This document shows positions 1-64,000 of a DNA stretch of 64,000 bases, piece after piece. The DNA is from Climacium dendroides. Its lineage: Eukaryota > Streptophyta > Bryopsida > Hypnales > Climaciaceae. Made by a program: the position numbers and the translations under genes. The DNA is taken from contig OX467086.1 of the NCBI GenBank assembly GCA_950106755.1, forward strand, positions 19,176,001 to 19,240,000, written 5' to 3'. How positions within the stretch are numbered: the first letter of the stretch is position 1; every line of letters starts with the position of its first letter. The notes below the pieces were generated by a model, which saw nothing but the letters and a program-made list of their open reading frames with translations, made no database searches and was not told the origin of the DNA.

Positions 1-3000
1 TTAGAAATACTTGTTGACTTTGATGGCTTGTAAAGTAACTTTCTTGATGTAAGGCAATCTAATTTCACTATTTTGTATAGATGAGCTACCAAAGGGGCTA
101 CCCAACCTTAAAGAAGGGACTTTGAGCCAATTTCAAGTATAGTGTGTATGGCACAAGGCCACTCAAATTTTGTAAATTATTAGTGTACCATGTGCCATTA
201 CACACTATTTTGAAAAGTAAAAGTCATTTGGTAATTTCAAAATTCAATATCTTTTCTAATGTGAGTTAGAACGCCACATACAAAACAAAATCCATGCATC
301 CATCCTCGCAAAGAGCTTTTCAACAATACTAAAAACATAATCAAGGGACGTACAGTTCCAAAGATAATTCCTAAATTACATTTTTTTGGCAACATAGCGA
401 TTTCGGATAGCTCACTAAGAATGTTTTTTTTTCTTTGAAATTTCCAAACAACATGTACTTAAGGAGTGGATTTTAGGCCCAATAATTTTCATAACTTCTA
501 ACTACATAGTTAAAAAAATATTGTATGATTTGAGTTTTCATTGCTCGGACAACAAAAAAAAACTTCTTTAAAAATCATTTTTTTAAGAAATAAAATTTTG
601 AATTTTTTTATATATTTTTATTTATGTAGAGTGCTTTGAATCATTCCATTTTGGTTAATGAAATGAAAGTTATGAGGAATTTTAGTTTGTGGACAGTTTG
701 TGGGTAATTATGGAATCTCTACTATGAGATAAACTTTGAAGTTTTGTATTTAACTCAATTTCCAATATTTTTGGAAGAAAGTAAAAACATTAGGTGTAGA
801 TTGTTTATTACAACATTACAACCATTGAAATTGGCATTTTTCAAGTCCATAACTTAATTCTTGACAATTTAGTATTTTTAATAAATCTCTATTTTTTCTA
901 TTTACTATTTTTTTTCTTATAAGTTGTACAATTCCAAATGATTTAAAAGATTTCAACCATGTGGACAACTTGATTTGAAGAATGAATCCAGAGAAGCACC
1001 ATTACTATAGACATTTTTTCATACAAATGTGACCTTGTGACGTGTAGCTACCCGTTTTTTGTAGGGCCCACAAAAGGATTTCTATCACTTCAAATGCTAA
1101 TACCTTGCAATCTACACAATGGAAATTTCTGAAATTTTTTCCACATCTTCTCAAACCAATTTAATAGAAGATCCTATTGTTACTTGTGTCTAAAAATGTT
1201 TTTTTTCTAAGATTTGGTGCTTATACTAGAAATGGCAATTTTGGAGCATTTTTAATGAAAAACATAGTCAAAAACTTTTAGGGGTTAAAGTGGAACCCTT
1301 CAATCAAGAATATTATTATTGAGCTTAAGCCACATGGAATGAAGAGCATGGATAAAATGACAAGGAAAGTATTTGTAATACCACGGTTGATATGTCGGTA
1401 GGAAGGCATCTTATATTCTATATATAATATAAACTCCATGAATTCAAACAATGATCCAAAATGAGAATCATTAAATGATTGTTCAACAACCCTTAGAAGG
1501 TAGGGCCTTTTTTTTTACATTATAGGGCTTGTTTTTTTGACATTTTGGCTATATTGCACTAGAAAAAATAATATGGCTAAAAAATGGCAACAAGCTATAA
1601 AGATTTTTGCTACAAAACTTCAAATTTAAAAAAATCTTGGATGAAATTGCCAAATTGTAGATGAAAACCAAATTATGGACAATCATGTGATATATGCTAA
1701 ATAATGTGATATTTTATATTCGATATGTGGATGACTATTAAAAATTGGAGCACCACTATAATATTTTATAATGTCACTTTGGCACTTCATAAAAAATAAA
1801 AAAAAATTACAAAGGTGGTAAAATATTATATCATGCATCACTTATGTCCAACTTGGTGTAATGAAGTTCTAATTAGTAAGGTCTTTCTTAATAATAGACC
1901 TTCTTTCCAGGGATTCTAAACTAGAAGGGGGTACAAAATAAATACTTAAATATTGTAGTGTTTTGAGACCCAAAGCTACTTCAAAATACTCGTATCCAAA
2001 ACAAAGCTAAAATCTTTGACTATATTTATTCTACGACAAATTCAATCGTAGAATCCTTTAGTTGATTGGTTCAAGTACATCCTTCCAAAATTTTAGAGTA
2101 AAAATTTCCACTAATTACAAGTTTAATGTGCTTAAGTAAATTTCAAAAAACTGATTTTTTATAACCTCCTTTGTAAAGGTCAGGTTTTATTTTTCAACGT
2201 TTTTACAAAAAAAAACATATGTCCAAAACCTGTGCAAATTATCCAATATATTGTGAAACAAGTTGAGAGTATATGGAAAAAAATTTAACCAAAAAACTTT
2301 CATACTCATCTTTTAAAAAATTACAAAGTGGAAGTTGGTAATAAATGAGGGTGAAAACTAAACTGCACTAATAACTTCAACAAATTAATAGTCGAGATTT
2401 ATAAATTCCTATGGTGAAAATGTAATAGCAAAAAATAAGTATCCTTCCTTTTTGTTTTTATTTTGAAATTTTCAAAATCAAGTTCAAAAAATGACAATTT
2501 GTGTTTTTTCTACCTTCATTGCCAACAAATTAAAACTCTTCATAACTTTCACCTCATTATTCAAAAGTGAATGCTTCAAATGTTTTTGAGTAGTTATTTG
2601 CACAATTAAATAAAGTTGGTGACCCAGTAAAATAACCACCAATTTTTTTCAACATATTTCAAAATGCATAGTCTAAAGAAGCTCACTTTGAAAACTTCTA
2701 CACCATACAAAGTTAATTATTTTTTGGAATCTTTCATAATATAATTTATAGCATACTACATGATCATTCCATCCAAATTTCATGTTTAAATATATAAGAA
2801 TGGGTCCTCACTATTCAATAGTACTCCTAATCCCCCAAATTGGCAAAATATGGTATATTTTCAAAAATCAATAATCCCTATATTTTTACTTTTTTAAGAA
2901 AAAACAAAACATTTGAAAGAAGTTTGTAATGTTGTCCATCCATTTTAAGTATGAATTTCAACCTAAATTGGATCATTATCTTCAAAGTCATGTTTGAAAA

Positions 3001-4565
3001 AATCTCTAACATGGAATATGAAAGGAAAAATAGTACATTGTTTATTACAGTGAAGATTCTTTTAGAAGATGAATGACACTATATTAAAAATATTATGACA
3101 CATACCACAATAGTAGACACTACATATAATCTAATGTAAAATAAGATACCCTAATTTCAACATCCACTAGCACAAATCTACCATGAACTAAATCAATTTT
3201 GTCCATATTAGTTTCAACTCAATTTGTATTAGCTTTAACGCAAATTTGGCGCATAACCATTTCAATCCACTATAGATTTGTAGATAAGTAACTCCAACGG
3301 CTATTGGATTGGCTTCAAAAACTATTCATTTGAGTTTCCACAATACTTTTCAAGAGAAGTAATGAATGATTCTAGAACTACATACTTTTGTTAGATGGAA
3401 ATTATGTACTATATTAGTATTTATAAACAATAACTATTTTGAATGAGGGGTTTGTTTGAAAGAGAGTGTGGTTAAAAATATTGATGTTATAATTAATTAA
3501 AGTGGGGGCAAATTTGTAGGAAGGTTTTATTTGTTCTTAAGTTTGTGAAGGAGGATGTTTAAATTGAGTATTTATGGCAATATTATTGATGTTGTTTAAA
3601 GTGTTTTTAGTAACTTGATTTTGGAAGTTTGAACTCTTCATGTAGTTTTGTAATAGATGGAATATGTGTTGTCCCTTAGGCACCAACAATAATACTAAAT
3701 TTTGGTTGAATAGTCCATCTTAAATTTGTTAAATTTTGTAGCAGTGGTTGGTAATTGTTTTTCTTAGAGTTATAGAATTAGAGGAGAAGAATCCATTACA
3801 ACAAGTGAATTTGATTTGTTGAATTTTATGGTGTTTGGATGGAATAGATGGGGTGTATTTTAGTTTGGTGTATTTTGTACACAATGAATTAATGTATGGG
3901 CATAGTTTGGCTTCATATGTACAAAGTGTGGATAGGTGTAGGGGTGTAATAAGTTTAGAACTTTTTGTTCTTGTAGTTGACCATATGTTGTACCGACATT
4001 AATGAGTATAAAATACTTTGGACATGTGTAAGAACGAGAGGGTTTGTAGTTTTCAAGTGTTGTCTTGTTGTATCTTTGCATTTATAGGATTTTAATGTGT
4101 GGTTCTTTATACTAGAGTATTATGTGTAGCCATATATATATATATATATAATTTTAAGTTGTAAAGAGAGTATATATTAGTAGAATGATATTGAGTGGGC
4201 CATAAGAGATGTGCACTAGCAAGCATATGTAATGATCATATTAGAATTTGAGAAGGTGTGTAATTTGTGCATTTGAGGTGTGTGAGTTAAAGCATAATTT
4301 ATTTGATAAGTTGTAGTGTATATGTGGATTTTCTACCTATTTGTTTAAACTAGAGAATTGGTATGCAAAATTTGTATTGTCATCTTCTTTTTTTAATTTG
4401 TAGATGTGAGTTAAAGAATTGTATAGGATTTTTGTATGGTGCTTGTTTTAGAGAGACCTAACCATCTTTGTGTAGAAAGAAACTAAGGTGTAGGGTGTGC
4501 ATGTCCATAATCTTGTGTAAGTAGGTGATGTCATTTTTGATTGTCAACCATTGCTAATGAGTCAA

Positions 4566-4570
<5 letters not shown>
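1..4570. other. AT-rich repeat-derived intergenic DNA, no gene seen
   Basis: This stretch is very AT-rich and full of homopolymer A and T runs. No reading frame has convincing coding character. Stretches near 330-830 and 1000-1290 resemble parts of the fold-back family seen intact at 7091-7812 and 15697-16286: shared phrases about a 'gcaacata..gattt' segment, and an end reading 'acttttaggggttaaag' near 1280. I read the region as decayed transposon sequence. Confidence 0.6.

Positions 4571-4621
<51 letters not shown>
4571..4621. repeat. (AT)n microsatellite
   Basis: About 25 uninterrupted AT dinucleotides. A shorter (TA)n run lies near 4132-4150. Confidence 0.95.
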
Positions 4622-4623
<2 letters not shown>

Positions 4624-4727
4624 ATACATATTTGACAATGATAATCTTAATCAGAAAAGCATCAAATCCTTGTACAAATCCTACAGTGGATTTATGTCAT
4701 TTACTAATTTATTTTTGAAAAATCTTA

Positions 4728-5261
4728 CTTCCTCTATCCCCAAATGATCTTACTATTTGACAAAATGTTTTGGATTATGGCTAAAAATAATATTTTTGAA
4801 CTCCATTTCCCATTGTAAGTAGAGTTTGGTGCACGCCTAGCATCCTAAATTTTTTGAGTTTCAAAGCCCTTTTCAAAGTGTAGTTTTGGAATATTGGAAA
4901 GTGGATTTTTTTTAATCATTTTAAAGAGTACTAATGGGCACTTAAATTTTGAGTATGAAGTCATCATTTTGTGGATAGTTAGTATGGGCCCAAGACCATG
5001 TGTGAATCTTTGTTTTGCCTTCTAAAGCTTCATCTCCTTTAGTCGGGCAATGCTCAAAGAGATGCAAAAAAATAAAAACAAACAATATTACCTGACCCCT
5101 TCAATCAATTCATTTGTCTTTTGATTGATGATTGCATAGATGAAAGGAAAACTATGCTTAGAATTGTTTTGCTAGTCCTAGATAGCAACCAAAATCTAAA
5201 TTCAATCAATTTGCAATGGCACAAAGTGCAATAGAAAGATCATTTTAGGACTAAAGGAATG
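4728..5261 (+). mobile_element. Stowaway-like (Tc1/mariner) MITE, copy 1
   Basis: The left end reads CTTCCTCTATCCCCAAATGA. The right end is its approximate inverse (ATCATTTTAGGACTAAAGGA). A TA dinucleotide lies on each side (4726-4727, 5262-5263). The resemblance of the end to the CTCCCTCCGTCCCAAAAT signature of plant Stowaway MITEs, plus the TA flank, gives the class. At 534 bp it is long for Stowaway. It matches the element at 14247-14802 over most of its length. Confidence 0.65.
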
Positions 5262-5263
5262 TA

Positions 5264-7090
5264 ACTTTTGTGTGTATAATATTAAAAGTAGTCAATTTTG
5301 GATTTTGGATGTGTGTATAGCAAGCAAAATTATACTTTTAAAGACCAACCATTCAAATTTTGAACAACAAATGAATACACACATTTTAAATATACAAGAT
5401 TTTAGGTTTTTCATCCAAATAAATGTTGGTAGATTCTTTGTGTTAGTTCTTAAACTTTTGTATGGTATAGATTTCCAAAACTTTTTTTTATATCTATTCT
5501 ATATATCAAAGGGTACAAATATATATGTCCTTAAAAAGTATAATTTTCAATAGAATAAAAAATCCTTCAAAAATAATTTGAATAAATATGTAAGACAAAA
5601 ATCTTAAAAAATCATTGTAACTAGAATTAGAAATTTTGGACTGAAAAAGAAAAAGAAATGTTGAGAAAATTACAAACTCACTTTACAATCAATTTTAGAA
5701 GTATTTTTAAATTTTTGGCTTAAAATATTAGTAATATTGATGGTTAGCATAATACTAGATCCAAAAATATGGATATAATCTTTGGATGAGATTTTGATTC
5801 TTTTAAAAGACATCATTAGATATATCTTCTAAGTTGCATTTTAATCCCTAAAGTCCCAAGACCTTTTTTTCATCAATTCCATTCAAAACTAGCATTTCTA
5901 TTGCAAAGTGTAACAACTTTAGAATTTTTTTCACATATATAACCATAGGATCTTGTACTAAACTAGTATTAGAAAGTGTGAAAATGTTTTTAGAAAAATT
6001 GACTATGTGGATTGCAAGGTATTTTGCGTTTGAAATGAAGAGAAATGTTTTTTTTGCACCTTGTCCATCTACATTTTAAGGCTTTTAATCTTAAAATTTT
6101 TGTACTACACATGTTGAATTAAAAAAAATTATACTAAAGAATTGAGTTGAAAGTCTAAGAAAAATATTTCAAAGAAATACACTTGATCTTCATTCTTTAA
6201 AAAATTGTTAATAGAAGTAGGTTTGAGATTGAAAAAAACCCTTAAATTGTTAATATCTCTAAGATGGAATTGAAACACAATTATTCCAATAGTGAGATTA
6301 TTCTAGCAAGCAAACTTAACCCTATCAATCCTTTTTTTAAATTGTGAAAATTGCATTAAAAAAATGAATCAAATATGCTATTTTTAAAAATATATGCCTA
6401 GAAATTTGTGTAAAAAAAAGATGTCTTAATTATCCATAACTTCTTATCACTAGTCTAAATAAAATAAATAAAATATTTCTATATAGAAAAATACTTTTTA
6501 TGAGAAACAAAATTTTAAAAATTTTATTTTGATTTTTTGTGATTTTTTTTTCTACCTAGGGATTGTTGTTTTATCCATTAAAATTATATGTGAAGGATAT
6601 ATTAATTGTTTAACAATTTTACAAGATGGATCTTGAAAATTATTTTGTACAAATATTCTATAAATTTTAGAGCAAGGATATTCTATGATTTTTTGGCCTT
6701 TCAAGTATTATTAGAAATAACTTTCATTGCATAAGAAAAAATTAAATTTAAAAAATTATCATGGTTAGAGTTTTGTACTTCAAGATCACTACAAATTTTC
6801 ATTAAAAAATGTGAAAATTTGATCTATAATTTTTTTTTGGAATATTTATTATTTTACATTAATTTGTATCATAGACATTACTAGTGATAATATCGACATA
6901 TCCAAACATGTGGATGTACTCTACAATTATTAATAGACACTATTTCATTCAAACATTATTTAATTAGCAAATTATTCTTTTAAAGAATATTTTATGACAA
7001 AGTATCTAGCAACTTTCAAGGATAAAAAGGTTAAATTCAACATTGAGTATTCTTTATTTTAAAATGTTGCTATTTAACAATTGGTTTCCA
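5264..7090. other. AT-rich repeat relics, no gene seen
   Basis: No coding signal. From about 5841 (TTAATCCCTAAAGTCCC) to about 6250 the sequence parallels the first part of the TAACCCCTAAAGT-ended fold-back family (compare 15697 onward): the same order of 'ttcatcaattccattcaaaac', 'ggatcttgtact' and 'attgcaaggtatt' phrases. It is probably a truncated copy. Confidence 0.5.
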
Positions 7091-7812
7091 TAACTCCTAA
7101 AGGTAAAAACTACATTTTTTGGCAACATACCGATTTTAGGTAGCTTACTACAAATGGAATTTTTATTCTTTTTTGCTGAAATTTTCACACAATATATATT
7201 GAATGAGTAGCTTCAAGCCTCAATAATTTTCACAATTTTAATTACATGATTAAAAAGTTATTGCATGATATGTCATTTTTATTGTTTGGTGGGCAACCTG
7301 TATAGCTCAAAAAACTTCTTTGAAAATCACTTTAAAAATAAATAAACATTTGAAATTGGTTCTTTAAATTTATATACATTTTGATTAATGAGATGAAAGT
7401 TATGAGGAGTTTTAGTTTGCGGGTAGGTATGGAGTCTTTGAAAACCATACCTATCTGCAAACTAAAACTCTTCGTAACTTTCATTTCACTAATCAAGATG
7501 GAATGATTAAAAGTTTCCCACTTATATATAAATTTAAAGAACCAATTTCAAATTTTTATTGTTTAAAAAATTGATTTTCAAAGAAGTTTTTTGAGTTGCC
7601 TGAGTTGCTTACTAAATGTTGAAAATTACATATCATACAATAACTTCTAAACCATGTAGTCAAAAGTTATGAAAATTGTTGCACCTTAAAGTTATTCCTG
7701 AGACACACATCATGTGAAATTTTCAAAGAAAAGAAATAAAAATTCCATTCATGGTGAACTATCCAAAATTGCTATGATGCCAGAAAATGGTGTTTGGACT
7801 TTTAGGGGTTAA
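7091..7812. mobile_element. Fold-back element, TAACYCCTAAAGT family
   Basis: About 722 bp that folds on itself almost end to end. The left end is TAACTCCTAAAGGTAAAAAC and the right end is ...GGACTTTTAGGGGTTA. The turn is near 7438, where GGTATGG (7426-7432) faces CCATACC (7445-7451). The arms are diverged but colinear, sharing the 'ttggcaacat', 'gagtagcttcaag' and 'tgaaagttatgagga' segments in inverse order. A further piece of the right end is repeated immediately after it (7813-7957). No coding capacity. Confidence 0.7.
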
Positions 7813-7957
7813 AAGTTATGAAAATTGTTGGGCCTTGAAGCTACTCCTTGGGTACATGTGTGAAAATTTCAGCAAAAAAGAGTAAAAATTTCATTTGTAG
7901 TGAGCTGCCCAAAATCACTATGATGCCAAAAAGTGCAGTTCAGTGCTTTAGGAGTTA
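7813..7957. mobile_element. Truncated extra end of the fold-back family
   Basis: Directly repeats the right-hand arm of the preceding element ('aaaagttatgaaaattgttg', 'gagctgcccaaaatc', 'ctatgatgcc') and ends in a variant terminus near 7950 (CTTTAGGAGTTATT). It is either a second insertion or a tandem slip of the terminus. Confidence 0.5.
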
Positions 7958-8299
7958 TTACCACAAACATCATACAACATTCTTGGATAAGGAGATTGGA
8001 AGGTCCATCTACATTGTCACTGTACAAAGAATACTCCTTTTATAATTCAGGAGCAAGATTCAATTCAAGATTTTGTATATTGAAAAGAGCATGCATGCAT
8101 TCATATTACACAATGAATCCCTCCCATGAACTTCAAGAACGTTGTACATTCTAGAATCCCTCTTTAAGAAGCTATTATATTCATTTGAATTTTCTCTTTC
8201 CACTTTTGCCATCAAATAATGACCAAACCACGTATTTTTTGAAAGATAAAGATACATCCGTAGGGAGGACCACTCATATTCCTTTATTTTATTTTAGAA

Positions 8300-9852
8300 G
8301 GAGGACCGCTCTACATGTACCATCACTCCAAAAAACTGGGACCAACCTTCTTTTGGACCAACTTTGCCAAAACTTGGACCAACCTTTCCAAAACACAAGG
8401 GCTTTTCTTTTGAGAAAGGGGTGAGCTTCTTCCACCGAAACCCGATGGATCTGAGTCACAAGTGTAAAGGCCCTGCTTGGATGCGCGCTGAAGCTTGGAG
8501 GCCCCGCTCACTGTTGCTTTCGCGACTTCCCCACTGTTGCAGGGGAGCTGAGTTGTACTGTTTATGCTTTTACCATTTGTGTCATGAAAACAGGAAACGA
8601 AAGCTCGAAAGCCACTCAAGGTCCTACTGGCAGAGGCTGCTTCCCGAAATTAGTGCAGGGATCTCTGTCACATGGATACAGTGTAGTCAACAAACGCCGC
8701 ACTCCTTCCTCGTCTGCCCTTCCGTTTTGGCAGAGAAGACGTCCAGTTGGTCAACCCTGGGGAAGACGTCATCCTCACCAGAACACGTTTCTGTTGATTA
8801 TTTACTAAACGAAACGTGTTCTGGGAGAAAGTGTTCAGGTGTTTGTTGACGAGTTCAACGAGAGGAGATGGTGCGAGTGATGGAAAATCAAACTAGATGT
8901 GCTGATCGAGAGGGAGAGTGGCTTACAGAGACGGGGCCACTGACCAGTGCGCTTGCTATTTCTGCGTTGTCGCGTGTTGGTGTTCGTGCTCACAATTCTA
9001 CCATACCGTCAAGCGCGCTGAGTTGATTTTGAAATCTTTAGATTAGGACGTTTGGAGCGCTCAATGCCAATTGCTTTATCAGCACGAGGACGAGTTCTGT
9101 TGTTGGCCGCAGCTGCTGCTTGAGGTGTTCCTGGGAGAAGTGTGTGCATTTGGAGCGATCTTGCGATTTCAGTTCGATTAGGTCTGACAGATTAAGACTA
9201 CTTGCTTGGTGTTCTGTCGTTTTAGTAGGGTTTGATGCTGGAGCAGTTTTATTCTTTAGTGTACTGAAAGGATGCACTTCTACTAGTAAGGTCGAGTTGT
9301 TCGATAGGCAGATCGGCAAATCATTTCCATGGCTTGCTAGAAGCAGATCGTGCATGAAATTTGCGGCTTCTTTATTGTTTCGTGAGGAGTTAGTAACTCA
9401 GCAGCTTGAATAAGCAGCTTAGGGCACCAGACGTTGATGGACATTTGTAGCGATCTTGCAAATTTTGGTTGATAACGTCTGAAAGACGCCTCCACAACTC
9501 GATTTGTATTCTGTTCGTTTTTTCAGGTTTACCGGTTGGAATAGCTTCAGGATTGGTGTACCGAACGATACACGTTCTCCTTTGAATGAGGTCAAATTGA
9601 TAGATAGGCAGATCGGACAATTATTTTTTCATGGCTTGCTAGAAGCAGATTATGCAAAAAAATTGAGACTTATTTAATGTCTCAATGCGGCTTCGTAACA
9701 CAGCAGCTTGAATAAGCTAGCGCTTAGTTCATCAGACATTGATGAACATCAACGGCAGTATACAATTAGGTGTTTGTAATTGATTTGTTTCTAATTTGTT
9801 TAGATAGCATTTTAACTTCGTCTTCTTCGGAGTCACGACGCGGTTTTGTGCC
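8300..9852 (+). promoter_or_regulatory. Promoter and 5' leader region of the galactan synthase gene
   Basis: Base composition changes near 8300 from AT-rich repeat to GC-normal, CpG-containing DNA that continues without a break into the coding exon at 9853. The open frames here (for example 8364-8849) have no recognisable protein and overlap on both strands, so I treat the region as promoter plus untranslated leader. The transcription start cannot be placed from sequence alone. Confidence 0.5.
9146..9745 (+). repeat. Diverged ~300-bp tandem duplication in the leader
   Basis: Two adjacent units share an ordered series of blocks about 300 bp apart: GCGATCTTGC at 9153 and 9450, GATAGGCAGATCGG at about 9303 and 9603, ATGGCTTGCTAGAAGCAGAT at about 9330 and 9631, CAGCAGCTTGAATAAGC at about 9398 and 9701. 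Sequence between blocks has diverged strongly, so the duplication is old. The retained blocks may be regulatory or simply chance survivors. Confidence 0.8.
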
Positions 9853-11728
9853 ATGGCGAGGAATGAAAGTGATCATACGGTCATTGCGATGGAGAAAGGA
9901 ACGGAGAAAGCGAGGGAGAAATTGTGCACGTTTAAGGACTTAGGATGCCAAATCCAATTTCAAATCAGGAATGTCGTGTTTGCTGTGGTGCTCGCGATCG
10001 GATTTTTCCTTTTAGTCACTCAGCACCTCCTCCCCCTTACTGGTTTCGACACCAAGAAGATCTGGTGCGCAGATACCGTGAAGTTGAATAGTCCGGAAGA
10101 GATCCAACCGAAACACTATGACCCTCTCTCAGAAGAATTGCTCCATGAGAAGGTCAACACATCTTCGATAGATGTAAGTCATGGAGAGCTTCAAGTCTTT
10201 AAGCCACACGGGTTAGCAACACACTTGTACATTGAAATGAGTGCCTATCGAGGAGGTCCTAGGGTCTTTTCTATCGTTGGCCTCATTTCCAAACCTATTG
10301 AAACTCACCACAAACCGCCTTATGCTTGTGAGTGGGTACCAAATTCTGATGGCCAGGCAGTCAAGGGGTGGGGACACAAAGTTTTACCGGATTGGGACTA
10401 TGGCAAGCTATACACCGTGGTAGTGATCACGTGCTCTTTCGCTGAAGATGTTGGGGTAAATGGAGAGGGTGGCGAATTGATTCTGTACGCCAGTTATGGC
10501 GACCAATATAGGCAGCCGGAAAGGATAGTTGTGCTCGAGGAGTCTAAGGGGGTGTATAATGCTAGTATCTTTAATCCTCAGTCTTTTCCTTACGATTATG
10601 TCTACTGCGGGTCGTCAGTGTATGGCAATATCAGCCCCCAAAGAATGCGGGAATGGATGGCTTATCATGCTAAATTCTTTGGTGAGAAGTCACATTTTAT
10701 CCTTCATGATTCTGGTGGTTTTCACGAAGACGTACGAAAGGTGCTCGAGCCGTGGGTCAAACTAGGAAGAGTGACCTTGCGGAACATTAGGCAGCAAGAG
10801 CTTTACGATGGCTACTACCACAACCAATTTTTGGTGGTAAACGATTGCCTCTTTCGGTCCAGATTCATGGCAAACTGGACATTCTTTTTCGACATTGATG
10901 AGTACATGTATGTGGATTCGTCGAAGACTTTGGCAAATGTGCTCAACAGGAAATCCGACGTCACGCAGGTTACTATCGAGCAAGTTCCAATTGCGAACGG
11001 TATGTGTGTGGCTGATAATACTACCAAGGGTGAACACAAAAGGTACGGAATTCTACCATTTCTTGAATTCAGTTAGACAGGTACATTGTAGAATGTTTGA
11101 CAAGCTACTCGGTTAGCAATGACTTTTTTATTACAAGTAGCATCCTTCTGGTTGATTACTTCGTAACAATTTTGATAGTGAACTAGATTTTCAAGTCATT
11201 GTAGTGAGACTTCTAAGATAAATATGTATATGTAACCTTGGAGAGGCTCGCGCGCCTGAACCATTGCAGTTTAGGGTTAGCCGTGATTTTTCGTATCCAG
11301 GTTGAAATTTTGATGAAGCTAACTATGATCAAACTGGTGCTGAGACTATAATCGTATGCTATGTTATTTTGCGCAGAAAATGGGGATTTGAGAAACTCGT
11401 CTACCGGAAGGTTTTAAAGAGAGGAGTACATTATGATCGCAAATATGCTGTACAAGCTCGGCATGCTGAGGCGGCAGGGATTCACATGTCGATGAACATG
11501 CATAGAGGGAAGCATGTCACTCTGAAACGTGATGAAATCCGTTACTACCATTACCACGGTTCTATCAACAGGAGAACTGACGTCTGCAGCATTTTCGTTG
11601 ACCCGAGAAACGCAACAGCTGTGCTGGATAAATACGAAGCAAAACTTGATAAGACCATGGCAAACATCGCGAACGATGTGAAATCGTACGAGCTCAATAC
11701 CATCGGTACACAACCATTCATTGTATAG
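9853..11728 (+). CDS. GALS: Galactan beta-1,4-galactosyltransferase (GT92, GALS-like)
   Basis: Two coding exons, 9853-11042 and 11377-11728, join across a 334-bp GT-AG intron (AG|GTACGG ... GCGCAG|AAAATGG) to give 513 residues, close to Arabidopsis GALS proteins. The start ATG has a good plant context (gccATGGcg). A short cytosolic tail is followed by one membrane anchor at residues 41-62 (type II, Golgi topology), a stem/N-terminal domain, and the GT92 catalytic domain. Visible motifs are the metal-binding DID at 347-349 within FFFDIDEYMYV, and YYHYHG near 453-458 in exon 2. Several NxS/T sites fit a luminal enzyme. In the family, GALS adds galactose from UDP-galactose to beta-1,4-galactan side chains of the pectin rhamnogalacturonan I. 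Family assignment is firm; the substrate is inferred from the family. Confidence 0.92.
11043..11376 (+). other. Intron of the galactan synthase gene
   Basis: Canonical GT-AG intron. Read-through would terminate at 11076 after a few non-family residues, whereas splicing restores the family sequence R-K-W-G-F-E-K-L. The junction splits an arginine codon (AG|A). Confidence 0.9.
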
Positions 11729-12500
11729 GTGGTGGATCGGAGGGAAGCTGTAACGAACACAGATTATATCGCCTCAAATCTTTTTGACTGCCGAGCAAAC
11801 TGGGAGCTCAGAGAAAGTGGTACAGAATCTCTCAACTGTTGGGGACCCAATGCCAGAGGTGAAATTCCAAATATGTAAATGGCTTCTCTCCTGGTGCAAA
11901 AACTTTCTTCCAATGTCGCTGCGCTTGATGAGAGACCCCCACCAAAAGCATCGGAGAGATGGAGGCGAACGGCTGGAAAAGCTTAGCAGCTTCATAAGGA
12001 GCAGCTTCGAGCATCGAGATATGAAGTGAGATCATTTTTGCCCAACTGCATATTGTAAACCCCAGACGTTTGTTTCATAGGGGTAGAGTTGCATTCAATC
12101 TACTGTTTCAAAAAGTGGACCACCTCAACATGTCTGCTAGAGCGAAAGGGACTGGAAGGTCTGAAAAGATTGGAAGCATGAATTGCTACAATTTCAGGAC
12201 AGCAGTGTCATCGCAATTAGGGACTGTCGAACTTGCTAACTTATTAATTATGACTTTCATGGTAACTAATGGAGAGCCTTGTGCGATTCTGTCCAGAGCG
12301 TTTCCAATTTTTCAAATCATTCTTTGTAATTTGAATGATACCTCCTCGCTCTTTCATGCAAACCCCTGATCACTGCAGTATGACTTTGAGGTATCATAGT
12401 TCAGGAAAGCTAAAGAGTGTACGAAACAGAACATGAAGCATATCGTGGTTCTTTAGACTTGAGTTTTGTGTTATGCTCTGTTTGTTCAATCTTCCTCATT
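11729..12500 (+). other. Probable 3' untranslated region of the galactan synthase gene
   Basis: GC-normal composition persists for about 750 bp after the stop codon and then drops to the AT-rich background near 12500. No frame resembles a protein. No unambiguous poly(A) signal could be chosen. Confidence 0.4.
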
Positions 12501-14246
12501 TGGGTATAAAATGGATTATGAATGACTCCAATGCATTAGAAGGGCTTTGAAATTGAATGTACATCTCCTTGCAATGGAAATTGTCCATGTGTTTCAAGAA
12601 GGAAAAAAGAAAGAAAAATTGAATGTACATTTGAATTTGCAAAGTTGCAACTAATATAATGGATAGGTTTCACTTTGTTTCTCATTATATTAGTTGGATG
12701 AATTCATGATCAACTTTAAACCTTCATGATTTATTTTATAGGAAAAATGTTTGAATTGATTTAAAATTTGAGTTTGTACAATGAAGTGCAATGTATTTTA
12801 GAATGGTAGCATTTATTCCATTTATTATTAATTGCACTTATTTTTTGGAGGTCAAAGAAAAAGCACAAAGTGAACCATGGAGTTGGATTTAAAGGATATT
12901 TCTTCTATTCAAAAACGTTATGAGTGTGACTATACATGTGAAACCAAACATTTCTAATTGTTGGTTTTGCATTTCGGTTGATGTTTAACCCTTGATAGGA
13001 CTTCATAGGAGGGACAAAGAAAATTTGGAGTTTTTTAGGCAATTCAATATGTAGCGAAACAAGAATTTCAATGGAACAATTTCAAATTTTGCAAGTTAGT
13101 TTTTTTTCTTTGCCATTTTGATATGAAATGATAATGAACTTCATATAAAAATTATGAAGCATCAAGTAACTAAGCTAATTGCTTACCAAAAGAAAAGACA
13201 AATATTTTTGTGACATCAACATTTTATTTGGATTTGTTTTCATCTATTTTATATAGATCCCACAATTTGCTGTTGAAAACATCCCCCATCATTCTACATG
13301 TTGACTTTCATTAGGGACTAACTTTTAAACTATTACATTTAAAAAAATCAAAATTGATATAAAAAAACTTAAATTGGAAATAAAGAAAGAATGATTGTAA
13401 GAAATTATTACTCTTTTTTGTCACACTTCACTTGTTGATTTGTTTTTTGGCCATAAATTTTGTAATATGACTCCAAAAGACTCCAAATTTGTAGATAAGA
13501 TACTCATGACTATCATACACCTTGGCTTTTTTTTTTTTCATTTTCATTTCAAAAAATACATTACTATCTAAAAATAACACCCAATTTTATATCACATTTT
13601 TCATTTGGAGATGGGGGTACTATTTCTAGCCCCCCTAAATGAGATGAAATTTGGAAGAGATGGTTTTCAAGGTGACTAGCAGCTATTACTTGAAGGAATT
13701 TTGAAAACAATAAATTCAATGTTGTATAGAAATCTACAAAGTGTGCTTCTTTCTGCTTTTAGTTTCAAATACATAAAACATCATTTGGGTGGGTTTTCAA
13801 GTGAATGACCATCTCTATAGAATTGTTATAAATGTTCATTTTTTAAATTAATTTCTTTTTCCTATTTTTTACAAATTAAATTGTCAAAGTACCTATTTTC
13901 TTGAAATTTTGCACTTTTCAAGTTCTACTTAAAAAAAATTCTAGACATTATCTTCCCAAAGTGCAATTTTTTTAAAGGCATATACATTGGCCACATTTTT
14001 TTAAGTTAAAAAATTTATAATTTTAAAGTACTTTAGAAGAAAATCACATTTACTATGAAAATACAACAAAATCGGCAAGTATTTCTTGCAATCACCTTAA
14101 AGCAAACAAACTTGTAATTTCTTCTGGAAACTTCTAACCATGGAATCTTATATTAAGTCTTGTAACTTATTTATTTCTTTATTTTTCTACTCATTTTAAG
14201 AGCTTATTTTCTAAGCAATTTCAAGATAATTATATGCAAAATAGTA
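12501..14246. other. AT-rich intergenic DNA, no gene seen
   Basis: Homopolymer-rich sequence with no coding frame and no TIR pair that I could support. Confidence 0.6.
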
Positions 14247-14802
14247 CTATCTCCATCCCAAAATGATCTTGTTGGACAAAATGTTCCAAATTAAGGCTAA
14301 AGTAACATTTTAAAAACCAATTTTATGCTATAAGTAGAATTTGATGCACTCCTAGTATTCCATAAACTTTGAGTTTCACAAAGTGTAGTTTTGGAATTTT
14401 CAAAAGTAGATTTTTGGGAGCATTTTCAAAGAGCACCAATGGTCAATTAAATGTTGAATTTGAGGTCAACATTTTGTAAGCATTTGATATATGCTCAAGA
14501 CTATGTGTGACCTTTGTTCTGCCTCCTAGAGCTTCATCCCCTTTAATCAGAATATATTCAAAGAGATGTAAAAAATAATAATGAACAATGTTGATTGACC
14601 CCTTTAGTCATTTCATTTATCTTTTGATTGATGATTGTATGGATAAAGGGAGAACTACTACTTGGAAGTTGTTCTATTGGTCCTAAATAGCAATCGAAAA
14701 CCAAATTTGACCAATTTGCAATGTCATAAAGTGAAATAAGAAGATCATTTTGGGACAAAAAAATTTAAGGCCAACAAAAAAATCATTTTGGGGCAGAAGG
14801 AG
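14247..14802 (+). mobile_element. Stowaway-like (Tc1/mariner) MITE, copy 2
   Basis: Starts CTATCTCCATCCCAAAATGA after TA (14245-14246) and ends TCATTTTGGGGCAGAAGGAG before TA (14803-14804). The interior aligns with 4728-5261 (the 'gacaaaatgtt', 'gtagaatttgatgcac', 'cttcatcccctttaatc' and 'cttttgattgatgattg' segments). A second copy of the terminal motif just inside the right end (14742-14757) suggests a duplicated terminus. Confidence 0.7.
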
Positions 14803-14804
14803 TA

Positions 14805-15696
14805 CTACAATTCTTCCCAATCCTTTCAAAGGTGACTATTGAGCTTTGCCATTCAATTCTTTTTTGCCATGGAATATGAGTGGGAATCATCTTATTTTAT
14901 TTATAAGAGATGATATAAAAAAACTTCTACAAGTTATAAAATTTTCAAACTTTCTAGTGAAAATTTGAAATGACTATGATTTTTTAAAATAAGAATGAAA
15001 AAACTCATATAAAATACAATATATGCTTGAAAATTCTGAAAATTGTACCATACATGTATATTGTAATGTGGAACATCTTGGTGTAATCCACAATTCTATG
15101 TCATTCTGTAATTAGAAATTTAATATACAACAATTATAGGCCAAAAGCTCAAATAGTTGTAAATAGTTTAATTTTATAAATTCTTCAAAATTTCAATTTG
15201 GAATAGAAATTAGACTTAGTTAACTTCATTTCATTAGTTGAGTTCAAATTTAGATAAGATCATTCTTTTGGCTAAAAATCAAATTTATAGCAAAGAGGTT
15301 CAAGTTGCCAAAATACCTTGAAAAAATATCTTTTGTAGTATCTTATTTAGCATTTTCTAATAGAAAAGTCAATAACACCTCAATCAAGAAATTTTGACCA
15401 ACCTCTAATGCAATCACATTCAAAGTATACTAAAAATAAAATTGGATCAAAAAATTCAATTTTTCATCATGTTTTTACTCACCTACAATCATCCAAGTGC
15501 CCATTTTTAGCTTTGCAGTTCTCTAATTGGCCTAAAACAGATGAGCAAACATTTTGCAATTGATAAATGGTCAAACGATGACACAATTTACTTAAAACAA
15601 ATGATTTTCATTCAATTTTTGGAGAGCGTTTCTTGAGTGTGTGTGTGTGCAACTCTCAATGGTGAAAAATCCCTAATTGAAGAACTAGAGAATATT
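14805..15696. other. AT-rich intergenic DNA, no gene seen
   Basis: No coding frame or complete element recognised. Confidence 0.5.
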
Positions 15697-16286
15697 TTAA
15701 CCCCTAAAGTCCCATGGCCATTCTTTTGCCAAAATCACTCGAAACTACCACTTTAGTCTACTATAATCACCTACAAAATAAATTTTTAAAAATATTTTTA
15801 AAATCTAACCGTAGGATCTTGTTCTGCACTTGTCTTAGATCATGTGATAATTATTTTGTGGTTATTGACCGTAGGGATTGAAAGATATTAGCATTCAAAG
15901 CGAAAGAAAAAAAATTCTTTCAAGAAGTCGCTATGATTGCCCGCAAAACAAGAAGCTCCATAACTTTCACATCTCTAATCCAAATGGAATGAATAAAAGC
16001 TTCCCATTTACAAAAAAATGTAATCTACAAGAACAAAAATATTTAAAAAAATATTTTAATTTATTGTGGATTTTTTTTGTTGCCTAGTCTCCCCCATTTT
16101 GAAGTTATTGTGGCATAACTTTTGCTCCCGGGCACTAATTGAAATAAAATTTATATTCCCAAAAATCTCTTAAGCTTTTCTATCTTATGAGAAAGTTTCA
16201 AAATGTTTCAATAAAAATTGAGATCATAGGAGCCTGCCCAAAATCCATTTTGTCCCTTGTAGGGACAATGGAACTTTAGGGGTTAA
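15697..16286. mobile_element. TAACCCCTAAAGT-ended element
   Basis: Begins TTAACCCCTAAAGTCCCATG and ends in the inverse terminus (ACTTTAGGGGTTAA). It is about 590 bp and noncoding. The same family recurs in inverse orientation at 17056-17588, at 22195-22985 and at 25928-27436, and in degraded form elsewhere. The interior carries the recurring phrases 'gcttcccattta' and 'ataacttttgctcc'. The superfamily is not assignable without a target duplication. Confidence 0.65.
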
Positions 16287-17020
16287 AGAAGAAGATGCCA
16301 AATCCATATACTATAGAAGATGCCTTTCTAGAGTGTATTTAGCAACTCCTATCAATATGCTCTTTATTTGTATTTTTAGCCATTAAAATTGATTTTCTAA
16401 AACATTTAATTCCAATTAATGAAATAAAGCTTACTAAGTCTAGTTTCTACTCTAAGTTTAAAAAATTTCATTTCTTTTTTGAATTATTATTTTTTGACCA
16501 TTTAAAATTTTGGCCTATTAACATGGTCTATTGAAATTTTAATTATAAAAATATAGAAAATTTTGGCTTATACCAATACAGTTAACACCATAATGTGCAT
16601 CCATGGAGAAATTTTTAGATTTTAAAGCTTATTTTGTATTAGATATTATTTTTTTCACTTTTTCTTCAAAAATTGATAATAATTTTAAATTTTCACCAAA
16701 AAGAAATGAAATTTTTATGATTTATAGAAGACATCACTAAAATAATTCATTTAAATTTAGTCACAAAAAGAACCATCAACAATTCAAGGATTTTGAAATT
16801 TGACCACACAGTAATAGGATCCATCCTTTTAGAGTTCAGAGTTAGTCCTAGAAGGATGGGTTGTTTATTATGGAAATCATCCTTTGGTACTATGTGAATC
16901 CTTTACTTAAAAAAAACAAAAACACTCATTGGAAATCAAACTTTAATGCAAGACCTCTCCTTTCTCCTACAAAATTCAAGAATGTACATCTACATTAATG
17001 TCTTATCATTAAAAGAAAAT
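16287..17020. other. AT-rich intergenic DNA, no gene seen
   Basis: Nothing coding or structured beyond short A/T runs. Confidence 0.5.
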
Positions 17021-18010
17021 GAGGGGTTTTGCAACTACACTATACAACTAGTTTTCGGGCAGGCTCCTATGATCTCAATTTTTACTGAAACATTTTGAAA
17101 CTTTCTCATAAGATAGAAAAACTTAAGGGCTTTCTGGGAATATAAATTTTATTTCAATTAGTGCCCGGGAGCAAAAGTTATGCCACAATAACCTCAAAAT
17201 GTGGGAGACCGGGCAACAAAAAGAATCCACAAAAAATTAAAATAAATTTTTTAATATTTTTTCTCTTGTAGATTATATTTTTTTGTAAATGGGAAGCTTT
17301 GATTCATTCCATTTGGATTAGAGACGTGAAAGTTATGGAGCTTCTTATTTTGCGGGCAATAGTGACATCTTGAAAGAATTTTTTTCATTCACTTTGAATG
17401 CTAATATCTTTCAATCTCTACGGTCAAAAATCACAAAAGAATTATCACATGATCTAAGACAAGTGCAGAACAAGATCCTATGGTTAGATTTTTTTTTAAA
17501 TTAAATTTCTTTTGTAGGTGATTGTAGACTAAAGTGGTAGTTTTGAGTGGTTTTGGCAGAAAAATGGCCAAGGGACTTTAGGGGTTAATCTCAATGATTT
17601 GTAGATTGCAAAATTTCATAACTACCTTTTCTAGATTTTAGAATTTCATATCTAACTTTTTTTAGATTTTAGAATTTCAAATCTAAATTTTTTCTAGATT
17701 TTAAAATTTCAAATCTACCTTTCCCTGGATTTCAAAAATTCAAATATTGGTATTTAATAGATTTCATTGGTTTAGGAAACCTTACAATTTTGTGGATTTT
17801 AAATATTTTTTGATTTCTACAGATTGTAAAAATCTAAAAATTGTAGAAATCTATACTCTACACAAATCTAAAAATCATAGCAATTTTAAAATTTTAAAAA
17901 TCTTAGAATTTAATCAACAAAATTCATTGCATAAGACTACAATAACTTATAAGTCTTATATGTTCGACCTAATGGTATTCTTTACAATTGATATGGGACA
18001 ATTGATATAA
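17021..18010. mobile_element. Dispersed repeat 'B', copy 1, interrupted
   Basis: The end GAGGGGTTTTGCAACTACAC (17021) and the later block 17589-18010 are both present, uninterrupted by the insert, at 27600-28280. Shared interior phrases are 'gatttgtagatt', 'ttcatt(a/g)gtttag', 'ttcattgcataagac' and 'gatatgggaca'. In this copy an inverted TAACCCCTAAAGT-family element (17056-17588) lies between them. Noncoding, class unknown. Confidence 0.6.
17056..17588. mobile_element. TAACCCCTAAAGT-ended element, inverted and nested in repeat B
   Basis: The reverse complement of much of 15697-16286, down to 'GGCAGGCTCCTATGATCTCA' and 'gcccgggagcaaaagttatg'. It ends at GGACTTTAGGGGTTAA. The other terminus is missing, so this copy is truncated at the 17056 side. 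With the copy at 15697 it forms a diverged inverted pair separated by about 770 bp. Confidence 0.65.
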
Positions 18011-18019
18011 AACAAATGA

Positions 18020-18360
18020 GAATGAACTTTGGAAGCAACTAGGAAACAACTAGAAAACGTCTAAGAAACAACTAGTGTACGAATTAAAAGGAACTAGAAA
18101 ACAACTAGCTTCACTACTAGAAAATTTAATTTTTTTGTTGATTTGGTCGCATTCATTTGGTTTTTTTTCTATTGATTTCTATTCAAATCAACAAATTATT
18201 CTTCAAATCAACAGAAAAGTGAATCAAATCTATGCAACCAAATCAACAAAAAGCTAAATTTTCTAGTACTATAGGAAACAACTAAGAAACAACTAGTGTA
18301 TGACTAGAAAGTGACCTAAAAACAACTAGAAAGCAACTAGGAAACAACTATGGTCATTTT
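18020..18360. repeat. AACAACTAG-type minisatellite, interrupted by a fold-back element
   Basis: Irregular repeats of an 'aaacaactag(a/g)aa' unit run from about 18035 to 18108 and resume at about 18275-18355. The gap is filled by the short hairpin element at 18115-18268. Confidence 0.75.
18115..18268. mobile_element. Short palindromic MITE
   Basis: 154 bp. The left arm (TACTAGAAAATTTA..., then TTTTTGTTGATTTGGT) is mirrored by the right arm (ACCAAATCAACAAAAA..., then TAAATTTTCTAGTA), giving about 36 bp of near-perfect terminal inverse followed by a weaker inner stem. It sits inside the AACAACTAG minisatellite. Confidence 0.7.
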
Positions 18361-19901
18361 ACAATTGCAATCTTTTCCTAGTTGTTTCCTATTTATATTT
18401 TACAACTACAGATTGACTACTTTGTGACTAAAATAATGTATCAATGGAGTAAAACAACAACATAAAACAATTACTTTAAATTTGGTACTAATAGAGAGGT
18501 CTTATAGTTGCAAGAGAGTTGTATAGGACACTAATTGCATAGTAGCCGGTTGTGCTGGACACATTTTTCTTCTAATGTATATAGAAGGATTATATGTCAT
18601 CTATCTATTATACATTAGTCTCTATGGCATCTTTCTAGGATTAATCCACAAAAAAACAAGAAATCCACTTTTGTTTTTTTGAGAACTTGGGTAAGCTCTA
18701 TTGACTTCATAATTTGGAATTTTCCATTAATTTTTTAGAACAGATGCTTCTCGTCATAATCTACATGTGAAGCTTTGTTTCATGTCATTCTACTAAATAT
18801 TGTAAAAGTTAGAACAATTTTTTTGATTTCAATGTCAAATTGGACAACAAAAAATATATACTAAAAAAAATCAATTACTTTTTTGGAATATTTTAGATTG
18901 ATATCTACTTTAAAAAATGGAACCATTGAATTCCAAATAATGAGGTAAAGTTATGAGGAGTTTTATTTTGCGGGTAGTGAAGGTAGAAAAAAACATATGA
19001 AATCATCTTTTGTTCTTAATTTTGAAAATTTTCAAATATAAATAAAAATAAATGATATTAATTGCTCACTAGAACATTCTCACCATTGGAATTAGCTTAC
19101 ATTCTTCCAAAAGTTAATAGCATATTAGTTATATTTTTCATTTAGTAACACCTTTTACTTTATAATTTTTTTAAAATTAAAATTAATGTGAAAAAAAATT
19201 TGGTTAAATTTTTTGATACATATTTTCAACCCATTTTCCAAATTATTGACTAGAATCCACAAGTTATAGGACATATTTGTTTTTTCTTTAAAATGTTAAA
19301 AGACAAAACTTCACCTTTTAGAAGGACTAGAAAAGCCTAGATTTTGAAGTTTAGGCACATTGAACTTGTAATTAGTGGGGAGGTTTACTCTTAAATTCTG
19401 GGACAATGTACTTGTATACATTAACCAAAAGATCATATGGTTGGTTTGACCTTGTTTTGGGGACAAGTATTTGGAAACAATTTGGGGCCTCTAAACACAA
19501 TGGTCCTTTTAGGGGTTAAGAACATTGCCACTAGCCTCACCATTAGGCCTCAGCAATGCCACTCTAAGCTTGTTGCACTTGTCCAAACAAAGAGACTTTA
19601 CACCAACACCTTGTTGTTGTGTTGTTCCTCCTTTCACTCCTACATTTGCTTGACAATGGAGGGCCTTTATAGTGGATAGTTTTACACTCCTGTCAACTTG
19701 GTCAACTTTGATTATGGCTTTAGAAGAAGACATGGAGTCTAGTGAGAGGTGTGAGAAGAAAGGGAATAACTTTAGCAAGGACTCTAAGGGGTGGTTGATG
19801 CGAAGCATTATGTCTTGAATGCACTACTACATCTCACAAGGCAACAAGTGTTGCCACTTCTTCATGCAGTGGTCAAATGGAGTGCAACTACTAGCAATGC
19901 T
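18361..19901. other. AT-rich intergenic DNA, no gene supported
   Basis: A somewhat less AT-rich patch at about 19430-19870 has short frames on both strands with no recognisable protein. A segment near 18890-19080 resembles the fold-back family ('gaggtaaagttatgaggag'). Confidence 0.45.
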
Positions 19902-20498
19902 CTTAACCCTTAAACACCAACAAAGACATTTTTTGTCCGATGCATGATAGAGAATCCTTTTAGTAGGACAAAAATGCAACTATTTATCTTTTTGAAAAGG
20001 GGAGGTCTTCTACCATATATAAAGGTTTGATTTGGCACTTGACTACCAAAATTAAATTTCTACATCAAATCCTCAGGGCCTTATCACCTTAGACCATTTA
20101 CAAGATGTCACGTGACACTTTTTTTTTAAAATGACTTCATTTCTCCCAAATTTGACCTTTGCCTAGGGTACCATAGTTTGATTTCCAATGAGTGCTTTTG
20201 CAATTTTTTAAATGAATGATTTGTATAGTAACAAAAAAATGATTTCCATAGTCAACAACTTGTCCTTTAACCCATAAAAAAAACATTGTAATCATTTTTT
20301 GATCAATGAATGACAAAGAATCTTTGTGTGTAGGACAAAAGTGCAACTATTCATCCTTAGAATTTTGCATAAAAAGAGAAGGTCTTCTATCGTAGTTTGT
20401 CTTCCAATGAGTGCTTTTGCATTTTTTTTTGAGCCAACAATTCAAACAAACCCAAACAAATGATTTTCACAGTGATAGGCTCGTTATTTAAGGGTTAA
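19902..20498. mobile_element. TTAACCCTTAA-ended element pair
   Basis: Begins TTAACCCTTAAACACC and ends AAGGGTTAA. The interior is two head-to-tail copies of one unit, recognisable by 'ggacaaaa(a/g)tgcaacta', 'ttccaatgagtgctttt' and an internal 'tttaaccca' near 20270. The same unit appears as a single copy at 30492-30721. The right terminus (20480-20510) folds on itself around TTAA. Confidence 0.6.
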
Positions 20499-21179
20499 TT
20501 CCTAAATAACGAACCCATGACCATTGATTTCAAACTTCATTGGCCATCATTCAATTTGCTGTCATTTTGCAACTAGATATGTATGAAAAAAATTTATAGT
20601 TATTTTTCAGAGATGAAATTACATGTCTTCTGTACTTCACAAAAAAATTAGATTTTTTTGTGGAAAATTTGATTATTTTGAGAATTTTTGAAGAAAAATC
20701 ACATCAAATAGAAAATTATTTCAAAAAATCTGAAAATTCCACTGTGTGTGTATATTACAATGACTGACATCATCATGTAAACTCAATTTCCGTATCATTC
20801 TATAATTAGAAAATAATAGACATTGAAAATACATCCAAAGTTCAAATTGCAATAAAATACTCAATATTAGGAATTTTTTCAAAACTCAAATTGGAGTAGA
20901 AACTAGAGTAGATGACCTTCATTTTTCTTAGTTGGACTCAAATTCAAAAAATATCATTTTTGTGGAGAAATTTCAGATTTAAAACAAGGAACAACAACTT
21001 CCCCAAATACACTAAAATAGCATATTCCATGATCCGATTTTCTTTTACTAACTTCTCATTTATATAAAGACAAACACTTGCAAGACTACAAAACTCAATT
21101 ACATACTACTCTTTCATAACCCATCGTAAAAGGTCAATAAAAAAAATATGAATCGAAAAATGCTTTTGAACTCTTTCCA
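20499..21179. other. AT-rich intergenic DNA, no gene seen
   Basis: No coding frame, TIR pair or tandem array recognised. Confidence 0.5.
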
Positions 21180-21560
21180 TATGAAAGTATTGTCATCTGA
21201 ACGCCACAGCATGGCGCCTGCGGCGCTCCAGGGTTAGGCTCAATAATTGTAGTTGAATGTCTGCAGAAAACTGCAGAGTCAAGTGTAAGTTCTCAGCTAT
21301 CTTTTCCATGCACGGAATAGCTGGATACTGTACAGGAGGAGTTTCGGCACTTTAGAATCATGCTTTAGAATTTTTGGGGGCCTCAAGTCAGTATATAATC
21401 TACTGCACTGACCGGTATTACAAATTCCCAGACAACATTCGGTTTCAATCTGCATGAACTGAAGTTCAGCTGTTGAAGAAAAGAAGAACAACAATTCTGC
21501 GATGGAAACTTGCTTCAGGAGATGAAAAACACACCAACCAATTAGTTCAGGAAGTATATG
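21180..21560 (+). other. GC-normal island, possible exon or transcribed remnant
   Basis: Composition changes sharply from the AT-rich background (GCGCC/GGCGC segments near 21210-21225) and returns to background beyond the MITE that abuts it at 21561. No recognised protein in either direction. It could be an exon, a noncoding transcript or a gene remnant. Confidence 0.35.
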
Positions 21561-21836
21561 AAGGTAGGTACACCCAAAACGGCCACTTTTTGCTACTTAG
21601 CCTGATTTCTATTATTAGACTGGTCAAATTTTCATATATGTTCTTGTTGGCAAGTGAAAGGAGGTTCCAACGCATCGGAGAACGTGGCATTTGGATACTG
21701 TATGCAAAAGTTATTAAGGAACAAAGTTTGGTTCTAAAAGCGTTTCTTCCATATAGGTGCAGAACTGATTTTGGAGATGTACATATAGTATAGATGGCGG
21801 TTTAAGGTTAGTGGCACATTTGGGTGTACCTACCTT
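21561..21836 (+). mobile_element. MITE with AAGGTAGGTACACCC termini, copy 1
   Basis: 276 bp with an 18-bp perfect TIR (AAGGTAGGTACACCCAAA and its inverse), with weaker symmetry continuing inward (acGGCCAC ... GTGGCac). Copy 2 lies in inverse orientation at 61737-61991, and a disrupted copy 3 covers 24225-24289 plus 24782-24966. The copies share 'ttggcaagtgaaaggaggtt' and 'catttggatac(t/c)(g/a)tatgcaaaag'. Both intact copies sit at the edge of a GC-normal island. The open frames inside are shared only because the copies are homologous. Confidence 0.75.
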
Positions 21837-22194
21837 AGTACACATTCGGTTGAGCCCCATGTAAGTAGATTCAAATGAATATTCAATAAGGTGACCTTTT
21901 GTACTTTTGTTGCATTTCCAATGAAGTGAAAAAGGGAAATAGGAGCTCATGGAATAATCATGTTTCTTTCATATGCAATGTTCTTAAATTTGTGCAAAGA
22001 CAGTATTTATCATTTGCACTAACTTTACGCAAGACACTATAGTTATTACTGATACATTTACTACAAGAAAAAGGGGTGTTTGAAGTATAGTCTTACTAAT
22101 ATTGTCCTATTATTTATGACCTTTTAGGAGATTTTTAATAAAAATTTACTAGAAATACATGTGTTTTTAGTATAAAAAAATTCTAAAAATCTCC
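21837..22194. other. AT-rich intergenic DNA, no gene seen
   Basis: No supported feature. Confidence 0.5.
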
Positions 22195-22985
22195 TTAACT
22201 CCTAAAGGACCATTTGTCCTCTCTTGGGGGACAATTTGAGTCCAGGTAGGTTCCTATTGTCTCAATTTATAGTGAATGTTTTTGAGATTTTTTGAGGTTG
22301 TGAAGTTTTTCAATAATTTTGTGAATATATAATTTTTGTTTCAATTGGTCCTTGGGAGAAAAAGTTATGGCACAATAAGCCAAAAACAAAAGTCAGTGGG
22401 CAGCACAAAAAAATTAGAAAAAGTCAAAATATTTTTTCCTAAAATATTATATTTTGTCTATATTTGAAGCTTTGATTCATTCCATTTGGACTGGTGACGA
22501 GAAAGTTATAGACAATCTTAGTTTTGGGGGCAATCTAAGTATCTTCTTGAAAAAACAACTTATAAGATTCATTTGTGAATGAAATTTTTACAGTTTTCCA
22601 AAACAAATTTTTAGACAAGGTTAGATTTTCTTTGTAGAACAATCTCACCACTAGGATTATCATATGTTAATTCCATCATAAAGCTATTAATGATTTAGTT
22701 TTTCCTTCAATCTTTAACCTACTTCTATTTAACAATTTTTTAATGAGTGAAAAACATTGCAAAAAATTTTAGTTAAAAAGATTCAAAGCCAAAAAAACTA
22801 GCCAAGCAAGTTACAAAAAAAACTTGTTTTCTTCACTTTGGATGCAAGTATTTTGCAGTCTATGCAGTCAAATTTGATGAAATTTTTACCACATGTTCTC
22901 AAACAAATTAAGTACTAGATATTACAGTTGAATTTTGAAAAAACATATTTTTTTCGTTTTCTTAGGTGAATGTAGTAGAAGTTCC
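22195..22985. mobile_element. TAACYCCTAAAGG-ended element, right end degraded
   Basis: Begins TTAACTCCTAAAGGACCATT and follows the interior order of 25928-27436: the 'tagg(t)ttcctattgtctcaat' segment, 'ttggtccttgggag', 'agctttgattcattcc', 'ccactaggattatcatatg' and 'gcaagtattttgcagtctatg'. The expected right terminus near 22985 (AGTTCCTAATGAGG) is mutated. Confidence 0.55.
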
Positions 22986-23221
22986 TAATGAGGTCAGTGT
23001 TCACTCTATTGCTGTCATGTAAGACATGCATTGTTGCCCACATCCCACATCCTAGAAAAAACACTACAATGGGTCATTTCTTAGGTGATTGCAATGGGTC
23101 ATTTGACCCCAATGGGTTGTCTTACCTTACTCATTACCACATAGATTTGTTATCTAGGTGCTTTGGAGAAGCTATTCACCAACTCTCATATTTTTTCAAA
23201 GATTGAATTGTTTGAGAGAAG

Positions 23222-23278
23222 TCAATTGCAAGACATTCTGTCAATTGCAAGACATTCTGTCAATTGCAAGACATTCCG
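23222..23278. repeat. 19-bp tandem repeat, three units
   Basis: TCAATTGCAAGACATTCTG occurs three times head to tail; the last copy differs at the end (TTCCG). Confidence 0.95.
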
Positions 23279-23339
23279 ACAAGAAGTGAATTTTTTGTGA
23301 TTTTTCAAAGCTGAAAATGTTAAAATGTGATTAGACCCT

Positions 23340-23900
23340 TGTTTGAAGCATGACCAAACCATTGTTGAAGCCCAAGTGGGCTGATGTGTCCGCTCCCAAG
23401 TACATTGCCATCATGATAAAGGATTGATAAGATTGTGGTAATAGATGGGCCAGTGATGGAACCGAGAGGTGGCGGAATCGGATAGATGGTGGTACTGGGC
23501 AGTTCCCACCTTACTTCCTGTAGACGCCGTCGTGACCAACTGAAAGCGTCCTTCGGCACCTTTCCGAAGCAGGCGAGCATATACCACTGCAGTGAGCGAC
23601 ATAGCCGGAGAGTGGACGGACGGGACAGCCCCATGTGGAGAGCCAGCCACTAAAGCGTCGGCACCGGCCTACTGCAGTGCCGACGACGAAAGCCTAACTG
23701 GAACTGCAGCTGAAGCGTCCGGAAGCTTACTATTCGTCATCCGTCACTCGTCCTCAGGCAACGGAGCCGCGCAATTAAGGGGAGTCAAGTGACTTGAGCC
23801 TCAAGTCCGCGTCTCTGCGAAACCAACAGATGGAGTGACCACCAAGTCAATCGTCAACCAACGGAACCTTGTGTGCGGAACAGTGAACAACGGGAATCAG
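23340..23900. other. GC-normal island without a recognised gene
   Basis: Markedly richer in GC and CpG than its surroundings, especially 23440-23830. Short frames exist on both strands (for example 23320-23634 on minus, 23592-23792 on plus), but none is long, none resembles a known family, and they overlap. It could be a promoter/first-exon remnant or a noncoding transcript. Confidence 0.4.
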
Positions 23901-23989
23901 ATCTAACTCCCCCAAACCGACACTTTTGGCTAAAGGTACTGTAGTACGTCCAAAAATCGACCACCTAAGAGCTGGAACCAAATTTTGGG

Positions 23990-24240
23990 GAGGTAAAGCT
24001 TCTTCAAAATATTTTTCAGTAAATTTTTCTTGAAAGACAAGTGGAATTGGCATCTAACCCAAGTGGTTTCGTATTTTTTGGAGCTTTGTGGAATTAGTTA
24101 TGAAATTTTGAAGTTGAATTGGCATAGGGCTCCAAAATCGCCCACCTCCTAAAATGTACATTGTTTGTACATCAGCAAAGGCTATGAAAAAGCAAGATGT
24201 ACAAATAGTGTACATTTCAAGAAGTAGGCGGTTCTTATTG
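23990..24240. repeat. Dispersed repeat with hairpin, copy 1
   Basis: The stretch around 24040-24120 ('cccaagtggtttcgtatttt', 'gtggaattagtta', 'tttgaagttgaa') recurs at about 62470-62545. Here it ends in a clear hairpin: arm 24139-24171 pairs with 24198-24230 (CGCCCACCTCCTAAAATGTA against its near-inverse). Both copies of this repeat lie within about 1 kb of a copy of the AAGGTAGGTACACCC MITE. Confidence 0.6.
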
Positions 24241-24966
24241 TAGTTTTAAAACCTCCTTTCTTACTGGGTTGGTCAAATTTTTCATTAGAGGTAGTCATAC
24301 CTTCTTCACGAAGCAAACTTCTTTGCAAAATGAAAAGTTGGTGAGAAAAAAAACCCAAGAGATAATGGGGAGCAATTCTGGGTGAAAAAGGTGTAACCCC
24401 CCTTTTATGTTGTTGTTTAGAGAAGGAGAGTGGATAATGGACAATGAAATTTACGAGTGTAGAATGCGCAATTGTTGCCGAACATAGGACTAAGGTGTAG
24501 AATGCGCAAGTTGAGAGGGATGCACGGTGAAGCATAGAACATGAGTTTCGACATGGAAGAAAACAAGAAATGTGGCAATATGAATTCCAGAGCAGAATAT
24601 ACTTATTGTGCAAAGGCTTCTGCATACCATTCTTTTGCTTGGGAGGAGAATAATCAACGTTGTGAAGACTTAGCAATAGAGGCATATTCTACAAACATGA
24701 AGCCAATGGAGAACCGGCATGTCTTCATTCTCCAAAGAACTCCCTAGTAGTCTCGCTAGTAGTGAAGAAGGTGTGACTACCTTTATTGATTGTCTTGTTG
24801 GTATTTTGAAGGAGGTTCCAATGCACCAAAAAACATGACATTTGGATACCATATGCAAAAGTTAGGATTGAACAAATTTGATTTTAAAACAGTACATTTC
24901 TTCCACATAGGTATACAATTAATTTCAAAGATGTACACAAAGTAAAGATGGCAATTTACATTTAAG
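24225..24966 (+). mobile_element. AAGGTAGGTACACCC-type MITE, copy 3, split by an insertion
   Basis: 24225-24289 matches the first third of the MITE ('ctgg(g)ttggtcaaattt') and 24782-24966 matches the rest ('tcttgttgg', 'gaaggaggttccaa', 'catttggatacc', 'gatgtacac'). The two parts are separated by the element at 24290-24781. Both termini are decayed. Confidence 0.55.
24290..24781. mobile_element. TIR element nested in MITE copy 3
   Basis: 492 bp bounded by GGTAGTCATACCTTCTTCAC and its inverse (GTGAAGAAGGTGTGACTACC), one mismatch in 20. The 9 bases before (ttcattaga) and after (tttattgat) both align to the same part of the host MITE, which fits a diverged 9-bp target duplication of the Mutator type. 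No transposase; the minus frame at 24182-24685 has no recognisable protein. Confidence 0.6.
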
Positions 24967-25927
24967 GTAAAAGTATTTATTTTGGACAACTCTCTAAGAG
25001 GGCATTTTAGGGTAACCTATTGCGGACAATAGGTGGATGTACTATTCATTAAAAAATATTCTCTGTTTGTACCTTCTCATCCACTCGTCTATCTTCCCTC
25101 TTTGCTTAGGGGGAAGTGTCAAAGCTAACCATTCTTGAAAAAAAATCATTTTTTGTACATTCTTCCTTATCTTTAGATTTGCACAAATTAAACTCAATTT
25201 CTCCATGACTGTCCCACATCCTACATGCTCAAATGCATAAGTTATTACAAACATGTACTTCTACCTTAGTGGCACAATTGGAGGGGGGGCCCACTTTAAT
25301 CAAAGGATTTGATGATTACAAGCAATATTTCTAATTTAGAATAGGAAAGCTCTCGTGCCAACTTAGCATTGGAGAATTTTGGAACAAGGGAAATAGGTCG
25401 AAATGGTCGAACATTTTTATTTGTGTCCAAAAAAATAGTTTGACAAAGAGCTAAGGTAGATGTGCTAATCACCACAGACTTCAGAACCACATTCTTATTG
25501 CACATTGTGGACATAAGTAAAGCGCATACTTATTGGACACTGAGGAAATGCTTTTTCCAACCATCACATAGCCACCACACGCTTGTGGTGAAGGGGCGTT
25601 GAATTTTTAAAATAAAAATCACACCTTTCTTCACAAGATTTACAATTGTGTCAAAATTATATGATCTCATAGCTTGATTTTATTATGTCCAAAGTTCACA
25701 CTCAACATAGATTCAATACACCAAATTTCAAGGAAAAGAGACTTGAAATTAATTCATAAAAAGGTTTCAAAGTTTGTTGTTGTGGTGATTAGCATGTCTA
25801 CCTTATATATTGTCCAAATGAAAAAAAAAATGGCTTGTAGTACTACCTGTATATGCTTTCAAACAATGTTTGGGAAGAAACCCTAATTTTGATCATTATT
25901 AGCTAGTGTTTGGGAGAAAATAATTAG
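24967..25927. other. AT-rich intergenic DNA, no gene seen
   Basis: Short frames only, on both strands, without recognisable content. Confidence 0.45.
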
Positions 25928-27436
25928 TTAACCCCTAGAGTCCCACAGTCCCTACGGGGGACTTTTGGGATTTCGGGTAGGTTCATGTAATCTCAATTCT
26001 TGACATGATTTTTAATTTTTTTTTTAAAGATGAAAAATTAGATTATCTTTTTAGGAATATAAATTTTATTTCAATTGGTGCTTGGAAACAAAATTAATAC
26101 CACATTAAGTCCAAAAAGTAACTCAAGGATAGCCCAAAAAAAATCCTTGGGGGGTGCACTTACTATAACAAACTATGTGCGAGTAAGTGGTTTCTAATGA
26201 ACTATAATTTTAACTTCAAATTTTGAGCATTGTTTACTAATGACTTTAGGATTCTACTAATCTACTCCCAAAATTTCAGACTCAAATAAAATATGGAATG
26301 GTTTCTAAAAGGGGTTAAAAATGTACTAAAATGGCATGTTTTTTTAACTCAAATATTTTTAGAGAACATATTTAGATGACCATTGCATCAATATTCAACT
26401 CAAAATGAGCTTTCAATAGAAAGGTATTTTTAGAAAAAATTTGTTCATTTTTTAGAATTTTTTTTCTTATATAATATAGGATTTATGGTTCAATAGAAAG
26501 TTATTTTTCAGTTCTATAGTGCATTTTTTTACTTCAAAATTTTGTAACTAATTAGTATTAATAAATAAAATATAAATAATTCAAAACATAAACTTTCAAA
26601 GTAGAAAAATCTATTCATATTTTTTTCATTTAATTTTATATAAAATTAAAAAAAGTATATAGGGGTCAAAGTTTTGTTTACACGCTCACATCAAAAAAAG
26701 GGGAGTGCACCCCTCGGGAAAAAATCACAAAAAGTTGAATTTTAAAAAAAAATTCAAAAATTATATTTTTATTTATATTTAAAGTTTTGATTCATTCTTT
26801 GTGGACTAGTGATGAGAAAGTTATGAACAATCTTATTTTTTGGGCAATCTAAGCATCTTTTGAAAAAAATAACTTGTAGAATCCAATTTTAAATGCAATT
26901 TTTATAATTTAAAAAAAAAATGTTAGGCAAGGCTAAATTTGCTTGCTAGAACAATTTCACCATTGGGATTGTTGTATTTCAATTCCATCTTAAAGCTATT
27001 AACGGTTTAGATATCCCTTCAATCTTGAACCTACTTCTATTGAACAATTTTTTAATGAGTGAAAATTAAGTGTTTGTTGAATTTTTTTTCCTAGATTCTC
27101 AACTCAATTTTTCAACATAAAAATTAGTAGACCAAAATCAATGGTAAAAAAAATTTAAGTTAAGAAGATTCATAGCCAAAAAATCTAGCCAATCAAGGTG
27201 TAAAAAAAACTTGTTTTCTTTATTTTAAATGCAAAATAATATCTTGCAATCTACATGTTCAAAGTTATTGAATTTTTTTTTCATGCATTCTTATACTAGT
27301 TTAGTACAAGATCCTAAGATTAGATATGGGAAAAAAATAAAAATAAAAAATTGAAAGTTTTTTTGCTCTTTGCAACAAAAATGGCAGTTTTGAGTAGGTT
27401 TTGATGGAAAAAAGGCCGTGGGACTTTAGGGGTTAA
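25928..27436. mobile_element. TAACCCCTAGAGTCCC-ended element, largest copy
   Basis: Starts TTAACCCCTAGAGTCCCACA and ends GGGACTTTAGGGGTTAA. The outer parts follow the family order seen at 22195-22985 and 15697-16286. About 570 bp in the middle-left belongs to a different nested element (26149-26715). Noncoding. Confidence 0.65.
26149..26715. mobile_element. GGGGTGCACT-ended MITE nested in the fold-back element
   Basis: Ends are GGGGTGCACT and AGTGCACCCC. The interior ('tagagaacatatttagatga', 'ccattgcatc', 'ctttcaatagaaagg') matches the elements at 35415-35912 and 57594-58091, which have different-looking ends (GTGTGGTGAAGTG / CGCCTCAC). All three are therefore related inside but diverged at the termini. 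Confidence 0.6.
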
Positions 27437-27599
27437 ATTTTGAAAATAAAGGGTTTAGAATCAAATATAAAATTAGTAGGACCAACAACCAATTGGTGTG
27501 CACAAATTTAAAAATGGATATGAAATTGTCAAATTTTAGCCAATTACCATTTCAAATCTGAAGCTAATATCAAGGGGGGTAGAAGCACAAGAAGAAAAA

Positions 27600-28280
27600 A
27601 GGGGGTTCTGCGACTACGCTACGCAACTGGTTTTTCAGTTGCATCGGACATTTGCGACTGGATTGCAACTAGTGATAATTTGGAATTTTGTAGTCGCAGT
27701 GGACATTCTAGAATCTAGGAAACGTTTGTAGCAATACACCTTGTCTGTGACTCATTTGCAACTTGTTTGCAACTTGTAAATTTGTAGATTATTAAAACAT
27801 TAGTCTTGATGATTTGTAGATTTCAAAATTTCAAATCTACCTTTCTCTAGATTTTAGGATTTCAAATCCACCTTTTTGTAGATTTTAGGATTTTAAATCT
27901 AATTTTTTTTCTAGATTTCTAAATTTCAGATCTACTTTTTTCAAGATTTTAGAATTTCAAATCTACCTTTTTCTAGATTTCAGAACTTTTGAACTACCTT
28001 CTTCCTAGATTTCAAAAATTGGTATTTAATAGATTTCATTAGTTTAGAAAACTTTACAATTTTATAGATTTTAAAGTTTCTTAATTTTCAATTTTTTTAA
28101 AATTTCTATTGGTTGTAGAATTTTGTATTGTATAGAATTCTAAATATTGTAGAAATCTACAAACTGTAGAAATCTTAGAATTCTACCAGCACAATTCATT
28201 GCATAAGACAACAATAGCTTACAAGTCTTATATGTCCAACTTTAAGGTACTCTTGACAATAGATATGGGACAACTGAGAT
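27600..28280. mobile_element. Dispersed repeat 'B', copy 2
   Basis: Starts GGGGGTTCTGCGACTACGCT, related to the end at 17021. It then contains a series of 'tagattt(t/c)agaatttcaaatct' units (27780-28020) and ends with 'ttcattgcataagac' and 'gatatgggacaactgaga'. Less AT-biased at its left end than copy 1. Noncoding. Confidence 0.6.
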
Positions 28281-28613
28281 ACTAAAAAATGATTAAGAAG
28301 CTTAAGTGGGATGACTTCAGGGATGACCACCCCAACCAATCCTTACTCCATCGACAGTGTCCGTGTCTATCCAATGTTGTGAAATTTAGAGTTTAGTTTT
28401 AAAACTAGCATGGCATTAAAAGAGGAGGATTGTAACCTTTGCAAGTTTGAAGTTGAAGGAAAGTGGCTAATAAAAATTTTGATACATGAGAAAATGAATT
28501 GGAAAGTTTTGATAAAGGAGAGGACAACCAAGGAAGATTGACCCTCTTATTGCCCCAACCAAGGGTGAATGTTAAAATTGCCCCCTATTTTGTGCAAGGA
28601 GGATTGACCCCTT
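28281..28613. other. Intergenic, no gene seen
   Basis: Contains the first copy of a ~40-bp block (aaccaagggtgaatgtta..., 28556-28594) that is repeated at about 28953, just beyond the MITE at 28614-28948. Confidence 0.4.
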
Positions 28614-28948
28614 TACAATAGTGCTTGGTTAAGAGAGACATGTGTAAAAGTAATGTATGCTTTGCATCCCTGTCCCTGTCTCGAATTAGAAGGAACACGT
28701 GTTTAGATGTTGGTTATCATAAAGTGACTAGTTAGTGTGAATCCCTAGTTTTCATCAATGCCTCAGGGAACCCTAACGTTGGCTGCGATTCTTTACCATC
28801 AACTTTCTTCCGTCGCCTCAATTCAAGAGGATGTACTAAACAAGTAATTCAAGAGTTAGAGGAAATATGTTTTGTTAGCGTCAAGGATTGGTTATGGTCA
28901 ACAATTTTCTTTGTCCCAGATCGTTTCTCTTAACCAAGCACTATTGTA
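28614..28948. mobile_element. MITE with 23-bp perfect TIR
   Basis: 335 bp. The ends TACAATAGTGCTTGGTTAAG(AGA) and the exact inverse are perfect over 23 bp, with TA at both outer edges. It lies between two copies of a 40-bp block. Noncoding. Confidence 0.7.
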
Positions 28949-29279
28949 TCACCCCAACCAAAGGTGAATGTTAAAATTGCCCCCTATTTTGTGGCATGTA
29001 AATTTTGTAGTTGCTCACCTATCTAGCTAATTTGGGGCATCTAATTGCAAATATGAATTCGGAATGTCCAAATTATATCATAGGTGAAACATGGCCAGGG
29101 AGAACTGACCCCCTCATTGCCCCAGCCAAGGTAAATTGTGAAAAAAAGCCCCTTAATTTTTTGTCATGATTTTTTATACTTCTACACCGCCCCTAGCTAA
29201 TTCGGGGCCGCTGATTGCAAATCTGAATTCAGAATATGAAAAAAAAATTCATCTGATTTCACATAAAAAATTCCACAGC
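28949..29279. other. Intergenic repeats
   Basis: The phrases 'attgccccaaccaa' / 'attgccccagccaa' and 'gctaatt(t/c)ggggc(a/c)' recur at 28550, 28960, 29030, 29120 and 29200, and again at 60580-60620. This indicates a family of short dispersed repeats. No gene. Confidence 0.45.
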
Positions 29280-31477
29280 GTTTTCCCCAGGGGTAAAATG
29301 GGGCAATGAGGGGGTCAGTTCAGTCACCCTGGTGAAACACGGGGTAATAAGGGGGCCAATCCTCCGTGGCCGGAAGCAACTGGTTGCCCTTGGAAAAAAC
29401 TGAAGCCGGCTCCTTCTACGAAGAGGAGGTAAATTAGCGAGGTGGCAGATTCGAGAACTGAACTTCCCGAACGAACGCTGCTTGCATTCTGCATCTCTCG
29501 GTGTCATCATGTCCATGGCCGAGTGCCGAATCTCCGACGATCCCTGACAGGCTCCGACGGACTTTTGCAAGGGCCAGTCTACTGTACTGTATACCGTTAA
29601 TACTTGTGTGAAGAAGTTTCCTCTGTTGTTTCGATTTTTGCAATCTTCGAAAACATTTATTAGCAAGTGAGGCAGTTAGTGGTTCGGAATGTGGTGCGGT
29701 ATACTTGTTGCAGTATATATTCTCTCCGGCTCGTCTCATTCCTTTGGCATCGACTTTGCAAGCTTCCCTAGCCGCTTTGTCTGCCACAGGCTCGGGGCCT
29801 GTTGCATTGTTTATTGAGTTGTACCAGTGCAGGGAGTGCTTCTTTAAATTTTGCAGCATCTCACTTGACGTTCACTTTCTTGAGCTTCTAACTTTCTTGC
29901 CCCTAATCTTTTCGCTGCTCGCTGCTGTGCCTTTGGAGCATTGCTGTAGAAGCGGGGAATCATTAGGTTGAGGAAAAGGTGGAAGACGGCAATCGCGGTT
30001 TGGTGGAGTGTTTATGATCTTCTGCTAATTCCGCCCGCGTTTTTCTCTTTCGTACGGCGTCGGAGGAGGTAGTGAAGGGGTGAGGCTTGGTGATCCAAGA
30101 ACCGCTCGGGGTTTAGAAGCCGAGCGAGGGCGTGTTAAGGATTATTACGCAGATCAGTCGACGTTGTTTTTGGAGGTATGTGTTTTGTGAAGTGATTTGT
30201 TATTGGCATGGTGCTACATGCTTCCGTGGAAATCTGCCTTTGTGTTGAATGAAGAGAGGACTGCTTGTCTTTGACTCTATTCTTTTTCGAGTAGTTGACT
30301 ACGAACATTTTTTTTGAGCTTTAATTAAGGTATTAATGAGAATTTGCACGATTTTATCTTCTGTTGAGCTTAAAGTCCTCCCCAAATAAGTGCCATACCT
30401 CCTTATATGTGTTAATACTACGTAAGTGTTCTGAAAACTTTCTTCTGTTCTCTAGAATGCATTTCTCCATACACTTCAAGATGTTGATGTTTTAACCTGT
30501 AACACCGCCGCGGTCACTTAGTGTCCGATGGATGACAGAGAATTCTTCTGTAAAGGACAGAAATGCAACTTTTCATCCTCGGAGTTTGTTGAGAAAAAGG
30601 AAACATCTCCTACAGTAGTTTGACTTCCAATGAGTACTTTTCCATTTTTTTAAGCGATTGATTCCCACGGTTTTAGAAAATAATGAATTCCGCAGAGATA
30701 AGCACGTCCTTACAGGGTTAAGCGTTAGCAACCTACTTCATCATTTTGTTCTTCACATGTGTTTAATATATGTTTATGCATCATCTTGTTAGCTTGTATT
30801 AACATTTATCTTGGCCTGTTGAAATGAACAATGAACTTTACCTATATAAAGATTGACTACCACTGCGATTAGGTACTCTCTTCACGATTATGTAAGTGTT
30901 AATGTCGTAAGTGTTTATGTGTTTACATGTTTATACTTGAGAAGTGTTAATTTTTATCTACTCCCCAAGTGATACCGCTTACAGCGAGCGGACTGTAATA
31001 TAAATAGGGTCGTTTTTAAGTTGAGAGGTCGCATCACTTGCATATGTTTGTGTTATCAGTTTGGAGAGTTGGTGCCTAAATTAATCAAGCTCTTTGTATT
31101 CCCCTTTATGTAGTAACGTTGTTTGTTAGAATAATCAAGAAAGGATGTTTGGTCTCGTCTGTCTTCTGCACCCTGACTTGCCTCTGTGGATCTTCATGAT
31201 ATGCGTATGCATTAGTATCATGCATGTCTTGGTTCTCCTGATTCTCACTGTAGATTTTGAACATGTTCACTAAACGTCTTTTAGATCGTTTTAAGAGGTG
31301 TCAGGGCAGTTTGGTTTCTGGCTTGTGAGCGTTAGTCTTTGCTTCTACAATTTTTCTTTTTTTCTTGCTACTTTTTGTCCATGGAATTAGAAAAATATCA
31401 AAGAGCAGCAGTTGGCATAATGCTTCCAATTGTTCCGATTTGCAGGTCTAGAATTCCGAATCAGTCTGTCTAACGCC
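29280..31477 (+). promoter_or_regulatory. Promoter and 5' leader (with intron) of the unknown 209-aa gene
   Basis: GC-normal DNA begins near 29280 and continues to 30175, where a canonical donor (TGGAG|GTATGT) occurs. A matching acceptor (TTTGCAG|GTCTAG) at 31445 precedes the start codon by 32 bases. I infer a leader exon ending at 30175 and a leader intron 30176-31445. That intron holds a small MITE at 30492-30721. The transcription start is not determined. Confidence 0.5.
30492..30721. mobile_element. TTAACCTGTAA-ended MITE in the leader intron
   Basis: 230 bp bounded by TTAACCTGTAACACC and TTACAGGGTTAA. The interior matches the units at 19902-20498 ('gtccgatg(g/c)atga(c/t)agagaat', 'ggacagaaatgcaact', 'gacttccaatgagtacttt'). 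Confidence 0.65.
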
Positions 31478-33467
31478 ATGGCAGAGCAAGTTTACTTGTA
31501 AGAGCTGTTCTTTCTTCAATTGTCCACACAGATATTCTGGTTGTTGAGTTGTGAATAGTTTCTTGTGATTAGTATCCTTGGTATGTACTGGACATTGTTG
31601 AGGATAGAAACTGCAAATGAACTTGAAGGTTTTGTCCTCGACTTGCCCTTGTGTTGTTTCCTGACGCCTTAGCGATCTTTTGAGCAATCTCGAATCTGAT
31701 ACTGCTTCCTAGAGATTGCCTGATTCCGTTACCAGGAATTTCATTCTTTGCTAGAATAGATATGGATTTCACGTTCATTTCTAGTGCTCAGGTTACTTGA
31801 AGGGAGGATCACTTGCTCCTTTTATAGTCCACTGTATCTTTGATTCACACATACCGAGGGAGTACTCACAATTTTTTTTCTTTGCATGTGTTTTGTAGCT
31901 GTTGGATTTTAAGACCGACTGATCCAGACCTTATTCTAATATGAGAGTTGTTTTCTACTTTTTTACAGATCCGAAAGACAGGTCTTGTTTATGGATTCGT
32001 TTTTGAATTCCATACCTGAACCAAGCAAGGTCGACCTTCTTCCCTTCCTGGGAGAGGATGTGCGGAGTAATGTCATACAAGATGCAAACTTCGTTCAAGA
32101 TGTTCATCATTTGATTCCTGGGCCTGGAGGAGTGGTGAACGGAGACACTGCTACTGTACGGTTACTACAAGAAGATAATCTTGTAACCGAAGGTAACTGA
32201 ATTTTATCTGCCACAGTTTTCCTATTGAATGCTAATTGATGGCTTTTATTTCTCATTTCGTTTTTTTGCCTTAATTTGTTTTGATATTTTGCTCTTTTTT
32301 TTGTCTTAATTAAAAAAAAAATTATGAGTGAAACAAAACATGACATTGTATACCATGTAGTATGGATCCCCAAAGCACTCTTGAAGACCTAAGAATATTG
32401 GAAGAATTATCCTTGTGTGAGGCATGGAGCTTAGGCCACCTCATCCACTGGGAGAACATTCCTTCCGAGATACTTGGACTCTCTTCAGGTGCAAAGGGAC
32501 CCTTCTACAACTGGGTCTATAATGTAATCAAAATCCAAGGATGAGAATGCCAAGTTGGCTGGCACCGGTATTATATACCGGAATAGTTTTCAGAAACTAT
32601 CGTGGGTTCAATTCCCTCTCTCTCCTTGTTGAAATACTAAAGACTATGATAATTATAACACTATGACGTTGTAGCAGGGTCCTTTTGTCTCGTGAAAGTA
32701 AGAGCCCTTCAGATAATGTGTCAGTAGATGCGTAATTCAAAACCCCATCCTTCCGTTGATGAGGTGTCACAAAAGGCCTAGGGAGAAAATCTTTGGGTTA
32801 TAGAATGTCGACCAATTATTACGTGTAGGTGAAAATTTGTTTTTTACACGTTTCCAATTCCTGGATTTGCATTGATATGAGCGCTGTTATGCCGGAAATG
32901 TATTGGATTATTTTGAGTATTGTTGAATTATCTTGCCGAAGCTTATGCATTTTGCGACTGATCTGTCAGTGTTGAGTTTTTTGTGAGAAATGAACGATCT
33001 GGATCGAGAGTTCAACTTCTCTAATTTCAGAGTTTTTGGACTAAGTATTAAACAAAGTATTATTTCCGATTGTGTGCGCAGCTGCTCGAAAAATTTTATG
33101 CCTAGAAATTCTAGGGAATGCTGTCACTGTAAAACATTTTCGCTGGATAGTGAAGAAGCTGAGGGATGACTTGCTCCAAGCAGGTGAAGCCGCTCCTCAC
33201 AAGGTTTTAGACAGAGAAGCATACGCAATAATCCTCTTGCGTTTGTCGGAGAGGTTAACGACTTTGGATGTTGAATGTGCGCTCTCTGTGCGTCCGCTTG
33301 GTTATGTTCAATGTTTGAACAAACTTTTAGAGAACATAGAAAGTGGATTTGTCATTATGAAGCAATCAGGTATTGAACCAGATGTTTTCATAATGAAAGA
33401 TAGGGAACCCGTCGGATATTCCGAGCGTCTGTGTTCCTTGGCATCGCATTTAACAGGTGGCTACTAG
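31478..33467 (+). CDS. Uncharacterised 209-residue protein
   Basis: Three coding exons joined by canonical introns: 31478-31497 (20 nt: M-A-E-Q-V-Y-L start), 31969-32192 and 33082-33467, totalling 630 nt including the stop. Phase is kept at both junctions (TT|A and G|CT codons), which supports the model. The protein has no signal peptide and no membrane segment. It has an acidic N-terminal part (residues 1-80) with a PGPGG turn near residues 62-66, and a second half that looks mostly helical, rich in Leu/Lys/Arg/Glu. I do not recognise the family and infer no function. GC-normal composition, start context (gccATGGca) and splice signals argue for a real gene. An independent start in the large exons is possible. 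Confidence 0.65.
32545..32640 (+). mobile_element. tRNA-like / SINE-like remnant in intron 2
   Basis: An A-box-like TGCCAAGTTGG (32548-32558) is followed 57 bp later by a B-box-like GGTTCAATTCC (32605-32615). Between them are small hairpins (CCGG..CCGG at 32564-32580; ATAGTTT..AAACTAT near 32584-32600). It does not fold as a normal tRNA, so a tRNA-derived SINE head is the better guess. Confidence 0.3.
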
Positions 33468-34346
33468 TCACCTATCAAAGACACTAAATGTACACTAAAG
33501 TGTACCGGAGGTGCTCAATATCAGCAAGACGTAGAAATGCCCACAACAGGAGGGTTTGTATACTTATGTCAAGAAGATCTTAGAGCAATCTAGTCTGCGG
33601 AGATTGCTTGTGGAGTGGAGTCTGTCCAACAGCTGATCCCCTATTTCCACTCTCTTTGGTAGTGTGGGTGCTGCAAGTACAGCAGACCTGATCCCTGTCG
33701 ATAAGATGGAGTGAGGTTTAGATTTAGCTACTTCTGTGTTAATGTTTTTTTAACAGTGTATGACATCTTGCAACATGTTTTATGCACCTATTTCAGATCA
33801 GCACGAACTGCCTCATCTTGTGTAACTTAATCTTGCACACGTTTTGTTTGCTATGACGAATTGTAAATGCTTGTACTGTACTTGCCTGTGTAGAAACGCT
33901 TATATGCTTGTGTGGATCTTGCTTACCAAGAATTGTTTCCGAGAACCGGTTCTTGCTGTGTAAGTCGGCACAAAATTTGAACGTTTCAAATCCCCTCAAG
34001 GACTGAGATTTCATGGTTTTAATCTATTTGATTGATCATAATGTGAAATGTATAAGTCATACATGTCCAAATTCTACATCTCCAGAATCAGTGAAGAATA
34101 TTGTATGTGTTGGTAAAAAATAAGTAAAAATTTGAGCAGAGGTCTCCGTATGACCCTCTCAGAAACTCCAAAATCAAGAAGCACCATCTGGGCTTTCAGG
34201 GGTTATTGTTTCTCAATGTTGATATGAGAGGTTGCACTTTGCGTACGTAATTTTGAGACAAGAATCCAAAAACAATGCAAAAGGTGGTAGCAAATTAACA
34301 CCGAGTTCCAAAAAATTAGATGTAGAGAATTTTGCAGTCTTTATAA
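33468..34346 (+). other. 3' untranslated region, then intergenic
   Basis: GC-normal sequence continues to about 34010 and probably includes the 3' UTR. AT-rich DNA follows. A phrase near 34190 ('gggctttcaggggttatt') resembles the fold-back family terminus. No gene seen. Confidence 0.4.
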
Positions 34347-35414
34347 GAGCATCTTCACTCTTGCCCTGGAAAGGGTCCGAGATGGGTGTATGCTGAGCCT
34401 AGGCAGTTTTTGGTCCACCACAACAAACGCCATGTCCGACACTATCATTTGAGCCATTGAAAAATAAGTAGTTTGGCTGCCATCCGCTCACTTCTCAGGT
34501 TGCCTAGATTATCGTCAAACAATTCTTGCTGTAACTTGTTTTGCACACTTGATTCCAACACAGCCAAGCACTGAACAGTGCCAAATAGTCAACAATGTCA
34601 AAAAAAAAACTAATTGAAAGACCGGAAATCAAGAACAAATATAGACATTTGATGTGATTTTTTTTTCACACAAGCAAAGAGTACCCTTAGTACAAGAAAA
34701 AAAGAGAACTAGAAGTTGCCTCGAGACACAATAGACGCTAAAATACAAAACAAAAGACAACAACACAAATAGAAGTGTCAACCTTGCAAGGTGGGGCAAT
34801 CCCGCCCCACCAAAGGAAGCGCCCTAAGGAGGTTGAAAGACAAAACCGGTCCTAGGGCCAATGAGGGCCCATCTAGGTGCCTCTCCAACCATGGTAGAAA
34901 ACACCTCATTGAGGGTCCAACAAAGAAAAAACCAATTCCTGGCATCCTCCCATTACCTTGTATGCCCACATCATAGCTTGCAAACGCCCTTCCATTCTAC
35001 CCTACCATAGTCGATGATGCCAAGCCAGATGTGCTGTATAAGTTTAGTTGGACTCCAACAAACATCATTGAAAGCGGCATCGCTCCATTCAATTGATAGC
35101 ATCCAAAGAATGACCAATTAAAACACCATCCATATACTACTAACCACTTTGAACTTCCTTGGGATGTGGTCTAAGAAAATGCCTTGTTTCCATGTACGGG
35201 GGCACCAAGGCCCCTTGGCTTCCTTATAAGTGATGGAGCACATTCCTAGAATCTATAGAGCACCAATTCATTTGCTCTATTATGATAGATAGGGCAACTA
35301 GTGTCAATGGTGTGATGAACGCGACCTCTCCACGCATTAATCATGACATCTCGGTGCCATATAAACCATAGCAAGCTCGAGGGGAGGTCACTCTGTAGGG
35401 ATTTTGTGTACCAT

Positions 35415-35912
35415 GTGTGGTGAAGTGATTTTTTGACCCCCTATTTATTTTGGAATATGCTATAATTTCAACCTATAATTTTGAACTTTGATTAATAATG
35501 ACTATAAATTTATGTTGCCAAAAATTCCCAACTCAAATGACATTTAAAATGACTATTATAATAGGTTGAAAAATGAATTGAAATGGTATGTTTTTCGACT
35601 CAAACATTTATAGAGAATACATTTGGATGACCATTGCATCTATATTCAAGAAAAATAAACTTTCAATAGAGAGTTATTTTTAGGATTTTTTGATCATTTT
35701 TTAGACAATTTTTTATGAAGTAAGTAAGGGGTCCAAAGTTATTTTTAGCTCTACAGTGTATCTTTTTTCTTAAAAAATTTGTAACTAATTATTATCAATT
35801 AAAAAAATATCAATAATTCAAAATACAAACTTTCAAAGTAGAAAAACTTATTCAATTTTTTTTTTAATTAAATTTTATGAAGTGAATAAGGGATCCAAAA
35901 TCTTCGCCTCAC
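35415..35912. mobile_element. 0.5-kb MITE in the LINE 3' region, left arm
   Basis: Termini GTGTGGTGAAGTG and CGCCTCAC are approximate inverses of each other. The AT-rich interior is related to 26149-26715. Removing it joins two LINE segments that read on from ...SLYAFTQST into ...SLQSDLPSSLLWFIW on the coding strand. Mirrored at 57594-58091. Confidence 0.7.
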
Positions 35913-37262
35913 GTGGATTGTGTAAATGCATACAGTGACCTCCGCTCAAGCAAGCTTGCTTCTTTGGGGGTGCATGTCTTCATCCAAATTGTATTCCAAT
36001 AGAGACAATGTGAGAGGGTAAGATCCCTTGTCACTTCCTCTCGATAACATTTAGAATTTTGTATTTGGTTCTTAGCAAGTGTTGTTCAAGTTTGGTGTTG
36101 TATGATAGAAAAGGAATCGGGCCATATTTGCTAGGCTAATGGATCTTCCTGGGGTCCCATATTAATAGATCCATCCCACCATAATACAATAGTGACTTTG
36201 ATTTCTTTGGTCCACTTTGGCTTCTCATCACACGCACCCTATAGAAGTGACCTACTACTTGGAATGAACTGTTTTCCTCCTCAAAAAGAGGCCCTTGTGG
36301 TCTTCATCGAGCTAATGTGCTTGAATGGATCAATGCTTCAAAGTAAATTCCACTTCTAGGCAAGGTCCAATTTCTAGTCAAGCTACCTATACTAATGTCC
36401 AATCCTAGACTCATCTATAACACAAGGATCATAGTGGATCCTAGGGTTGCACTGAAACATTCTATCCACTCGCCTACAATAGGCCTAGGAAAATCAGAGG
36501 TCAACAATAACCCACAAATGCACTATAATGACCTCATAGTAGCTTCCCAGGCTCTTGATTCTTCAACTTTAACCTCAAAATGAGTAATTGCTTCTTTGAT
36601 GTCAAGGAAGCAATTGCCAACCCAAGCATCTTTAATAAACCATAATCCAACTTTGTGAAGTTGAATGACTTGAACTCTCACAAAGCCTAGATCCACTTGT
36701 GACAAGAAGTTGGACTACTAGAAGGGATTGCAGAGTAGTTCTTTAGATGAAGTTGGAGAGGCTGATTCCACAAATTTAACTAGCTTCTGCCAAGCTTCAC
36801 TAGCTTGATTCTAAATTTTGGACCCCTATTTGATTTGAAACCGAGTAATTGCAAGAACTCCAAACTTGGGCTCCACCTTTCTCCACTATATGGTTGGAAA
36901 CTTGCTAATCTATACCTCAGAAGGGCATGCAAGTTGGATGGATTTGGTTTAGTATCCACTTCATAATAAAGGCGACCAAAGCGTCAAGAGGGTTGATTAA
37001 TCCAAGGTCCTCTTCTAATTGGCTCTAGCAACACTATAGCCATACAACCTTAACATAGGAGTAGTGCAAAGATCTAGACCACATGTAATTTTGCACCATA
37101 CTTTTGTACTTTGTTACTCTAACCTAAGATCCAACCCAGATAGCAATAAAGAAGAAAGATGCTCACAACAATATATGGTTGACCACAATTACTCAACCAA
37201 TGGTGTTTATCCTTACTATATACTAATATGCCAATTTCTTTTGAATTTTGTCCAAAAGAAAA

Positions 37263-37984
37263 TTACCTACATCTCTTGAGCTTAAGGACAAACCAAACAA
37301 GGAATCCAACAACTTGTAAACATCCCATCTTTGGCCCACTTAAGATGGAGGTGATTGGTCCAAGGGGGTGTCCTTGATGGTCTTTGGAGTGCCAATATCT
37401 ACGTGATTTGTCCCAATTCAAGACCAATCTTGAACCTCTACAAAAAGAGTCAAGGATGGCTATTGTAGTAACAACCGACTCCTCTTTCTCTAAAAGATAT
37501 GTCATCTGCATATTGGGCCATTATTCATTATCACTCTTCTATTGGTAGTGTGATACCTTTGATTGCCCCTTTTGCAATACCAGATTTTTATCATTGAATT
37601 GAGTACTTCAATGGCACTAATAAAAAGGTATGGGACTAAAGGGCAGCCTTGTCTAATTCTTCTTTGTATAGGAAAAATTTGAGAGTGGGCACCATTAACT
37701 TTAACCGATGCTTTTGCATCCTGAAATAAGAGTTTTGTCATTGAAATGAATTTATTAGGGAACCCCATGGCTACCATAGCTTTGAATAAGATTCCAAGGT
37801 CTACCATATCATAAGCTTTATTAAAGTCCAACTTTAGAAAAAAGAGTGGTTGGCTTAAGTGGTCCACCCAATCTATTGATTCATGTGTTAGTAAAATGTT
37901 GTCTAAAAGAAAGCATGTAGGGAGAAAGGTTGATTGATCAAATGAGATAATCTCCATCAAAATTGGTTGCAACCAAAATTGCAA
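37263..37984 (-). pseudogene. LINE reverse transcriptase domain, left arm
   Basis: The minus-strand frame 37984-37502 carries RT motif A (FLKLDFNKAYDMVD) and motif B (RRIRQGCPLVPYLF). The catalytic Y-A-D-D of motif C (MAQYADDISF) follows in a different frame at about 37498-37521, so a frameshift separates it. The remainder continues at 37511-37263. This is the non-LTR order with an intact YADD but no continuous ORF. Confidence 0.85.
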
Positions 37985-38999
37985 GGCCTTGGCATATATT
38001 TTGTAATATTATAGGTCACATTTAGCAATGCTATAGGTCAATTGGACAATTTGCTCCAGTCACCTCCCTTGTGGAGAAAAGTGATAAGCCCACAATTTAT
38101 ACCTAGTGGCATATTATTATTACGTAATGTCATAGTAATCATCTTTAAAAAATTTACTTTAATAATGTCCTAGTAGCTTTTGAAGAAGCTAGTGATCACT
38201 CCATCCAGCCCGGGGCCTTACTAGGGTCCATACTTTTGAGGGCTTCCTTTAGCTCTTCCATACAAATAGGAGACAAGAAAACATTTTTCATTGAATCAGT
38301 AAGGTGGTTAGAAATCCCTCTAAAGCATATATCTTCATATTGTATTTATTCTGGTGACCTTGGGTTGGCCATATATAACTTGCTATAAAATCCTGAACAT
38401 ATTTCCTCTAAAGCTACTTGATCTGTATGTAGTAAGCCATGTGCATCCTCCAATTTGGTGATATTAGCTCCACTTTCACAATCCTTGTGGGCTTGGAAGA
38501 ACTCCTTTGAATAGGCATCACCAACTCACTTCTACCAAATCCGTTTCTTGATCTTAAATCCCTCCATATGTTGTTTTTTCACCTCCCCCAATCTTTCACC
38601 TAGGTCGCTCAATTTCCCTTGACACTCTATATTACTAGGATTTGCTTGCAAAGTCTCCACAGTAACAGAGAGTTGAGAATATAAATGAGCTTCTATTTCT
38701 TATTGAGACTTTGCCACTTTTAGACAATATTCTTTATAAAACCTGACTACCTTCTAAAGTTTGTTGAAAAAACCTATGCAGATTGGAAGTCCAAATCAAT
38801 GTGATTTGGGTTCTAACCTCCTTATCTTCAAAGTACTGTACACTCATCTTATAAACTGACTTCCACGGGGGGTGAGGAAAAAATTTCCCCATATCGGTAG
38901 GTGGTCAAAGTAGTTGCTATCTTTTTTTACAAAATATTCGGCAATTGGGTTTGCTTGGCCACTACCGGGTTGAAAAGAAATAAAAATGATGAAGCCTAG

Positions 39000-39371
39000 C
39001 TAAAACCCTTGATCCATCTTGGTGGCGGTTGTCCCAAGTGTATTTAATGGAATTGAAAGGAACCCAAAATTTTCTTCCACATTTAATACCCTAATGAGTA
39101 AATCAAATCGTTGAGAGGAACCCAAAATTGATGCCAAGTGTTGAATAGCAGAAGATATCCACATACGCACTTGTCCCTTTCCCGCCCTACTATCCTCCAA
39201 TGCATGACTATAGCCTAGTGATGCTTCTATACATAAATACTTAGTTCTTGGCCAAATTGATTGGCCCAAAGGTAATAGTTTTTCCCCTTTTAGATGGTGC
39301 TTTTGAAAATAGAGCACCTCCAAGCTTAACTTCAATGACCAATAATAGTTCTTCACTAGCTCAACCTTCAA
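39000..39371 (-). pseudogene. LINE endonuclease-like region, left arm
   Basis: A 123-residue frame upstream of the RT on the coding strand. It holds the phrases LEVLYFQKHHLKGEKLLPLG and GYSHALEDSRAGKGQVRMWI, which I take as part of the apurinic-type endonuclease of plant LINEs from position and general resemblance. The catalytic His/Asp residues are not clearly seen. Confidence 0.5.
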
Positions 39372-40442
39372 AAGGCAGTTGGCACCCTAAAGATTTTGGG
39401 ACATAATTGTAACTTTCATGGCAAAGAGTTGGGGTTGGGATGGAACAAAAGTGGGCCTCTTGTGGCTTCTCTATCCATATCACATTGCTTTGTAACTTGA
39501 TCCCCTTTCTTTATGCAACCTGAGATAGTCATTTTCGTATAAAGTTTTGAGTTTTAATGATGTTTGATAGATTCTGAGACATTTGTCTTCTTCTGCAACT
39601 ACTTCTTTGTGAATTTTTTTGAAGGCAACATAATAAACCTTCCATTGGCGAACAACTCGCATTTGACTCTACATCATTCTACAATCTTGGCATGAATGCT
39701 TGGTGGGAGATTTTCTAATGGGTCATAAAATTACACTGGAGTATGCAGGGTTGAAACATTGGAAGAGGGGCAACCGTGGTCCTTGCCAATTGGGCCAATG
39801 CAAATTCTACTAGGCCCTGCAATTGAGGTTCCACCAAGGCTGCCATTGTTTGATGGATCAAAAGTTGTTCCATTGAGATTAAGACTAGGGCATGCCTAAA
39901 TAGGTGCACTCGACACTTGTATCACCAAGTCGCCATCTGCATGTCCTTGGTTGGCTAACCTTGATACTTCAATTGCATCATGGATGTCTTTATTTGACTT
40001 TGATATATCTTTTTTTTGCTCCAAGTCAGTCGCATCAGTTTCTTGACCTTAGTTGTGCTTCATAAACTCTAGGTTGTTTGATGAGACACCATTCAATCCC
40101 ACATCTTGTTGTGGAGTGGGTAACACCGCATTCTTCTCTCCTATAGATTTGTCCTTTTTGAATTTCTAGGCCTTAGCAAAGGCCTTAGTAGCCTTGTATC
40201 TACAATACCAACCAACACACCACCTTCAATAGGGCCTTGTCTTTCACAGCTACTCGTGGATTATAGGGAGTCTCGATGAATCTTCCACTTTGCCATGCTC
40301 ATGACTTTGCTTGTTGATCTCTTCTTTGGTGCTAACTTTTTCTTTTTGGATGTCAATGATGTTGGACAAGGTCCCAAAGACTAACTTGCGAACCTCACTG
40401 CCCTTGATTGAAATGCCATTGATGGGGGCTCTAGCGAACAAC

Positions 40443-40657
40443 CACTATAAGAAAAGCAGTCCGAAATGACAAAAACTGGTCCGAAATGACAAAAATCAGC
40501 TAGTCCTAATCTACAGAAAATTGACAGTTTTTTTGTCAATTTAGGCAATTTTCTGTAGATTCGGATAGTTTTTGTCATTTCGGACTGAAATTCGTCAAAT
40601 TTTTGTAGATTAGGACTAGCTGATTTCTGTCATTTCGGACGTGTTTCTCTTGTAGTG
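40443..40657 (+). mobile_element. 215-bp CACTA fold-back MITE
   Basis: CACTATAAGAAAAG (one change in the terminus) to TCTCTTGTAGTG; duplication AAC on both sides. This copy has the 'agctag...ctagct' core variant, present symmetrically in both hairpin arms. It lies in LINE ORF1. Confidence 0.9.
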
Positions 40658-40835
40658 AACTCGTCTCTGCCATGTTTTGATTCCCCTCTCCTCTGAGATG
40701 TTTGGGGCCCTAATTTTTTGGACCATAGTACACCTTTTTCCACCCATTCTACTTGTATTCTGAAGTTTGGTGAGAATAAGAGTCATCAGTCTCAATATTG
40801 AAGGAGTTTTCAACCAAATTAACGTAGGGTGGTGA

Positions 40836-41050
40836 CACTACAAGAGAAACTCGTCCTAATTGACAAAAATCAGCCTGTCCTAATCTACAGAAATTTGACA
40901 GATTTTTGTCAATTAGGACAAAAAAACTGTCCGAATTGACAAAAAATTGTCCAAATTGACAAAAATCTGTCAATTTCTGTAGATTAGGATGGGCTGATTT
41001 TTGTCAATTAGGACGAGTTTCTGTCATTTTGGACAGGTTTTCTTGTAGTG
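40836..41050 (-). mobile_element. 215-bp CACTA fold-back MITE
   Basis: CACTACAAGAGAAAC to TTTTCTTGTAGTG; TGA duplication on both sides. Core 'cctgtcc/ggatggg' is slightly asymmetric. It differs from its mirror at 52456-52670 by one base. Confidence 0.9.
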
Positions 41051-41341
41051 TGACTTATTGACTACTCTAGGAGTAGTTGTTTCTTTGTTGGTGGTCCCAA
41101 CTACCTACCTACAATCCCCTGTCTTTTTGTTGCCTATGTTGGTTGCCTTGTCATCATGTAAAGGAATATACCACTCTGACTGTTGCCCATGCTCAAATTC
41201 CAGTGGTCCCAGTAGTACCTCATTCCTTGAGGACCCTAGTTGTTGACTTTTCCTCCTGGTCACCTTGTCACTAGACTTTCCTGTGGCTTCCATTGCACTT
41301 TATACCTTTGTCATTTGCCTTGATAAATCTCTCTAGGCACT

Positions 41342-41556
41342 CACTACAAGAAAACATGCCCGAAATGACAGAAATTGGTCCTAAATGACAGAAATCAGCC
41401 CCTCCTAATTGACTGAAAATTGACAGTTTTTTGTCAATTTGGACAATTTTCTATCAATTCGGACAGTTTTTTGTCCTAATTGACAGAAACTTGTCAAATT
41501 TCTGTCATTTAGGAGGGGCTAATTTCTATCATTTAGGACACGTTTCTCTTGTAGTG
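41342..41556 (+). mobile_element. 215-bp CACTA fold-back MITE
   Basis: Complete termini and ACT duplication. The insertion splits the zinc-knuckle of LINE ORF1: on the coding strand the sequence reads ...DHLAQE, then the element, then C-L-E-R, so removal restores the final cysteine. Confidence 0.9.
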
Positions 41557-41725
41557 ACTCTTGGGCTAAATGATCCATAGGAAGACAGATACTATAGTAA
41601 ATTAGGAAGTTTCCATAATCCATAGTAATGATCGCTTCTTCCCCTGTGAAATCATTGTGTACAATCAACTTTGTCTGCCACCTAGATTCAGAAGCATACC
41701 CAATATAAAATCGTTGGTCCAACAA
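41520..41725 (-). pseudogene. LINE ORF1 zinc-knuckle region, left arm
   Basis: A minus-strand frame (ASESRWQTKLIVHNDFTGEE..., YYSICLPMDHLAQE) resembles the nucleic-acid-binding, CCHC-knuckle part of plant LINE ORF1 proteins. The first cysteine appears replaced. The final cysteine is on the far side of the MITE at 41342-41556. The mirror copy is at 51781-51987. Confidence 0.55.
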
Positions 41726-41780
41726 GGACTAATTTCGCCTCAAGTACAACTTCCAATCCACTAGCAATCTCTGGAGCAAC

Positions 41781-41995
41781 CACTACAAGAGAAACTCGTC
41801 CTAATTGACAAAAATCAGCCCCTCCTAATCTACAAAAAATTGACAAGTTTCTGTCAATTAGGACAAAAAACTGTCCGAATTGACAGAAAATTGTCCTAAT
41901 TGACAAAAATCTGTCAATTTTCTGTAGATTAGGAGGGGTTGATTTTTGTCAATTAGGACAAGTTTTTGTCATTTTGGACAGGTTTTCTTGTAGTG
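41781..41995 (-). mobile_element. 215-bp CACTA fold-back MITE
   Basis: Complete termini and AAC duplication. Identical to its mirror at 51511-51725. Confidence 0.9.
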
Positions 41996-42397
41996 AACAT
42001 TCAAAAACTCCCTTGCGACATTCTTGAGTGTGACCCATGTTGGAACACATAGATTGGATGGATGTTGGCATTGAAATCTAGTGTCCATGTTTGTAGGATA
42101 CAAGTTCCGAATCTTTGAGCGGTGAGGCATCAACATCAAGAGCTTCTATGTCATGGATTGTTGCTTACTCAAAACTTGAAAGAAGCCACGACCAAGCTCT
42201 CTACTGATCCCAACCTAGTCACCCATGACCACTTGCAAGCTTTGAATCCACAATGAGGTGGCTTCTTATGAGGGTCTGCCACTTATAAAGTATGCCATGA
42301 TCGCATGTTTCATCAAGTATTCCGTGTTTCTTCCAACTAAATCTTGGTTTACTTGTACCTTAATGATCATGTTGTTAAGAAGAAAGCTCGTATAGCT

Positions 42398-42612
42398 CAC
42401 TACAAGAGAAACTCGTCCTAATTGACAAAAATCAGCCCCACCTAATCTACAGAAAATTGACAAGTTTCTGTCAATTAGGACAAAAAACTGTCCGAATTGA
42501 CAGAAAATTGTCCAAATTGACAAAAATCTGTCAATTTTCTGTCAATTAGGAGGGGTTGATTTCTGTCAATTAGGACGACTTTCTGTCAATTCGGACAGGT
42601 TTTCTTGTAGTG
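42398..42612 (-). mobile_element. 215-bp CACTA fold-back MITE
   Basis: Complete termini and GCT duplication. Identical to its mirror at 50894-51108. Only 75 bp of LINE sequence separates it from the next copy. Confidence 0.9.
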
Positions 42613-42687
42613 GCTCCTCGAGAAACCCTCTGGAAGTTGTTCTCTAGGCATCGCCAACGCCGAATGGAAGTGGTCACAATGTCCTAT

Positions 42688-42902
42688 CACTACAAGAAAA
42701 CCTGTCCAAAATGACAAAAACTCGTCCTAATTGACAAAAATCAGCCCCTCCTAATCTACAGAAAATTGACAGATTTTTGTCAATTTGGACAATTTTCTGT
42801 CAATTCGGATAGTTTTTTGTCCTAATTGACAAAAGACTGTCAATTTTCTGTAGATTAGGAGGGGCTGATTTTTGTCAATTAGGACGCGTTTCTCTTGTAG
42901 TG
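42688..42902 (+). mobile_element. 215-bp CACTA fold-back MITE forming the inner end of the left arm
   Basis: CACTACAAGAAAACC to TCTCTTGTAGTG with TAT on both sides, so this is an ordinary insertion. The LINE ORF1 frame is continuous across it (...KLIAMVMN | IGHCDHFHSA). Its right terminus is exactly where similarity to the right arm stops. Four substitutions separate it from its mirror at 50604-50818. Confidence 0.92.
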
Positions 42903-43439
42903 TATATTCATTACCATTGCAATTAGTTTAGACTCCACCTTGGCATCTTCCTACACCAGGGTTGCACGGACGCTAGGGCACCCGGACGTCCAACGTCCGC
43001 GTCCGCGGGTTTTCGAGCGTCTGAGGACATAGAAATTTCGGACTCGCGTCCGTGCAGTGGACGGGCGGTCGGCCGGTTCAGTGAGCCGACTGAGCAGTCG
43101 GACGGCGAGGACGGGGTAGACGGGGCCGACCGAGCGGATGGACGCGGGCCAGGGGGCGGTTGGGGCCGACCGATCGGTCGGCTGATTGGGTGGCCCGTTC
43201 GACCGGTCGGCAATCCGATCGGACGGCTGAGATTGGGCGGACGGGATGGCCGTCCACCTCATACAAAAGAGGCGGTCGGGTCGTCTGCCTCTCACTTTTA
43301 CCTTCCCCCTTGCTTGCAAGAGAGAGCGGAGAAGCTTAGTGCCTTTGGGCCCTATTGCCTCCTCTCCTCGGGAGGGTAAAGGTGAAATCTTGGGGGGACC
43401 CTTGCCATTTTTTTCTCGAATCGTGCGACATTCATCAAG

Positions 43440-43739
43440 ATGCCAAGGGCGAAGAAGAAAACGAAGTTTGTGGAGGAATCTACTGAGGCCGACATCATGG
43501 ACAACCCCTCGCACACTTGTACCGCATTTTTGAGAAAATGCATTGTTGAATTCTATGAGAGAGAAACTACCATGTCTCTTGACTCTGAGTATGTTCGTTA
43601 TCAAGAGGAGGGCATTGAGAAGTTCAAAGGCGATATAAAGGACATGATGCATGGACATCCGGAGGTGGAGGTGGAGGTGGCAACTGTTCAGCTGGTTCTT
43701 CATCATCGTCAGCATCACTATCCTCTGCATCCCGCATAG
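43440..43739 (+). CDS. Coding-like fragment in the hAT element, plus strand
   Basis: ATG at 43440 after a GC-normal leader. The frame starts MPRAKKKTKFVEESTEADIM, basic then acidic, and stays protein-like to about 43660. It then runs into a GGAGGT repeat and the convergent minus-strand frame, so only the first ~70 residues look genuine. No family recognised. It may be a captured gene 5' end or an ancestral element gene. Confidence 0.35.
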   Translation: MPRAKKKTKFVEESTEADIMDNPSHTCTAFLRKCIVEFYERETTMSLDSEYVRYQEEGIEKFKGDIKDMMHGHPEVEVEVATVQLVLHHRQHHYPLHPA

Positions 43740-44268
43740 GCCAACTTAGGCACCCAAATTGACCTCGGTTCGACCAAGCTGGCATGCAATCACTTTCGCC
43801 ACGCCAGTTAGTGAACACCACAGCTGAGTGACACGTCATCTTCGTCTCTTTATTCATCCCTATAACTGTACGCCAGTCAACGTCTTTTTGGAGTACAATC
43901 TCCGCCCAAACCATTGCCATGGTAGAATAGTTCATGATGGTAGGCTTCGAGGGACCTAGATTTGAAGTTGCCCAAATTTCTTCGTATCTCTCTACAAAGT
44001 GTCTACTCGTACACGTCTTTATAGGGCCTTCCCACCGTCTCACTTGCTTCTCCAAACTGTCATTTGCTGGCCACAGTTTGGCTATGTGTGACATGGTCAC
44101 ATATTTCTTGCACATTGTACAAGTCCACACTTTGTCGGACTCGTACTCCCACCCCTCCTTTGCCACATTGAATTCATCGAAGTAAACATCCCAATCTAGT
44201 TCTTGTGGTTTCCCCTTCGAACTTTTCTTCGAAGAACCAGAAAGAAACGGAATTCCTTTGCGAGGCAT
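43624..44268 (-). CDS. Coding-like fragment in the hAT element, minus strand
   Basis: From the ATG at 44268 (MPRKGIPFLSGSSKKSSKGK) the frame is open for about 215 residues. It has a Cys-x2-Cys pair (WTCTMCKKYV) followed by a later Cys and His (TCTSRH), which could be a BED-like zinc finger, then an acidic stretch (DAEDSDADDDEEPAEQ) and a proline run. The ending near 43624 overlaps the plus-strand fragment. A transposase N-terminus is a guess. Confidence 0.35.
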   Translation of the reverse strand: MPRKGIPFLSGSSKKSSKGKPQELDWDVYFDEFNVAKEGWEYESDKVWTCTMCKKYVTMSHIAKLWPANDSLEKQVRRWEGPIKTCTSRHFVERYEEIWATSNLGPSKPTIMNYSTMAMVWAEIVLQKDVDWRTVIGMNKETKMTCHSAVVFTNWRGESDCMPAWSNRGQFGCLSWPMRDAEDSDADDDEEPAEQLPPPPPPPDVHASCPLYRL

Positions 44269-44799
44269 AGTACCCTTCTCTATAAATGACCTCAACGTTA
44301 GAATGATTAATGTGTAGTGGTTTCAGATTATAATAATTAGTGAATACCACTCATTCATTCACAATTGTTCACACACCAAGGCGGAAGGGGCGCACAGAGA
44401 CCAATAGCCGCTGGATCACCCACTCCGCAAGGGAAACAATTGTGCGGAATGAGCCGTCCGCTTCGCTTTTTATACCGACCGACGAGGCGGACGTCGCTGT
44501 TGGCTTGAGGGTCGGACGGCAAGATCGGACGGACAGCGTGAATTCGCATCTCCCATCCCACGGTCGACAGAGACGTATGGACGGCCGAGTCGGACGGACG
44601 CACCGATCGCTTGGCCGTCGGGCCGTCTGCTCGGTGGACGGGTGGATGGGCGGACGGACGGACTTCGTCTGCCCCGACCGATCGGCCGTCGGCCTGTCCG
44701 CTCAGTAGACGGGTCGCTGCTTTCGCCGACCGCTTGGTCGGCGCAGTGTCCGCCGAGCGGACGGCCAGGCAGCCCACGACCTGTGGATTCTCCAAACTT

Positions 44800-47480
44800 A
44801 GTTATTTGTGAGTAGAGAATCCAAAGGAATGAGCTGGCAGCCTGTTAGACCATTAGTTCGTCATGAACTTCAGGTAAGGACATAAAAACTTTGAAAACTG
44901 AAGGCGGGAATTTTGCCCCTTCAATGTGAAACTTGAAAAATAACTCCATGCCCTAAACCCTAAACCCTAAACCCTATACCCTAAAAACCATGAATCCTAC
45001 CCGTAATTCTGATGACTACTCACTTTTAGAATTTCGATATTTCTCTTCATCAAATATGTTTGCAATTGACTCATTCTTACATCTTATAAGTACTTTAAGT
45101 ACAAACTATAAATATATATAGAGGGAGAGAGACTAAATTTTCATTTTTTCATGGTGAATTTTAAAAATATGTAATTGAAGAAAAGTGAAGTTTGTAGTCA
45201 TTTTCTAATGCATATAATCATAAATAATGATTCTTTGTGAAATACTTAAAATCTGAACTGTAAACTTCAGAACTCGTAAAAGCTTGTTTCTAAAAGAGTA
45301 AAAGTATTGCTTTCAGTAGTCAAAACTTTAGTAAACTAAAAAAAAATCAAGTATGAAAAGTTATAAAAAAAGACATTGCAACTTGCAAGCACTCAATACA
45401 TGACTCTAAAATAATATGAGTATTTCTTAAAATCACCCTTCAATTGCGAATAAAATCCAACAAAAACTAAGAAAGTATGATTATACAAAGTTACAAACTA
45501 TGGTAAAATACTCATTCAATCACTTTTCACTATAGTTAAATATAGAATGACCTTATTCCATCTCCAACTCCAATTCCATTTCATAAAATTGCATCTAAAC
45601 AATTAAACAAACTGTCCTTTAAAGTTACAAATCTCAATGCAATAATGCATTAAATAATTCGGTTTCTGTTTATAGGTCATATTTAGGTATTTATGTAAAG
45701 TCAACTTGAGGGATTAGAGTTAGAGCCCCTTGAAGTTGTTGTTAGTACTTTAACAAAAGAATAATATTCTAAATCTTGTATATTTTTGCTTCTATTCTTT
45801 GTGTACATATTGGTTTATTGGTTACCTCCATTTCATCAAATTGGTCATTGAAGGTTTCCACTCTCCAGAATCATTTTGGATAAAACATCTTGATTTAGAT
45901 GAAACATCTTCCTAGTCACTTAGTTCATCATTCCAAATATAGAATTGGGAGCCTTTTGACATTGAAATGTAAATAAAATACAATGAAAATTCTAAATTTT
46001 TTCTAATTTCTAATGGATCTAGTGACTGCAAGAAACATTTGATAATTTTGTTGTGCTTCGTCCAATACTCATGATTTTTTTGTAAAATACTTTCAAAATT
46101 TAAAAGAAAAATATTCAAAAAACATTGAAGAAATATGTCCAAGTAATGTCCAATGTATTCACTTTCAAGATGAAGGCAATTACCAAAAAAAAACCCACCA
46201 AAAAATTCTATAAGTAGGAGACAGTTCTAGAATAGTTCCAATTTCAAGAAAATATATGCTCTAACGTGTAATTAAAAAAAGAAGGGAAAAACTATACAAA
46301 TATTATAAAAATCCCATTTGTAACAATTTTCTGAAGATGGTCATTTATGAAAAGAACCATTCAAAGAACATTACGCGTTTCAAAAGTCATTAATAAAAAA
46401 GTTCATTTAGTAAACTTGTACACCACATAAAATTCAATATTTTTAGGATTCCTTTAAGTTTGCTACAAAATCATCTTCTTCAAATCTCAGATTCAAATTT
46501 GTTTATTCGAGTACTAAATAGTCCTAAAAATCCCAAATATTAAAATTGCCAAGAAATTAGATAAGCTGTAAAATAGTTATAAATACCTTATTAATAAATC
46601 TTGAGTCATGTAGATCTAAAATGCAGAATTTCTGGCCAACAAACAAATCAACATGCAAGGTGAGATAGTAAATAGTATAGGTGTTTCTTCATTCATTTGA
46701 GCTTTCCAGCTTGGATTAAATATTTTGCGGAACAATTTGGTTGGAGGTTTCAAATTACAAAGAATACAAATGTACTTATGTAGGGATTTCACATAAAGCT
46801 TTCTCCGCTACATGAAACCTTGTTTTCATTTAAAACCGGTTCCATTTATAGTTTGACCATATAAATATATGCATTGTAATTCTGTAAAGAATGCTACATG
46901 GTGGCATAGCCAACTGGCCGTGAAAAACTGTAGCCTTGAAATCGAAAAATATTTAAGTAATTTACTCTTTGCATTTTCTAGTGGTAGGTTTCATTCAAGA
47001 TTTGTTGGTAAGGGCTTTAGCTTTGTTATTGTTCATTCCCAAATTATGTATAAATGTATAATTTGTACAGTTTGCTAAACCAAATTCCTGCCCCCCCCCC
47101 CCCAAAAAAAATGTCATGGTAATATGGTATTGACGTTCCCTGAAGGCTGGAAGGGATGATTTTTGCCTTCCGGTCGGAGACTTCTGAATCATAATAGTGA
47201 TACGAAAATCTTTGAACGGAATTCAACTTTCACTTCTTCCAACCTTATAGGAACATCTACTTAAGCAAGAGGATCAATTCATTCGTCCAATCATCCCCCC
47301 CTTTTCCACAAAGAATGAATAGATCACCCATTTTTGAGAAATGGGAATTGGTTGTTGGAAGTTGAAACCAAGCCTCATACCACCGCATGAACTCAAGTGA
47401 TCGAACCTCAGACCTGAGACCTGAAGACAAGAATCACAGTAAGTCCCAGTTTCCCGAATGGCAGATGACCTCTTAATCAT
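44800..47480. other. AT-rich interior of the hAT-like element
   Basis: Composition is like the general background and unlike the GC-rich blocks on each side. No coding frame stands out. A C16-17 homopolymer followed by A8 lies at about 47091-47110. It may be filler or a separate insertion whose ends I could not find. Confidence 0.45.
44951..44986. repeat. Interstitial CCCTAAA telomere-type repeat
   Basis: About five units of CCCTAAA, the common plant telomere repeat. The fourth is altered (CCCTATA) and the last is complete. It lies just inside the AT-rich middle of the hAT-like element. Confidence 0.9.
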
Positions 47481-47522
47481 TTGGGTCACCTTTATGCGGT
47501 TGGCCGATCCGTGCGGTCGGAC

Positions 47523-47740
47523 AGTCCGTTGCGGACCATCGGTCGGCCCCGTCCGGCGCGGTCGGCCCATCATCGTGGTCCGATAGTCCGTTGCGGACCA
47601 TCAGTCGGCCCCGTCCGGCGCGGTCCGACAGTCCGCTGCGGACCATCGGTCGGCCCCGTCCGGCGCGGTCATTCCATTCGCGCGGTAGGACAGTCCGTTG
47701 CGAACCATCAGTCGGCCCCGTCCGCTGCGGTTGCCGGTCG
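47523..47740. repeat. GC-rich higher-order tandem repeat
   Basis: The block AGTCCGTTGCGGACCATC...GGTCGGCCCCGTCC recurs with starts at 47523, 47585, 47630 and 47692, an alternating 62/45/62-bp spacing. Each unit contains an internal GTCCG/CGGAC inverse pair. Confidence 0.85.
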
Positions 47741-48296
47741 GACCTTCGTTAAACCTGCGGTAGGCCCGGTCGGCCAGTCCGCGGCCTCTGCCTCTCTTCT
47801 CTTTCTCTCATAGACGGTCCGCTACGGACCTGCGGTCGGCCCATCCACGGCCTTCCACGCGGTCGGAGAGTCTGCTGCAGTGTTGCCGTTGTGCCCCCCC
47901 CGCCATTCCGCCAACCACGATCTTCAATTTTGTAATTTGGTATTTACAAATTTCAGTTTCTATGCAAGCTTTCTTTCTGAGGTTCATTATTTCTAACGCT
48001 TCCCAAGAAATTATCTGATTTATTTGTTTTGTACATGGAGAATGAATAACCAAAATACACGCAGTGAAGACTTCTTCAATTTCCTATTCAACCATTCAAC
48101 CAAAGATAATGAATAAAAAAGGTTTATTACATTTTTCAAAATAAACACGCAAATTCCTATTATAGAGCAATGCGTGTCAAATGTCAAACCTCATTTCTCC
48201 TACGTTCATAAAGTCTTCCAAATTCAAATCATAAAGATTTGAAGAACTATCTATGTAACGTATTCTAATCTAACCCGTTCTAAGAATGTAAGATTC

Positions 48297-48690
48297 CTAA
48301 GGATGATAATCACTATCTCCTTTTACCTCTGCCCCACTACTATAGTCTCTTGATATCCATCCGTCGTCTTCATCGTTGAAAGTATTGTCTTCATCATCTG
48401 ATGAAGCCAATACTTTTTCTTTCTCTTTTCCTCTGATTTCCGTAGATGTAGAAGCTTTCTTCCCCTTGCCTATGTTTGGATCATCCTTCCTCCGTAAGAA
48501 ATTCTTACCGAGGATGCGTTCTCGAAGACCGCCGGCCAATCGTCCTTTCCTTGCGGGAAGAGTTGGAAGGGATAGTCGTGTATCCAAGGGGGTTCTTCCT
48601 CCATGTACTTTCTTCCTTGGGGAGATAGCAAATGGCTCCATCACTCGTTTCTTCTTAGGTTTAGCGGATTCTTCTACCATTGCTTCTTTT
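48297..48690 (-). CDS. Coding-like fragment near the right end of the hAT element
   Basis: The minus-strand frame has a nuclear-localisation-like run (PKKKRV), a basic segment (LPARKGRLAGGLRERILGKN) and an acidic Ser/Asp-rich tail (SSDDEDNTFNDEDDGW) ending at 48297. Upstream of about 48690 it is only GC-rich repeat translation, and the frame runs out past the element end, so the start is unknown. The acidic tail would suit a chromatin or transposase-associated protein, but I recognise no family. Confidence 0.35.
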
Positions 48691-49646
48691 GCCTGCGGAT
48701 GGCGTTCGATCGGACGGTCCGTCCGCTCCCGAACCTGCGGACTGGCGGTCCGCCCGACCGCTGCGACATCGGTCCGACTGACCGCTCCGCCGGCCGCCCG
48801 ACCAACCGCTGGACGCCGCCCGACCACAGTCCGGCCGCGTCCATGACACCTGGACGACGGACGTCTAGACGTCCGGATTTTGGACGCGATTTCGTGATGG
48901 ACGTACGTCCGAGACAACCCTGTCCTATACGGCCTCCATTCTAGCTTGTGCATCTTCAATTGCTGTTGAGGCGATTGGAGCATGCTCCATTTGCAACTTG
49001 TCAATGTACAACATCATCTTTCAGATCTCAACAAAAAAAGGGGCTTCTTGATACATCCTAGGAACTGGGTACTCATCCATTTTTTTTCCTTGTCAAAAAA
49101 GTAACTAAAGATTAATACATAATTGAATCTTTCTTGAATATAATCATGATTCAATCCAAGCAATCATTTAGTATCAAAGCTTGCATCTAGTTGTATACGT
49201 AGTAAGGAGATTTTTGACTCAGTATAATCCACACATATGTGTAATATTTTGTCAAGGCAAAAGACGACCAAAACTAATGCAAGCAAATATAAAAGCAAAG
49301 TCTCATAAGAGAAAGAAAGAGATTTTTATTTCAAATAACAAACACCATGAAATGAAGAACAAAAAATATTGCAAAAAAATCATCTGCAATTCTCTGAAAG
49401 GTCATGGGCCTCACTTGTGCCCATTGGCCCATTTCAAGAACATGTCAACGAATTGCAAATTGGTGAGGATGCAATAGGCTTCTACAGCCCACAAATGCTT
49501 GTTATTGTTGTCACAAGGAGAATCAAAGATAAAAATTGCAAATCCTAAGTTCCAACATTATCATGCAATTCCAACAATAGCCATCAATTACCTGTGAAGT
49601 AGCAATTTGTGATTGTGATGAAGCCATCGTTCTGTAACCGTGTAGT

Positions 49647-49860
49647 CACTACAAGAAAACCTGTCCGAAATGACAAAAACTGGTCCGAAATGATAGAAAT
49701 CAGCCCCTCCTAATCTATAGAAAATTGACAGTTTTTTGTCAATTTAGACAATTTTCTGTCAATTCGGACAGTTTTTGTCCTAATTGACTGAAATTCGTCA
49801 AATTTCTGTAGATTAGGAGGGGCTGATTTTTGTCATTTCGGACGCGTTTCTCTTGTAGTG
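49647..49860 (+). mobile_element. 214-bp CACTA fold-back MITE in the spacer
   Basis: Complete termini with AGT on both sides. Outer stem variant 'gtccgaaatgac' paired with 'gtcatttcggac'. It is the nearest complete family member to the aberrant right-arm junction, 744 bp away. Confidence 0.9.
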
Positions 49861-50603
49861 AGTAATGCTATTAGACAGAAAGATGGTTTAGACACTCATA
49901 CAAATCAATGGGATTATCAAATTATTAGCCCTCAGCTTAAAAAATTCACTACTAGTGTTCCAGTAATTGTGCCTTGGTTATATTAAGTAATTGTAATTTT
50001 GGCACTATAGGTACTAATAATGGTGGTTATGGGCCCATTGTTTGGAGGCTCCATAAATAAACAACTACAGTCAAGTACTTTAGAGGCTATTTACTTGTCA
50101 GTTTGGATATACCAAATCAAGTAGGATTAATTCAACATCCAAGTTCTGAATTCCTCAATTGTTTTGATTTGCTGCTAGTGTTATAAAAAGGAATCATGTA
50201 TCCTTTTTCAGCTTATTCAATTGCAACTTTTATTAAAAGAACGAGAAATTTTTAAATGAAGTTAAAAGCTTCCAACTAAGCTCTCAATTGCTCAACGAAA
50301 AAAATACTATAACAATTTTAAATCACCCATTAAAAAAAATCTTTTAAAGAAAGGGTGGGAGGGAGGTATTTAATCTAGTCTCAATTGACATGTTTCTGTT
50401 TTAATCATGTTTATGGATATAAGAATCCTAGAATAAATATTTGGCATCTTATCATCATATCTATTCTATTACTTTATTTATAAACCGTTCTCAATTTTAT
50501 GAGCTAGTCATTAATCTAGTGACAAGAACTAGAATATGAAAGCTAGAAAAAAGAAAAAAACTAATAAACCTTCACCAAACACCCTGACTCTACGACCGCC
50601 TAG

Positions 50604-50818
50604 CACTACAAGAGAAACTCGTCCTAATTGACAAAAATCAGCCCCTCCTAATCTACAGAAATTTGACAGTTTTTTGTCAATTAGGACAAAAAACTATCCG
50701 AATTGACAGAAAATTGTCCAAATTGACAAAAATCTGTCAATTTTCTGTAGATTAGGAGGGGCTGATTTTTGTCAATTAGGACGAGTTTCTGTCATTTTGG
50801 ACAGGTTTTCTTGTAGTG
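50604..50818 (-). mobile_element. 215-bp CACTA fold-back MITE at the right-arm junction
   Basis: Both termini are intact, but the flanks are TAG (inner) and ATA (outer). The outer one is what the mirrored TAT predicts; the inner one is foreign. Among the full-length copies in the window it is the only one without a matching 3-bp duplication. Confidence 0.92.
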
Positions 50819-50893
50819 ATAGGACATTGTGACCACTTCCATTCGGCGTTGGCGATGCTTAGAGAACAACTTCCAGAGGGTTTCTCGAAGAGC

Positions 50894-51108
50894 CACTACA
50901 AGAAAACCTGTCCGAATTGACAGAAAGTCGTCCTAATTGACAGAAATCAACCCCTCCTAATTGACAGAAAATTGACAGATTTTTGTCAATTTGGACAATT
51001 TTCTGTCAATTCGGACAGTTTTTTGTCCTAATTGACAGAAACTTGTCAATTTTCTGTAGATTAGGTGGGGCTGATTTTTGTCAATTAGGACGAGTTTCTC
51101 TTGTAGTG
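50894..51108 (+). mobile_element. 215-bp CACTA fold-back MITE
   Basis: Mirror of 42398-42612. AGC duplication. Confidence 0.9.
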
Positions 51109-51510
51109 AGCTATACGAGCTTTCTTCTTAACAACATGATCATTAAGGTACAAGTAAACCAAGATTTAGTTGGAAGAAACACGGAATACTTGATGAAACA
51201 TGCGATCATGGCATACTTTATAAGTGGCAGACCCTCATAAGAAGCCACCTCATTGTGGATTCAAAGCTTGCAAGTGGTCATGGGTGACTAGGTTGGGATC
51301 AGTAGAGAGCTTGGTCGTGGCTTCTTTCAAGTTTTGAGTAAGCAACAATCCATGACATAGAAGCTCTTGATGTTGATGCCTCACCGCTCAAAGATTCGGA
51401 ACTTGTATCCTACAAACATGGACACTAGATTTCAATGCCAACATCCATCCAATCTATGTGTTCCAACATGGGTCACACTCAAGAATGTCGCAAGGGAGTT
51501 TTTGAATGTT

Positions 51511-51725
51511 CACTACAAGAAAACCTGTCCAAAATGACAAAAACTTGTCCTAATTGACAAAAATCAACCCCTCCTAATCTACAGAAAATTGACAGATTTT
51601 TGTCAATTAGGACAATTTTCTGTCAATTCGGACAGTTTTTTGTCCTAATTGACAGAAACTTGTCAATTTTTTGTAGATTAGGAGGGGCTGATTTTTGTCA
51701 ATTAGGACGAGTTTCTCTTGTAGTG
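51511..51725 (+). mobile_element. 215-bp CACTA fold-back MITE
   Basis: Mirror of 41781-41995. GTT duplication. Confidence 0.9.
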
Positions 51726-51949
51726 GTTGCTCCAGAGATTGCTAGTGGATTGGAAGTTGTACTTGAGGCGAAATTAGTCCTTGTTGGACCAACGATTTTA
51801 TATTGGGTATGCTTCTGAATCTAGGTGGCAGACAAAGTTGATTGTACACAATGATTTCACAGGGGAAGAAGCGATCATTACTATGGATTATGGAAACTTC
51901 CTAATTTACTATAGTATCTGTCTTCCTATGGATCATTTAGCCCAAGAGT

Positions 51950-52164
51950 CACTACAAGAGAAACGTGTCCTAAATGATAGAAATTAGCCCCTCCTAAATG
52001 ACAGAAATTTGACAAGTTTCTGTCAATTAGGACAAAAAACTGTCCGAATTGATAGAAAATTGTCCAAATTGACAAAAAACTGTCAATTTTCAGTCAATTA
52101 GGAGGGGCTGATTTCTGTCATTTAGGACCAATTTCTGTCATTTCGGGCATGTTTTCTTGTAGTG
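51950..52164 (-). mobile_element. 215-bp CACTA fold-back MITE
   Basis: Mirror of 41342-41556. AGT duplication. Interrupts the ORF1 zinc-knuckle before its last cysteine. Confidence 0.9.
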
Positions 52165-52455
52165 AGTGCCTAGAGAGATTTATCAAGGCAAATGACAAAG
52201 GTATAAAGTGCAATGGAAGCCACAGGAAAGTCTAGTGACAAGGTGACCAGGAGGAAAAGTCAACAACTAGGGTCCTCAAGGAATGAGGTACTACTGGGAC
52301 CACTGGAATTTGAGCATGGGCAACAGTCAGAGTGGTATATTCCTTTACATGATGACAAGGCAACCAACATAGGCAACAAAAAGACAGGGGATTGTAGGTA
52401 GGTAGTTGGGACCACCAACAAAGAAACAACTACTCCTAGAGTAGTCAATAAGTCA

Positions 52456-52670
52456 CACTACAAGAAAACCTGTCCAAAATGACAGAAACTCGTCCTAATT
52501 GACAAAAATCAGCCCGTCCTAATCTACAGAAATTGACAGATTTTTGTCAATTTGGACAATTTTTTGTCAATTCGGACAGTTTTTTTGTCCTAATTGACAA
52601 AAATCTGTCAAATTTCTGTAGATTAGGACAGGCTGATTTTTGTCAATTAGGACGAGTTTCTCTTGTAGTG
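52456..52670 (+). mobile_element. 215-bp CACTA fold-back MITE
   Basis: Mirror of 40836-41050. TCA duplication. One base differs from the mirror (52516 region, cccGtcc against cccAtcc). Confidence 0.9.
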
Positions 52671-52848
52671 TCACCACCCTACGTTAATTTGGTTGAAAAC
52701 TCCTTCAATATTGAGACTGATGACTCTTATTCTCACCAAACTTCAGAATACAAGTAGAATGGGTGGAAAAAGGTGTACTATGGTCCAAAAAATTAGGGCC
52801 CCAAACATCTCAGAGGAGAGGGGAATCAAAACATGGCAGAGACGAGTT

Positions 52849-53063
52849 CACTACAAGAGAAACACGTCCGAAATGACAGAAATCAGCTAGTCCTAATCTA
52901 CAAAAATTTGACGAATTTCAGTCCGAAATGACAAAAACTATCCGAATCTACAGAAAATTGCCTAAATTGACAAAAAAACTGTCAATTTTCTGTAGATTAG
53001 GACTAGCTGATTTTTGTCATTTCGGACCAGTTTTTGTCATTTCGGACTGCTTTTCTTATAGTG
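52849..53063 (-). mobile_element. 215-bp CACTA fold-back MITE
   Basis: Mirror of 40443-40657, including the mutated terminus CTTATAGTG. GTT duplication. Confidence 0.9.
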
Positions 53064-54134
53064 GTTGTTCGCTAGAGCCCCCATCAATGGCATTTCAATC
53101 AAGGGCAGTGAGGTTCGCAAGTTAGTCTTTGGGACCTTGTCCAACATCATTGACATCCAAAAAGAAAAAGTTAGCACCAAAGAAGAGATCAACAAGCAAA
53201 GTCATGAGCATGGCAAAGTGGAAGATTCATCGAGACTCCCTATAATCCACGAGTAGCTGTGAAAGACAAGGCCCTATTGAAGGTGGTGTGTTGGTTGGTA
53301 TTGTAGATACAAGGCTACTAAGGCCTTTGCTAAGGCCTAGAAATTCAAAAAGGACAAATCTATAGGAGAGAAGAATGCGGTGTTACCCACTCCACAACAA
53401 GATGTGGGATTGAATGGTGTCTCATCAAACAACCTAGAGTTTATGAAGCACAACTAAGGTCAAGAAACTGATGCGACTGACTTGGAGCAAAAAAAAGATA
53501 TATCAAAGTCAAATAAAGACATCCATGATGCAATTGAAGTATCAAGGTTAGCCAACCAAGGACATGCAGATGGCGACTTGGTGATACAAGTGTCGAGTGC
53601 ACCTATTTAGGCATGCCCTAGTCTTAATCTCAATGGAACAACTTTTGATCCATCAAACAATGGCAGCCTTGGTGGAACCTCAATTGCAGGGCCTAGTAGA
53701 ATTTGCATTGGCCCAATTGGCAAGGACCACGGTTGCCCCTCTTCCAATGTTTCAACCCTGCATACTCCAGTGTAATTTTATGACCCATTAGAAAATCTCC
53801 CACCAAGCATTCATGCCAAGATTGTAGAATGATGTAGAGTCAAATGCGAGTTGTTCGCCAATGGAAGGTTTATTATGTTGCCTTCAAAAAAATTCACAAA
53901 GAAGTAGTTGCAGAAGAAGACAAATGTCTCAGAATCTATCAAACATCATTAAAACTCAAAACTTTATACGAAAATGACTATCTCAGGTTGCATAAAGAAA
54001 GGGGATCAAGTTACAAAGCAATGTGATATGGATAGAGAAGCCACAAGAGGCCCACTTTTGTTCCATCCCAACCCCAACTCTTTGCCATGAAAGTTACAAT
54101 TATGTCCCAAAATCTTTAGGGTGCCAACTGCCTT

Positions 54135-54506
54135 TTGAAGGTTGAGCTAGTGAAGAACTATTATTGGTCATTGAAGTTAAGCTTGGAGGTGCTCTATTTT
54201 CAAAAGCACCATCTAAAAGGGGAAAAACTATTACCTTTGGGCCAATCAATTTGGCCAAGAACTAAGTATTTATGTATAGAAGCATCACTAGGCTATAGTC
54301 ATGCATTGGAGGATAGTAGGGCGGGAAAGGGACAAGTGCGTATGTGGATATCTTCTGCTATTCAACACTTGGCATCAATTTTGGGTTCCTCTCAACGATT
54401 TGATTTACTCATTAGGGTATTAAATGTGGAAGAAAATTTTGGGTTCCTTTCAATTCCATTAAATACACTTGGGACAACCGCCACCAAGATGGATCAAGGG
54501 TTTTAG
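54135..54506 (+). pseudogene. LINE endonuclease-like region, right arm
   Basis: Exact mirror of 39000-39371; same reading and the same limits. Confidence 0.5.
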
Positions 54507-55521
54507 CTAGGCTTCATCATTTTTATTTCTTTTCAACCCGGTAGTGGCCAAGCAAACCCAATTGCCGAATATTTTGTAAAAAAAGATAGCAACTACTTTG
54601 ACCACCTACCGATATGGGGAAATTTTTTCCTCACCCCCCGTGGAAGTCAGTTTATAAGATGAGTGTACAGTACTTTGAAGATAAGGAGGTTAGAACCCAA
54701 ATCACATTGATTTGGACTTCCAATCTGCATAGGTTTTTTCAACAAACTTTAGAAGGTAGTCAGGTTTTATAAAGAATATTGTCTAAAAGTGGCAAAGTCT
54801 CAATAAGAAATAGAAGCTCATTTATATTCTCAACTCTCTGTTACTGTGGAGACTTTGCAAGCAAATCCTAGTAATATAGAGTGTCAAGGGAAATTGAGCG
54901 ACCTAGGTGAAAGATTGGGGGAGGTGAAAAAACAACATATGGAGGGATTTAAGATCAAGAAACGGATTTGGTAGAAGTGAGTTGGTGATGCCTATTCAAA
55001 GGAGTTCTTCCAAGCCCACAAGGATTGTGAAAGTGGAGCTAATATCACCAAATTGGAGGATGCACATGGCTTACTACATACAGATCAAGTAGCTTTAGAG
55101 GAAATATGTTCAGGATTTTATAGCAAGTTATATATGGCCAACCCAAGGTCACCAGAATAAATACAATATGAAGATATATGCTTTAGAGGGATTTCTAACC
55201 ACCTTACTGATTCAATGAAAAATGTTTTCTTGTCTCCTATTTGTATGGAAGAGCTAAAGGAAGCCCTCAAAAGTATGGACCCTAGTAAGGCCCCGGGCTG
55301 GATGGAGTGATCACTAGCTTCTTCAAAAGCTACTAGGACATTATTAAAGTAAATTTTTTAAAGATGATTACTATGACATTACGTAATAATAATATGCCAC
55401 TAGGTATAAATTGTGGGCTTATCACTTTTCTCCACAAGGGAGGTGACTGGAGCAAATTGTCCAATTGACCTATAGCATTGCTAAATGTGACCTATAATAT
55501 TACAAAATATATGCCAAGGCC

Positions 55522-56243
55522 TTGCAATTTTGGTTGCAACCAATTTTGATGGAGATTATCTCATTTGATCAATCAACCTTTCTCCCTACATGCTTTCTTT
55601 TAGACAACATTTTACTAACACATGAATCAATAGATTGGGTGGACCACTTAAGCCAACCACTCTTTTTTCTAAAGTTGGACTTTAATAAAGCTTATGATAT
55701 GGTAGACCTTGGAATCTTATTCAAAGCTATGGTAGCCATGGGGTTCCCTAATAAATTCATTTCAATGACAAAACTCTTATTTCAGGATGCAAAAGCATCG
55801 GTTAAAGTTAATGGTGCCCACTCTCAAATTTTTCCTATACAAAGAAGAATTAGACAAGGCTGCCCTTTAGTCCCATACCTTTTTATTAGTGCCATTGAAG
55901 TACTCAATTCAATGATAAAAATCTGGTATTGCAAAAGGGGCAATCAAAGGTATCACACTACCAATAGAAGAGTGATAATGAATAATGGCCCAATATGCAG
56001 ATGACATATCTTTTAGAGAAAGAGGAGTCGGTTGTTACTACAATAGCCATCCTTGACTCTTTTTGTAGAGGTTCAAGATTGGTCTTGAATTGGGACAAAT
56101 CACGTAGATATTGGCACTCCAAAGACCATCAAGGACACCCCCTTGGACCAATCACCTCCATCTTAAGTGGGCCAAAGATGGGATGTTTACAAGTTGTTGG
56201 ATTCCTTGTTTGGTTTGTCCTTAAGCTCAAGAGATGTAGGTAA
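55522..56243 (+). pseudogene. LINE reverse transcriptase domain, right arm
   Basis: Exact mirror of the left-arm RT: motif A FLKLDFNKAYDMVD, motif B RRIRQGCPLVPYLF, and, after a frame change, MAQYADDISF from 55985. The same frameshift in both arms shows that it predates the duplication or was copied by conversion. Confidence 0.85.
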
Positions 56244-57593
56244 TTTTCTTTTGGACAAAATTCAAAAGAAATTGGCATATTAGTATATAGTAAGGATAAA
56301 CACCATTGGTTGAGTAATTGTGGTCAACCATATATTGTTGTGAGCATCTTTCTTCTTTATTGCTATCTGGGTTGGATCTTAGGTTAGAGTAACAAAGTAC
56401 AAAAGTATGGTGCAAAATTACATGTGGTCTAGATCTTTGCACTACTCCTATGTTAAGGTTGTATGGCTATAGTGTTGCTAGAGCCAATTAGAAGAGGACC
56501 TTGGATTAATCAACCCTCTTGACGCTTTGGTCGCCTTTATTATGAAGTGGATACTAAACCAAATCCATCCAACTTGCATGCCCTTCTGAGGTATAGATTA
56601 GCAAGTTTCCAACCATATAGTGGAGAAAGGTGGAGCCCAAGTTTGGAGTTCTTGCAATTACTCGGTTTCAAATCAAATAGGGGTCCAAAATTTAGAATCA
56701 AGCTAGTGAAGCTTGGCAGAAGCTAGTTAAATTTGTGGAATCAGCCTCTCCAACTTCATCTAAAGAACTACTCTGCAATCCCTTCTAGTAGTCCAACTTC
56801 TTGTCACAAGTGGATCTAGGCTTTGTGAGAGTTCAAGTCATTCAACTTCACAAAGTTGGATTATGGTTTATTAAAGATGCTTGGGTTGGCAATTGCTTCC
56901 TTGACATCAAAGAAGCAATTACTCATTTTGAGGTTAAAGTTGAAGAATCAAGAGCCTGGGAAGCTACTATGAGGTCATTATAGTGCATTTGTGGGTTATT
57001 GTTGACCTCTGATTTTCCTAGGCCTATTGTAGGCGAGTGGATAGAATGTTTCAGTGCAACCCTAGGATCCACTATGATCCTTGTGTTATAGATGAGTCTA
57101 GGATTGGACATTAGTATAGGTAGCTTGACTAGAAATTGGACCTTGCCTAGAAGTGGAATTTACTTTGAAGCATTGATCCATTCAAGCACATTAGCTCGAT
57201 GAAGACCACAAGGGCCTCTTTTTGAGGAGGAAAACAGTTCATTCCAAGTAGTAGGTCACTTCTATAGGGTGCGTGTGATGAGAAGCCAAAGTGGACCAAA
57301 GAAATCAAAGTCACTATTGTATTATGGTGGGATGGATCTATTAATATGGGACCCCAGGAAGATCCATTAGCCTAGCAAATATGGCCCGATTCCTTTTCTA
57401 TCATACAACACCAAACTTGAACAACACTTGCTAAGAACCAAATACAAAATTCTAAATGTTATCGAGAGGAAGTGACAAGGGATCTTACCCTCTCACATTG
57501 TCTCTATTGGAATACAATTTGGATGAAGACATGCACCCCCAAAGAAGCAAGCTTGCTTGAGCGGAGGTCACTGTATGCATTTACACAATCCAC

Positions 57594-58091
57594 GTGAGGC
57601 GAAGATTTTGGATCCCTTATTCACTTCATAAAATTTAATTAAAAAAAAAATTGAATAAGTTTTTCTACTTTGAAAGTTTGTATTTTGAATTATTGATATT
57701 TTTTTAATTGATAATAATTAGTTACAAATTTTTTAAGAAAAAAGATACACTGTAGAGCTAAAAATAACTTTGGACCCCTTACTTACTTCATAAAAAATTG
57801 TCTAAAAAATGATCAAAAAATCCTAAAAATAACTCTCTATTGAAAGTTTATTTTTCTTGAATATAGATGCAATGGTCATCCAAATGTATTCTCTATAAAT
57901 GTTTGAGTCGAAAAACATACCATTTCAATTCATTTTTCAACCTATTATAATAGTCATTTTAAATGTCATTTGAGTTGGGAATTTTTGGCAACATAAATTT
58001 ATAGTCATTATTAATCAAAGTTCAAAATTATAGGTTGAAATTATAGCATATTCCAAAATAAATAGGGGGTCAAAAAATCACTTCACCACAC
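57594..58091. mobile_element. 0.5-kb MITE in the LINE 3' region, right arm
   Basis: Mirror of 35415-35912, with ends GTGAGGCGAAG and CTTCACCACAC. Confidence 0.7.
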
Positions 58092-58792
58092 ATGGTACAC
58101 AAAATCCCTACAGAGTGACCTCCCCTCGAGCTTGCTATGGTTTATATGGCACCGAGATGTCATGATTAATGCGTGGAGAGGTCGCGTTCATCACACCATT
58201 GACACTAGTTGCCCTATCTATCATAATAGAGCAAATGAATTGGTGCTCTATAGATTCTAGGAATGTGCTCCATCACTTATAAGGAAGCCAAGGGGCCTTG
58301 GTGCCCCCGTACATGGAAACAAGGCATTTTCTTAGACCACATCCCAAGGAAGTTCAAAGTGGTTAGTAGTATATGGATGGTGTTTTAATTGGTCATTCTT
58401 TGGATGCTATCAATTGAATGGAGCGATGCCGCTTTCAATGATGTTTGTTGGAGTCCAACTAAACTTATACAGCACATCTGGCTTGGCATCATCGACTATG
58501 GTAGGGTAGAATGGAAGGGCGTTTGCAAGCTATGATGTGGGCATACAAGGTAATGGGAGGATGCCAGGAATTGGTTTTTTCTTCGTTGGACCCTCAATGA
58601 GGTGTTTTCTACCATGGTTGGAGAGGCACCTAGATGGGCCCTCATTGGCCCTAGGACCGGTTTTGTCTTTCAACCTCCTTAGGGCGCTTCCTTTGGTGGG
58701 GCGGGATTGCCCCACCTTGCAAGGTTGACACTTCTATTTGTGTTGTTGTCTTTTGTTTTGTATTTTAGCGTCTATTGTGTCTCGAGGCAACT

Positions 58793-58889
58793 GGGCTCTA
58801 GTTTTGTCCTAATTGACAGAAACTTGTCAAATTTCTGTCAATTAGGAGGGGCTGATTTCTGTCAATTACGACGACTTTCTCTTGTAGTG
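58793..58889 (+). mobile_element. Partial CACTA MITE joined to the right arm's outer end
   Basis: From about 58800 (ttttgtcctaattgacag) to the terminus CTCTTGTAGTG at 58889 this is the second half of a CACTA MITE. The first half is missing and replaced by the LINE/right-arm end, with about 5 unmatched bases at the join. The sequence after it (ttaacaaatcc) does not occur next to the left arm. Confidence 0.85.
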
Positions 58890-59593
58890 TTAACAAATCC
58901 GCATTGCAGCTGGCTTTGCAAGTGCCTTGTGGCGTTCAAACCATTCAAAGTGACTTTTCAATTTAACATTTGATAGTTTAGGTGGGGATTCAAGGCAGGT
59001 ATGGTTGGAGAAGTACCCCAATACAAGCCACTTTTCATTTAGGGGGCCTGCTACAAATAATTCTCTACTCTTATTTTTCAAGGCAAGAATGGAGATGCTC
59101 TAATAATGGTATTATAATGGATTGTTAGAGCATCTTTACTACAATCAAATTGTTAAGAGTAACAATATTGTCACGTGTATACCGTTGTAGGACATTACGC
59201 AATATGGATGAAGTAGAATAAATGCGTCCAATGAAAGTATTACTATTTTTTTACAAATAATTTATTTTTTAAAATATTATAAATTTCATTTTGATGTTTT
59301 TAATCCCTATGCATAAAAATTGCATTTTTGGGCAATATAGTGATTTTAAGCAACTTACTACGAACAATTTTTTTTAAAAGTTTTGCTAAAATTTTCACAC
59401 AACATGTACCCAAGAAATAGCTTCAAGACCCAACAATTTTGATTACATGGTTAAAAAGCTATTACATGATATGTCATTTTCATTGCTTGGTAAGCAAGCC
59501 AAGCAACTCAAAAAACTTCTTTAAAAATCACTTCTTTAAAAACAACAATTTCAAAATGTAATGATTTTAAAATATATAAATTTGTCTTTATAT
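58890..59593. other. Right flank: PIF/Harbinger-like end and fold-back relic
   Basis: 58890-59100 is GC-moderate sequence ending in the GAGATGCTC terminus; another GAGCATCTTTACTAC end starts near 59131. From about 59300 ('cataaaaattgcatttttgg') to 59585 the sequence is a truncated copy of one arm of the fold-back family at 7091-7812. No gene. Confidence 0.45.
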
Positions 59594-59808
59594 CACTACA
59601 AGAAAACCTGTCCAAAATGACAGAAACTCGTCCTAATTGACAAAAATCAGCCCGTCCTAATCTACAGAAAATTGACAGATTTTTGTCAATTACGACAATT
59701 TTCTGTCAATTCGGACAGTTTTTTGTCCTAATTGACAAAAATCTGTCAATTTTCTGTAGATTAGGACGGGCTGATTTTTGTCAATTAGGACGAGTTTCTC
59801 TTGTAGTG
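59594..59808 (+). mobile_element. 215-bp CACTA fold-back MITE
   Basis: Complete termini and TAT duplication. Core variant 'cccgtcc...ggacggg' in both hairpin arms. Confidence 0.92.
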
Positions 59809-60146
59809 TATTGAAGATTGAGTCTACCAAAGAGAGCCTACATATCATGGAGAGCTCAAATTTCCACACACCCATCCTTTGGTGTACTAATGAGAAAGAG
59901 CCAAAGGATTAGAATTTCAATTGTAGGGCTAGGGCCTATGAAACTGGCATTTGTTGTTTCATTTAAAGGACCACAAGGAATATTCTAAGAGAGCACATTC
60001 AAGTCTATTAAAATTAACGATACTAAATTATAAGATAGAAACACTCTCCAAAACATCCCCAAACATCACTTTTTATGTCCCTACTAGGTGTGTGGTTTAA
60101 ATGGTGATTATTATTTTACGAGAATGTTAGCTTCTTCTAAAAAAAT
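59809..60146. other. Intergenic, nothing recognised
   Basis: No coding frame or repeat pair supported. Confidence 0.4.
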
Positions 60147-60361
60147 CACTACAAGAAAATCTGTCCGAATTGACAGAAAGTCGTCCTAATTGACAGAAAT
60201 CAGCCCCTCCTAATTGACAGAAAATTGACAGATTTTTGTCAATTTGGACAATTATCTGTCAATTCGGACAGTTTTTTGTCCTAATTGACAGAAACTTGTC
60301 AAATTTCTGTAGATTAGGAGGGGCTGATTTCTGTCAATTAGGACGACTTTCTCTCGTAGTT
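60147..60361 (+). mobile_element. 215-bp CACTA fold-back MITE, right terminus mutated
   Basis: CACTACAAGAAAATC to TCTCGTAGTT. AAT duplication on both sides confirms the boundaries despite two terminal changes. Confidence 0.88.
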
Positions 60362-60689
60362 AATCCAACTTCAATCATTTCGTTATTTTATAACTCACAA
60401 AATATTCTAAGGATTTTCAAAGTCGAAAGAATAAAATGCTTACTTATGCCATTTAACTCTCCTTTATCTAACAAAGGATGCTAAACCCGTTTCATGAAGT
60501 AAAATCATATGTTCTTTGGGATAAACGTAAAATCTTGACCCCACTTTGTGCCATTTGGGGGGTATGTTTTTAACTAATCCTACCTAATTTGGGGTCTTTG
60601 ATTGCAAATATGAATTCAAAATTTGCAAACTTTTTCATGTGTGAAAAATAAAAAAAATTCGTGCATTTTCCCCTTGGATAAAATTCCTG
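60362..60689. other. Intergenic, short dispersed repeat
   Basis: About 60580-60660 resembles 29170-29300 ('ctaatttggggtctttgattgcaaat', 'gaattcaaaat'). No gene. Confidence 0.4.
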
Positions 60690-60856
60690 TGTTTTCACCC
60701 TACTAGTCCCACTTCGTAGGATGGGTTTCGTGTCCTGCTTACCTCGGGCCACCCTTGAAGCATGAAGTGTTGCAACTCCCATCGATTGCTCCTAAAACCT
60801 TCAGTTGTAGCATTTCTGGAGTTCTCAAATAAATTGGGTTCTGGTTTCCAAACTTC

Positions 60857-60945
60857 TGGACCCAATTTATGTTTTAGTTTCTGGACCCAATTTATTTTGA
60901 GTTTCTGGACCCAATTTATTTGAGATTCTGGACCCAATTTCTTGG
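60857..60945. repeat. ~24-bp tandem repeat (TTCTGGACCCAATTTAT)
   Basis: Four head-to-tail units with small length differences between them. Confidence 0.9.
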
Positions 60946-61104
60946 CTGCGTCTTTTCGGAGCCAGCCAGATCAAGTCTGTGCTTTGGCATTCAAGGCCGG
61001 AGTTTTCAGGAGGAGCGGAAATCTGGAAAAATAAGCTTTAAGTACTCAGCGTGGGAGGAGTCCATTTTCAGTGCCGCGGAACCCAAACTATCCGGCAACG
61101 TCGG

Positions 61105-61175
61105 TCCCTCCCTCCCTCCCTCCCTCAGTCCCTCCCTCAGTCCCTCCCTCAGTCCCTCCCTCAGTCCCTCCCTCC
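61105..61175. repeat. CCCTCCCTCAGT minisatellite
   Basis: A run of CCTC units followed by four CCCTCCCTCAGT 12-mers. As a multiple of three it stays open in every frame on both strands, which explains the long low-complexity frames here. Confidence 0.92.
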
Positions 61176-61736
61176 CTTGCATCGGTAGTAAAGAACTGGA
61201 GCTGCAACTGTGGAAATTTGGCGTTCCAGCGACTGAATCTGCCGTGTCGGGGCAGGCAGGCAGGCTGCTCTGAGGGTTGATGGCCAAAAGCCCGGATGCT
61301 CACTCCGTTTCCTGGCTGCTTCTTTTCGGAAAACTCCCCGTCAGTCAGTAAGTTCGAATCAAGCTGAGAATGGAAGATTCGCTCCCACACACACACACTT
61401 TCCATGCTTTTCTTCCCTTCCTTGGGTCCTCTTTGGGCTTGTCCACTTGTCTTACTTTCTTGGCCTCCACCAGTCTTCCCCAAGTTATCACCAGGCTGTA
61501 AGTTATCTGTGGAAGAACTGAAGGACCTCAGCTACGTGGCAAATCCTGCAGCATACGCTACCATTCCTTCTTCAAGGAGACGAGGACGGCGGGGCTCCAC
61601 TGGTCCACTGCTTCAGTTCGTAAGGCTTCTTATCATGCGTCGATCATTTGGGGGCAGTTGCGGCTGTCGGCGAGGAAAAAGGTCGGAGAGAGCTTGGGGA
61701 CAAGAGGCGGTCTCACGTTGGGCATCAGTAGACACT

Positions 61737-61991
61737 AAGGTAAATGTGCCACACCGCCATCTATACTGTATGTACATCTTCAAAATCAGTTTTGTATTTG
61801 TGGAAGAAACGCTTTCAGAACTAAAACTTTGTTCCTTAACAACTTTTGCATACAGTATCCAAATGCCACGTTCTGTGGTGCGTTGGAACCTCCTTTCACT
61901 TGCCAACAAGAACATATGAAAATTGGACCAGTCTAATAATAGAAACATAGGCTCAGCAGCAAAAAGTGGCGGTTTGGGGTGTAGCTACCTT
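61737..61991 (-). mobile_element. MITE with AAGGTAGCTACACCCC termini, copy 2
   Basis: 255 bp, inverse of 21561-21836. Left edge TAAGGTAAATGTGCCAC, right edge GTAGCTACCTTAA. The interior is strongly conserved with copy 1 over about 200 bp (for example 'ttgcatacagtatccaaatg', 'ctcctttcacttgcc'). Confidence 0.75.
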
Positions 61992-62639
61992 AAGGTACTC
62001 AACTTAGGACAGGCGAATTGTGGACCAATCTAAAGCAGACCAAAAAATTCTTGTGAGGAACATTTCATAGGACACATGTACATTTGAAGAAATTATGGGA
62101 TCTTCAAGCATCAATTTTGGCTACCTTGAGAGTGAGTAGTATTAAAAAAAATAGGAAAGAAAGGATTTTGCAAGGCCTAAAGGATTATTGAGAGTATTGT
62201 AACACGAAATTGACTAAATAGATGCTAATTCCAATGTGGAGGAAGTTGTAAATTGGCTATCAAATTCTATTGTTTGTTGCAATCTTGGCTTGAATCTATT
62301 TTTTTCCAAGGATTTTCTTCAATGCATTGGGTTGTGAGGTAATGCAGTAACTAAGGTTAGGTAGTCTACTCTTAAAGTGACCATTTAAGAGTTCATTGCA
62401 TTTAGGGGAATAAACTCCTTGAAACAATTTTCAGTAAATTATTGTAGGAAGAACAATGGGATTGACATTGAACCCAAGTTGTTTCATATTTTATAGATTG
62501 TATGGAATTAGTTACAAATTTTTGAAGTTGAAATGTAGTGGTCACTTAAAGCATCCACATTCACTAAATGTACACTATTGGTACATTGAATAAAACAAAC
62601 TAAATGTAGCTCTTTGTATTAGAGTGGTTGATTTTAGAG
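61992..62639. other. Intergenic, second copy of the 23990-24240 repeat
   Basis: About 62460-62600 parallels 24030-24170 ('cccaagttgtttcatatttt', 'tatggaattagttaca', 'tttgaagttgaa', 'aatgtacactattggtaca'). No gene. Confidence 0.45.
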
Positions 62640-64000
62640 TACCCTATCTTAGTCACCCAAATACTTTGTGTTTTGGACCAATAGGTGTATTCTTTATTTC
62701 TAAAATTAATAGTGAAGTCATCCATCAAACCTTTCACGTTTTACAATTAATCTTGCAATTAATACTCAAAAATGATTTGATAGAAATGTATAGATCCTAG
62801 AACTTGTTGCTCTCTATATAATATCTTAAGAAAATAGTAAATAGAAAGAAGTAGAGTATGATTTAAAATACTAAATTGTTAAGAATTTAGTTATGGAATT
62901 GAAAAGTTTCAATCCCAATGGTTTTAACGTTGTAATAAACAATATCCATACAATAAACATCCAATGATTTTATTTTTCCTCAAAAATATTGAGAATCAAG
63001 TTAAATAAAGGACTTCAAAATTTATTTTAAAATAAAGATTCCATAACTATCCACAAACTAAAACTCTTCATAACTTTCATCTTGTCAATCAAAATAGAAT
63101 GAATCAAAATTTTCCATATATAGGAATTTAAAGTTCAAATTTTTATTTCTTAAGAAAAGCATTTTTTTGAGTTGCTTAGGAAGCAACACAAACTACATAT
63201 TATACAATAACTTTTTAACATTGTAGTCAAAAGTTATGAAAATTGTTGCACCTTAAATCTACTCCTCAGTTACATGTTGCATGAAAATTTAAAAAACAAA
63301 ACAAACACTCTTAGTGAGCTACCCAAAATTGCTATGTTGCCAACAAACACTATTTGGCAAACTTTTGTGCACCCAATTTTAATAAAAGACAAAAAAAAAT
63401 TTAATTTGATCCACATGGAAATGTGCAATGGTTGCAAGAGGAAAATCAAATTGTTGGGAGACAATTTTGGGAAGGAAAGCTCATGTAAAGCAAGGGATTC
63501 AATTTGAAGTTATGGACATTACATTAAACATTTGGACTTAAAATGTAATTTCTCCCTCTAACATACAAGTGAAGCATTATGAAACTTGAATTGACAAAAG
63601 CAATTCTAACTCTTTTAAAATTCTAACACAACATGAAAATCTAGTCTTAGTGCCAAAAATGACTTAACCAAGAGGTCAACAATAGAGATATAGGAATTTG
63701 GGGTTGGGATTGAGGGTAGTTTTGGAAGAAAGATTAGAAATTATGACACACATAATTGATTCACCAAACCAAAAAGTTAAATTATTATTTTCAATATCAT
63801 CATAATGTAAATTTTTAAATTCTACAAATGTCAACTTTTTTCAATTTTTGGATATAACAATCTCAAATGATGTATACCAATATTCCAAGGCACAAAAAGT
63901 TTTTGGAGCTCTAAGAAAAAATTGAAAAAATATAAAGTAATTCCAAATTAATTAAGGTTTAGACATGTCATTATTTTCAATCACAACTACACTTTTCTCT
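62640..64000. other. AT-rich intergenic DNA with a fold-back relic, no gene seen
   Basis: 63040-63360 matches one arm of the fold-back family in the orientation of 7455-7790 ('actaaaactcttcataactttcat', 'gagctacccaaaattgctatg'). The rest is AT-rich and featureless. Confidence 0.5.

Follow-up and report, generated by a model that had tools for sequence, protein, structure and literature searches.

Architecture of the locus

In the window, i.e., the whole 64,000-nucleotide stretch of Climacium dendroides DNA that was analysed, an 8.2-kb block is copied backwards beside itself, and the copy starts exactly at the end of a MITE. Self-comparison of the window yielded two inverted arms of 8189 bp each on either side of a 7701-bp spacer (Table 1), position x in one arm corresponding to 93506 - x in the other. 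The arms aligned without gaps and differed at 8 of the 8189 sites; the arm sizes, the spacer and the mirror relation given in a preliminary description of this DNA were reproduced.

Table 1. Positions of the arms, the spacer, the junctions and the elements that they carry.
Feature	Position	Strand	Remarks
Left arm	34714..42902	+	Template: degenerate LINE (minus strand), six MITEs and sequence outside the LINE
LINE reverse-transcriptase fragment	37502..38008	-	PF00078
MITE	40443..40657	-	TSD AAC; mirror 52849-53063
MITE	40836..41050	+	TSD TGA; mirror 52456-52670
MITE	41342..41556	-	TSD ACT; mirror 51950-52164
MITE	41781..41995	+	TSD AAC; mirror 51511-51725
MITE	42398..42612	+	TSD GCT; mirror 50894-51108
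Inner MITE, left arm	42688..42902	-	215 bp; A-end (CACTACAAGAGAAAC) at 42902; TSD TAT/TAT; near-perfect hairpin
Spacer	42903..50603	.	Single-copy; 5' part of LINE carrying inserted elements
Putative hAT-like element	42957..48922	-	CAGGG ends; 8-bp flanks TCCTACAC (42949-42956) and TCCTATAC (48923-48930), 7/8 alike
1.5-kb repeat	49040..50560	.	Inserted in LINE 5' part; absent from C1 LINE, copies on C2; bounds approximate
Spacer MITE	49647..49860	-	TSD AGT
Right arm	50604..58792	-	Inverted copy; 8 mismatches to left arm
Inner MITE, right arm	50604..50818	+	Differs from left one at 4 sites; outer flank TAG, inner flank ATA; no TSD
Outer junction	58786..58809	+	GGCAACT + GGGC + TCTAGTT + TTGTCC; template GGCAACT + TCTAGTT + CTC
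Truncated MITE	58802..58889	-	A-end at 58889 faces outward, next to TTA; resemblance to the family may start at 58799 (TAG)
Right-flank MITE	59594..59808	-	TSD TAT
Right-flank MITE	60147..60361	-	TSD AAT; altered end bases

The left arm and the spacer together represent one old LINE, as a LINE copy located elsewhere (C1) was collinear across both parts, i.e., with window positions 50597-50547, 49039-48929, approximately 42956-42903 and, piecewise, 42398-38321. The same copy lacked the six MITEs of the arm. The continuity of the LINE from the left arm into the spacer, as claimed in the preliminary description, therefore stands in a stronger form, but its wording that the reading frame runs on does not, the LINE frames being degenerate. 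For the frame and alignment test the large spacer element was excised from 42955 rather than 42957, which makes the frames there unreliable and leaves the alignment conclusions unaffected. We take this element to be hAT-like from its general features; no transposase domain was found in the two of its ORFs that were scanned. A search at 34-37 kb for the target duplication of the LINE itself gave nothing convincing.

Three LINE copies (C1, C2 and C41), in a comparison in which the left sequence ended at 42954, crossed the left arm-spacer boundary, and the inner MITE was absent from all three. The left arm is therefore the template and the right arm the copy, in agreement with what had been proposed earlier.

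The MITE family and the inner breakpoint

CACTA (En/Spm) MITEs have CACTA termini and 3-bp target duplications. The elements at this locus likewise possess CACTA...TAGTG ends and 3-bp TSDs, have no coding sequence that was noted, and belong to a genome-wide family. Matched TSDs flanked all nine intact MITEs of the window, four of the five distant family copies that were read and the one further copy; the copy at C1:4699202-4699416 had mismatched flanks. Although all 50 MITE matches obtained by BLAST within 294 kb fell at 40443-60360, a purely local family was rejected, given that a genome-wide search (40 scored of 1034 candidates) gave at least 40 full-length copies at 96-100%, two of them in this locus. 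Two features set the locus apart from typical CACTA MITEs, namely nine independent insertions within 20 kb and one junction without a target duplication at which a large duplication starts. The family occurs here in both orientations, and a single strand of the MITE is predicted to fold at -85 kcal/mol (z -21), none of 200 shuffled sequences being equally stable.

At the inner breakpoint, TAT flanks the left-arm MITE on either side, whereas the right-arm one reads TAG / MITE / ATA, in which ATA is the mirrored TAT of the left copy. Both readings had been made in the preliminary description, as had the statement that the copy starts precisely at a CACTA MITE terminus; all were borne out, MITE base 1 being the first base of the copy. 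Its suggestion that transposase had joined the ends was not specifically supported: homology between inverted MITEs would place the breakpoint at a MITE end just as exactly, as the homology stops there.

The two inner MITEs share a T at position 67 (0/13 other copies) and an A at position 93 (1/13), rare or absent states that imply, for these positions at least, copying of one MITE from the other. Where the two differ, the right inner MITE carries a state known from other copies at all four sites and the left one at three of four. Under random independent substitutions, judged against eight window copies, the chance of such states is about 2e-4 for the right and 6e-3 for the left. In sequence, the inner pair resembles a mosaic assembled from variants of the family.

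Differences between the arms

The eight differences (left coordinates 34922, 40990, 42617, 42647, 42717, 42835, 42844 and 42887) were unevenly distributed. Six fell inside the final 286 bp before the inner breakpoint, where divergence was 2.1% as against 0.025% elsewhere, i.e., an 80-fold contrast, and seven lay no more than 290 bp from an arm end, with a single difference in the outermost 209 bp. Clustering of six differences in 271 bp anywhere was seen in 1 of 200,000 random placements, this width having been picked post hoc from the same data. MITEs held five of the eight; the inner MITEs differed at 4 of 215 sites and the remainder of the arms at 4 of 7974.

The direction of these changes could be read at some sites, with weak polarity, the LINE copies being only 73-75% identical. 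At 42617 the C1, C2 and C41 LINE copies have the left state, so that the right arm looks derived, while at 42647 the right state is found in C1 and the left state in C2 and C41. At MITE position 68 it is the left arm that stands apart, its state occurring in none of 13 other copies. Changes thus seem to have affected both arms, and error-prone copying as the sole source of the clustered differences was rejected on account of these seemingly derived states on both arms.

One account of this pattern is that the duplication is older and that its arms were homogenised by arm-to-arm gene conversion, in which case 2.1% would lie nearer to its true age and 0.025% would result from conversion. This would be a later history, compatible with any of the models of origin considered below. 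The 80-fold contrast along the arms would fit, and the arms of palindromes are reported to undergo conversion on the willow sex chromosome (PMC7023750), where they likewise are inverted and have stretches kept very similar. The willow arms differ from the present 8 kb of repeat DNA without recognised genes, in which conversion is hypothetical. The outermost 209 bp hold a single difference, and more would be expected of an unconverted edge at 2%; the five differences in MITEs are explicable by exchange between MITEs. We regard homogenisation as improbable.

The distribution also bears on whether the duplication might be an assembly artefact, i.e., a fold-back, mis-joined haplotypes, or polishing in which one arm was overwritten with the other. 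The preliminary description had held the arm differences against an artefact, an argument that is weak given their crowding towards the inner end; polishing of a repeat with short reads could leave equally few interior differences, with seven of eight close to an arm end. Its other argument, that distinct flanks speak against a fold-back, fits the four flanks, which are all different. Together with the unique 7.7-kb spacer, the four extra bases and truncated MITE at the outer junction, and the complete lack of N in the surrounding 294 kb, this makes an artefact improbable.

The outer junction and the origin of the copy

The right arm ends at a truncated MITE, which was absent from the preliminary description. 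Among window copies the one at 60147 came closest to this remnant, with 5 differences over 80 columns, and none of them was its exact source. Template and right flank have TAGTT/TCTAGTT in common at the join, to which four bases, GGGC, were added, so that this second junction shows both microhomology and a small insertion, in keeping with a join made by end joining or homologous recombination. The right unit as a whole (50604-58889; 8.3 kb) presents a MITE terminus facing outward at each edge. That the right site held just one resident MITE was rejected, both outer termini being A-ends with the non-matching flanks TAG and TTA.

We favour, with about an even chance of being right, template switching between inverted, hairpin-forming MITEs that was closed by microhomology. 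At the right site, a break or a stalled fork would have hit a MITE or its immediate surroundings. This MITE would have faced the opposite way from the LINE's innermost MITE, situated 8 kb further left, and the near-perfect hairpins that the MITEs form when single-stranded may also have provoked the break. A strand of the right-site MITE would then have paired with its inverted relative at 42688-42902, and the inverted copy would begin at MITE base 1 because homology begins there. Copying would have passed through this MITE and continued over 8.2 kb as far as about 34707-34714, after which the new end would have been joined, via a few matching bases and the four extra ones, to the remnant MITE; of these steps, the copy itself and the sequence of the join are observed. 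The few differences may reflect exchange between MITEs, between the arms, or both. The occurrence of one MITE family at either outer edge of the copied unit, the inner breakpoint at a MITE terminus, the sequence of the outer junction, the stability of the MITE hairpin and the mosaic states of the inner MITEs all speak for template switching. Against it, the present sequence shows no resident MITE at the right site; the model has to assume a loss of that MITE's partner of TAG and of everything from there to the truncated MITE. Nor does the inner-MITE mosaic split cleanly into two parts, since MITE position 186 and the LINE sites 42647 and 42617, at which the arms also differ, lie beyond the left-specific stretch.

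A comparable two-step course has been put forward for human DUP-TRP/INV-DUP rearrangements (PMC4352052): homology between inverted repeats provides junction 1, and junction 2 is closed by microhomology or end joining. The outer junction here, with its microhomology and small insertion, resembles junction 2, and the inner one, at a MITE of a family present in both orientations, may have formed like junction 1. The moss locus departs from that pattern, as positions 36101-40442, the LINE portion of the arm, occurred in only two copies within the 294 kb examined, i.e., as an inverted duplication without triplication. In addition, the repeats are 215-bp MITEs rather than low-copy repeats, the right-hand one being inferred, and the excess of differences lies at the inner junction, whereas additional point mutations are reported at junction 2 in the human cases. 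The duplication is probably a neat natural example of an accident of an already known kind. MITEs of this near-perfect hairpin type form a large family in the genome, with orientations mixed, and if two nearby MITEs suffice to anchor an inverted copy of 8 kb, MITEs would be a source of inverted duplications, which might in turn yield hairpin transcripts for silencing.

An inversion with staggered breaks, in which arm and spacer were inverted and the right outer junction is original, would also give filled-in inverted duplications around a central segment, as in the models summarised in PMC7584159. It would require a stagger of 8.2 kb and an arm that originally ended at the truncated MITE with its four extra bases, and it would turn the exact match to a MITE end into an accident, 12 MITE ends being present in 8189 bp. 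This origin appears very improbable indeed.

The remaining candidate is alternative transposition, in which CACTA transposase would pair the A-ends of the innermost left MITE and another MITE. The ends would insert at a new site, the 8.2-kb flank would be re-replicated, and the broken ends would join to give a composite insertion at 50604-58889. Like the maize Ac/Ds composite insertions described in PMC4270019, the locus has transposon termini facing outward at both edges, a segmental duplication adjoining a transposon end, and an internal junction of short homology (3 and 4 bp of microhomology in two maize cases). Unlike them, it involves CACTA MITEs and a hypothetical transposase, and one side consists of only about 90 bp of element without flank. 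A composite insertion further predicts a matched TSD at the outer ends, as with the 8-bp duplications of maize Ac termini (PMC4270019), yet TAG and TTA make no target duplication here, against nine of nine intact window MITEs with matched flanks; a plain composite insertion is disfavoured on these grounds. The same (A) end at both edges, and the concentration of differences in the inner MITEs relative to the rest of the arms, also count against alternative transposition, which we consider rather unlikely. An unmatched TSD by itself is not diagnostic, as one of the five distant family members read lacks a match too.

A weaker, one-ended version would let TAG at 50601-50603 pair with TAG at 58799-58801 as the target duplication, the pre-insertion target being CGACCGCC-TAG-TTTTGTCC. 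That CACTA transposase acted in this way on the ends of separate 215-bp MITEs, with an A-end inserted at TAG, re-replication of 8.2 kb and joining by microhomology, seems to us unlikely. Alternative transposition of VANDAL21 was reportedly proposed in 2025. If the composite-insertion reading were true, it would extend this process from Ac/Ds and VANDAL21 to CACTA and to miniature elements, and a transposase-made copy would mean that it is not restricted to a few superfamilies. With regard to the source element, the left MITE at 42688-42902 is still present.

The inverted duplication and its host LINE

The inverted repeat reported in the preliminary description, in an assembly of 412.6 Mb in 123 contigs (window at C34:19176001-19240000), was confirmed in its coordinates, its 8189-bp arms and the 7701 bp between them. 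The arms aligned with eight mismatches and no gaps, and no N bases were present across the 294 kb read around the inverted repeat. A second inverted pair, apart from this one, is also present in the window.

Coordinates of features in the window
Feature	Position	Remarks
Second inverted pair	15697-16243 / 17052-17588	550 bp, 90.5%
Left arm	34714-42902	8189 bp
Reverse transcriptase domain	37502-38008	PF00078
Left inner MITE	42688-42902	TAT / TAT target duplication
Spacer	42903-50603	7701 bp
hAT-like element	42957-48922	8-bp flanks alike at 7/8; interrupts LINE in spacer; class putative
1.5-kb repeat	about 49040-50560	interrupts LINE in spacer; copies on C2
Right arm	50604-58792	8189 bp
Right inner MITE	50604-50818	
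Right-hand unit	50604-58889	8286 bp
Second TAG	58799-58801	
MITE fragment	58802-58889	

Arm and spacer together comprise one LINE, which includes a reverse transcriptase domain. Related copies were found on three other contigs of the same genome, C1, C2 and C41, at 73-75% identity. The C1 copy, which has neither the six MITEs of the arm nor the hAT-like element nor the 1.5-kb repeat, is collinear in pieces from window position 50597 through the spacer to 38321, and the C2 and C41 copies run unbroken across the inner-MITE site into sequence that is spacer in the window. The order left arm-spacer is therefore ancestral and the right arm is the new copy, in agreement with the earlier proposal that the left arm served as template. 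The right arm lies at or near the LINE 5' end. Near that end, the C1 copy (C1:8909994, counterpart of window 50547-50597) carries ACCCTAATAAACC, which we take to resemble the telobox motif. The hAT-like element is 6 kb long and abundant in GC-rich short repeats, and its left end has many dispersed genomic relatives (40 of 1344 candidates scored).

The CACTA MITE family

The MITE, 215 bp long, forms a near-perfect hairpin when folded (-85 kcal/mol, z -21). In the copies closest to consensus, its A-end starts CACTACAAGAGAAAC and its B-end CACTACAAGAAAACC. With mirrored copies entered once, the window holds nine intact insertions (six in the arm, one in the spacer and two in the right flank), all with matched 3-bp target duplications. 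All 50 BLAST matches in the 294 kb read fell inside 40443-60360; the other 274 kb gave no MITE match. A genome-wide search returned 1034 first-look candidates, of which 40 were scored; at least 40 full-length rows reached 96-100%, including two at this locus. The family is thus large genome-wide. If most of the 1034 candidates are genuine, the expected density is about 2.5 per Mb, and nine independent insertions in 20 kb are then a strong cluster.

A search with the left MITE supplied five distant copies, all from among its best-scoring rows, and one of these, C1:4699202-4699416, had no matched target duplication (flanks ATT / GAA). Another MITE, C1:4698278-4698492, lies 0.7 kb away in the opposite orientation with target duplication GGC / GGC. 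The unmatched flanks possibly mark a second MITE-end rearrangement. Elsewhere, three copies in one orientation on C2 (43496781, 43516777 and 43536773) follow one another at intervals of exactly 19,996 bp, a spacing suggestive of a 20-kb tandem triplication; a LINE copy related to that of the window lies about 32 kb from the trio.

Right-arm junctions and mechanism

The inner right junction reads ...CGACCGCCTAG / CACTACAAGAG, with the breakpoint at MITE base 1. The TAG outside the right inner MITE is unpartnered, and the opposite side reads ATA, i.e., mirrored TAT. At the outer right junction, template GGCAACT-TCTAGTT-CTC is replaced in the copy by GGCAACT-GGGC-TCTAGTT-TTGTCC, leading into the MITE fragment, which ends TAGTG / TTA. 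Given the A-end of this fragment and that at the inner junction, the right-hand unit is edged by two outward A-ends. With the second TAG, an empty site CGACCGCC-TAG-TTTTGTCC is imaginable but gets little weight, since TAG is common (1.7% of positions) and several junction alignments are possible.

The copy does start at a transposon end, as had been described, but this does not single out transposase, because homology between inverted MITEs predicts the same breakpoint at base 1. The two differ in what they imply for the target duplication and for what became of the right site. In maize composite insertions, the target duplications at the Ac termini are 8 bp long, and the six sequenced cases divide equally between closure by homologous recombination and closure by end joining, three of each (PMC4270019); the outer 3-mers in the window, in contrast, are TAG and TTA, unmatched. 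The absent target duplication is not decisive alone, since one of the five distant copies also shows no match. The same two types of junction have been proposed for human rearrangements at inverted repeats, although these include a triplication, absent in the window, and their extra mutations lie at the other junction (PMC4352052). On the strength of the unmatched 3-mers and the human junction types, we prefer a template switch from one inverted MITE to another, given about an even chance, to alternative transposition, which we consider unlikely. Alternative transposition was proposed in 2025 for Arabidopsis VANDAL21, in a paper stating that VANDAL elements were previously unlinked to it (PMC12312487). 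No such CACTA or MITE case was announced in the titles and abstract openings surveyed, which covered few subscription journals.

Differences between the arms

Six of the eight mismatches fall in the last 286 bp (2.1%) and two in the remaining 7903 bp (0.025%). Under assumed mutation rates, age estimates span 10 thousand to over 2 million years by the part trusted, and for this reason no age is offered.

Five of the eight mismatches lie inside MITEs. Of the four sites where the inner MITEs differ, the right copy has a state seen elsewhere in the family at all four and the left copy at three; at 40990, the right-arm state is that of the MITE at 59594 (alignment judged by eye). Both inner MITEs have T at position 67 (0/13 others) and A at 93 (1/13 others), which argues against the right one simply having a foreign source. 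A close left-right tie is in turn called into question by a distant copy, L045, which differs from the right inner MITE at four positions, as many as the left does. From these patterns we read the right inner MITE as probably copied from the left, with variants exchanged among MITEs at birth or later; the alternative is an older duplication whose arms were kept alike through arm-to-arm conversion. In LINE sequence, the left state is found in all three other LINE copies at 42617 and in two of three at 42647.
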